Below, piece after piece: positions 1 through 43,359 of a DNA stretch of 43,359 nt. A program made the position numbers and the translations under genes. The stretch lies in NCBI GenBank assembly GCA_027577415.1, contig JANBQS010000058.1, positions 1 through 43,359 on the forward strand, given 5' to 3'. The notes below the pieces were generated by a model. That model had not been told where the DNA came from, searched no databases, and was given only the letters and a program-made list of their open reading frames with translations. Position 1 is the stretch's first letter, and every line of letters begins with the position of its first letter. Origin of the DNA: Coemansia sp. RSA 922 (taxonomy: Eukaryota > Kickxellomycota > Kickxellomycetes > Kickxellales > Kickxellaceae).

Positions 1-302
1 CTCTCGCAGACTTGTCCATACACGAGCTTCTTGCCTATGTGCCCTCGGCATACGGGCCCATGGGTCAGCGATTCCGGTACTGGCATGTCAATTGAATTAG
101 TGGATCCGTTACCCTGGCTGTGAAATGCGTGCTGCTGTTGGCCTTGATATGTCCGAATTTCGACCACTGCGCCACGCCCATGAAGCAGCTTCAAGAGTAT
201 ATGGCTCGATTGGAAGGGGCCCTCCATTCGGACGAGTTTAAGGACCACGCACCTCGTCTCCGGCGCTTGCTGTTTACCAAACAGCTGATATTGTTACTTT
301 AA
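1..302 (+). CDS. 3' end of an unrecognised gene (partial)
   Basis: Frame 3 is open from the window edge to a TGA at 93-95 (segment ending YGPMGQRFRYWHVN). After that TGA the same frame stays open to a TAA at 300-302, giving a charged, helical-looking tail (MKQLQEYMARLEGALHSDEF). Either the gene ends at 95 and the rest is 3' UTR, or a very short intron removes the TGA: 77/78-100 reads GTACTGG...TTAG and would keep the frame, but 24 nt is unusually small. I do not recognise the protein. It converges on TRAX, whose stop lies about 40 bp away, and an A-rich run at 301-310 fits a 3' end. Confidence 0.35.
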
Positions 303-339
303 AAAAAAAATACTACCCTATCAAAAAGAAAAATTATGA

Positions 340-1194
340 CTAGGCATCGACGGCCATTGAGAGGCACCCACTCTGCGTGTTCATCTCGCTCTCCCGGATA
401 GACATGGAATAATATGCGCGTTCAGTCTTTTCGAGACTGCTATCGAGTACTGCGACCTTTTTATCGAGATCGCGGACGCTTTTGCTGCCCATTAGCAAGT
501 TGATACCTTCCTTCATCTGACGCAAGAACATCAGGCACCGTTTAACAGCCTCATGGTCGCCCTTTCCAATAGCGTTAATGCAGTAGCGGTTAACTTCACC
601 GGGCAAATCGCTGATACCCAAGATATAATCTTCGTCGGTAACCGAAACCAAAGGGGCCACAACTTCATCCGCACCCGCTACTGACAGGCGCTGCAAAACT
701 TGGTCTTTGGTGATCAGCGTGTTATCTTGTAAAAAGGTCCAGAGTCCAATAGCCTCAATATACTCTTGTAGACCGGGCGTCGCCTGACGATTATATTTAA
801 GCGAGTTGGAACCCTGTAGCTCGACGGATATCTTGCGGAATAGGTCGAGTACTTGCTTGTGCAGCTTTTCGGCATCCCTAAACACAGAGTTGGCAGGTAC
901 TTGCGTGATGCGGAGTAGGGAGAATACTATCTTTTTGCTAAGCGCCGTAATGTCTCTAGAACACTTTATCACTCGCTCGCGTTGGTCGTGGTGTGAGTCC
1001 AATGCATCCCGGTAGGCCGTAAATAGCGATAGGATCTCGCGCTTGTTGGCGCTGATATCTTCCATGGTGTCGTCAGCGAGGTTGTTGTTGAACTTTGGCT
1101 TTTTGGCTTGGCGGTCGGATAAGTCTAAGGAAGAGACGGAGGGTTGTTGTTGGATGTTCTCCGAGGCGACGTCCATGGGTGGGTTTTGCTCCAT
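340..1194 (-). CDS. TSNAX: Translin-associated factor X (TRAX), C3PO endoribonuclease subunit
   Basis: 284 residues, close to the animal TRAX length (about 290). The translin fold is recognisable throughout: YRDALDSHHDQRERVIKCSRDIT near residues 61-83, GLQEYIEAI at 141-149 and DYILGISDLPGEVNRYC at 189-205. The acidic residues that form the C3PO catalytic site in animal TRAX appear to be kept: E144 and E147 in QEYIE, D196 and E200 in SDLPGE. With translin, TRAX forms the C3PO RNase, which in animals removes passenger strands and in Neurospora trims tRNA. The partner translin is not in this window. The N-terminus (1-45) is polar and carries a basic KKPKF stretch that could be a nuclear signal. 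The gene is intronless and divergent from the kinesin gene across a 314-bp shared promoter. The first ATG gives the natural length. Confidence 0.93.
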   Translation of the reverse strand: MEQNPPMDVASENIQQQPSVSSLDLSDRQAKKPKFNNNLADDTMEDISANKREILSLFTAYRDALDSHHDQRERVIKCSRDITALSKKIVFSLLRITQVPANSVFRDAEKLHKQVLDLFRKISVELQGSNSLKYNRQATPGLQEYIEAIGLWTFLQDNTLITKDQVLQRLSVAGADEVVAPLVSVTDEDYILGISDLPGEVNRYCINAIGKGDHEAVKRCLMFLRQMKEGINLLMGSKSVRDLDKKVAVLDSSLEKTERAYYSMSIRESEMNTQSGCLSMAVDA

Positions 1195-1508
1195 TTATAC
1201 CCTGTCGCAAGAAATATAAAAAATAATAAGGGGGTGTGTATAGTTAGAGACAAAGCCTTTTTTCTAAGCACTATAGGTTTATTGGATAAATCACTCCCAA
1301 GCAAAGTACTCTTCGATAATCATCTCGAATCTCACGTGAGCTATGGGCAGCAAATCACGATTAAAAATTTTTCCAAACCGCAAAAAAACAGTGTGGGGTT
1401 TGGATGAGGAACTTGATTGTTTACTTTTTTTTTTCGTCAGCTTTTATTTTTTGTTTCTTTATTATAAACAATTTCCATAATTCAAAACTTTATTAATTGG
1501 CACTTATC
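1195..1508. promoter_or_regulatory. Divergent TRAX/kinesin-10 intergenic promoter with E-box
   Basis: 314 bp between two divergent start codons. It holds a perfect 10-bp palindrome CTCACGTGAG at 1331-1340 with a CACGTG E-box at its centre, the class of site bound by bHLH proteins with an H-E-R basic region like the one encoded at 19872-22265. AT-rich runs (ATATAAAAAATAATAA near 1212) could be TATA-like elements for TRAX. No other gene is seen here. Confidence 0.5.
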
Positions 1509-4338
1509 ATGTCACTGGCGGGGCACAAAATAAAAGTGGTCTGTCGCGTACGGCCATTCTTAAAGACAGAGAAGGCCGACGATTCGGTTGCTGTCGAAGC
1601 CAACAATGTCTTGCGAGTGAGCAATCCGCGCGACAGCACCAAGGACGTAAAGTTCAAGTAAGTACTACTACCTCTTTAGTCTATATCCTAAGAGTGACTA
1701 TAAAAATTTCATACTAATGTCAATTTACTTTTCTAGTTTTGATTCTTGCTATGGACCGGATATCGACCAGGCGACAATATACCGTAACGACGTGCGCCCT
1801 TTGGTAGAGACGATGTTCAGCGGTATGTCAGCTACAGTTTTTTGCTATGGCGTTACGGGAGCCGGTAAGACGCATACAATTCAGGGAACCGAGACAGAGC
1901 CCGGTATTATTCCGCGAGCAGTCGAGCACATGTTCATGCACCAGGAGCGAGACCACCACGACTACGATATTAGAATCAGCTACTACGAGATATACAAGGA
2001 AGCTGTTTTTGATTTACTCAAACCACACGACCCAACGTTAGCCGGACTGCCGATTCGCGAGGACGCCAATCGTAAGATATTCGTAGCGGGTCTTTCCGAA
2101 AAGCGCGTCACCTCTTATGAGCAGTTCGACTCCATATACCAAAAGGCCAGCGGCAACCGTCGGACTGCCAGTACTAAGCTCAATAACCATTCGTCTCGAT
2201 CTCACGCCATCCTGACTGTCCAAGTGCAGTGGCCAGACGATATTAGTGTTGGAAAGACGTGGTGCGGTCGCCTGCATTTGATTGACTTGGCTGGCAGCGA
2301 GGATAATCGTCGCACGGAGAATGGCAAAGATCGGATGGCGGAGAGCAGCGCTATTAACCGCAGTCTATTCGTACTGGGCCAAGTAGTCGAGGCACTTAAC
2401 ACTGGGTCTTCGAGGATACCGTACCGCGATTCCAAAATGACGCGCATACTGCAGGATTCGCTCGGCGGCGAGTCCCTGGGCATGATGATTGTCAATGTGG
2501 CACCTGGCGAGGCGTTTTTGCAGGACACCAACAATACGCTGAACTTTGCGACAAAGTCGCGTCTGGTCGTTAATAAACCCGTGGCTCATGAGGTTGTTGA
2601 GCAGCGGTGGACGGCTGTTGATCGGTTACAACATCATCGTGGCGCTTTGGCTGGGCGGATTAGCAAGTCCTCGGTGGTGGCATGCAGTGGCCCTGGCGGA
2701 GTTAAGCGCCGCCGCTCGGATGAGACCATGGAGGCCGTGTGTGATAGCGATGGGTCTCCAGTCCACGCTGACGGCACGCTGACCAGCAGCGGCGGGCACC
2801 CAGCAGCGCGGCGACATGTGTTGGCTGGCGGACAGGTAGTACGCCCTGGGCGACACTCTGACAGCAGCATTAAGCCCGGGCAGTCAGCCAACATTGTTCC
2901 TCGGCAAGCGGACTTTGTGCAGCGGGCGGTCACTGCGAAATTCCACGAAATGGAGGCAAAAACATCGTCGGCCAGTAATGAAATAATGGAGCGAGTGATG
3001 CGCATCGAACAGCAGCTCAATGGCAGCAGCAGCTCGCGATTAGATTCGAGTGTGGTCATTGATATGTTTACGCCAGCGACCAAGCTCAAGACCAGCCGCG
3101 GGTGGCTGAAACACGCCAGGGAGCTTGAGCAGAAGGGCGACTTGGAAAAGGCTCTGGCGCATTACGAAGAGGCCTTGAGGTATGCGCCAGAGCTTAATAA
3201 GCTGGAGGCGCATATTGAAAAGCTGCGTGCTCGCGTGCGGCGCCAGAAACGTCGCAGCTCTATTGCCTCTCATGGCGCTGCCAATATACGTGTTGGCGAC
3301 CAGCAGCCGGGGAAGAAGCCTGACGACGATGATGACTGTGGACCGCTGTGGATGATCGATGGGCTGGCAGAGTCGCCTGGCGCGGAAAAGGCTAGGCGTC
3401 GAGCACGTGGCCCCACAGTCCCATCAAAGCCTCTCGGTCGGGTGCTTGGCAGTGTGGCGCCTCAGCCACTGTTCTCCGCGTCGACGAAAGCAGCAGTGGC
3501 AGTGGTGGTCCCGAGCAAAGTGACGACCAAAGCCGGAGCTGTGCCTAAGCGGGTCAAGCTGCTTGGTTCCTCGGGTGTGCTGGCTAGCGGTCGCAAATTC
3601 TCGGGTATTACAGAGGGCTCGGTCCACGACCGACGTATAAGCTTTGGGTCCAGCGTATTGAACCCGTTTGTCGTTGGCGGCGACGACTTTGACTCTGATT
3701 TGCAGCAGCGACTGGACCGCAAGGCTGACGTCTCTGCTGTACGCACTAAGCGGCTCGAGGCTAAGAGTTCTGCTGCGGCTCGGCTCAATCGCATTTTGGC
3801 TGTGCCTCCGACGCCTGGCGATGACCGTAACGACAAGGACTTTGTACTGCGTAGTAGCGATATAGAGGACGACGAGGACGCTGATTCGGGTATTCGAGCC
3901 GCGGCTCGGAGGCGTGGCGGGTCTGATGGTGGAAGGCGGGGCGTGCCTGGGTCACTTGGCGTGCGCGGCTTAGTCGAGCAGCGAAGACAACAGGCAGCTG
4001 TCAGTGGGGGACTGGAAAAGGAAAACGCTCAGGCGCTCAGCACGCGCCCCACGGAAAAGACTGATAAACAGTCACGGGCTAGCAACAACAAGCCCGTGGC
4101 AGAGGCCGAGGCGTCACTGGAGCAGTTTAACGAAATTGCTCAGGCTAGTGCCCTGCAGATGATCAATTCCGCCGACGTCAAAAAGATCATGAAATTGCAG
4201 GGTATTGGTAAGCGTCGCGCTGAGCAGATTCAGGCTAGTATTCAGGAACAGGGCCCTATCGTTCATATCTGCGACCTACAGACCCGCTTGCTGTTTAAAA
4301 ACAAGCTTATCCTCGCTATTCTGTCCACTTTTGCCTAA
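1509..4338 (+). CDS. KIF22: Kinesin-10 (Kid/KIF22-like) chromokinesin, two exons
   Basis: Exons 1509-1657 and 1737-4338 join in frame to give 916 residues. Exon 1 supplies the kinesin first strand (KIKVVCRVRPF). Motor motifs follow: P-loop GVTGAGKT (about 88-95), switch I NNHSSRSH (199-206) and switch II DLAGSE (233-238). The C-terminus (about 860-895) is a helix-hairpin-helix with LQGIGKRRAEQIQ, the DNA-binding module that marks Kid/KIF22 and separates it from other kinesins. Kinesin-10s bind chromosome arms and push them along spindle microtubules. Odd points are a long low-complexity linker rich in R/S/D and a TPR-like helix pair (about 505-545, RELEQKGDLEKALAHYEEAL) where animal Kid has coiled coil. 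A start at the internal ATG 1717 would lack strand 1, so the spliced model is preferred. Confidence 0.92.
1658..1736 (+). other. Intron of the kinesin-10 gene
   Basis: 79-nt phase-2 intron: donor GTAAGT at 1658, branch-point-like TACTAAT near 1712-1718, acceptor TTTTCTAG ending at 1736. Splicing joins ...KDVKF to NFDSCYGPD, a continuous kinesin motor sequence. Confidence 0.9.
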
Positions 4339-4762
4339 ACACCTCCCCGAGTGGTTGGGAAAGAAAAGAAAAAAAGGGGGGAGGGGCGTGACTGCTCGCC
4401 ACAGTCAACGCCCCTTGACTGCCAGCTTTCCTCATGCGACCTATCGAACATCGAGCACCCTTTTAGCACCTGCCCCCTCTTTGACGCTGCATTCGGCTAA
4501 AGTCATACTCCTCTCCTTGGCGCTTGACACCACTGGCACCCTCGATGAAGTAGGGAGGTGAATATTTGAGGGTGGAAAGGAAAATACGCCGACTATTTAT
4601 TATTTGCCCCCCCTGTCTAATATTTTTTCCGGCCTTTTTATTTTTCTTCTATATCTGCTCGCCCACCCTCTTTTTATTTTTCTCTCTCTATACTCTGACC
4701 TTTTTTTTTCTTCTTCTGCTTCCTCAGCTTTCCCAGTTCGACTCTTTTTTTTACACAGCATT
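4339..4762. other. Intergenic, no gene seen; pyrimidine-rich leader
   Basis: 424 bp between the kinesin stop and the next ATG. From about 4600 to 4760 the + strand is strongly C/T-rich and ends in TTTTTTACACAG three bases before the ATG at 4763, which resembles a splice acceptor. A 5'UTR intron is therefore possible, but no clear donor was identified. Confidence 0.4.
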
Positions 4763-5146
4763 ATGCGAGTCGAGGCATATCGTATAAGGGAGGGACTGAT
4801 CGTTAAATACGCCTTTCTCAAGGAGGCCCAGATTCATGACTACGTTGGTACTAGTGGCCAGTACATGATTATCAAGCACTCGTTCGACGATGAACAGGTT
4901 TACAAGATTATCAAGGATTTTTTTGACTCTTCGGCGATTACTGGTATCGCTGATATTCATTTTGGATTTGTCAATATACGTACATCTCAGGTTGGCTGGC
5001 GATTCAAGCCAGAGCAACCGCATTTTGCTCCTGATTATCTCTATTACCAGGATGGAATATCCAAGATACCTCCAGACAACCTTTTGCCACTCTTGGATGT
5101 GTCGGACACTTCGATTGCTAAACACTTTGGCGTTATTGTGTCATGA
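4763..5146 (+). CDS. Hypothetical protein, 127 residues, unrecognised
   Basis: The start at 4763 is the first ATG after the pyrimidine tract; the longer upstream reading encodes only F/L/S-rich junk from that tract. The product is soluble-looking with no signal peptide or membrane helix, and is a mix of short hydrophobic strands and charged helices (for example DDEQVYKIIKDFFDSS near 50-65 and PDYLYYQDGISKIPPDNLLP near 90-110). I recognise no domain. It lies on the same strand just upstream of family members A and B, but it lacks their N-V-M-L-Y-F-G hallmark, so I do not assign it to that family. Codon use is AT-leaning, like the island that follows. Confidence 0.6.
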   Translation: MRVEAYRIREGLIVKYAFLKEAQIHDYVGTSGQYMIIKHSFDDEQVYKIIKDFFDSSAITGIADIHFGFVNIRTSQVGWRFKPEQPHFAPDYLYYQDGISKIPPDNLLPLLDVSDTSIAKHFGVIVS

Positions 5147-5570
5147 TACATATTTTTTATTTATTCTTTCAACTGTTGTACTTTTAACATATAGATTTCG
5201 ATTAACATAAACTACATAACCTTGGCAGTCAGGCTACTCTTCACATCTCAATTCTTGCTGCACTCAGCTGACATGCCCTTTTCCGGACATAATCTATTTA
5301 AGAAATAGCGTCTGCAGTCTCATTTGTGTTGCCCCTCTTTGAACTAAGAATCTCGCTCTTTTTTGTCTCTTGATTTAAGGGGATTACGGATTGCTCATTA
5401 GTCAAGCACCCTTAGGTTTTTTTCTTTAAATATGTTGGTGGGAAACAGTGGCATCCTCTGACTGCGAGTAGGAATAAAAATGAAAGCTTCTCTGGCCTCT
5501 TTTACTTTTACACTACTTTTTTCCCCAGTTACCCCTACATACTTTATTGCATAGCTTATTACTCTGCTCA
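5147..5570 (+). promoter_or_regulatory. Promoter region of family member A
   Basis: It contains CTGCAGTCTC (5312-5321). A block beginning GAACTAAGAATCTCGC (near 5340) aligns with the block ACTAAGAAAGTCGC upstream of members D and F, including the downstream ACGGATTGCTC. A core element GGAATAAAAATGAAAGCTT (5471-5489) lies about 95 bp before the ATG and matches the GGTATAAAAAGCAAGCT core of the other members with a weakened TATA. Confidence 0.65.
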
Positions 5571-5885
5571 ATGTCGGGCAGTGTTTTTGCATGTTATGAA
5601 AGTGGTTTGGTGACCCTATTATATATACCATCCAAACCGTTTACTGACGTAACGAAGCTAGTAGATATAGCTAACAACATAAAGAAAGATATGAGAAATC
5701 ATAACGTTGCTGTTTGTGGTGATGTCTATCCAATCAAGCTGGATGATGAGTTGGTTGAGTTAAGCAAGGTTGATGGGCTAAGCTGTGAAATGAATATGAT
5801 GTTGTACTTTGGAACAAAGGAACATTTTGAAGAACTATCGAGGCAACTTAAAGGAATAGCAGTTATTCAACCAAGTATTTTTTAA
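5571..5885 (+). CDS. Small-protein family member A (104 residues), unknown function
   Basis: The start at 5571 is fixed by the family N-terminus MSGSVFA and the TATA-like element about 95 bp upstream. The family pattern is a first strand (SVFACYESG), a helix rich in I/A/K (VDIANNIKKDM), then GDVYPIKLDDELVELS, then the hallmark MNMMLYFGTKEHF near the C-terminus (about 76-88). There is no signal peptide, membrane helix or cysteine pattern. The likely fold is beta-alpha-beta-beta-beta-alpha, judged by eye only. Intronless and AT-rich compared with the housekeeping genes. Six relatives occur in this window; the promoter is related to those of D, F and G. Function unknown. Confidence 0.75.
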   Translation: MSGSVFACYESGLVTLLYIPSKPFTDVTKLVDIANNIKKDMRNHNVAVCGDVYPIKLDDELVELSKVDGLSCEMNMMLYFGTKEHFEELSRQLKGIAVIQPSIF

Positions 5886-5963
5886 ACAATTGACAAACCC
5901 ACTTCAAGAGTTGGAAAGGACAATTGTTAATTGGTTTGTTAAAGCAACCCAACCAGTTATCCA

Positions 5964-6385
5964 CGATGTCTCTCACATCTGCTGATGCTCTAAAGTCACA
6001 CTGCGCTCACTTGATGCACCAGACATGCCTTTGCCACCAATGCCAAAAAGAAAAAAGTGCAAGTTTTTGCAGTCCCCTCACTACTGGGTAGCTTTTAAGA
6101 GCCAATAGGAAGCGGAAAAGTACACAGCATTCTTCTGCCTTTTTTTCTTAGCCGCTCATTCTAAAAAGGAATAATAACGTGGTTGCAGACTTCCTCCACC
6201 ACCTTTTTGTCTTTCTTAAAAGCAGCCAAAGTACTACATAGCTCACCAATGTCTCCTTTTTTTCTTCCTTAGGAGCTTTTAAAAGTATGAGACTTTACGA
6301 TTGCTTCTCTACTGCATAGAAGAGAAGACAGCAGTGTCCACTGACTGCAAGCAGGTATAAAATGTAAGCTACTCTGGCCTCCTTC
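5964..6385 (+). repeat. Promoter repeat, type II, copy 1 (upstream of member B)
   Basis: Aligns by eye with 24593-24958. Shared landmarks in order: ATGTCTCTCACA, GCTCACTTG/ACTCACTTG followed by TGCACCAGA, GCGGAAAAGTACACAGC/ACGGAAAAGTACACAGC, AGCTCACCAATG, GATTGCTTCTC and GTCCACTGACTGCAAGCA. Same order and spacing in both copies, with small indels. Confidence 0.8.
6354..6370 (+). promoter_or_regulatory. TATA core element of member B
   Basis: GGTATAAAATGTAAGCT, about 112 bp upstream of the ATG at 6468. Same element and similar distance as in members C, D, F and G. Confidence 0.7.
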
Positions 6386-6467
6386 CCCATCTCAGTTCTT
6401 CTCACATACCAACACTACTTTGCTACTTTTTAAACGTCTTTCTTTTGGATTAACATATCTATCAACC

Positions 6468-6815
6468 ATGTCAGGCAGCGTCTTTGCAATTTCTTACTAC
6501 ATTGATGATATAGTGCCTCAGTGTGAGGAAGAATTCAAGGACAGGGATATTCAAGCAATAGCTACTATACTGAGGAGTCGCGTTAAAGGTGTCAATGTTG
6601 ATGACGTGTATTTCGTCACTCGGGATGGTACTTTGGTAGATTTAAGTGTTGCAGAATATAACCGTGATATGAACGTTATGCTCTACTTTGGCTCCAAGGA
6701 CGATTTTGAGAAAGGTCGTAAAAAGATAACTGATTCCTCAAATAACAAGGGGTTAATATCTGAACTGACCACCAAGATTATTGAAGGAATACAGAGATCC
6801 ATTTGGTTCAACTAG
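6468..6815 (+). CDS. Small-protein family member B (115 residues), unknown function
   Basis: The start at 6468 follows ATCAACC and gives the family N-terminus MSGSVFA; an in-frame upstream extension has no support. Core: helix (DIQAIATILRSRV), then DDVYFVTRDGTLVDLS, then the hallmark MNVMLYFGSKDDFEKGRKK (about 68-86), then a variable, charged C-terminal helix. The central block is closest to member E, and the two also share promoter type II, so B and E look like a duplicated promoter-plus-gene pair. No signal peptide, no membrane segment, no intron. Function unknown. Confidence 0.78.
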   Translation: MSGSVFAISYYIDDIVPQCEEEFKDRDIQAIATILRSRVKGVNVDDVYFVTRDGTLVDLSVAEYNRDMNVMLYFGSKDDFEKGRKKITDSSNNKGLISELTTKIIEGIQRSIWFN

Positions 6816-7635
6816 AGACATTCTCCTACATATACGCAGAACTAATCACGATCGCCTAATCAGTGACCCAGGGCAAGGGTTGCGGCTTATTAGCCTGCAG
6901 TATAAAACTATTATTTAAAGACGTTTATTATTGTTTACAAAATAATACTCTTTATCTTCTATTTATTTATTGCATTACACCTTTTAGTATTACATATAAA
7001 AGTTGGTTTAAGAACTGCTCTATAGTTGCGGGGGGGTGTGGACCTTTAAATAGGGACGGCAGTCCGTGAGAGCAGTAACAAACCTACTACTCTTGATTGT
7101 GGAACAGCTGATTACAACAGTAATGATCAAGTCACAAAAAAAATGTTGGATATTGCTGCCGACCATCGAAATCCTACACTCATTACATTATCTTCTTGCT
7201 CCAGATTATACTTGCTTCTGCTGAATTGCAACTGTAATTGGAATGTTTGTCACTGATGTGTATAGTTTATGAATATATTAGTTTCCATGGATAATACTAA
7301 GTTGGTTTACTATTTTTGGTTGGCGAAGAGACTACCAAATAACAACAAAAGCACTACCAAAGAATACGTTTGCCTCTATACGATGAGAGAAGGGCAAATG
7401 CCACACTCTTAATTCAAGCTCATTGCGAGACAAAAACCAAATGCACAAGAAATTTATTAATAAAACTGGTCATCTAACCACAAACAAAATCCTCTAACTG
7501 TAATAGCAGCAAAACAACAACAAATATTCTCTGTGCATATACAAACACCTGATATAATCAAGTATTTGAAAACTGAAAGGTATGCCTCTGGTGTGAGATA
7601 TTATTACTTCCACAGTAATGTGACATAGTGGAAGT
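6816..7635. other. Intergenic between convergent members B and C
   Basis: 820 bp of AT-rich DNA between the stops of B (+) and C (-). One + frame near 7055-7240 is open without a plausible start and has a protein-like stretch (around ADYNSNDQVTKKMLDIA). It could be a degraded gene fragment but resembles nothing I recognise. No RNA gene or clear repeat is seen. Confidence 0.4.
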
Positions 7636-7962
7636 TTACTGGGTGCCATTACTTTTTTTAGCTAGTCCCTTAACCAAATTGTATAGCTCTTCACGACCAT
7701 AATTTTTTCTCATACATTTGCCTTGCTGTTCAGTCCCAAAAAATATATAGACATCATCTTCACGTGCTATGGCATCCGAATTTCCAATTCCTACCATGCA
7801 CTCCTTCGTAAAGACCGGGGCTTCAATAGTACCTCTGTTATCAGCTAGCCTGTTTAGTTGCCAATAAACGTCATCATTAATTTCACAATTTTTGGGTGTA
7901 CGTCCCACGACCTTTGGATTTGCTTCCAATTCACAGGTAACAGCATAGTAATAAAATGACAT
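7636..7962 (-). CDS. Small-protein family member C (108 residues), divergent, unknown function
   Basis: The start at 7962 is the first ATG (MSFYYYAV); two preceding codons in the same frame have no ATG. It is the most divergent member but keeps the layout: first strand YYYAV, a central NDDVYWQL, and a C-terminal hallmark DDVYIFFGTEQQ (about 70-81), in which the usual N-V-M-L is D-V-Y-I. Membership is supported independently by its promoter: the minus strand carries CTATAAAAAGGCAAGCTTCTG about 105 bp upstream, the same core as D, F and G. It is the only family member on the - strand. Function unknown. Confidence 0.7.
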   Translation of the reverse strand: MSFYYYAVTCELEANPKVVGRTPKNCEINDDVYWQLNRLADNRGTIEAPVFTKECMVGIGNSDAIAREDDVYIFFGTEQQGKCMRKNYGREELYNLVKGLAKKSNGTQ

Positions 7963-8718
7963 CGTCAAGTGAGCTGTTGTTGAGCAAAGTAAAAAAAAAA
8001 AGGAAAGGTGGGTAGAGAAGTATAGTGTGTTTTAAAAGTAGGAAGAAATAACAGAAGCTTGCCTTTTTATAGCAAAGAGGAGGAAAATGTCCAACTCGTA
8101 CTTTCTGCCAGGAGGTAGCCAGAGGAGGGCAATTTGTGCAGTCTAGCTGTTTTTTTAGTGAAGAAAATGCAGAACAAAAACATTTTGGGGATGGCAATAT
8201 ATATTCTTTCTTTGCCTCAAAAAGACACGCGTCATAGGCGGATTTCAATGTTCTGAATTACCTGCTGAAGGGGGATTTTTTTAAGGCTTTGCATTCTCTC
8301 ATCGTCATCAAATATAAGAGCCAAAAAGGAATGACATCATTTATATATTGTTCGTTCTTTTTTCAAAGGATGTGAAAGAAGAACAATTCTTTTTCTTTGC
8401 TTTTGTTTGCTTCAAAGGACACACGTCATAGACAGTCTTTCAAGTGCTGAATTTGAAATTTGTTTCTTCCCTCTCTATTTTTGCTTGCTCCTTTTCTTTT
8501 TTCTTTTCGTAGAGACAGGGGTAAAAGAATATCAATGACGTCACAATTTTCCTTTTGCTTTCTTTGAAACACGTATTTGAAAGGAGGATTTGCAAATTAG
8601 CATTGGAGCTGGTGAAGTGCTTCTTTCTTGGCTGTCTTCATGCTGCAATTTTCCACTCCCTTCCTCAGAAAATTCGAACAAACAGCTAATTTGGGGATGG
8701 CAGTTTACTCACATCTTT
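7963..8718 (-). promoter_or_regulatory. Promoter of member C with repeated TGACG sites
   Basis: The minus-strand TATA core lies at 8052-8072. Further upstream are bZIP-like sites at 8230-8234 (CGTCA), 8332-8339 (TGACATCA), 8422-8428 (CACGTCA) and 8536-8543 (TGACGTCA, a perfect CRE palindrome). Flanks of the first and third sites match (AAAGACACGCGTCATAGGC versus AAGGACACACGTCATAGAC, then TTCAA and GCTGAATT/TTCTGAATT), as do other segments, so this is an imperfect repeat of roughly 195 bp. ATTTGGGGATGGCA also recurs, near 8183-8196 and 8689-8702. No gene is seen. Confidence 0.6.
8052..8072 (-). promoter_or_regulatory. TATA core element of member C
   Basis: On the minus strand CTATAAAAAGGCAAGCTTCTG, about 100 bp upstream of the ATG at 7962. 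It matches the GGTATAAAAAGCAAGCT core of D and F. Confidence 0.7.
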
Positions 8719-8721
8719 TCT

Positions 8722-9291
8722 TCAAAGCACTTTGGTCATGTCTGGAGAGGCCTGTGTGAAGCCGCTCACCACCTCTGCTGCCGTACGCGTTTTGGCTAGG
8801 CTTGCCATGGGCTGGACCCTTCCTGGTTTGTTGTTGTCCCAGAACTCCTCGTCGAATCCCTGTGACACGGCAATTGCTCTCGCCTTCTCCTTGTATGCCT
8901 CTGCCGTTTTCGCTGCTGCGGCGACTGCCAGGGCTTCTGCTTGGCCCGCTTCGACAAGCTTGGCTACTCCCTGGTCATACCTTTCATTGGACGCCTCGTC
9001 GGCCTCCTCCTTCGCTTTCTTGTGCGCGATCAGCTCTACCTTCCTGGCTTCCTTCAGTTCGCGAAGATCCTCAGCCCTCTTGTTCTGGTTCGCCTCGTAC
9101 TGTTCCTCAGCCAGGAGTAGGTCCTTCATGCTTTCCGCGCTATGCTGCTTTGTGTTTGTCAGCAACTTCTGCATGCAAAGGCTCAGCGTAAGTAGGGCTG
9201 TCGTACTCAGTGCCGGGCTGGCCTCCGCCAGCTCGTTCATTTCAGTGACCAGCCCTTCCATCCGAGCGATTGGGTCCTTGGTGGTAGTCAT
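8722..9291 (-). CDS. Hypothetical coiled-coil protein, 189 residues
   Basis: Begins MTTTKDPIARMEGLVTEMNE. The middle (about 65-140) is a continuous run of E/K/R/A/Q heptad-like sequence typical of a coiled coil or a long amphipathic helix. The tail contains a conserved-looking FDEEFWDNNKPGRV (about 146-159). No signal peptide or membrane helix, and no family recognised. The complementary strand is also open over most of this length, but its translation is S/A/L-rich and looks like a shadow, so the minus frame is preferred. A minus-strand TATA (GTGTATAAAAGCTT, 9407-9420) lies about 120 bp upstream, and the ATG has a purine-rich context. Confidence 0.65.
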   Translation of the reverse strand: MTTTKDPIARMEGLVTEMNELAEASPALSTTALLTLSLCMQKLLTNTKQHSAESMKDLLLAEEQYEANQNKRAEDLRELKEARKVELIAHKKAKEEADEASNERYDQGVAKLVEAGQAEALAVAAAAKTAEAYKEKARAIAVSQGFDEEFWDNNKPGRVQPMASLAKTRTAAEVVSGFTQASPDMTKVL

Positions 9292-9586
9292 GGACTCGAG
9301 TCGTTGCTTGTTGTCGATTTTTTTCCAGGTTTATTGTGCTTTTTGCCAGTTGATTCGATAGTCTGTCTGCTCTCGATTTGCTGAATTTCAATAAATGCCA
9401 AAAAAAAAGCTTTTATACACCCTGCAGGGTCGATATCGTGCCTCAAGTCTGTACTCCCAACCTTTTGACCAATTATGGTCTTGGATCCCGATCAGCGCAA
9501 TCAAGGTGAATGCTGCGCAAAAAAAGCTTTATGCTCTCTCTTCTTCTACTACTGTTTTATTTATTTATTTATTTTTTTCACTCTCA
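9292..9586. promoter_or_regulatory. Divergent promoter between the coiled-coil gene and FANCI, with a CArG box
   Basis: It contains the minus-strand TATA box GTGTATAAAAGCTT (9407-9420), the palindrome CCTGCAGG (9421-9428), and CCAATTATGG (9469-9478), a perfect CC(A/T)6GG CArG box of the type bound by MADS-box factors (Mcm1/SRF). A T-rich leader (TTTATTTATTTATTTTTTT) precedes the FANCI ATG. Confidence 0.5.
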
Positions 9587-12500
9587 ATGGCCGACGAGTC
9601 GAATTCACAAGTCGTTGACGCGTTGCTAACGCTGGGGCGAGAAAAGGCGTTTGCCGAAATTGGACAAATGCTGAGTGGACTCGGCGAAGGCGTGCTTTAC
9701 AGCCTGGTTGAAGAGGACTTGGGCACACTAGTTGCTGGCGACGTGTCATTGAGCCCCGTATTTCAGCTTACAAATCTAATATTCAAGGGCGGATGCGCGT
9801 TGGTCGAAAAGGGCACGACACAGGCTGGTGAAGGTATCCTCGGAACAGTGACTAGCGCGTGCGTGAGCCAGATCTGCGAGGACGACCCAAGGGACGAGAG
9901 AGACAGTGGGAAAAAGTGGAGTACGATCAGCGATAAGCTCCTTGAGGTTCTGCCACAGCTTAGCTCTCGGTCGATTATTGACGTTGCGTTTCGGATCCTC
10001 GCTGAGTTAAAGGCGTGTGGGTCGATTCCAAGCGCCTTGCATAGCTTTTTGCCTATGCTGTTGGACACTTTGGGCACTATTGGGCCGGTGGAGATTGTGA
10101 CCAAGGGCGAGGGGTTTGGCGCATCGACTGCAGCTGCTGGCGACTCTTCTACTACCATCACGCGTACTGGCCTGGCGCTAAAGTCATACTGGGTCGAGTC
10201 AGCATGCTCCTATCGGTGGGACCCAAAGTCGTCAGTGGCTGTCTGCGCGCTACTGCGCGAGATCGTGCTGAGCGAGCGGCTGATCGAAGTAGTGGCATAT
10301 CGGATGCTGCGACAGCTGAAGCTGGCTGAGCTTAATGAGCTTCCAGCGATGGTCTACCAGCTGCTATTGTTTGCGCGCAATGGGTTTAAGCGCGAGATCA
10401 TTGGCGGCATTCTGAGCTTCTTTGACACGGCGGAGAACGACAGCTCTAAGGACGGTGGCGATGCCGCTCAGTCGCAGAAGAGGTGGCGCGAGCTGGGCGA
10501 CATCGAGGGCACAGTGATGCTGCACATTATCTACAATATTAAGCAGGACTTTGAGCTGGGCGATGCGCTGATTGCCCATGCCAAGGAGCAGGGTGACGTG
10601 GCGCTAGCAGCAGCTGGCGGAGCTCCGTCTACTTTTTCGTTTGCCTGTCTGCTGGCCCTGGCGCGTATCCACCGCTTCGAGGATGCAGTGATATCGTTTT
10701 TGCGAACGACCATAGTCAAGAGCATCCACGACGCAATGGCTCTGGCGTCGACTGGCTGGATAAGGCCCCTCTTGCCGCCCATTCGGCTCTCGGCGCAGCA
10801 GCAGCTGCTGAGTGCCGTGGTGGCGCGCTCGTCGTATGGCTGGGACCAGGTCACGCAGTCGCTGATCCAGCTGTGCCTGAGCGTGATGGATCTCACTGGA
10901 TCATCTGCCGCAGCCCGCCGCAGTGCTTACAGCGCCCAGGCGTGTGCTGAGGCGCGGCGAATCAGCACGCAGGCGCTGAGGCTGGCGTTTGGCGGGCACG
11001 ATTTTGTTCGAGCCGAGGTGGTCGACCAGATCCTGAGCCGAGTGATGTTCCAATCCGACTCGCACATGCACTTTCTCGCGCTGCTGGGCGACTTGGTAGC
11101 GGACGACTCGGATGTGCTGCGCGTCTTTGTGCCCAAGTTTGTCGACGTATTCGACTCGATATCCGTTATATCTCCCGCGGCCCTTGAGAAGCTGCTGGTG
11201 GCCATTTCGCCGATAGTCCTGGACGACGCGCCATTCCGGTCCTCGCTGATTCTCGTCTTGCGAAAGATTCTGTTTGCCCACAGCTTTGACGACCGACGCA
11301 CTGCGCTGAGTGGCCTGTTTGTGCTGACGTCGAGCTTTGCTTCAGCGCTCGACGAGTGCCAGGGTCGATTGGGCGCTGCGGCGCTGGCTGCGGCTGGCGC
11401 TGGCGAGGTGCGCCATTTGCAGCGCCGCGTCGACGTATTAGTATCCGCCCTGCTTGAGGTTTTGGGTCTCCTGCGCCGGTGCCTGACGCAGCAGCCTGAA
11501 GTCAGAGCGGCGTCGTATGAGCGGCTGGGTCTTTTGCTCGACATGCCGTGTGTCCGCAGCAGCTCCCTGCTGCTGAGCGCGCTGCACGACATATTCCGAG
11601 TGGAGTTTGCAAAGTACTACCGCGCCCCCAGTCAGAGCCAAGGCTGCTCGCCAATCAACATCCAGCTGTGCTTGCACCCAGTGACCAGCAAGGTGGTTAT
11701 GCCCATCGCCAGCTTCCTCCACTGCTATGGCAAGCTGGTCGTGGCTTCTCGCACTCCGGGCTTTGGTACGAGTAGCTCTTCTTCTTCTTCGGGGCTTTCG
11801 GCTGCGGCGGTGGCAGCAAAGGCGTGGAGGGACTTGTGTTTGCGGTTTTCAAAGGCGCAGATTGAGGACTTTGAGCTGGATCCGACTGGTGACTATTCGC
11901 TCGATAGCCAGTTTGGTCTGCGCAATTTCAGCACTGCTCACTTGGTCGTCGGCTGTCTGGACGCGTGTATTGGCTACGCCCTGGCTCACATTATCCATGT
12001 CGCCCCCGCCACTGCCATCGTTGACGAGGATTCAGATGGAGCCAGCAGCGGCAACTTGGCTGATCCGACAATCGTTGTTGAATTGTTTACAAAGTTCAAT
12101 CGATTTGGCGACATACTCAGTTCGCGGTGTATAGACGAGCGCAAGAAGAAGATCATCCCCTCGATTAGCGACCTGTCTTTGCTGTCGCTTGACTCGGTAG
12201 TCAGTGTGTTGCGGTTGGTGCTTCCTGATAAGCAGCGTGTCGATAATGGCTCTCACCCGCTCAACCTTGATCCAGTCACTGACCACAACTGGTTTGTCTC
12301 GCGCATTGCCAAGGCCGGCCTGTGGTCAGCGAACCAGCTCCTTATCAAGCACTTGTTGGAAGTCGCCCTGGCCAGGATTCAGCGCCGACCCGTAGCTGGT
12401 AACTTTACGAGCGCCAACAACAATTCTACGGTGTTGCCGCCAGCACCAGCTGCTCGAGCCCTGCTAGAGATGGCCTATGTCGTGTTCAGTGGCGTGCTAG

Positions 12501-14167
12501 TGTACTTTGGCGATAGCAGCGACCAGGCGGCTGATACGGAGCAAAGCCAGCGCCCTCTGCCAGTATACTTGCGTGCCAAGGCAGCGCGTGGTCGTGGAGT
12601 TGTACATATAAGCGCCGAGATATTGCTTGCCTGCATGACTCTTCTGACCACCTCTAACTCACTTGACCATCTGGCGGTGGCTATCGTACGGCCTGCTCAT
12701 GAGCACTTTACTGACGGCTTGGCTTTGCCGTCTAATGTCGCTGTGGAGTGTGTTGCTGCGCTTCTCACCAGTCTACGCCGCGCAGTGACGACATTGTTGC
12801 GACAAAAACCCATGGCAGTCAAAGATGCCTCTATTGTGCTCTCGTCAGTTCAGATCTTGACTACCCGGCTAAGCGAGCTTGCATTTAGCGGCATCCGAAG
12901 GGAGGACCAAGTACTGGCGTACCACTGCCTACATCAGACGGCAAAGTGGACGGTGGAGCTAGTACAGAGCGAGATGCCTAACGACTTGGGTCTAATGAAA
13001 AGCCTCGTTATACAACTAACCAGCTGTCAGGCGTTCTTACAGCCCGAGTCAGTCGTCATTGGTACTACTGCAGTAGCTGTGGGTCCTCGCTCGGATGAAG
13101 TGGAGCTAGAGCCTGTTGACCAATTAACAGCGCGTATGTGTGCGGCGTCGCGGCTGCATATCCGCGACCCAGACAACTTTGACGACGAGGATGAAGATGT
13201 TGACGAGCAAGAGTTGGAAAAATTCACAGTTCGCTCTATTCCCGCGCTTGCCTCGCTTATCATGTCATGGTTTAAGGCTGAGCTACATCGCGTCGACTGG
13301 GCTATCGGACAGTTGCGGAGGAGTGTAAATATGGAGGTGAACCAGCGATCCGGTACAGATGACGGTGGCGACGTTGACTTGCCTCTGAGCATAGGCGTGG
13401 AGCGTCGGATCTGCTGGCGCATGTGCGCGTTGTCACATGTCCTAGAGCGGCTACTCAGTGGGTCGTTGCCCAAGGCTATGTACGATCTGGTTATTCGCGC
13501 CTTCCAGGACTTGCATCGAACTTGGGCGCTCCTGACGCGAGCTAAAATGGCCTCTGCGCAGCTGCCTATCACTGAATCGTACATTGACGCGTTATTGTTG
13601 ATCTGCTCGGACCTCAATACTCATGCGTACGCCCTTATTACGAACAAGTACAGCAATATGATAGGAGCCGAGGATGCTACGGAACAACCACTGTCGGGGG
13701 GAATCAAGAAACTGGCCGATGGCAAGGACGAAAAGTCAAAAAAGGTGGTTAAGCCTAAACCCAAATCAAAAGTCATGCGGGATTCGTCGTTGGTTTCGTC
13801 GCTAGTGTATCAGATGGAGTTGTCTGAAAAGTATGTCATTCAGTTGAGTACTAAATTCAAAACTCCGTTGGCGCATTATCTGAAGCGAAGCACTGTCCGC
13901 GATTTTAGGATTAAAAAGTCGGATATTCCTGAAGCCATGGCCATCACCAGCGACGATGAAGGCATTCATATGCATGATAGCGTCAGTCCGGTTCAACAAC
14001 TGCAATATCCTCAGTTGGTTGAAGATGACGAAGATGAAGAGGAGGAGGAAGATGTCGCAGTTAGTGGTGCAGAGTCTGACACGGAAGAGTTGGTAGCGGA
14101 TCAGACGGGTTATAGCTCTGCTGAAGATACTGCTGATGTCAGAGGCAAGCGAGCACGACTAGAATAG
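9587..14167 (+). CDS. FANCI: Fanconi anemia group I protein (FANCI)
   Basis: 1,526 residues from the ATG at 9587 (MADESNSQ); an upstream in-frame ATG at 9395 overlaps the TATA element of the divergent gene and encodes a non-protein-like leader. The all-helical solenoid matches human FANCI at many points: ELPAMVYQLLLFARNG, EGTVMLHIIYNIKQDFELG, LLALARIHRFEDAVISFL, SSYGWDQVTQSLIQL, AEVVDQILSRVMFQ and LILVLRKILFAHSFDDRR. FANCI pairs with FANCD2 as the ID2 clamp on DNA in interstrand-crosslink repair. The position aligning with the human ubiquitin-acceptor lysine (K523, in FKIHEMIR) appears to be G469 (FGGHDFVR). A serine run follows near 725-735, and the C-terminus is acidic and then basic (GKRARLE), plausibly a nuclear signal. 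It is intronless over 4.6 kb and convergent with chitin synthase. Confidence 0.92.
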   Translation: MADESNSQVVDALLTLGREKAFAEIGQMLSGLGEGVLYSLVEEDLGTLVAGDVSLSPVFQLTNLIFKGGCALVEKGTTQAGEGILGTVTSACVSQICEDDPRDERDSGKKWSTISDKLLEVLPQLSSRSIIDVAFRILAELKACGSIPSALHSFLPMLLDTLGTIGPVEIVTKGEGFGASTAAAGDSSTTITRTGLALKSYWVESACSYRWDPKSSVAVCALLREIVLSERLIEVVAYRMLRQLKLAELNELPAMVYQLLLFARNGFKREIIGGILSFFDTAENDSSKDGGDAAQSQKRWRELGDIEGTVMLHIIYNIKQDFELGDALIAHAKEQGDVALAAAGGAPSTFSFACLLALARIHRFEDAVISFLRTTIVKSIHDAMALASTGWIRPLLPPIRLSAQQQLLSAVVARSSYGWDQVTQSLIQLCLSVMDLTGSSAAARRSAYSAQACAEARRISTQALRLAFGGHDFVRAEVVDQILSRVMFQSDSHMHFLALLGDLVADDSDVLRVFVPKFVDVFDSISVISPAALEKLLVAISPIVLDDAPFRSSLILVLRKILFAHSFDDRRTALSGLFVLTSSFASALDECQGRLGAAALAAAGAGEVRHLQRRVDVLVSALLEVLGLLRRCLTQQPEVRAASYERLGLLLDMPCVRSSSLLLSALHDIFRVEFAKYYRAPSQSQGCSPINIQLCLHPVTSKVVMPIASFLHCYGKLVVASRTPGFGTSSSSSSSGLSAAAVAAKAWRDLCLRFSKAQIEDFELDPTGDYSLDSQFGLRNFSTAHLVVGCLDACIGYALAHIIHVAPATAIVDEDSDGASSGNLADPTIVVELFTKFNRFGDILSSRCIDERKKKIIPSISDLSLLSLDSVVSVLRLVLPDKQRVDNGSHPLNLDPVTDHNWFVSRIAKAGLWSANQLLIKHLLEVALARIQRRPVAGNFTSANNNSTVLPPAPAARALLEMAYVVFSGVLVYFGDSSDQAADTEQSQRPLPVYLRAKAARGRGVVHISAEILLACMTLLTTSNSLDHLAVAIVRPAHEHFTDGLALPSNVAVECVAALLTSLRRAVTTLLRQKPMAVKDASIVLSSVQILTTRLSELAFSGIRREDQVLAYHCLHQTAKWTVELVQSEMPNDLGLMKSLVIQLTSCQAFLQPESVVIGTTAVAVGPRSDEVELEPVDQLTARMCAASRLHIRDPDNFDDEDEDVDEQELEKFTVRSIPALASLIMSWFKAELHRVDWAIGQLRRSVNMEVNQRSGTDDGGDVDLPLSIGVERRICWRMCALSHVLERLLSGSLPKAMYDLVIRAFQDLHRTWALLTRAKMASAQLPITESYIDALLLICSDLNTHAYALITNKYSNMIGAEDATEQPLSGGIKKLADGKDEKSKKVVKPKPKSKVMRDSSLVSSLVYQMELSEKYVIQLSTKFKTPLAHYLKRSTVRDFRIKKSDIPEAMAITSDDEGIHMHDSVSPVQQLQYPQLVEDDEDEEEEEDVAVSGAESDTEELVADQTGYSSAEDTADVRGKRARLE

Positions 14168-14220
14168 TAATTTTCAGGCTATTGTATTGAAAGTGTAAGG
14201 AAAGAAAAAAAAAAGCACAT

Positions 14221-17200
14221 TTAGGCATTGGGGTTATTGTTGCCAATAAGCATTTCATCGATAATCCGGCTGATAAAGTCCTTTTTCGGAGTCAAATCGA
14301 CGCCAAACTGAGATGTAAGCTGATGACGAATGACCTTTTTAGTCATTGTAGTCAGATCGGCGTTGAACAAAATACGGCTAATAGCGTCGACAATCTCGTT
14401 ATCCGTTGGCATAGATGCCACCGCAGCTGGCGAGGACTGACCACTAGCGATAAAATCGTGCTGGGGACCGGTGGTACTGTACATGGACGGAATAAACGAG
14501 TTCTGTCGCATCATATCGCCACCAGGCGAATTGCTATACACCGACATTGTAGTAGGAGGCATCCAGCCCTCCTGCGCGCCAGCAAAGTATCCACCTTGTT
14601 GTTGTTGTCCCATTGTTCCCATGTGTGGCGACGGCTGGTTGTACATGGCAGTGGAGAGACGCGGGTCATTGGAGATCGTAGACATACGCATCGATCCGGC
14701 TTGAGGCAAGGCAGGAGGTGGCATATTATCATACATACTGTATGTACCCGAGGGAGTCATAGCGGCGATGGCCATAGCGTGTTGTTGCTGCTGGAGTGCC
14801 AATGCCTGTGGATTAGACATGGCAACCGATAAACGCGGATCGTATACTGCACCAGGTGTCATTGGAGGAGGCATACCGTAGATACTCTGCGTACTCGAAG
14901 GCATCGCCATCATCTGCTGCTGCTGAGTGTTAAAGGCCATAGCACTGCCAACGCGACTCATGTGGGCGCCAGACTGACTGCTATACATGGACAATCGGTC
15001 GTCTTCCTTTGTCGATCCTGCGTTAGGGTTCATATTGGGAGGCGGGGCGTTGAGGACACCGGCGACGGCCAGCTCCTTCTCGTACTCCATCCAACGACGC
15101 TGTGGAATAGACGCGGGGTCAAAGGGCTTATCGTCTGATACAATAATCTTGCGCTTACCATCATCCACAACTACACGAGTATTACCCCAAGAGAAATCGT
15201 CCATATGCCAGAACGAGTAAATAGGCAAAACAAACGACCAAAGGGGATAGGCCAATAGGTAGATAATCATCCAGCCTATATGCTGCCACTCGCGACGTAG
15301 CAAAAAGATAATCGCTTGTAGACCGTAAATAGCTCCAATAAGGATAAGTGAAATATAACCGACGTCGGCGATCCCTGTGACTGCGATATAGATCAGATAT
15401 CCAAAGTAAATCAACGTCGTCGGCATAGTCACGGTACCAAATAGATCGAGGAATACGACGAAGCGCATCGAGAAGAAGCAGAATCCGCACATATTGGGAA
15501 GGAACATTAGTTCTGCCAAATTGTGGATAGTCGAGTTAATCCAGCGACGACGCTGCGACATGAGCACGGACCATTTCTCGGGAGCGATTGTCTTGCACTT
15601 GGCGTCCTGGATAAACTTGAGCTTGTACTGCGGGAAGTGCTTCATCATCAGTGTCGTCAGGTAGCGATCCTCGCCCAGCGACAAGAGATTCTTCTTGTGC
15701 AGTGTGTCGACATGCAGCTCCGAGTACGCCTCTAACACGGGTTTAGCCAACAGCAAGGGTTTGCCGTCGACGGTGCGTAGTCGGTACATACAGAAACAAC
15801 CGGGCAGGCAGGTAACGGATCCAAACAACGACTCGAATGCCTTGGCCATATGATGCGAGATGAAATACTCGTACACCTGCATCATCGTCGTCCAGCTCTG
15901 ACTCTCATTACCCAGCATCGTTTCTCCACAGATACCGGCGATACGACGGTCGCCAGTACACGCAGCGACCAAACGAGAAAGTGAGTCTGGCATGACTTCG
16001 GTATCAGCATCGACCTGTAGCAAGTACTCGTAGTTACGCGGAGGCACGCCAATGATGTGACGCATCTGGTGGTAAATCTCGAGCTCCAGGGGCGTCATTG
16101 GCAAGTTGAAGTGCACCTTGTTGAAGAACGACATTAGTAGGATCTGCGAGTCGCGCTTGCCTCGGTTACCCGACCGGTTAGACTCCTCGGGCGTACCGAC
16201 CTTGGCGACAACCATGAACGGCGTGACGCGGCCTTCGACCTCGTATAGACCAGAATACACTTTACCGATATTGTGACGACGCGAACCCTCAGCAATAGCC
16301 AAATAGTCGCGAGCGGGCGGGTCGTAGGCAGGGTCAACACCCAGGATATCAAGGACAATGCGTGGCGTCGACTTGTCGTTACCCGAACCAACGATATTGC
16401 CATCGCAGATAACGAATATCAACTTATGCTTATCGTCGTACTCGAGCGCACCCAACGAATCCAAAGTCTTGCGGATACTCTCCTCGTCTTCCGTGTAGCA
16501 GGGGACCTGGCAAATGACAAACTTCTCCGGCGGCGTAGGAATAGGCCGCTTGGAAAACTGCAGCGCTGTCATGAATTTAACCAAAACCACCAACATCAGC
16601 ACGCAGGCAAATGCGACAAGCATGTAGTTTGTAAACAAACAGCGTACGCTCTGACGCTCGTCGACCTCGCCAACGTAGAACAGACTCTTGATACAGTCAT
16701 AGTTAATGTCGCGAGTACCCGAGTCCCAGGTAATACCGTTCCAGTCGTTGGTAATATCGGCCGAACCGTAGCCGTCTTGCTCAATGATGGAGAGGAGCTT
16801 GCTATCGAGGATGTTGTACTTTTTGTTCGTGTTGCCGGCATAATTGATAGCGTCGACATACGGCTGAAAGTTGTAAACCTCTTTGCCGATAACGCGCCAG
16901 GCCTTTGACTGATCCTTGTACATACTGTTAATCCAGTCGTACTTCCACACTACGCCGCCCTTTTTGAACTTTTTCATCGTCGGAACAAACGTGTCAAAGT
17001 AAAAGCGATAGTTGCTGAGAAGCTTGGAATTGGGGTCATTCTTCTTTGTGTGCCTGAACAGGGTCTGGGTCTCTGGGTCGATACTCGAATCGGTGCCTGT
17101 TACGGGGAATACGATCTGGTAAAACGGGTCAGCCTTTTCGGATACTAGCTTGGGACACGCCGCACGAGCCATAATAGGGAACGAGGCGTTGACGTCCAGC

Positions 17201-17889
17201 CCAGCAAAGGTCGCCAGCTGGTCGGGACGGGCAGGATATGCGGCGTCGCCATGACCGTTCTGTTTAACGTAGTCGGTGATATCGTAAACACTACCACGCA
17301 GGGCCATATATGACTTTGCGCGAGTATTAATGTTGTTGACATCATTCATCGTCCAAACGTACTGACGCGGACACAGAATAAGACCCAGGCCGATAATGAT
17401 GAACAAAAGGAGGAACCACAAAAATACGATAATAACGCAAATTGCCACCTTTTCACGCCACGCCATACGCACATCAGGCCGCTTCATACGACCCACCATA
17501 GCGAGTAAAGGTGAGGGTAGCCAGAAAGTCGCTGCCCAAGTGAATCCAACCCATGCGCGTCTAGTCTTTGTCGTCTCTAGGTCCTCGATATGCTCGTGGT
17601 TGCCCTTTTCGACGTTACCGTCGCCGCCAGTACCGCCTCCTGTAGTGACGGCTTGAGCTGGGACTGGTGTCAGTGACTTGGTTTCCTTGAACCCGCCCAA
17701 TACAGTGGCTACCCGCGTGGGCTGCGGCGGCTGTGCGCCGGCTGCGGTGGCGTTAGCGACATTGTAGGGGTCTTCAAACCCGACTCCTCTACCAAATGCC
17801 GCGTCTGGCGATAGCGGACTGGTGCTGTTCATGTTACTGCCAGCTGCAGAGTCCAACTGTAGATACTGCGACTTGCGGTTTGCGCTCAT
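14221..17889 (-). CDS. Chitin synthase, division 2 (class IV/V/VII-like), with DEK_C domain and no myosin motor
   Basis: 1,222 residues. Order: cytosolic N-terminus; membrane segments near 113-133 and 146-172; cytochrome-b5-like region about 195-260 (GSVYDITDYV); membrane segment 418-440; processive GT2 catalytic domain about 455-790; four or more C-terminal membrane helices (805-895); a Q/M/P-rich linker; and a DEK_C domain at 1162-1216. Catalytic signatures: DGN near 496, QVDADTEV (625-632), GEDRYLTTL (739-747), QRRRWINST (779-787) and SFWHMDDFSWGNTR (892-905). It adds GlcNAc from UDP-GlcNAc to growing chitin at the plasma membrane. A DEK_C tail normally goes with an N-terminal myosin motor (classes V/VII), which is absent. 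The 51-nt gap to the FANCI stop means overlapping 3' UTRs. Confidence 0.95.
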   Translation of the reverse strand: MSANRKSQYLQLDSAAGSNMNSTSPLSPDAAFGRGVGFEDPYNVANATAAGAQPPQPTRVATVLGGFKETKSLTPVPAQAVTTGGGTGGDGNVEKGNHEHIEDLETTKTRRAWVGFTWAATFWLPSPLLAMVGRMKRPDVRMAWREKVAICVIIVFLWFLLLFIIIGLGLILCPRQYVWTMNDVNNINTRAKSYMALRGSVYDITDYVKQNGHGDAAYPARPDQLATFAGLDVNASFPIMARAACPKLVSEKADPFYQIVFPVTGTDSSIDPETQTLFRHTKKNDPNSKLLSNYRFYFDTFVPTMKKFKKGGVVWKYDWINSMYKDQSKAWRVIGKEVYNFQPYVDAINYAGNTNKKYNILDSKLLSIIEQDGYGSADITNDWNGITWDSGTRDINYDCIKSLFYVGEVDERQSVRCLFTNYMLVAFACVLMLVVLVKFMTALQFSKRPIPTPPEKFVICQVPCYTEDEESIRKTLDSLGALEYDDKHKLIFVICDGNIVGSGNDKSTPRIVLDILGVDPAYDPPARDYLAIAEGSRRHNIGKVYSGLYEVEGRVTPFMVVAKVGTPEESNRSGNRGKRDSQILLMSFFNKVHFNLPMTPLELEIYHQMRHIIGVPPRNYEYLLQVDADTEVMPDSLSRLVAACTGDRRIAGICGETMLGNESQSWTTMMQVYEYFISHHMAKAFESLFGSVTCLPGCFCMYRLRTVDGKPLLLAKPVLEAYSELHVDTLHKKNLLSLGEDRYLTTLMMKHFPQYKLKFIQDAKCKTIAPEKWSVLMSQRRRWINSTIHNLAELMFLPNMCGFCFFSMRFVVFLDLFGTVTMPTTLIYFGYLIYIAVTGIADVGYISLILIGAIYGLQAIIFLLRREWQHIGWMIIYLLAYPLWSFVLPIYSFWHMDDFSWGNTRVVVDDGKRKIIVSDDKPFDPASIPQRRWMEYEKELAVAGVLNAPPPNMNPNAGSTKEDDRLSMYSSQSGAHMSRVGSAMAFNTQQQQMMAMPSSTQSIYGMPPPMTPGAVYDPRLSVAMSNPQALALQQQQHAMAIAAMTPSGTYSMYDNMPPPALPQAGSMRMSTISNDPRLSTAMYNQPSPHMGTMGQQQQGGYFAGAQEGWMPPTTMSVYSNSPGGDMMRQNSFIPSMYSTTGPQHDFIASGQSSPAAVASMPTDNEIVDAISRILFNADLTTMTKKVIRHQLTSQFGVDLTPKKDFISRIIDEMLIGNNNPNA

Positions 17890-18429
17890 CTCTTTTGTTT
17901 GTTGCTTTTTTCTCCCCTATACACACACGCACTAAATAAACAAAAAGGAATAATGTTAGTAAGAAAAAAAAAATCTCGATTATTTGTCATCTCTTTTTTC
18001 TTTTTTATAGCCCTTACCTCTTGTAAGTATCTAGAGCCTAAACAACAACAGGTGACGTATAAGAGTAGGATGAGCGGTAATAGAAAGCAAGAAAATAAGA
18101 AAACACTGAAAAGAGAAAAGAAGAGAAAGAAAAATCACTGTGCTCTCTTTTTTTTCATCCCTCTCTGTCACATCTATCCTGTGCGTGCTTGCACAGCCCA
18201 TCGTCACTCTAGAGACAAAAATAGAAGCTGCAGATCCCCCAAATTTTTTTCACTATCACGAAAAAAAGAAAAGGATTTTACCTCGGTCTTTCTTGTACAC
18301 TCACCCCCCGCAAAACCTCAAGAGAGAGAAATAAGGAACAATAGTTGTATCGTGAACAATGAAGCTTTAATTAGCACAGAGCTAAAATTGGAGTGGGGAG
18401 GGGGAGACCCATGTATATATTTAAATATA
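17890..18429. other. Chitin synthase upstream region and RPC4 3' flank
   Basis: 540 bp of purine-rich/A-rich DNA (GAAAAGAGAAAAGAAGAGAAAG and similar near 18105-18130) upstream of the chitin synthase ATG. Open frames here are low-complexity K/R/S runs and not gene-like. No TATA core of the accessory type is seen. Confidence 0.4.
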
Positions 18430-19740
18430 TCACAAGATACTTTCAAGGTCTGGCGTGCACATTGCCACAGCATCGACATTACCTAGAAGGAAAGCCGTAT
18501 GGTTGTTTTCTCCCTGTTCTCCATCCAGAGCCATCAATCCGCGGAAGAACTGGCAATCGGCACCACGCGAAACATCCATCAAGATATCGCCAATTTTTAT
18601 CTTGACAGCTCCCGATTTGAGTACAACCAATGTTCCAATACGACCCTCAACAATGTCTTCTTCATTGTTAGCTTCCTCGGTATTGTCCTCCACTTTGTCC
18701 TCGTCTTCAATAGCGAGAGTTGTCAGATCTGGCTTTACGTCACCCGCCATCGCCACCAACTCTGCTGCCGCGTCGAGCTCGGATATGTTGGGCTTGACAT
18801 CAACGTCGATAGAGGCTTGTAATTTTTGCTGCCTTTGCTCCTGCCGCTGCTCCTGCTGCTGCGCCCGTCGGGCTTCGATAGTCGATTCGCTGAGTGCAAA
18901 CTCGGGAATACCGGGTAGTTGGAACACTACTAGTCGCTCCTCATCGTAACCATCTGCTGTAGTGGTTCGCGTAAAGAGCTCGCCTACTGTAGTATCTAAA
19001 TTGAGTAGGTTCATGGATTCAGCAGCGGCAATAGCCATTTCCTCGGTCTGAACAGCAAGCTCGTCAATAGCCAAAGCCTCATTGTGGTCAGTAACCGAAA
19101 CAAGGGGCGCGTTATCAGCGTAGGAGCCATCAACGTCCATATTCTTATCGTCAACGAATGCACTACCAGCATCGCCACCACTGATTCCAGGCAAAGCAGT
19201 TCCAGGCTTCATTACTCTGCCACCACTACCAATAATACCACCACCACTACCGCCAATACCACTACTGCTGCTACTTCCACCTATGAAAACACTGCCCATA
19301 GTGCGACGCGCAGCATTATTACCCAAGGATGCTGGACCCTGAGCAAAAGGACCAGCTACGGCCTGTACGAGGTCATGGTGTCCACCGCGTCCACCGCGCA
19401 TTCCTCCTCGGCCTCTGCCACGCTCGAATTTAGGAGTGAACTCTCGCTTTACTTCAGGCTTTTTATCTGCTAATAAAGCTGAGGGCTCCTTTTTGTTGCG
19501 GCGAACAGGGATCGTAGGCGTAAACCTCATCTTTGGTGCCGTACTGCCACTGGCGACAGGAGTTGCTGCTCCTGGAGTAATTGTCGCTGGCTGATTGCGA
19601 ATTGAGCTTAGGCGTCCGCTTGGTAATGCACCAGCTATCGGTGGAGTTGCTGCTGCTGCTGCACCACGTCCACGACCGCGACCACGAGCAGGAGTACCAC
19701 GACCGCGTGCAGCTGGCTTTTCGTCGGGAATGTCTGGCAT
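18430..19740 (-). CDS. RPC53: DNA-directed RNA polymerase III subunit RPC4 (Rpc53)
   Basis: 436 residues. The C-terminal RPC4 domain is diagnostic: GRIGTLVVLKSGAVKIKIGD, then MDVSRGADCQFF, then AFLLGNVDAVAMCTPDLESI (about 365-435), which aligns with human POLR3D (GKLLVRKSGRVQL, LDVTMGTACSF, KLVCSPDFESLL). The N-terminus is low complexity: RG/RGG repeats (about 10-27 and 108-123), then KMRFTPTIPVRRNKK and KREFTPKFERGRGRGG, which are typical RPC4 basic motifs. With Rpc37 it forms the TFIIF-like heterodimer of Pol III, acting in termination and reinitiation at tRNA and 5S genes. There is a glycine/serine-rich insert around 150-180. Intronless. It probably shares regulation only with itself, with a 131-bp gap to the bHLH gene. 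Confidence 0.93.
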   Translation of the reverse strand: MPDIPDEKPAARGRGTPARGRGRGRGAAAAATPPIAGALPSGRLSSIRNQPATITPGAATPVASGSTAPKMRFTPTIPVRRNKKEPSALLADKKPEVKREFTPKFERGRGRGGMRGGRGGHHDLVQAVAGPFAQGPASLGNNAARRTMGSVFIGGSSSSSGIGGSGGGIIGSGGRVMKPGTALPGISGGDAGSAFVDDKNMDVDGSYADNAPLVSVTDHNEALAIDELAVQTEEMAIAAAESMNLLNLDTTVGELFTRTTTADGYDEERLVVFQLPGIPEFALSESTIEARRAQQQEQRQEQRQQKLQASIDVDVKPNISELDAAAELVAMAGDVKPDLTTLAIEDEDKVEDNTEEANNEEDIVEGRIGTLVVLKSGAVKIKIGDILMDVSRGADCQFFRGLMALDGEQGENNHTAFLLGNVDAVAMCTPDLESIL

Positions 19741-19871
19741 TTTGATTGGGACGTTTTATAAAATAAAAATAAAAAATGTACACAGAAGAAAGAAAAGAAA
19801 AAATTTAAAAAGAATTTATCAAAAGGGAAAGAAGGAAAGAAAAAAATTATATATATTTTTTCTCCTCTGAT

Positions 19872-22265
19872 TTACTTTGTAACATCCATATCATTATCTT
19901 CGTCGTCGTCATTAGACATATCGTCTTCGTCGTCATAGCTGGCACCTGGATCAGCGGCTTGAGCCTGAGCAGCAATAGCAGCGACATCGATACCTTGTTC
20001 AGTAGCAGCAGCGACCAACAAGTCGTTCATCCTAGTTAACGAGTCAATAAAGGCATTAGCGCGATTAAGCAAGTATATCTTGCTAACAAGCTTTGGATCC
20101 AAATCAGGCAAACGATTCTTCAACGCCTGAAAACAAGTCTTTAACGAATCCCTCCGCTTCTGCTCAGCCTGCTTGTGGTTAGTGCGTCGACGCTCCAATC
20201 CCGATTTAAACTCTGTCTTGTACTTTAGACCCAGAAACTCTGAATTCCCCTCCATGATATTCTGATAGTTACTCTTCGTCGCCAGCCTAGTAACAACATC
20301 GGCCTCGAGTCCGACAATGTTGGTGGTGGAGGTGGCAGCGATGACGGCGCGTGGTCGCATTTGTGGAGTCACCGACCCGCTGGTCATAGGCCCCATATTG
20401 GGCGTTGCTTGCGACGACGCTATACGACGCGGTGCTAATGTAGCGGGTGTTAGCGGAGCGAGTCCAGGCGATGCCATAGAGTGGGGAGAGAACCCTGGCG
20501 ACGAGACATTTTTCAGAGTCGAAGGCACTAGCGGCGTCTGCCGTGGCGACAGAAGCGATGTGCGAGACCTCCGTCTCCCCGCTGCAGACGACAACGTACC
20601 AGATTCGCGCTTAGCCCTAGGGTTCTTAGCGGCAGCAACCGGCTTGGCGCCGGCCGTGACCGACTTGCGCCTAGTACGCCTGCCATTGCTTTCGGGCGCT
20701 GGCTGAGCGCCATTATCCTCGGCTGATGCGCTGCGACGCCCGCCAAGCACCGACTCTGAGGGGCCGATGTGCAGGGGCGGCGGCAGTGGCGGATGCACAA
20801 ACTCGGTCATAGGCGCCGACTGCGTGACAAACTGCAACAACGACGCTGACATTGCGCCGATGGGATTCATAGGCCCCGCAGCAGGCGAAGGCCCCGCAGT
20901 GCCTATTTGCTGCCGACCAAAGGCCGACACTATAGCCGAAGCCGTAGCAGGCGACTGGCTGCTGCCCTCCGACGAGACGATCTCGCCATTGACGCTGTGC
21001 GGGAGATGATGGGCCGACAGCGGCAGGTTCATAAGCGACGCGGGCGTAGCCGACTGCTGCTGGTCCCTCAGCGCAATGGGCGCAGTGGCTGGCGGCCGGC
21101 TGCTGTCCTCGATCCAGCTATTGAACTGCTCGGCAGTAATCATCGGATCATCGTCGGTCTGCATCGCTTCCATGCCATTGCTGCTGAGCATTGCCAGTGC
21201 TGCCGAGTTGAGCGACACTGATCTCTGCGGAGCCGGTGGCACAGACCCGTTGCCGAATATGGAGCTGGCAAAGCTTGGCGACGCATTGAGCTGATGCAAT
21301 GTGCGATTGCGCGCCTGCTGCGTCTGCCCGCCTGCGATCCTAGGCGACGTGGCGCTGGTTGGCAGCGAGTCGAGGAAGAAATCGTCGGCGTCGGCTGCCC
21401 CTGCTCCTCGCGACAACAGACTGGGCGTGTATACCAGCTGGTTCTGATTCGCTTGGTGCGAGTTGGGCAAGGGCGACCGCATAATAGATCCACCGTTGGG
21501 CTGGCGCTGTTGTTGCTGCGCTGAGCCGCGATAAGGATGGTACTGTGACGACCCCAGCGAATGAGAGCTGCTCGCCTGAGCTACTACTGGCCCACTGGCA
21601 GTACCAGTCGAAGTGCTTCCCCTCCGCCTGCCAATCCCTCCCCCGCCGCCCATGCCGGCAGGCAAGTACGGCGACAGCGTAGCAGCAGAGACCGATGGGA
21701 ACGACGGCGAATGCTGTTGCATCATCATTTGCTGCTGCTGCTGCTGTCGCCGCATAATATGCTCGGCCGTAATCGACGGCGACGGCGGCGGCATCGACAC
21801 AAAGTCAGTCGACGACTGCTGCTGCTGGTACGCCATCTGCTGCTGCTGAGCTCGGTACTGCTCTGCCGCGCTGCCACCGCCAAACAAAGTCGGCGAGAAT
21901 GGCCCGCTATTCATGGCTGCGTGTGGAATAAGCGCGGGCGATGTCAAAGGACTGAAGGCTCGAGCCTCGTCGGGACGTCTGAGCATGTGTGAGTTGAGTG
22001 CTGGCGTCGACGCTGGCGAGAGAAAGGGCGTCAGTAGCTCTACCATTTCGGCCGTCTGCTGCTCGGTCAACCCCTCCACCAACCCAATGTGAAGCGGAGA
22101 CATGGTTGCTGCTGCTGTTAACGCCTTGTTGCTGTTCGTGTTGGAGGGCGCCAGAGTCATGCTCGCTGGCGTGTGTATTTGCTGCTGTCTCTGCTGCCGT
22201 ATACCAGAGTCGCCTTTGCTTAAATTACCGCTATTTGACGCTGGGTGTTGGTAAGACGACGACAT
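19872..22265 (-). CDS. bHLH transcription factor (Max/Mlx-like basic region), polyQ-rich
   Basis: 797 residues. The only folded region is a bHLH at about 690-750. Basic helix ERRRTNHKQAEQKRRDSLK has H697, E701 and R705, the H-E-R triad of proteins that read CACGTG. AEQKRRD is reminiscent of Mlx/Mondo-type factors. No leucine zipper is apparent after helix 2. The preceding 680 residues are S/P/Q/A-rich with several polyQ tracts (about 135-200 and 250) and repeated S-P motifs, the usual layout of a fungal activation region that may be a phosphorylation target. The C-terminus is strongly acidic (D/E/N). Its target may include the E-boxes in nearby promoters (1333, 27826, 33567, 41407), but this is inference. 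I cannot name an ortholog. Confidence 0.85.
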   Translation of the reverse strand: MSSSYQHPASNSGNLSKGDSGIRQQRQQQIHTPASMTLAPSNTNSNKALTAAATMSPLHIGLVEGLTEQQTAEMVELLTPFLSPASTPALNSHMLRRPDEARAFSPLTSPALIPHAAMNSGPFSPTLFGGGSAAEQYRAQQQQMAYQQQQSSTDFVSMPPPSPSITAEHIMRRQQQQQQMMMQQHSPSFPSVSAATLSPYLPAGMGGGGGIGRRRGSTSTGTASGPVVAQASSSHSLGSSQYHPYRGSAQQQQRQPNGGSIMRSPLPNSHQANQNQLVYTPSLLSRGAGAADADDFFLDSLPTSATSPRIAGGQTQQARNRTLHQLNASPSFASSIFGNGSVPPAPQRSVSLNSAALAMLSSNGMEAMQTDDDPMITAEQFNSWIEDSSRPPATAPIALRDQQQSATPASLMNLPLSAHHLPHSVNGEIVSSEGSSQSPATASAIVSAFGRQQIGTAGPSPAAGPMNPIGAMSASLLQFVTQSAPMTEFVHPPLPPPLHIGPSESVLGGRRSASAEDNGAQPAPESNGRRTRRKSVTAGAKPVAAAKNPRAKRESGTLSSAAGRRRSRTSLLSPRQTPLVPSTLKNVSSPGFSPHSMASPGLAPLTPATLAPRRIASSQATPNMGPMTSGSVTPQMRPRAVIAATSTTNIVGLEADVVTRLATKSNYQNIMEGNSEFLGLKYKTEFKSGLERRRTNHKQAEQKRRDSLKTCFQALKNRLPDLDPKLVSKIYLLNRANAFIDSLTRMNDLLVAAATEQGIDVAAIAAQAQAADPGASYDDEDDMSNDDDEDNDMDVTK

Positions 22266-23094
22266 TTATACTAATCCTCCTCTCCAACCTTTTTTATTTT
22301 TGCGAAAGGCTGTAGTAATTGAAAGAAAAAAACGCGTGGTTGCTATATAATTAGAATACAAGCGAATTTAGTGCGAGAAAATAAATAAATAAAAAACTGA
22401 AAAAAAAGTAGGGGCAACTTTTTTTTCCCCGTTGGTAACAAGCCCAGATGATAGCTCTTCTGCCGCTCTCTCCCTCTTTAGCCAAGCTTTCACAAAAAGA
22501 GCGTACAAATGACGCCTTTCCTTTCTTGGCTTATCCCACTAAGAGCAAGAAAGGACTCCTTTTAGGCGCCCCACCCTTTTTTCCCTATGCTATCGAGTTT
22601 TTGCTTACCTTTCTTGTATACAACAACCGTCCAAAGAAAGAGAGAGAAGAAAAAATAATGCAAGTTAACAAAAAAAGGATAACAGTGATGAAGAGTTCTC
22701 CGAGTCACAGTTTTGCTACTCTAGATAAGCAGTACTGTGACTTGGAAAAAGTACCACCCTTTATTTTGTGAAAAAGAAGTGGCCCTATTTCCCACCAGTC
22801 CAGCCCATGTGCGCCCTCCGCGTTCTGTGACAGGTCCCTTCCCCACCCCCCGCACGCAATTTAGGGATACCCAGTCTCATTGGCTGGGTCTGATCGATTT
22901 TCCAGACCGGGTAATATACCCAAAAAAAGATTTGATTTGTCCAAATGAGGTAAGACCGGTGATTACCTAGCAAAAGATGTATCACAGACCTCTCACCTTT
23001 GTATATGAATTGTAAAAAAGAAGAACATGCGGTAAAGGACAGGTTTCAAAAGACAGGCAGAGTTAACCTCAAATAGGTCTGGAATATTGTGATA
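22266..23094. other. bHLH upstream region and boundary of the second accessory island
   Basis: About 830 bp without a supported gene. Immediately upstream of the bHLH gene it is A-rich with AAATAAATAAATAAAAAA. At 22869-22957 several inverted repeats lie side by side: ACCCAG/CTGGGT, GGTCTG/CAGACC, GGGTAATATACCC and GGTAA/TTACC around ACCGGT. A purine-rich stretch (GAAAGAGAGAGAAGAAAAAA) lies near 22636. Confidence 0.4.
22868..22957. repeat. Cluster of short inverted repeats
   Basis: Within 90 bp: ACCCAG-8 to 9 nt-CTGGGT, GGTCTG-10 nt-CAGACC (22887-22908), palindrome GGGTAATATACCC (22909-22921), and GGTAAGACCGGTGATTACC (about 22939-22957). No gene overlaps it. Confidence 0.55.
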
Positions 23095-23575
23095 AAAAGC
23101 GCACCTCGCCAATTATGTCAAAGTACTGAAAAGGTACCAATTTTTACTAGCAGGATACGTCATTATGGCGCTCTAGTCCCTCTGCTGCTCTTCCTCAATT
23201 ATTGCTACTCTCATCTGACGCTCTTTTTGCTGCCAATAATTCAAGGAGATGGCGTATATTTGCAGTCACTTTTATAGTGCTCTTTCTTTGCAACCGATAT
23301 TTTTTTAAAGGAAATGACGACGTGTTTCAGCAAGCATTTCAATGGGATGACGCGTTTTTTGCAGTCTCGCTTGTATTGCACCACTTTTGGACTAAGAAAG
23401 TCGCTATTTTTGTCTCATGATTGAAGAAAAATGCGGATTGCTCTTTTGGCTGAGCATTCCTCAGTGTGTATTTTCTCTTGAATTGTGCTGAGAAACAGTG
23501 GCATTGCCTGACAGTGAACAGGTATAAAAAGCAAGCTGTTTTTTTGGCACTTCTTTCTTCATATTTCCTTTTTTC
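23095..23575 (+). repeat. Promoter repeat, type I, copy 1 (upstream of member D)
   Basis: Near-identical to 25647-26160. Shared landmarks: CCAAT, AGCAGGATACGTCATTATG, TTTTTGCTGCCAATAATTCA, TTTGCAGTCACTTTTATAGTG, TTTCTTTGCAACCGATATTT, GACGACGTGTTTCAGC, TGCACCACTTTTGGACTAAG, AAAGTCGCTATTTTTGTCTC, ACAGTGAACAGGTATAAAAA and GGCACTTCTTTCT. The homology stops shortly before the start codon. Confidence 0.9.
23521..23537 (+). promoter_or_regulatory. TATA core element of member D
   Basis: GGTATAAAAAGCAAGCT, about 100 bp before the ATG at 23624. Identical to the core of F apart from the last base, and shared in degenerate form by the other members. Confidence 0.75.
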
Positions 23576-23623
23576 ACCACTTTTTTTCCACTTATTCAAA
23601 CATATTTACTTTTAATCCACACA

Positions 23624-24043
23624 ATGCCAGGCCGTGTTTACGCATTTTATTTGAAGAATAATGATTTTCAGATAATGGGCTATAGGAAGGTTAACGGTGA
23701 TACACCTGAAAAACTAGCTGAGCGCCTAAGTAGCCATATTAGTGAGGTTTCCGCTAATGTGGTATATTGTGTCAAGCCGGATGCTTTGTTAGTAGATCTA
23801 AGCGTGAGTGAATTTTCTGAAGATAGGGATACTATTTTGTTCTTTGGAGCCAGGGAGGACTTTACGGCGGCTTGTGATATGATGGGCGGAGCCGCAAAAG
23901 CGTATGATAGGATAAAGTATCATATTGCCACGGCTCTGCAACAAGAGAAAGATAGGGAGGACAATAGAAAAGACATGGAGAAGCTCAAGGCACATGTAGC
24001 CGAACATGGTCTCAAAAACCTGAATTCGGTTTTTGAATCGTAA
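23624..24043 (+). CDS. Small-protein family member D (139 residues), unknown function
   Basis: The start follows TCCACACA and yields MPGRVYAF. Core: helix (EKLAERLSSHISEV), then NVVYCVKPDALLVDLS, then the hallmark DTILFFGAREDF (about 67-78). It is the longest member: after the hallmark comes a variable region and a charged C-terminal helix (QQEKDREDNRKDMEKLKAHV, about 107-126) that looks like a short coiled coil. No signal peptide, membrane helix or intron. Its upstream 0.5 kb is almost the same as that of F, yet the two proteins share little beyond the family motif. Confidence 0.78.
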   Translation: MPGRVYAFYLKNNDFQIMGYRKVNGDTPEKLAERLSSHISEVSANVVYCVKPDALLVDLSVSEFSEDRDTILFFGAREDFTAACDMMGGAAKAYDRIKYHIATALQQEKDREDNRKDMEKLKAHVAEHGLKNLNSVFES

Positions 24044-25042
24044 GCTTCTTCTTTGGCATTTACTTCCTTGCCTGTCGTGAGTCCGAATAGGAGCTAGCAA
24101 GGGATTCTTTTGTCGGTTGCCTTTATACCTGTTATGTACTTACCACGCTCCATGGTTGGAAATAGGAGTTCTTATGATTTAACTACACCTGCATTACTAT
24201 TCTGCAAATTGTCACTTGCTTATATAGCATGCAATACTCCATGTAGGTCATGGAGATACACATACCCTTGTGCTTTCTTGTAGTGACATACATTTAGTGA
24301 TTACTCGCTACATTTAATAACTAGTATCAATAGCTTTTCTACTTGTGACAATATACACATATTTAAATAAATACTTGAGCAACACAACTGTCAACTCGTT
24401 CGGTTGTAGTAAAAGTAGGCTACCATATGTGCTTGACCTAATTCCGTTACACTAAAGAAGGCCATCATTCTATGCAGTGTTTACACAAAAAGCGTATAGA
24501 AACACGATTGGCCAAAAAAATACTGTTTTGCAGTGCTTGAGCGCCAAGTTGATCTTTACTAATGTATTAAGATGTCCCAAGTTGTTTTTCAATAATGTCT
24601 CTCACAGCTCTTGGTGCTTTAAAGCCTTGCTGTACTCACTTGTTGCACCAGAAACGCCTTTGTAGTCTCTCCTTTCTTTTTGAATCATTTTTCTAATAGG
24701 AAACGGAAAAGTACACAGCTTTCTGATACCGTTCTCTTTGCCACATCTGCTTAAAGAATAATGCATGTTTGCAGTCTCCCACTACCACGTTTGGCTTTAC
24801 TCAAAGCAAACAATGCTCTACACAGCTCACCAATGCTTTCTTTCCCGTAGGAGCTTTAAAGGTGAGACTTTATGATTGCTTCTCAAGTGCATAGGATGAA
24901 GGCGGCCATGTCCACTGACTGCAAGCAACTAGAAAAGAGCAAGCCCAACTGGCCTTTCTTTTTTTTTCCCGTCTCTCTCTCTCTCACCACTGTTCTACTT
25001 GTCAATCATATTTATTTATTTACTAGCACTTTACCTCTCATA
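24044..25042 (+). promoter_or_regulatory. Spacer and promoter region of member E
   Basis: About 1 kb. 24044-24590 is AT-rich with no supported gene. 24593-24958 is the type II promoter repeat. It includes TTTGCAGTCTCCC (about 24768-24780), but where B has GGTATAAAATGTAAGCT it reads AACTAGAAAAGAGCAAGC (about 24927-24944), so the TATA is lost or weak. A pyrimidine-rich leader (TTTCCCGTCTCTCTCTCTC) follows. Confidence 0.6.
24593..24958 (+). repeat. Promoter repeat, type II, copy 2 (upstream of member E)
   Basis: Homologous to 5964-6385 in the same orientation, about 18.6 kb away. Shared blocks include AATGTCTCTCACA, ACTCACTTGTTGCACCAGA, AATAGGAAACGGAAAAGTAC, AGCTCACCAATGCTTTCTTT and GTCCACTGACTGCAAGCA. 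Confidence 0.8.
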
Positions 25043-25396
25043 ATGCCAGGCTACATTTTCGTATATGTTCACATCAAGGGCGCACTTTTGCACCTTGATG
25101 ACATTCCATTTACTAACAAAGGGCTTGAAGCTATAGCCAGCAAAACAAGGAATGACATAAGAGTAAAAGGCATCGAGGTCAACAATGATGTCTATTGCAT
25201 CATGGAACGTGATAATTTATTGGAGTTAAGCAAAGCTAATTTTACCAGTGACAAGAACATTATGTTGTACTTTGGACCTAAGGAGCAGTTTGTAACCAGT
25301 GCAAAAAAGTGGATGGATGGTACAGGCCAGTTTCTTTTTACTGAATATCAGGATGCTATTGCTAGAATGAGGGAGGGAGGTGTTATATTTTACTAG
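25043..25396 (+). CDS. Small-protein family member E (117 residues), unknown function
   Basis: The start at 25043 (MPGYIFVY) fits the family; the frame is open upstream, but that part translates the promoter repeat and pyrimidine leader. Core: helix (GLEAIASKTRNDIRV), then NNDVYCIMERDNLLELS, then the hallmark KNIMLYFGPKEQF (about 71-83). The C-terminus is a short helix ending in a hydrophobic GGVIFY. It is closest to member B in the core block, in agreement with the shared type II promoter. No intron. The degenerate TATA suggests lower or different expression, which is inference. Confidence 0.78.
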   Translation: MPGYIFVYVHIKGALLHLDDIPFTNKGLEAIASKTRNDIRVKGIEVNNDVYCIMERDNLLELSKANFTSDKNIMLYFGPKEQFVTSAKKWMDGTGQFLFTEYQDAIARMREGGVIFY

Positions 25397-25646
25397 TGGT
25401 TTGAGTTTACCACGTACGGTGATTAGTGAGAGTATGTTTTCTTGGGGTTGTAACAGTGCATGGCCACCTTTGCTCACAGTCTATTTTCTCTTTAATGACA
25501 TGACCATACGCATATAAATGAGTTCACCTACAGTGACAGCTTCTTGGCTGCAACATGCCACATTTAGCATCCAGAAACAAATTGCAATTTTAACCTTTAA
25601 CAATACATATATTCATTACTCTTCACCTGCCTTGGGGAGCATGGAA

Positions 25647-26160
25647 GAAGCGTACTGCGCCAATCAAATCAACCAAAGTACTAAAAGGATACCGATTTTT
25701 ACCAGCAGGATACGTCATTATGACGCTCAAGTGTCTTTGCTGCTCTTCCCCCAATTATTGCTGCTCTCACCCAACACTCTTTTTGCTGCCAATAATTCAA
25801 GGAAATGACGCATTTTTTGCAGTCACTTTTATAGTGCGCTTTCTTTGCAACCGATATTTTCAAAGGGAATGACGACGTGTTTCAGCCAACATTTCAACAG
25901 GATGGGGAGGGTGTTTTCTGCAAATAATTCAACGTGATGACGCGTTTTTGCAGTCTCACTTGTATTGCACCACTTTTGGACTAAGAAAGTCGCTATTTTT
26001 GTCTCATTATTGAAGAAAAATGCGGATTGCTTTTTGGTTGAGCATTCATCAGTGTAGCTTTTCTTGAGGCATACTGAAAAAACAAATGCATCCTCCGACA
26101 GTGAACAGGTATAAAAAGCAAGCCGTTATTGGCACTTCTTTCTCCTTATTTCCTTTTTTT
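25647..26160 (+). repeat. Promoter repeat, type I, copy 2 (upstream of member F)
   Basis: Same order as 23095-23575. It is longer by about 33 bp because the ATTTCAAC-GGATG segment is partly duplicated (near 25885-25940: TTTCAACAGGATGGGG...ATTCAACGTGATGACG). The remainder differs by scattered substitutions. Confidence 0.9.
26108..26123 (+). promoter_or_regulatory. TATA core element of member F
   Basis: GGTATAAAAAGCAAGC, about 120 bp before the ATG at 26229, preceded by ACAGTGAACA as in D. Confidence 0.75.
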
Positions 26161-26228
26161 CTCTTCATCCACTCTACCATTTTGCTACTCTTCACACTCA
26201 TTTATTAGCTCAGTTTTCACTCCACGCA

Positions 26229-26630
26229 ATGTCAGGCACGGTGTATGCAATTACTCCTCATTCTAATGGATTAGAGTTTAACGTACGCAGTGAGCTGTTC
26301 TCAGAGAGGCTTCCAACTATAGCTAATCGCCTGAGAGATATAATTGCACCAGGAATTGATAATATATATTGTATCTATTATGACAACCAGCTGTTGGCAT
26401 TGGACGATGAGAGGGTAAAAAAGCTTACCGATACCTCAAACGTTATGTTGTTCATTGGAACGGAAGATACTTATAGATCTGTTGAACGTGTGATGGGTGC
26501 TGCAAGTTTGCATGATGAATTGGCTTTAAAGATATCCATAGCCCAAAGTAAACCAGTGCTTTTCTATAACGAAAGTTGGCCAGAAGAGCGCCAGCAAAGA
26601 TTAGTTAAGTCGGTAGAAGCATTTCTTTAG
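26229..26630 (+). CDS. Small-protein family member F (133 residues), unknown function
   Basis: The start follows CTCCACGCA and gives MSGTVYAITP. Core: helix (RLPTIANRLRDII), then DNIYCIYYDNQLLALD, then the hallmark SNVMLFIGTEDTY (about 70-82), in which the usual F-G is I-G. A C-terminal region of about 45 residues has a basic/hydrophobic helix near the end (EERQQRLVKSVEAFL). No signal peptide, membrane helix or intron. The promoter is the twin of D, but the proteins have diverged strongly. Confidence 0.78.
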   Translation: MSGTVYAITPHSNGLEFNVRSELFSERLPTIANRLRDIIAPGIDNIYCIYYDNQLLALDDERVKKLTDTSNVMLFIGTEDTYRSVERVMGAASLHDELALKISIAQSKPVLFYNESWPEERQQRLVKSVEAFL

Positions 26631-27331
26631 AATAGATGAAAGCCTGAAACTTACTTCTCACTGGGAGGAGCGTCTCCAGCCAGCGCACGTTGGGTGTAGC
26701 TAGGCCTTGTGCACTCCGCGTGTTACGGGTGTAGTTTTTAAAATGTTGAATAATATATTTTAAAAACCAGAGAAGAAATCCCTCGATCTCCAGCCTAATG
26801 CTGAGCGGGTAAAAATTAAAACAGTAACTAAAATACTCTGATAATCAGAACGTTGCCTGGTACTCTAGGCTTGCTGCTGCTCCTCCAAATTCTAACCGCT
26901 CCCATTATACATGTCTTTGCAAAAGCTGTTTAAAAGAACAAATACATATTTGCAGTCTCTCCTTACCTTTTGAGCCATGTCAACCAATTGGAAACAAGCA
27001 AGAGTGATCCTTTGCAACCACCTTTTCAAAAAGAAATGACGTAAGTAGTCGTTTTTATAAAATACATTCCTTTTTGGCATCTTTGTTTTAAAAGGAATGA
27101 CGTATGTTTGTCGTCTTTGTGCTATTGAATGTTCTTTTGAGCTAAGAGCGTTGCCATTTTTGTTTTAAGCTTGAGGATGACATACAGAATTTTTGTCGCA
27201 TAGCTTTAAAAAAAAACTAGAATGGAAGCCAGTGCCAGGTATAAAAAGAAAGCTATTCTAGTCCTTTTTTTCTTCTCTCTCTCATCATCCACCACACCAT
27301 TTACTTTTGCTCAAGTTCTTCACTCCACACA
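26631..27331 (+). promoter_or_regulatory. Spacer and promoter region of member G
   Basis: About 700 bp. After the F stop there is an imperfect hairpin, GTTTTTAAAAT (26734-26744) with ATTTTAAAAAC (26757-26767). Further on are TTTGCAGTCTCTCC (about 26949-26962), TGACGTAA (27037-27044), TGACGTATG (27098-27106), a block GAGCTAAGAGCGTTGCCATTT equivalent to the ACTAAGAAAGTCGCTATTT block of D/F, and GGTATAAAAAGAAAGCT (27238-27254). Confidence 0.6.
27238..27254 (+). promoter_or_regulatory. TATA core element of member G
   Basis: GGTATAAAAAGAAAGCT, about 95 bp before the ATG at 27332. Confidence 0.75.
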
Positions 27332-27703
27332 ATGAATAGATTTGTTTATGCATTTACTCACCGCAAGGGTTTCCGTTATCCAGAGGTATGCTATGAGGGA
27401 CGCCGCGAGTATTTTGATGGAAAGCGTGTAGCAACACTGGCTGGTTTTCTGAGACAAGGGCTTGGACCAGGAAGAGACTATGGCGAGGAGGTCTATTGTG
27501 TTCTAAGCGACAACGAATTGTTGGACATAAATAGTAGCAAGGTAGATGGACTTGGTAACAACAAGAACGTTATTTTGTTCTTTGGATCCAAAGACATTTA
27601 TAATATGTGTAAAGCTGGATGTCATTATGAAAGTTTGTTTGATGCATTGAAGGGTAATGTCGCTCAGAAGCATCAAATCTCTGATAATTTTCACCAGTCA
27701 TAG
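27332..27703 (+). CDS. Small-protein family member G (123 residues), unknown function
   Basis: The start follows CTCCACACA and gives MNRFVYAFTH; the usual S/P-G is N-R here. Core: helix (VATLAGFLRQGL), then EEVYCVLSDNELLDIN, then the hallmark KNVILFFGSKDIY (about 83-95). The N-terminal half has an extra, arginine/tyrosine-rich loop (about 14-30). No signal peptide, membrane helix or intron. Promoter is type I-like. Last member of the second cluster; the next gene is the housekeeping V-ATPase subunit. Confidence 0.78.
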   Translation: MNRFVYAFTHRKGFRYPEVCYEGRREYFDGKRVATLAGFLRQGLGPGRDYGEEVYCVLSDNELLDINSSKVDGLGNNKNVILFFGSKDIYNMCKAGCHYESLFDALKGNVAQKHQISDNFHQS

Positions 27704-27985
27704 TAATAAACCACATATTGTGCTGGAGATGAGAATTGCTTTAATGTATCACCACAAGTAGTGGCTTTTTATTTATTTACTAATTTGCATAGTTTCTTCT
27801 AACCCAATATATGATGACCTTCAGTCACGTGGTCGGCTGATCAAGTAACAAGATCTGCTTTCAAATCACCCGTTCATGAGACCCAGCGTCATCAAATGGC
27901 GTAGTGGCATAGTCTGCCTTCGTTTTCTTCTTTTATCTTATTTTATATATTGCATTTCAATTTCAATCTACAACTTTTCAGAAGA
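27704..27985 (+). promoter_or_regulatory. V-ATPase H promoter with CLEAR-like E-box
   Basis: GTCACGTGGT at 27825-27834 contains CACGTG (27826-27831) about 155 bp before the ATG and differs from the animal CLEAR consensus GTCACGTGAC in the last two bases. The leader ends ACTTTTCAGAAGAATG, so an acceptor-like AG sits next to the start and a 5'UTR intron is possible. Confidence 0.45.
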
Positions 27986-29353
27986 ATGACGGTTCCAGAT
28001 GTGCCAGCGGCGATGGTGAATAACCAGTTCTTTGACGAGTTTACAGACAAGGTACGGGTAAAGCCAATTCCATGGGAGGGATACTCTCGGGCAGGACTGA
28101 TAAGCAGCAACGACTTGCACGAGCTAAAGGAATACCAGCAGGCAGCAGCGCAGGCGGCCAGGGGAGGGAAGGACTTGGCTCAGTACATGGGTCTTTTAGT
28201 GCGACTGACAGAGAAGCTATCTAGCGTCGATGCGCTTCAATACCTGCTTGTGCAACTAGACGATATAGTCGAGGGTGGCGGGTGTGGGGAGCAGCTGCAG
28301 CGTGTCATGTTCCGGTGCCTGGAGAAGAAAGACGATTACTTGGGACTCAAGGCGAGCAAGATTTTGGTCGGCGCTATCTCCGGCAGCAGCAGCGCGGCTG
28401 AGGCCGAGCAGAAAGGCTTTCCTTACGCGCGGCTGTTCGGGTACTTGGAGCGGTGTATGCGCAGCGAGCTGACCAGCGTCGTCGACGTCGCCGTGCAAGT
28501 AATGCAGTCGGCGCTGCGGGCGCGTCGTGCTCGCACGGTGCTTTTTGGCGACGAGTCTTCTGCCTGTCTGGCGCAATTGATCGACGTCTTGCGGCGTACG
28601 CAGCAGTCGCTCATGCAGGCTTCAGGGCCTGCTGCGCCTCGGACGCGGGGCGTGGTGGCGGTGCCGCAGACGCAGTACGAGGTGGTCTTCTGCCTGTGGC
28701 TGCTGAGCTTCGAGCGGCCGATTGCGGCGGCGCTGGACCGGCGACTGGACGTCATTGCTATTACGGCCGAGATAGCCCGGTCGGCGGTGAAAGAAAAAGT
28801 CGTGCGTATCGTCGTTGCGTTATGGGCCAACCTCCTGCGCCTGGCTGCTTCGGCCAACGTGCCCGCCATGCTGGTAGCACGCGTGCCCGCGTGCTTGGCG
28901 ACATTGGGTGCGGGGCGCAGTTTCAAGGACGAAGACCTGCGGTCGGATTTGAAGCAGCTGGCGGAGGAGTTGGCCGAGCACACGGGGGTCATGACGACGT
29001 GGGACGAGTACCTGAATGAGCTGGCGTCGGGTAAGCTCGCGTGGAGCCCAGCCCACCGGTCCGAGCAATTCTGGAAGCTCCATATTCGCCGTATGGACGA
29101 GAATGACCACCGTGTGGTGCGGCAGCTGGCTGATCTGTTGACTGAGCCAACGGCGAGCGAGACTGCGCTGGCTGTGGCGTGCCACGACCTGTCGCAGTAT
29201 GTGCGCTTCAATCCCGACGGAAAGCGGTTGCTAGCGCGCATTGGCGCCAAGGCGCGCGTCATGGCGCTGATGACTACTAGTGAGTGTCCTGATGTGCGCT
29301 ATGAGGCGCTTCTGTGCGTGCAGCAGATCATGCTTAATGCTTGGCGCAACTAA
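27986..29353 (+). CDS. VMA13: V-type proton ATPase subunit H (Vma13)
   Basis: 455 residues from MTVPDVPAAMV; the open frame extends 12 codons upstream, but these are T/C-rich leader. The HEAT/armadillo-like protein matches the family at the N-terminal segment (IPWEGYSRAGLISSNDLHEL, about 29-48) and especially in the C-terminal domain: SGKLAWSPAHRSEQFWKLH, then AVACHDLSQYVRFNPDGKRL, then VRYEALLCVQQIMLNAW. Subunit H caps the peripheral V1 sector, couples ATP hydrolysis to proton pumping and silences free V1. The protein is at the usual length. Codon use is strongly G/C-ending, in sharp contrast to family member G just upstream. Confidence 0.94.
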   Translation: MTVPDVPAAMVNNQFFDEFTDKVRVKPIPWEGYSRAGLISSNDLHELKEYQQAAAQAARGGKDLAQYMGLLVRLTEKLSSVDALQYLLVQLDDIVEGGGCGEQLQRVMFRCLEKKDDYLGLKASKILVGAISGSSSAAEAEQKGFPYARLFGYLERCMRSELTSVVDVAVQVMQSALRARRARTVLFGDESSACLAQLIDVLRRTQQSLMQASGPAAPRTRGVVAVPQTQYEVVFCLWLLSFERPIAAALDRRLDVIAITAEIARSAVKEKVVRIVVALWANLLRLAASANVPAMLVARVPACLATLGAGRSFKDEDLRSDLKQLAEELAEHTGVMTTWDEYLNELASGKLAWSPAHRSEQFWKLHIRRMDENDHRVVRQLADLLTEPTASETALAVACHDLSQYVRFNPDGKRLLARIGAKARVMALMTTSECPDVRYEALLCVQQIMLNAWRN

Positions 29354-29952
29354 GGCCTTGTTTTACATGTGGCCTGATGTGGGGGAGGAGGGGAGGCGAT
29401 CCCTGCATGAGCGAAGAAGTGTTGCTTTTATCTTTTATTTTCAAGTGTTTAGTAGACCCCTATATTTTATTTTGTCCGACGAAATAGTGGCAGTAGGCTT
29501 GCGTTGGCCGGAAACAGTAATAAAAAATAGTCCATTGTGTTTAGTTCAGAGTGTTGTGTGTGTGTGCGACAAACAGCGTAAACACAATTAGTAATTCATT
29601 GTTGCCATCGTCCCTCGCTGTGCGGAAAAAAAGAGCACCTCTTTTGTTTTCCGAGTTTCTAGATCGCCATTGGCGCATGGGGGCAAGTCTAGGCCCGCAT
29701 CAGAGAAACGAAAAAAAGGTGCCACAAAGAGCTTATAAAGGACTCTTTTCTTCCCCCAACAACCACAAACTTTTTTCTTTCACTCTATTGAATGTTTCCA
29801 CTTTTTTTAAACACCATCACAAACTCCAAATTCTAAATCTATACTATCTTTTATTTTATTTTTTGTAAATCCTGTTATTACCTATTATTCCCTCCCTTAA
29901 CCGCTTTCGCCTAATTATTTTTCTTCTCTCTTCTTATTTGCTTTAATCAACC
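29354..29952. other. Intergenic and LCB2 promoter
   Basis: About 600 bp. No gene recognised. A TATA-like CTTATAAAG lies at about 29732-29740, roughly 215 bp before the LCB2 ATG, followed by a long T/C-rich leader. Open frames here are low complexity. Confidence 0.4.
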
Positions 29953-31650
29953 ATGGGCAAGGGTCAGCGTGCTACTCAGGCATACAAGAGCACTGAGTTT
30001 ATTGAGCAAGTACGTGACGAAGATGGTCTAGTAGTTGGAAATCCATTCAAGCTGGCGCCATCGAACAGCGGCTCTTTATTGCAGGACGAGGGACTGGCTT
30101 CGAGCAAGAAGGCGAGCTCAGTGTCGCCGGCGCCCGAGGTCAAGCAAGAGAAGACCGTGTCTGAGCTGGAGGCCGTGCCGTCATTGATTCTCGTAACTAC
30201 GTATCTGAGCTTTCTAATGCTGATAGTGTTTGCTCACTTGCGTGACTTTTTCGGCAAGCTATTCTACCCAGCGAACTACGTTCAGCTGCGTGTGCAGAAC
30301 GGACTGGCGCCCATGGTATCTGACTTTGAAAGCCTGTGGACGCGTCGTCTCTATGGTCGTATTCGTGACTGCTTTAACCGTCCTATTACGGGAGTTGCTG
30401 GTGGGCACGTTAATCTGTTGGACCGCGTCTCGCATGACTTTAATAATACGTTCGAGTTTACTGGTCGCGTGCGCAATGTTCTCAACTTGGCTTCGTACAA
30501 TTACCTGGGTTTTGCTCAGAGCGAGGGCCCTTGTGCCGATAAGGTCGAGGCCGCTCTGCATGAGCATGGGCTGACTCAGGGGTCGACGCGTGCCGAGGCT
30601 GGACGCTCAGTGCTGCTGACTGAGACTGAGGACATGGTCGCTCGCTTTGTCGGCAGCGAGGCGGCTCTTATTGTGTCGATGGGGTATGCTACTAATGCGC
30701 TCAATATCCCCGCTATGGTGAGCCGCGGGTGCCTTATCATCTCTGATGAGCTGAACCACAGCTCGCTGGTATCTGGTGCTAGGCTATCGGGGGCGACTAT
30801 CCGAGTGTTCAAGCATAACTATACTCCAGACTTGGAGAAAGTACTTAGACGCAGTATCTCGCAGGGCCAGCCTCGTACTCACCGTCCGTGGAAGAAGATC
30901 TTGGTCGTCGTCGAGGGCCTCTACTCGATGGAGGGCGAGTTCTGCCGTCTGCCCGAGATCCTCGAGCTGCGTCGTCGCTATGGGTTCTACCTGTTTGTCG
31001 ATGAGGCTCATTCTATCGGCGCCTTGGGACCCCGTGGCCGTGGTATCTGCGACCATTTCGGGGTCGATCCTCGTGAGGTCGATGTGCTTATGGGTACTTT
31101 TACAAAGAGCTTTGGCGCTGCTGGCGGGTACATTGCTGGATCCAAGGCTCTTATCGACTACTTGCGCTTGCACTCGCATTCAGCTGTCTATGCTGAGGCT
31201 ATGAGTGTGCCGGTTTTGGCGCAGGTGAGCAGTTCCATGCGTATGATCATGGGCGAGGACCGTGAGCACGCACTCGAGGGCCAGCAGCGTCTGGACCAGC
31301 TGGCTATCAACTCTCGTTACTTTGCTCGTCGTCTGGCTGATATGGGTTTCATGACTATGGGTCATCCTGGATCGCCTGTTATCCCCTTGTTGTTGTTTAG
31401 TCCGGCGAAGATTCCTGCCTTTTCGCGCGAGTGCTTGCGTCGTAACATTGCTGTCGTCGTTGTGTCGTACCCTGCTACGCCTATCATCACTGGTCGTGTG
31501 CGCTTCTGTATCTCGGCCTCGCATACTCGCGAGGACTTGGACTATGCGCTGGAGCAGATTAGCGAAATCGGAGACCTGCTTTTGCTCAAGTTCCACCAGG
31601 GCAAAACAAAGGAAATCGCAAACGATGACTCAAAACTAAAGATTCAGTAG
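29953..31650 (+). CDS. LCB2: Serine palmitoyltransferase subunit 2 (LCB2/SPTLC2)
   Basis: 565 residues. It has a variable N-terminus, one membrane segment (about 75-94), then the alpha-oxoamine synthase fold. Diagnostic stretches: LNLASYNYLGFAQ, SDELNHSSLVSGARLSGATI, VEGLYSMEGEFCRLPEI, VDEAHSIGALGPRGRGI, and the PLP site GTFTKSFGAAGGYIAG with K385 as the Schiff-base lysine. With LCB1 it condenses serine and palmitoyl-CoA to 3-ketosphinganine, the first step of sphingolipid synthesis in the ER. The usual G-x-G-x-C-S-T-R-x-E segment reads GLTQGSTRAEAGRS here. The CDS is intronless and ends in a lysine-rich tail. It is followed after 120 bp by the GTPase gene on the same strand. Confidence 0.95.
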   Translation: MGKGQRATQAYKSTEFIEQVRDEDGLVVGNPFKLAPSNSGSLLQDEGLASSKKASSVSPAPEVKQEKTVSELEAVPSLILVTTYLSFLMLIVFAHLRDFFGKLFYPANYVQLRVQNGLAPMVSDFESLWTRRLYGRIRDCFNRPITGVAGGHVNLLDRVSHDFNNTFEFTGRVRNVLNLASYNYLGFAQSEGPCADKVEAALHEHGLTQGSTRAEAGRSVLLTETEDMVARFVGSEAALIVSMGYATNALNIPAMVSRGCLIISDELNHSSLVSGARLSGATIRVFKHNYTPDLEKVLRRSISQGQPRTHRPWKKILVVVEGLYSMEGEFCRLPEILELRRRYGFYLFVDEAHSIGALGPRGRGICDHFGVDPREVDVLMGTFTKSFGAAGGYIAGSKALIDYLRLHSHSAVYAEAMSVPVLAQVSSSMRMIMGEDREHALEGQQRLDQLAINSRYFARRLADMGFMTMGHPGSPVIPLLLFSPAKIPAFSRECLRRNIAVVVVSYPATPIITGRVRFCISASHTREDLDYALEQISEIGDLLLLKFHQGKTKEIANDDSKLKIQ

Positions 31651-31651
31651 G

Positions 31652-31657
31652 CACGTG
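31652..31657. promoter_or_regulatory. CACGTG E-box between LCB2 and the GTPase gene
   Basis: GCACGTGATTGG lies two bases after the LCB2 stop and about 115 bp before the next ATG. It includes an ATTGG (reverse CCAAT) immediately adjacent. Confidence 0.4.
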
Positions 31658-31770
31658 ATTGGTCCGCAAAAGCTTTTTAGCAGACCGTTTTTTTAAATGA
31701 GGAATGAAAAAAAAGTTGGTGTCTTGCTTTTTATATTTTCAAATATATATATTTCAATCGCTTTTATATA

Positions 31771-33045
31771 ATGGCTTCTAGCTTTGTTATTGCCTGTGTT
31801 GGAAAGCCCTCAGCTGGCAAGTCGTCCTTCCTTAATGCCGTTACTGATGCTAGTGCCAAGGTAGGAAACTTTCCATTTACGACAATCGAACCCAACGAGG
31901 GTATCGCCTACTACCCGGTACTGTGTCCTTGCGAAAAGCTAGGCGTATCTGAGCGCTGCAAGCCTCGCCACGGGTGGTGCAGTGGCGGGCGGCGGTACGT
32001 GCCAGTGCGGCTTTTAGACGTAGCCGGTCTAGTACCTGGCGCGTCGGAGGGCAAGGGTCTGGGCAACCAGTTTCTTGACGACCTACGTCATGCCGACGTT
32101 CTTATCCACGTCGTCGATGCGTCGGGGACTACAGATGCGAGTGGGCGGGAGACACGTGGCTACGACCCTATTGACGACATTCAGTGGCTGCGTCAGGAAG
32201 TGGAGGCGTGGATATGGGGTAACCTCGATAAGAAATGGTCTGGCGTTGTGCGCCGACATGTGGCAGTCAAAGCTACGCCTGTGGAGACCCTGCATGCCCA
32301 ATTAGCGGGCTATGGAACTCCACGCGAAATCGTGCAAAGGGCCCTGGACCGGTTACCCCGCGATCTTGTCAATGAGTTTAGTCGCTGGGAGGCTAAAACT
32401 GAACTGCGTCAATTCGTACACGCCTTTCTCGATGAACGCTTCCCTACTATCGTTGCGCTGAATAAAATCGACATGCCAGACTCTGACAAGAACATCTCTG
32501 CTATTATGAAACGCTACCACTCGACTTCCAAGAACAACCTACTTGTAGACGGCGTACGTCTAGATAATATCGTATTGACGTCGGCCCTGGGTGAGTGCTT
32601 TTTGCGAAAGATGCACAAGCAGTTGTTTATTCACTATGAGTCTGGCTCTGACGACTTTTCGACTGAAATGCCGTCATTGAAGCCTTTGGATGAAAAGACA
32701 CGTCGTCGGCTAGAAACTATTCGCGACTTGGTCTTGTTCCGGTACGGTTCTACCGGCGTACAAGAGGCTATTGTAAGGGCAGTCGATGCTTTGGGATATA
32801 TTCCTGTCTACCCTGTAAAGAGCTTGGCTACTTTTGGCGCGCCTCAGCAGGGCCCTGCCTTCCGCGACTGTGTGCTGGTCAAGCCTGGTACTACTGTGCG
32901 CGAGTTTGCTCGTAAATTACACAACCAAGCACTGGATCGCAGCTATGCTGGCGCTGAGACTATTGGCGGTATTCAGCTCGGCGAGGCTGACGTGATAGTA
33001 CCTGGCAAGAACAACGTTATTAAATACACGACAAATAATGAATAA
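31771..33045 (+). CDS. YchF/Obg-family GTPase of the archaeal/eukaryal YGR210C type, with TGS domain
   Basis: 424 residues; yeast YGR210C is of similar length. G1 GKPSAGKS (11-18); Obg-type switch FPFTTIEPNEGIAYYPV (34-50); G3 DVAGLVPGASEGKGLGNQFL (83-102); G4 NKID (231-234). The long insert after HVVDASGTTDASG with YDPIDDIQWLRQEVEAWIWG is specific to the archaeal-like branch and separates it from Ola1. A C-terminal TGS domain (about 345-420) ends with the usual GEADVIVPGKNNVIK. Predicted to be a ribosome-associated P-loop GTPase; its precise role is not established. The first ATG gives the conserved N-terminus. Confidence 0.9.
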   Translation: MASSFVIACVGKPSAGKSSFLNAVTDASAKVGNFPFTTIEPNEGIAYYPVLCPCEKLGVSERCKPRHGWCSGGRRYVPVRLLDVAGLVPGASEGKGLGNQFLDDLRHADVLIHVVDASGTTDASGRETRGYDPIDDIQWLRQEVEAWIWGNLDKKWSGVVRRHVAVKATPVETLHAQLAGYGTPREIVQRALDRLPRDLVNEFSRWEAKTELRQFVHAFLDERFPTIVALNKIDMPDSDKNISAIMKRYHSTSKNNLLVDGVRLDNIVLTSALGECFLRKMHKQLFIHYESGSDDFSTEMPSLKPLDEKTRRRLETIRDLVLFRYGSTGVQEAIVRAVDALGYIPVYPVKSLATFGAPQQGPAFRDCVLVKPGTTVREFARKLHNQALDRSYAGAETIGGIQLGEADVIVPGKNNVIKYTTNNE

Positions 33046-33450
33046 AAAATTTCAAGTCTATACTGGGTTGATTTTTAGTCGCATCTGATTGGATTGGATT
33101 TAAAGCCATTGCCATAAAGGGAATGGGGGAGGGGGAGTGGCAAAGACGCGTCGTGCTCCTTTGCTTTAGCAGCTTTACTATCCTTTTTTCTTTCTCTTTC
33201 TTCCAACCGTAACCAGCTCCAAATTTGAGCTACTTTTTTTTTCTCTTTTTCTTTTTTTGTTTCTTTATCCCTTGCTTGTGTATTCTTGAGCAATCAGCAC
33301 TAGCAAATTTCTTCATAAACCAGCACACGATTTTGGTTATTGTCGTTTTTTTTTGAGAGTGGTGGGGGGAAAAAAGTCTTTATATTATTCTAGCAGATTA
33401 GGTCGCGGCCACTCGCGCAGATTCAAATAATAGCGGCTTCATAAATAAAG
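33046..33450. other. GTPase 3' flank and SNF5 upstream region
   Basis: About 400 bp with no supported gene. T-rich tracts lie near 33230-33270. The SNF5 transcript probably starts shortly before 33450. Confidence 0.35.
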
Positions 33451-33625
33451 GTATGTTTGTGTAGACACTCATTTCCAAAGTGTCGGTACTAAATCTTTAT
33501 TACCAATCTCATTTCCTCAAAAATAGTGGCCTGAGACAAACAAAATAATAATAACGTGTTGTATACCACGTGGTTTCTTTTTTTTTTTTTGCTTGCACTA
33601 TGCTAACACTTTCTTTATTTGATAG
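33451..33625 (+). other. Probable 5'UTR intron of SNF5
   Basis: Donor GTATGTTT at 33451, polypyrimidine run at 33573-33592, canonical branch-like TGCTAAC at 33601-33607, acceptor TTTGATAG ending at 33625 (alternative TTTATAG ending at 33640). The intron would contain the palindrome CCACGTGG (33566-33573). It would remove an in-frame upstream ATG at 33600, leaving 33651 as the first codon. Confidence 0.6.
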
Positions 33626-33650
33626 ACATCGTCTTTATAGTTGGCCAAAT

Positions 33651-36600
33651 ATGGACCCGTCGAACGGCCCCAATGACCACCACAACCAGGGTGTCAATGG
33701 AGCGGGCCGTAGCAATAACAACAACGATGACTTGTTCAACTTTAGCCAGGCCGCCTCAATGTTTATGAATGGCGGTACCAGCACTGGTGCCGGTTCGGGC
33801 GAGCATGGCATGGATGAGATGTGGGGTATGGGCGATGCGGCAAACATGTTCTTTAATATGGATGCCTTTAGTTCTGCTCCTGCGACGGCCATTGGCAATG
33901 GCACGAGCGGTGCCGCTGGCTCTACCTCTGCGGCGGGACAGACTGCTACGTCGTCGGGTATTGACTTGTCTGCGGCCTTTGGTCTTGATATGAATGGCGC
34001 GTCGATGGACCCTGACGCGTGGAAGATGTTGTTGCAGGCCGACCCATCGATGGACGACTTGTTTGGTGGGTTTGGCGCTTCCGGAGGAGTAGGCTCGTCT
34101 TCGGGCGTCGTCGCATCGTCACTTTCTATTCCTCCCGGCGCGGACCAGCACTCGGCTGCCATGTTTGGAATGGCCTCACCGATGGCCACGCTGGCTCCAT
34201 CTGACCTCGAGGCACTCTCTCGCCCATCACATATTGGCTTACCTTCGGCTCAGACTATGGTTCCGCAGCCGAGCACGGCGGCTACGGCTTCTCAGCTCAA
34301 GTCGCCTACGCCGTCGGCTAAGAAGCCGCGCGCTCCAAAGGCCAAAAAGACCCCTGGTGCTACTATTGCAGCTCTAGCGGCGCTTCCACAGCCAGTGATT
34401 CCGCCGGCAAAGACGACAAAGGCTAGGGCTAAGAAGGCGGCTACTCCCAAGATCAAGTCGCCTACGCCGTTGCCTGATCTGTCGTCGGGTACTAGTCCTG
34501 CGTCTGTTATGGCTAGCGGCATGGTTGGTGGCGGCGCAAAGGGAGTTGCTTCTGCTGGTGCGGGTGCTGTGTTGGGTGAGTCGCCTGGGCCTGATTCCAT
34601 TCGTCGTATCAAGCCTAAAGCCGATGGTACTGTGGGAACACCCGCCGCCGCAGCCTCGCCTACGCCTAGCGCTAAATCTGTTGGCCCTCATTCCCAGCCG
34701 CAACAGATGATGCCTCAGCTGTACTCACAACCGGCTCCTGGACAGTCGACCGGTCCGAATGTCAACGCCGCCGCATTCTCTGCTGCTAATATGTTCCAGT
34801 CTCCTCAGCAAATGTACCAGGCTCCGCAACAGCAGAACGCGTATCTGGCCCAGCAGCAGCAGCAGCAACAGCTACAATATCAGCAGCAGCAGCAGCATAT
34901 TGCCCTGTCGAATATCATGAGCCTTCCGCCGGCTCAGCGGATGAGCATTCTTCAGCACTTGCAGGCGAGCAACACCAACGTTCCCTTTAATCAAGGTCTG
35001 CTTATGGCGTACTATCAGCAGCAGCAGCAACTACAGCAGCAGCAACAGCTTCAGCAGCAGCAACAGCTTCAGCAACAGCCACAGCAGCAACAGCAGACGG
35101 GCGTTAATACGACTACAGGGATTCAGGGTTCGCCATTTATGCCCAATGCCAGCGCTCAGCCTAGTCAGCAGCAGCAGCAGCAGATGATGGCCGCTGCTCG
35201 TATGGCGAATGCTCAGGGCTCTGCCGCCATGTCTCAGCCTGGCGCGTCGTTGACTCAGCAGCAACAGCTCCAGCAGCTTCAGCAGATCAACCAATCGCAG
35301 ACTCATACGCCGAATATCACTCCTGGCAGCGCCGCCGTGCCAGCATTGCAGCAGCAAATGTCTCAGCAGTCGCTCGACAACGCTCCTCAGCTACAGTTCC
35401 CGCAACAGCAGCAACAGCAGCAGCAGCAGCCGAGGATGTTTTCGGGTACCAACATTCCTATGCCGGCCGAGTATGCTACCGAAGTTGAGCGTCAGGTGGC
35501 TCAAGCACGAGCACGAATGGGTTCCGCTGGTACTGCTAACGAGGTTGCCACTCTTCAGCAAGCGATCGAGAACCATCTGCTGAGTCGATACATGGGTGCC
35601 CAGCAGGGCCGGCCGCCGACTATGGTTTCTTCCAGTGGGTCCGATTCAATTGGCGCTGGACCGCAGCAACAGCAACAGCAGCAGCAAGCGCTTCAACCTG
35701 TTCTGCGCCCTAGTGGTCCTACGGCAGCAAACACCGCTCAAGCCTACGCGAACCCAGCTGCTCCTACAGCGGCTGCTGGTGCTGGCGGCAACCCTGCTGC
35801 GGTGTCGGCCAATTACACGCAACATATGGCACTCGTCGGTATGCTTGCGGGGCCTCATATTCAACTGATATACAACCAGCTCCGCGCGCAGTACCCGCAA
35901 ATGTTTGGCACTTTTACGCTCGAGGCTTTTAACCAGGTGCTGTTATCGGGTCAGCTAGCCAACTTCCAGCCGGTTAACAATCTAATCGTCCTTATTATCC
36001 AGAGCTCTCAGCAGCAGGCCCTACAGCAGCAGCAGCAAGCCCAGCACCAGCAGCAAGTCCAGCAGCAGCAGCAAGCTCAGCAGCGGTTTCAGCAAATGGC
36101 AGCCGCGTCGCCTGGCGTTAACGGTCCTCGTCCTCCGATGGGTAGCGGTCCAGGACTGCAGCAGGGGATGTCGCCGCAGACTCAGCTTCAGTTGCAAAAC
36201 TACCAGCGCGCGCAAATGTATCAGCCACAGCAGCAAATGGCCGCGCAATCAGGGGCTATTCGGCCGCCTAGTCAGATCATGTCGCCGCCGCCACAGTCTC
36301 AGACGCCTGGGCTGGGTAGTAACGGGCATCCGCAGTCGATGACTCCGGTAGCTGGCAACCGTGTCGGTGGTACTCCGACTCCGTCGCAGAGTCAGCAGCG
36401 AGGAATCAAGCGCAAGAGCGTCAATAGCTCGCCAGCTCTGGCTCCGGGCATTTTACCTCAGCCGGCTCAGAACAAGTCGCCGCGCATCACGTCGCCTGCC
36501 GCTGGGGGCACCAAGCACCAGCCGACTAGTGCTCAGTCGCCGATGCCAGCGACTACTACTGCTACTGCTACTGCTGTCGATGGTAGTGGTGGGTCTGTAT

Positions 36601-39600
36601 CGACCAAGCCTGAGACTACGTCGATTGAGGCTAAACAGCAGTCGAGCGACGCCGAGGATAGTACCCAGGTGACTGTGTCGTCGGTGCCGTCTAGTGGGGC
36701 GCCTGTGCTGACTACTAGTACGATTTCGGCTGTTTCTGTTTCGGCAGCCGAGTCGTCGGCATCGGGTCTGGCGGCTCAAGCTCTGTTGTCTGAGCTGGCT
36801 TCACCTCAGCAGCAACTTCAGCTGCAACATCCCGGCGTTGGAGTATCGACGCCTGCGCCTCCTCCTCAGCCTGCGCAACAACAGCAGTCGATGATGTTAT
36901 CGCCTCAGCAGCAATTGCAACTTCAGCAGCAGCAGCAGCAGCAAATGCTTGCATCGTCGGGTGGCAACAATTATTCGGCGGCGGCGTTATTGGCCAACTA
37001 TCCTCAGCTTACGCCGGCTCAGCGTCAACTATTACTGCAGCAACAATATCAGCAGCAGCAGCAACAGCAGCAAGTGTCGCAATCCCAGCTCCAGCAATAC
37101 CAACAGCAGCAACAGCAGCAGCAGCAGTTGCAGTACCAACAGCAACAGCAGCAGCAAAACTTGCTTCAGGCTCAAATGGCGCTCGCGCAGATCCTGCCAA
37201 ACTTTCAGCAACTTCCGAGTCAAGTTCAAGTGAGCCTTATTAACTTGTTCACTCAGACGCGTCAGTTACAGTTTACGCTCCAGCAGTATCAGGCAGCGTT
37301 GCAGTCGCCGGGGTTGACTCCACAGCAGCGATCGGCGGTTATGACGCAGCTTAATCAGCTGCAGCCGAATATCAATATCCTCAATCACCAGTTCACTCAG
37401 CAATTGGCTATGGCACGGACGATGGGTACTACCCCTGGAGGACAGCCTCAGCAGCAGCAAGTGGCAGCGCCTACTTTGCAGCCGCAGTTTGCCACACCAC
37501 AGCAGCAACCGCTTCAGACATCTCAGACGGCGGCTGCTGCTGGTACGTCGAGTGCGGTTAACAACATGACAAGCGATTTTTTTCGCAAGGATGGTAGCAC
37601 CAACACCACCGGGGGAAACGTGAGTGAGCCCACGCCGTCGCAGGCAGCAGCAGCAGTAGTTACTTCATCTGGAGCACAACCTCAGCCGCCGCCGCCGTCG
37701 TCGTCTTCTACCCAGCAGGAGCAATCGACATTAGCAATGTCGACATTGGCGTCGGGCGCTGCTACTGCTACCATCCAACATCCAAACAAGCAGCAGCAGC
37801 AGCAGCCGACGGTGACTACGGCGACGACGGATACGCCGCCACAACAGCCTCCTCCTCTTGCCCAAGCGTCTAGTAACAGTCAATCGTTGGCTGTAAATTT
37901 TTACATGGCCCCGCCGCAGCCTCCACCACCACCCACAGTGTTAGCGGCGGATAAGGTCTCGGAGGTACTAGACGAGGCGCAGCAAGCGCAAGTAAGCGAG
38001 TGGCAAAAGTCAGTCGACCAGATTACACGCTCCAACACGTTCAAGGCCAAGGAGACGGTTATTTACCAGGGCCGCGAAGAGTTGTACCGCAAAGTTTTGG
38101 AAGAGCAGCGACAGCACAATATCGCAATGACTCTGGACATGCGGCGTGAGCGCGAGGCCGAAAAGCACTGGCTGGCGCAGCCACACCCCTGGGGTCGTGG
38201 ATATAACGGGTACGGCAACGGAGTAACATCCAATCAACAAAATGGTGTTACGCTGGTTATGCCTGGGCAGCGACGCGTGGCTGCGCCTGGACAACTTCCG
38301 ACGATGCGGTTCTCTAAGCGGCAGCTGCGGCACCAGGCGGAGAGACCCGAAGTTTTGGTACCGATCCGCCTTGACTTGGACGCTGACGGGCATAGGCTGC
38401 GCGATACGTTTACTTGGGATCTGAATAATGAGCTGGTACCGCCGCAACGGTTCGCTCACGGTCTGTGCATTGATCTGGGTCTGCCGGCAGAGACGTTTGT
38501 GGCGCTCATCGTACAATCGATTGAAGAGCAGTTGGACGATTTTAGGCAGTACGGAAATGTCGAGGCGGCATCGGCGGCATCTGTTCGACAGACTCTTCTG
38601 GACGAGCTTGCGACGAAGAGCGCTGAGCTGCTGGCATTGGAAGAGGAAGAGGAAGGCGAGGATGTGGAGGAGGATGACGTGGATGAGGATGATCATCCTT
38701 CTTCAAAAGACCTCTCGCCAAAGCTGGTGTGGGTGGACGATGAGCTGCGTGTTGTTATCCGCATCGACATTATCATCGGCCACATTGCGCTGCGCGACCA
38801 GCTCGAGTGGGACGTAGCCCCGCTCCTGCGGCCGCCTCCGCCGCCGACCGAGTCGCTGCTTCCGGGCGAGTCGCCAGAGTCGGACGGCTCATCGACTGAC
38901 GATGAGTCGGCTGACGACGGGCAGCAGGTGCCTCGGTCGCCGTCGTCGGCCAGCAAGGGCCTGGAGCGGTGGCGGGCGTCGGCGCTGCGCGACTGGGCCA
39001 GCGGGGCGCTGCAGGGCCAGGCAGTCACGCCCGAGCACGTGGCGCGCGTGGTGTGCGCCGAGCGCGGGCTTGGCGGCGAGTTCGAGACGGCCTATGCGCA
39101 CGCGGCGCGCGAGCAGCTCTACGCGTTTGCAAAGTCGTTCCTGCTGGCCGGCTACGCGTACCGCCCGCAGCTCGCGCACAAGAAGCGCAGCCGCCGGCCC
39201 ATCGTCGTCGACGACCGCGAGCTGGCGCGCGCGGTGCTGGCGCCCGTCACGGCCGAGTCGGCTCGGCGGCGGCAGGCGGCGGCGTCGACGTTTGCGCCGC
39301 TCATCGCGCACCTGCACTCGGCCGACGTCGAGCGCCTGGAGAAGGACGCCGACCGCGAGGTCCGCCGCAAGCGCAGGCAGGGCGGCCCGGGCGGAGGCGG
39401 CAGTCGCGTGGGCGGCCGCGGCTCGCGGGTCGACCCGTCCCGGTCGGGCGGATCCAACCTGGTACCGGACCGCGAGGCGCACCGCACGAACCGCACGATG
39501 ATCGCGCTGCCGAGCTGGTTTGCCGACGACCTGCCGCCCGAGACGCGCAGCTTTGTCGACGTGCCCGGCGAAGGCGCGCACTTCCTCGACGCGTACGATG

Positions 39601-40523
39601 CGCGAGCCGCCCACGACGCCGGAGCCATGGCCCCGCCAGCCCCGCCGCCGCACATTTCGTCGCTGTCGGCCGCGGGCATCCTCCACCACCCAGCGGCAGC
39701 GACGACGTCACAGTCTGTGGGCCTCGCCGACGAGCCGAGCAGCCACATTCAGTCGTCGTCAATCCTGCTGTCGTCGTCGTCGCAGCTGCTGGGGCGGCGC
39801 ATGGCCAGCGGCAGCGTCGGCGCCGTGGGCAGCCTGGACATTGCCCTGGCATCGTCGTCGTCATCCTCGGCTGGCTTGGGTACTGGCGCGACAACAACGC
39901 GCTTTGGCTATGGGTTCAGCGGGTATACTGGCATATCGCCCTACGTGCCGCCTGCCACGCCCGCCGCGCACGCCCACCAGACGCCGCAGCAGCAGGCGCG
40001 CAACAAGCTGCGCAACCCGACGGGGCTGCCGCGGGGCCGGCCGTCGATCCTCGAGAAGGCCCTGCGCGACGCTTCTGCGCGGCGCAACTTTCCCATGGGC
40101 GGCGCCGCGCCCACTCAGCTCTCGGGCCGCCCGCTCGAGGAGCTCTGCGCGCGCTGGCGCTGCATGAGCTGCGGGATCCCGCCCGACCGTACTCCGCTCA
40201 TCCGCCGCGGACCCGAGAGTATGCACAGCCTGTGCGACGAGTGCGGCCACGTCTACGCCCAGACCCGCCGCCTGCGCGAGGTCGACGCTGCTGAGATCAC
40301 TCGCAACATCGCCCTGGTCTGCGGGCCAATCATCGGCGCTCCTGAGCCGAGCCCGCCGCTGCTTCCAGCTGCGCAAATGTCGACGGCGGATCTGGCCGAC
40401 ATTGTTTCTATCGAGTCTCCGCTCACTTCATTGTCTGCTGTCTCTGCATCACTGACTCACGACGACGATGACAACGACGACATTGTGGACCAAGCGCAGC
40501 TGTTCCAAAATGACTCTCTCTAA
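33651..40523 (+). CDS. SNF5: SNF5/SMARCB1 subunit of SWI/SNF, very large, with polyQ region and GATA-type finger
   Basis: 2,290 residues from the ATG at 33651 (MDPSNGPND). Residues about 1-1450 are Q/P/S/A-rich with many polyQ runs (for example near 400, 455-480, 585, 1090 and 1130-1170). The SNF5 domain follows: repeat 1 begins PEVLVPIRLDLDADGHRLRD (about 1565) with FTWDLNNELVPPQRFA; an acidic insert (EEEEEGEDVEEDDVDEDD) separates it from repeat 2, LVWVDDELRVVIRIDIIIGH (about 1690) with LRDQLEWDV. The C-terminus has CMSC-20 residues-CDEC (C2171, C2174, C2195, C2198), the GATA-like finger seen in fungal Snf5. It is a core subunit that anchors the remodeller to nucleosomes. It is far longer than yeast Snf5 (905). 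GC content rises sharply after about 38,820. Confidence 0.92.
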   Translation: MDPSNGPNDHHNQGVNGAGRSNNNNDDLFNFSQAASMFMNGGTSTGAGSGEHGMDEMWGMGDAANMFFNMDAFSSAPATAIGNGTSGAAGSTSAAGQTATSSGIDLSAAFGLDMNGASMDPDAWKMLLQADPSMDDLFGGFGASGGVGSSSGVVASSLSIPPGADQHSAAMFGMASPMATLAPSDLEALSRPSHIGLPSAQTMVPQPSTAATASQLKSPTPSAKKPRAPKAKKTPGATIAALAALPQPVIPPAKTTKARAKKAATPKIKSPTPLPDLSSGTSPASVMASGMVGGGAKGVASAGAGAVLGESPGPDSIRRIKPKADGTVGTPAAAASPTPSAKSVGPHSQPQQMMPQLYSQPAPGQSTGPNVNAAAFSAANMFQSPQQMYQAPQQQNAYLAQQQQQQQLQYQQQQQHIALSNIMSLPPAQRMSILQHLQASNTNVPFNQGLLMAYYQQQQQLQQQQQLQQQQQLQQQPQQQQQTGVNTTTGIQGSPFMPNASAQPSQQQQQQMMAAARMANAQGSAAMSQPGASLTQQQQLQQLQQINQSQTHTPNITPGSAAVPALQQQMSQQSLDNAPQLQFPQQQQQQQQQPRMFSGTNIPMPAEYATEVERQVAQARARMGSAGTANEVATLQQAIENHLLSRYMGAQQGRPPTMVSSSGSDSIGAGPQQQQQQQQALQPVLRPSGPTAANTAQAYANPAAPTAAAGAGGNPAAVSANYTQHMALVGMLAGPHIQLIYNQLRAQYPQMFGTFTLEAFNQVLLSGQLANFQPVNNLIVLIIQSSQQQALQQQQQAQHQQQVQQQQQAQQRFQQMAAASPGVNGPRPPMGSGPGLQQGMSPQTQLQLQNYQRAQMYQPQQQMAAQSGAIRPPSQIMSPPPQSQTPGLGSNGHPQSMTPVAGNRVGGTPTPSQSQQRGIKRKSVNSSPALAPGILPQPAQNKSPRITSPAAGGTKHQPTSAQSPMPATTTATATAVDGSGGSVSTKPETTSIEAKQQSSDAEDSTQVTVSSVPSSGAPVLTTSTISAVSVSAAESSASGLAAQALLSELASPQQQLQLQHPGVGVSTPAPPPQPAQQQQSMMLSPQQQLQLQQQQQQQMLASSGGNNYSAAALLANYPQLTPAQRQLLLQQQYQQQQQQQQVSQSQLQQYQQQQQQQQQLQYQQQQQQQNLLQAQMALAQILPNFQQLPSQVQVSLINLFTQTRQLQFTLQQYQAALQSPGLTPQQRSAVMTQLNQLQPNINILNHQFTQQLAMARTMGTTPGGQPQQQQVAAPTLQPQFATPQQQPLQTSQTAAAAGTSSAVNNMTSDFFRKDGSTNTTGGNVSEPTPSQAAAAVVTSSGAQPQPPPPSSSSTQQEQSTLAMSTLASGAATATIQHPNKQQQQQPTVTTATTDTPPQQPPPLAQASSNSQSLAVNFYMAPPQPPPPPTVLAADKVSEVLDEAQQAQVSEWQKSVDQITRSNTFKAKETVIYQGREELYRKVLEEQRQHNIAMTLDMRREREAEKHWLAQPHPWGRGYNGYGNGVTSNQQNGVTLVMPGQRRVAAPGQLPTMRFSKRQLRHQAERPEVLVPIRLDLDADGHRLRDTFTWDLNNELVPPQRFAHGLCIDLGLPAETFVALIVQSIEEQLDDFRQYGNVEAASAASVRQTLLDELATKSAELLALEEEEEGEDVEEDDVDEDDHPSSKDLSPKLVWVDDELRVVIRIDIIIGHIALRDQLEWDVAPLLRPPPPPTESLLPGESPESDGSSTDDESADDGQQVPRSPSSASKGLERWRASALRDWASGALQGQAVTPEHVARVVCAERGLGGEFETAYAHAAREQLYAFAKSFLLAGYAYRPQLAHKKRSRRPIVVDDRELARAVLAPVTAESARRRQAAASTFAPLIAHLHSADVERLEKDADREVRRKRRQGGPGGGGSRVGGRGSRVDPSRSGGSNLVPDREAHRTNRTMIALPSWFADDLPPETRSFVDVPGEGAHFLDAYDARAAHDAGAMAPPAPPPHISSLSAAGILHHPAAATTSQSVGLADEPSSHIQSSSILLSSSSQLLGRRMASGSVGAVGSLDIALASSSSSSAGLGTGATTTRFGYGFSGYTGISPYVPPATPAAHAHQTPQQQARNKLRNPTGLPRGRPSILEKALRDASARRNFPMGGAAPTQLSGRPLEELCARWRCMSCGIPPDRTPLIRRGPESMHSLCDECGHVYAQTRRLREVDAAEITRNIALVCGPIIGAPEPSPPLLPAAQMSTADLADIVSIESPLTSLSAVSASLTHDDDDNDDIVDQAQLFQNDSL
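34844..35095 (+). repeat. CAG/CAA polyglutamine tracts within SNF5
   Basis: Dense CAG and CAA codons encode several glutamine runs. Similar tracts recur at about 35162-35187, 35402-35430, 35663-35690, 36007-36083, 36886-36943 and 37036-37160. CAG and CAA are mixed, which tends to limit slippage. Confidence 0.85.
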
Positions 40524-40588
40524 ATCATTATTTCTCTCTTCTTTTTATCTTTTTCTTTATTCATTCATTAAAAACTTTAGCTTTATTA

Positions 40589-41273
40589 TTACTTTTCGTC
40601 GCTCTCTTTCTTCTTGTTGTTGGCGTTCCACAGGCGCGAGCAATAGTTGGTCAGTCCAACGTCAGTCGTGTTGATCCGCCACGCTCCAAACATCGCCAGC
40701 CCAGCTAGCGTCACTAGCGAGTACTTTAGCACTCGGCTTATCACAGGCCAGCGTCTCGCGTGGAAGTAGTCCGTTAGAACTTGCTCAAACGACATGTACA
40801 CCTGCACTGGCAAAACTATGCCCATCAGCATGTCGTTAATGGGGTTTGACCCGTAGATAAACGCCGTCGCTAGCAGAGGAATAGAGATTATCGATACAGC
40901 ACGCTCGTTCATCCAGTGATACGAGCCCTTGAGTCTGTTGGGCGCCGGCTGAGGCACAGCTACAAAAAGAAAAATATAAGTAGTTGAGTACGAAATTCGC
41001 AATTTCTACGTGTTTCGTACTAATATTAGTTTTAACTTACTAGCTGGGTTGGGCACTTCATCGCCAAACAGAGCACGAGGACTAGACGCCTTGAACAACA
41101 ACGGACGCGCTATTATAATAGTAATTTAAGAAAGATTAGTTCAGATGCTTCTTTACTCCATTGCTAAAAAAAAAAGGTTGTAATCCTCGCGCTCATTTAC
41201 CTGTGTGCAGTAACTGCACTCGCTGCTGAATAGGCGTCCTTAGTCGCGCAAGAGAAACCGATTTCGAAAGCAT
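40589..41273 (-). CDS. SDH4: Succinate dehydrogenase membrane anchor subunit SDH4 (CybS), three exons
   Basis: Exons on the minus strand: 41273-41201, 41109-41041 and 40959-40589, joined in frame to 170 residues. Exon 1 gives a mitochondrial presequence (MLSKSVSLARLRTPIQQRV, rich in R/S and lacking acids). The anchor domain begins at GSYHWMNERAVSI (about residue 60), with three membrane helices and the family motif VLTDYFHARRWPV plus the late NTTDVGLTNYC. It anchors complex II in the inner membrane at the quinone site. The position of the haem-ligand histidine (11 residues before the DY of TDY) is Q here (PVQVYMSFEQVLTDY). Convergent with SNF5, 65 bp apart. A CACGTG lies about 135 bp upstream. 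Confidence 0.92.
40960..41040 (-). other. SDH4 intron 2
   Basis: 81 nt on the minus strand: donor GTAAGT (starting at 41040), acceptor TTTTTGTAG (ending at 40960), with a CTAAT-like branch site. Phase 1. Confidence 0.85.
41110..41200 (-). other. SDH4 intron 1
   Basis: 91 nt on the minus strand: donor GTAAAT (starting at 41200), branch-like GAACTAATC, acceptor TATAATAG (ending at 41110). Phase 1. The spliced frame joins LLHT to ARPLLFK. Confidence 0.85.
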
Positions 41274-41772
41274 TACTGTAAAAAAGAAAAGAAAAATAGG
41301 CAAATAATAAAATAATAAAGAAAAAGAAACGCCGCGTCAGGGTCCACCTTTTTTTTCTTCTCATTCCTTATCTCGGACTGATGGATTGATTGTCCCACAT
41401 TTACTACACGTGACCCTATTACTGCAATTATAATTAGTTTCACTCTAATTATTATCTCTTGCCATGGCTCCTCTAGACCAAAATAAAAAAAAACTTACCA
41501 TTGGATATCTTAAAAAAAAGTGCAAAAAAATCCTACAATTAGCTAAAAAGGAGAAAAGGACAAAGGCCTCAGGTGATCTTTTTTAAAAAAGGATAATCTT
41601 TTCTTTTTTTCAAAAAATCCTTTGAGCGCATTTTCTCTTTTAATAGTGTCTGCTAAAAGAGAGCAGTTGACACCCCACAGCAATAGTAGCCACCAAGAAC
41701 TACACTTCTCCTCTCTCTTTCTCTCACTGTACTTTACTAGCCTATTCATCTTATTAATTTCTCCTCCACTAA
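41274..41772. promoter_or_regulatory. SDH4 upstream region and boundary to the F-box pseudogene
   Basis: About 500 bp without a supported gene. CACGTG at 41407-41412 (ACACGTGACC) lies about 135 bp upstream of the SDH4 start. The rest is A/T-rich. The short minus frame at 41543-41749 is low complexity and not convincing. Confidence 0.4.
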
Positions 41773-43325
41773 CCAGTCAGCGTGCTTTTAGAACTTCCTA
41801 ACCACATTATTGCATGCATATTTTCACATGATACTAGGCCAATAGCCACTGGTAATGACTGCCCAATAGGCAAGGTATCACGAGCTTGTACCCACCTATC
41901 CAAGATGCATGTACTATGTCAGAAACTGAGGCGGATATCCCTACAATTACAAAGTGAGCAAATGTATTTCAATTGCAACTGTGATTATGCAATGTCTAAA
42001 TACAGAAACCCAGCAGGATTGTTTCTACATGAGGTTATTGAGTACGACTTTGTCAAATATGTGAAAACTGTGGTCTTGGATATATCTTATGAGTATATTC
42101 TTAATGGCACAGCATTTTTGATGTTGAGAAATGCCTGTCTATATCACATATCATTTAGTTGTGTCAGATCAGTTATTATAGACCTATCTGTAGGAGATCC
42201 CTCCCATTTACCAGATGATTTGACATGTGTTCAAAATGTAAATAGATTTAATATGCTCCTTCTTTGCTTGTTTCCCAATGCTCTGTCCTGCCAAGTAGAA
42301 AGTAGCAATAAGGAGGAATACTATTCTACCATGAGATCCACACATTACTATTAGATTTTAGAGCGGAGTGAACTAGCGTAGCTTATAAAATCTTAAGTGT
42401 CAATAAATTAAATATTGGAAAGGTTAAAGAAGAGAAGAAAGATGTTAACCGGTCAAACACGCACTATATCCAAAGTGCCAAACAAACCAGTGAACTGTGG
42501 GAACGACTGAGCCGAGTCAAGACATGACAATGGTACCAAGATCCAAAAGAGATATTTAACAATTACAATGACCTAATCAGTGGACTATTTGCTACCAAGA
42601 CAGGTGTTTTCTATTGTGTTAATGATGAGTGCTTTATATTGACTAGTCCACCAGTAGTTACAAATCTCACAAGGTTTGAAATTCGTGGAGGATATAATGT
42701 TGACATGTGTATTGAATTGGCTAGAAAGAGTTGCTTAACAATAGAGCACCTGAATGTTAATTCAATAACTACAAATGAATTCAGCAATTTGATAGCCAAT
42801 CATGAAGATGATGTTGAAATATCCTTCCCACATCTGAAATCATTACACTATAGGGGTCGCTGGCCTGAACTATTTCCCTCAATAGTGGCTCCTAATGTAT
42901 TTCCCTTTCCTGCCCTTAATGATCTTTCCTATAGATGTACTAAGCCAGAAGATTGGTGTGAAATGTTGATGAACAGGCACATGCAGTTGGAAAGATTGAG
43001 CTTGTACATTTGTGGACAAACAGCCATGTCACTTTGTAATAATAAAGTGTTTGTTAAGAATGGGTTGTTGCTGGCCAAGCATGTTACACTAGGTCTAAAA
43101 TTGGCTAACAATGAGCATGACTTTAAACTAGTTGCAATACTGTACAGGGATATGTTTCAGATGGCTCCTCAAGCAGAGTCTCTAAGTTTTGATTCATGCT
43201 TTGTATTAAACTTGTTCCCATGGCCAGCAATTTCGTCAAGCTTAGCAGAGATTCCAAACATGGTAAATCTTAGGTATTTGCACATAGAGGGTCAAGCACA
43301 TCTGTGCAAATGTCCAAATATCTAA
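41773..43325 (+). pseudogene. F-box/LRR-like gene, decayed
   Basis: Block 1 (41773-42354, frame 1) starts after a TAA without any ATG, at an F-box-like LLELPNHIIACIFSHD, and continues with SLQLQSEQMYFNCNCDYAM and FVKYVKTVVLDISYEYI. Block 2 lies in another frame (frame 3): it is open from about 42372, interrupted by TGA near 42522-42524 (WERLSRVKT-stop-QWYQDPKEIF), then open to a TAA at 43323-43325. It contains LRR-like pieces (LARKSCLTIEHLNVN, ISFPHLKSLHYRG, MQLERLSLYICG). A missing start, a frame change between 42354 and 42390, and at least one internal stop indicate a dead copy. F-box/LRR arrays of this style are, to my knowledge, abundant in Kickxellales. Its true end may lie beyond the window. 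Confidence 0.65.
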
Positions 43326-43359
43326 AGAGTATCCAGAAATTTCATAGTAGTGAGAGAAT

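Follow-up and report, generated by a model that had tools for sequence, protein, structure and literature searches.

Most of what is known of allorecognition and drive genes in fungi comes from the Dikarya, and the wtf proteins of Schizosaccharomyces pombe span the membrane several times and come in a poison and an antidote form. Among the closest known systems are the het loci, such as the het genes described for Aspergillus fumigatus (PMC11138114); at het-B of Podospora anserina, the alleles reportedly differ widely, with a small protein as one partner (PMC10890737). In the account of PMC6526906, the wtf genes form a large dispersed family that undergoes non-allelic gene conversion and changes in copy number, and in these respects they resemble the family of Coemansia sp. 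RSA 922 described here. This family comprises small genes, dozens in number, for which a ubiquitin-like core is predicted, and two copies at the same locus may agree in no more than a third of their residues within otherwise ordinary DNA. It was not found in the literature searched, although most subscription papers fell outside that search and publication elsewhere is possible.

Members of the family and their relationships

The stretch of DNA analysed as a whole, hereafter the window, comprises positions 1–43,359 (43,359 nucleotides, forward strand) of contig JANBQS010000058.1 in assembly GCA_027577415.1, which spans 20.4 Mb in 960 contigs; all evidence on variation comes from this one assembly. 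Seven ORFs proposed by a first-pass annotation exist at the positions given for them: on the plus strand, members A (5571..5885; 104 aa), B (6468..6815; 115 aa), D (23624..24043; 139 aa), E (25043..25396; 117 aa), F (26229..26630; 133 aa) and G (27332..27703; 123 aa), and on the minus strand member C (7636..7962; 108 aa). The two islands were thought to lie about 14 kb apart, separated by housekeeping genes; the measured distance from C to D is 15.7 kb, and the intervening genes include those for FANCI, chitin synthase, RPC4 and a bHLH protein. For E, position 25043 is the preferred start because the alternative start of a longer ORF (24872) lies upstream of a TATA-like region. The hydrophobic start of the longer frame is probably not translated, and E as a secreted protein was rejected given the position of that segment.

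Single-sequence searches of the whole genome matched B to E (1.3e-9), D (6.6e-7) and A (4e-4), D to B (1.3e-6) and F to G (1.2e-8). Judged by sequence similarity, A, B, D, E, F and G form one family, beyond chance (subfamily 1). Member C had no match to the other six at E ≤ 1 in the same searches, and its N-terminus reads MSFYYYAVT, where the other subfamily has MSGxVFA. Alignment of the profile of subfamily 1 (13 sequences) with that of subfamily 2, to which C belongs (16 sequences), gave an hhalign score of 40.3 (E 5.4e-6, probability 85.7), against at most 17.8 in 100 controls with shuffled columns and 12.45 for the reversed alignment. C is thus placed as a distant sister subfamily, joined to the other six through profiles only, so that the seven members first proposed as one family fall into one subfamily with A, B and D–G and a separate one with C. 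Nor is it a family of seven in two islands: the genome-wide count called for by the annotation found 53 distinct places on 30 contigs at E ≤ 1e-3 (relaxing the threshold to E ≤ 1 gives 62 on 36 contigs) in single-protein searches, counts in which second copies and a few places interrupted by in-frame stops are included. The family thus occupies at least 53 places, of which the seven are the window's share.

Scans against Pfam, one of 13 members and one of 17, returned no known family; the scattered matches, each to one member of the 13 or 17 and at best E 0.0036, below cut-off, were taken as chance. The earlier view that no domain is recognisable agrees with Pfam, but structure prediction gives E a ubiquitin-like core. 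Two members were modelled for the comparison of folds, E with confidence (pLDDT 79.5, middling fold-search scores) and C without it (45.2), and the predicted core of E is arranged bb-a-bb-b with the strand order of ubiquitin, that is, as a ubiquitin-like (beta-grasp) fold. The best sequence matches to solved structures reached only E 0.38 and 1.1. A conjugated modifier of the ubiquitin type was ruled out, as none of the 29 complete members has a C-terminal GG; E is the only one with GG near its end, four residues before it. No relatives were confirmed by tblastn among viral contigs (queried with the alignment of 13 members and, separately, with C) or prokaryote contigs (with E alone), single-protein scans of this kind detecting close relatives only. 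Assignment to a defence system by PADLOC was set aside (two weak single matches only).

Divergence limited to the CDS in the sharpest pairs

Several contigs pair up as colinear second copies (names such as C335, C172, C870 and C160 denote contigs and are distinct from member C). Most simply, the colinear copies represent two haplotypes, and the paired genes would then be alleles. The seven colinear family pairs share between 34.4 and 93.0% of their protein sequence (34, 39, 54, 74, 85, 90 and 93%), whereas neighbouring ORFs of at least 200 aa in colinear copies (n = 19) are 89.7–100% identical (Mann–Whitney p 1.3e-4; 4.6e-4 when the comparison takes in all 32 neighbouring ORFs of at least 100 aa with a match). 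In the sharpest pairs the divergence between second copies is confined to the CDS, a feature that the first-pass annotation had overlooked. The sharpest pair is C172/C870, in which the divergence is restricted to the CDS within 4.5 kb of 88–99% identical DNA: in bins of 150 bp, the thirty upstream of the gene are 88–99% identical, those overlapping the CDS 85, 60, 54 and 82%, and those downstream 91–100%. The narrow footprint is sharpest in this pair and in C17/C349, and milder in C247/C307, B, C and C446/C132. If the colinear copies are alleles, they are hyperdivergent with a narrow footprint around the gene, as at het loci. A similar profile is seen between two loci on C160, H and M, where identity is 84–100% over the 350 aligned bases leading up to the ATG, 46–67% in the CDS and 76–94% after the stop codon; between J and Lx, the divergence extends past the stop codon.

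The counterparts of the window's genes lie on C335. The counterpart of A lacks its start and initial portion through a deletion of about 226 bp. The second copy of B is 93.0% identical (dN/dS 0.32), and that of C is 85.4% identical over 103 aa (dN 0.064, dS 0.031); positive selection on C was considered and not adopted, the excess of dN over dS not being significant (P 0.23). An unrelated neighbour of these pairs (8722–9291) is also 85% identical. Such mild divergence in the pairs of the window itself (B 93%, C 85%) counts against the explanation that we favour, as does that of C446/C132 (90% identical, dN/dS 0.35).

The 5' flanks are often more conserved than the proteins, which had also been missed. 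The flank of D (23094..23574, plus strand; TATAAA at −101) is 80% identical to that of F (25645..26159, plus strand; TATAAA at −119), against 24% for the proteins. The flank of B (6104..6362, plus strand; TATAAA at −112) is 75% identical to that of E (24695..24936, plus strand), and the flank of A (5313..5488, plus strand) is 75% identical to part of that of D, the exact TATAAA being absent from the flanks of E and A. The flank of C (7965..8625, minus strand; TATAAA at −109) is 77% identical to those on C172 and C870 and 90% to that on C335. TGACG sites recur in the flanks of subfamily 2; these flanks are homologous, and enrichment is not claimed.

Coding cassettes and flanks point to different histories

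The gene nearest by flank differs from the gene nearest by protein in 23 of 28 genes. Coding cassettes appear to be mobile between loci, because in three of the four colinear pairs in this set the nearest protein of each allele sits at another locus; this too had escaped the first-pass annotation. The C307 protein is 93% identical to that of C37 but 74% identical to that of its colinear partner, C247. The pair {C37,C307} has a support of 100/100 in the CDS tree but is rejected by the 5' flanks (p 4e-4), the position of C307 in the flank tree being weakly supported; conversely, {C172,C870} is rejected by the proteins (p 0.006). For H/M, J/Lx, D/F and the C10/C170 group, the tree tests did not reject a common origin of the CDS (p 0.08–0.31). 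In most of the closer pairs of subfamily 2, dN is about as high as dS, compared with dN/dS of 0.04–0.16 in five housekeeping genes, and this speaks for the explanation favoured below; the substitution rates of C37/C307 (dN 0.04, dS 0.09) count against it.

Discussion

This work establishes the family and its copy number, the hyperdivergence of colinear copies, confined to the CDS in the sharpest pairs, the incongruence between flanks and CDS, and the deletion in the counterpart of A. We favour, with a probability of about 0.5 for the explanation as a whole, a hyperdivergent family under genetic conflict, diversified by conversion and with a role in recognition. Its evolutionary description, taken alone, is very probable; the functional class, a putative role in recognition or conflict, stands at about even odds. 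The proteins would be small single-ORF products, probably intracellular, with a predicted ubiquitin-like core. Each locus would combine a 5' flank of the family type with a hypervariable coding cassette downstream of it, and gene conversion tracts of about the length of the CDS would swap coding sequences between loci, diversifying or balancing selection presumably maintaining the high polymorphism. Possibly, the conserved core displays variable surfaces to a partner, and the proteins may serve recognition in an intracellular genetic conflict, either in allorecognition at fusion, het-like, or in the recognition of parasites or mobile elements. The family does vary as effector, allorecognition or immunity genes do, in line with the earlier guess of an effector, allorecognition or stress function, and the function itself is here a putative one.

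Selfish drive, with a wtf-like family of killer meiotic drivers or toxin–antidote genes diversified by non-allelic gene conversion and accompanied by suppressors and dead copies, is unlikely. The many dispersed copies (53 places), the places with in-frame stops, the deletion in the second copy of A and the signs of gene conversion would all fit, as copy-number variation and pervasive non-allelic gene conversion are described for wtf (PMC6526906); however, no membrane helix was noticed in the first-pass annotation and E is predicted to be ubiquitin-like, unlike wtf proteins. It is slightly less likely that the proteins are effectors directed at a host or prey in an arms race, for example stand-alone relatives of the Crinkler (CRN) header without a classical signal peptide. 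The header is described as a predicted Ubl fold at the extreme N-terminus without a true signal peptide (PMC5289972), the family proteins begin directly with the predicted Ubl in the model of E, and hypervariable effectors are known elsewhere (nematode HYP; PMC11228951). Nevertheless, PF20147, the Crinkler header, matched none of the seven window members at E ≤ 10; a search of the genome was also without a match, but its control was equally silent and the result is uninformative. Nor do the members retrieved qualify as Crinkler proteins, lacking the toxin-type C-terminal domain: the window members have 104–139 aa, and the others retrieved are short stand-alone ORFs.

Ordinary fast birth-and-death of weakly constrained or unconstrained genes, with variation that is not specially selected, is improbable. 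Disrupted copies are present, and the similar dN and dS of most closer pairs would fit; yet relaxed constraint cannot raise dS, which is 0.33–0.96 in the three most divergent colinear pairs and 0.04–0.22 in the neighbours of at least 200 aa, and reading frames and core residues are retained. Least probable is an assembly artefact, with chimeric contigs that place the CDS of one locus between the flanks of another, as might be feared in a genome so fragmented (960 contigs) with flanks so alike. A mis-join requires long shared words at both edges of the CDS, whereas the longest identical word between the paired copies measures 12–22 bases across the 3' edge in all four colinear pairs and 16–22 bases across the 5' edge in three of them (67 in C247/C307); for H/M the longest words are 39 and 19 bases. 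In any of these cases the true donor locus may be unassembled.

The recognition family that we favour would offer a new setting for studying recognition, balancing selection and gene conversion, and C172/C870, C615/C25, C17/C349 and C247/C307 are loci that allow direct tests. More tentatively, and with considerable doubt, it could constitute a self/non-self or anti-parasite recognition repertoire of an early-diverging fungus, built on a stand-alone ubiquitin-like fold and diversified by recurrent exchange of the whole CDS among dozens of loci, the exchanged tracts ending at the start and stop codons or close to them; such a cassette system would be comparable in logic to the gene conversion of antigen or immune-receptor genes. 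The Sp185/333 immune genes of the sea urchin likewise have varied coding sequences between 5' and 3' flanks that resemble one another, and gene conversion has been proposed for them (PMC3091723), but that system belongs to an animal, with two exons and duplications bounded by microsatellites. The HYP effectors of cyst nematodes also show extreme allelic variation limited to part of the gene; as described, it results from rearrangement of motifs in a central domain at single-gene loci (PMC11228951), whereas here it involves the whole CDS at many loci. In comparison with Crinklers, the seven window members lack a sequence match to PF20147 at E ≤ 10, and the members retrieved lack a C-terminal toxin domain. 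Finally, in contrast to the het loci, HET or another known domain is unmatched here, the small genes number in the dozens, and their role in incompatibility is putative.

Results

All seven ORFs that the first-pass annotation placed in the window, A (5571-5885), B (6468-6815), C (7636-7962, minus strand), D (23624-24043), E (25043-25396), F (26229-26630) and G (27332-27703), are present at these positions. It had taken them for one family, which stands for A, B, D, E, F and G: they share an alignable common core and are tied together by single-sequence searches of the whole genome. C belongs only to a sister subfamily, with the start motif MSFYYYAVT, and as a single-sequence query of the whole genome it matched none of the other six. 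The profiles of subfamily 1 (the six and their relatives) and subfamily 2 (C and its relatives) align with an hhalign E value of 5.4e-6 and a score of 40.3, against a maximum of 17.8 among 100 column-shuffled profiles. Nor is the family limited to seven members in two islands. The window is a complete contig (C58) of a 20.4-Mb genome in 960 contigs, and nine protein searches of that genome found at least 53 distinct family places on 30 contigs (E ≤ 1e-3; 36 of subfamily 2, 14 of subfamily 1 and 3 reached through a more distant query); the figure is a lower bound for relatives, as the search scored best candidates only, and it counts second copies as well as places interrupted by in-frame stops (such as C85, C469, C160:7554 and C10:3874; C numbers denote contigs, or the family gene on them). 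As the annotation had it, no domain is recognised: when 13 members of subfamily 1 and 17 of subfamily 2 were scanned against Pfam, all matches were below cut-off and each was to a single member. Profile searches against solved structures returned no convincing chain, and no relative was confirmed in viral or prokaryote contigs.

The first 20.5 kb of the window have a colinear counterpart, 92-96% identical, in contig C335, and further colinear pairs with family genes are C172/C870, C17/C349, C247/C307, C615/C25 and C446/C132. We read these contigs as haplotypes of a heterozygous genome; a similar picture would also come from a hybrid, a mixed culture or a recent duplication. Between copies, neighbouring ORFs 200 aa or longer are 89.7-100% identical (n = 19, picked by length, some partial and one with a stop, excluding ORFs unmatched where the other contig piece ends). 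Identity of the family proteins is 34.4% for C172/C870, 38.6% for J/Lx (the genes on C615 and C25) and 54.1% for C17/C349, the ORFs of C172 and C17 starting here at an upstream ATG (the family start gives 33% and 55%, and J/Lx 32% over 113 residues); the closer pairs are C247/C307 (74.3%), C (85.4%), C446/C132 (90.2%) and B (93.0%). The seven family pairs differ from the 19 neighbours (Mann-Whitney, p = 1.3e-4) and from the full set of 32 matched neighbours that reach 100 aa (p = 4.6e-4), the whole basis being one genome, one fragmented assembly and these seven pairs. The window's own pairs, B and C, are mildly divergent, and a neighbouring ORF at 8722-9291 (189 aa, no Pfam match) is as divergent as they are (84.7% between copies, dN/dS 0.39), which is unusual for a neighbour. 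On C335, a deletion of ~226 bp has removed the start of A, leaving nothing but the 3' part; among the matches found, D-G had no second copy.

In 150-bp bins, C172/C870 are 88-99% identical over the 4.5 kb ahead of the coding sequence (CDS), 85, 60, 54 and 82% in the bins overlapping it, and 91-100% afterwards. The CDS of C17/C349 is conserved for its first 100 bp and drops to 54-74% in the next 200 bp; identity returns to 90-98% beyond the stop. The dip in C247/C307 is only shallow, and J/Lx do not align downstream of the stop. A small ORF adjoining J (3997-4410 of locus L027, the C615 stretch) and Lx (3811-4209 of L029) is 39.6% identical between colinear copies, with a dS of 1.3, no Pfam match and a further fragment at L027 2698-2856; these ORFs are possibly a second hyperdivergent small-protein family.

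Flanks and coding sequences were also compared between loci, in 29 genes (13 + 16), a subset of the family places. Within the window, D and F share 80% identity in their 5' flanks (~480 bp) and 24% in their proteins; the flanks of B/E, and likewise A/D, are 75% identical. A 5' flank match of at least 100 bp without a CDS match of that length occurs in 16 of 78 subfamily-1 pairs and 33 of 120 subfamily-2 pairs, the reverse in 5 of each. H and M, two genes on C160, match at 84-100% in the final 350 aligned bases upstream of the ATG, at 46-67% in the CDS and at 76-94% downstream of the stop; a repeat is inserted into the 5' flank of H. The nearest relative by flank differs from that by protein in 23 of 28 genes, the flank match being short for some (e.g., A, G and C160a). 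TATAAA lies at -78 to -120 in 22 of the 29 flanks, which are related sequences. Family-type 5' flanks also occur at C615:12203-12354 (L027 2203-2354), with no family reading frame after it, and at C31:10572-10892; both are possibly dead copies or unrecognised members.

The window also holds a FANCI-like gene (9395-14167) with five FANCI Pfam domains; FANCI is not known from most Dikarya, so its presence hints that the fungus belongs to an early-diverging lineage. A dispersed repeat of ~215 bp (42351-42564) has copies 80-95% identical at L022 (within the 5' flank of H), L029, L035, L036 and L044; a shorter one directly past B (6834-6994) matches L027, L028, L035, L037, L038 and L040 at 75-84%, and the contig-end repeat (43276-43359) recurs at 83-97% identity in three stretches of L023 and in L028, L040 and L043. 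Near a distant family member, the ORF at L048 2763-3083 resembles, by eye, a Tc1/mariner-type transposase at its catalytic end.

Discussion

The three colinear pairs that diverge most have dS values of 0.96, 0.81 and 0.33, against 0.04-0.22 in the 19 neighbours. Because dS is raised above that of the neighbours, faster amino-acid change cannot by itself explain C172/C870 and J/Lx, and the CDS must be either an old balanced allele or an arrival from another locus. Bearing on arrival from elsewhere, the nearest protein of each allele lies at another locus in three of four colinear pairs (C172 with C and C870 with C349; C307 with C37 and C247 with C115; J and Lx both with H); C17 and C349 are mutual nearest proteins. 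C307, 93% identical to C37 versus 74% to its colinear partner, shows transfer most clearly: the 5' flanks reject {C37,C307} (p = 4e-4), a pair with 100/100 support in the CDS tree, and {C307,C115,C247} is in turn rejected by the CDS (p = 8.7e-5); the 800-bp flank tree places C307 weakly (54/52). The proteins reject {C172,C870} (p = 0.006); a four-row CDS tree disagrees with the flank tree in branch length only, not in shape. Tree tests were not significant for H/M (p = 0.11), J/Lx (0.16), D/F (0.31), C10a/C10b/C170 (0.22) and C10a/C10b (0.08). In most closer subfamily-2 pairs dN roughly equals dS (0.12/0.14, 0.20/0.19, 0.29/0.28 and 0.23/0.23), but C37/C307 differs (0.04/0.09). Five housekeeping genes at the window's first island have dN/dS of 0.04-0.16; between copies, the ratio is 0.32 for B and 2.06 for C, the latter on only ~17 changes.

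We favour a role for the family in intracellular recognition or conflict, a function inferred here; allorecognition, immunity and drive are not firmly told apart. The family shows signs of CDS-limited hyperdivergence like that which long-term balancing selection has left at the Aspergillus fumigatus het loci (PMC11138114). Like the wtf drivers, a large dispersed family with non-allelic gene conversion (PMC6526906), it has many dispersed copies and signs of such conversion. Finally, the signs of common flanks around varied CDS recall the Sp185/333 genes, whose diverse coding sequences lie inside common flanks (PMC3091723).
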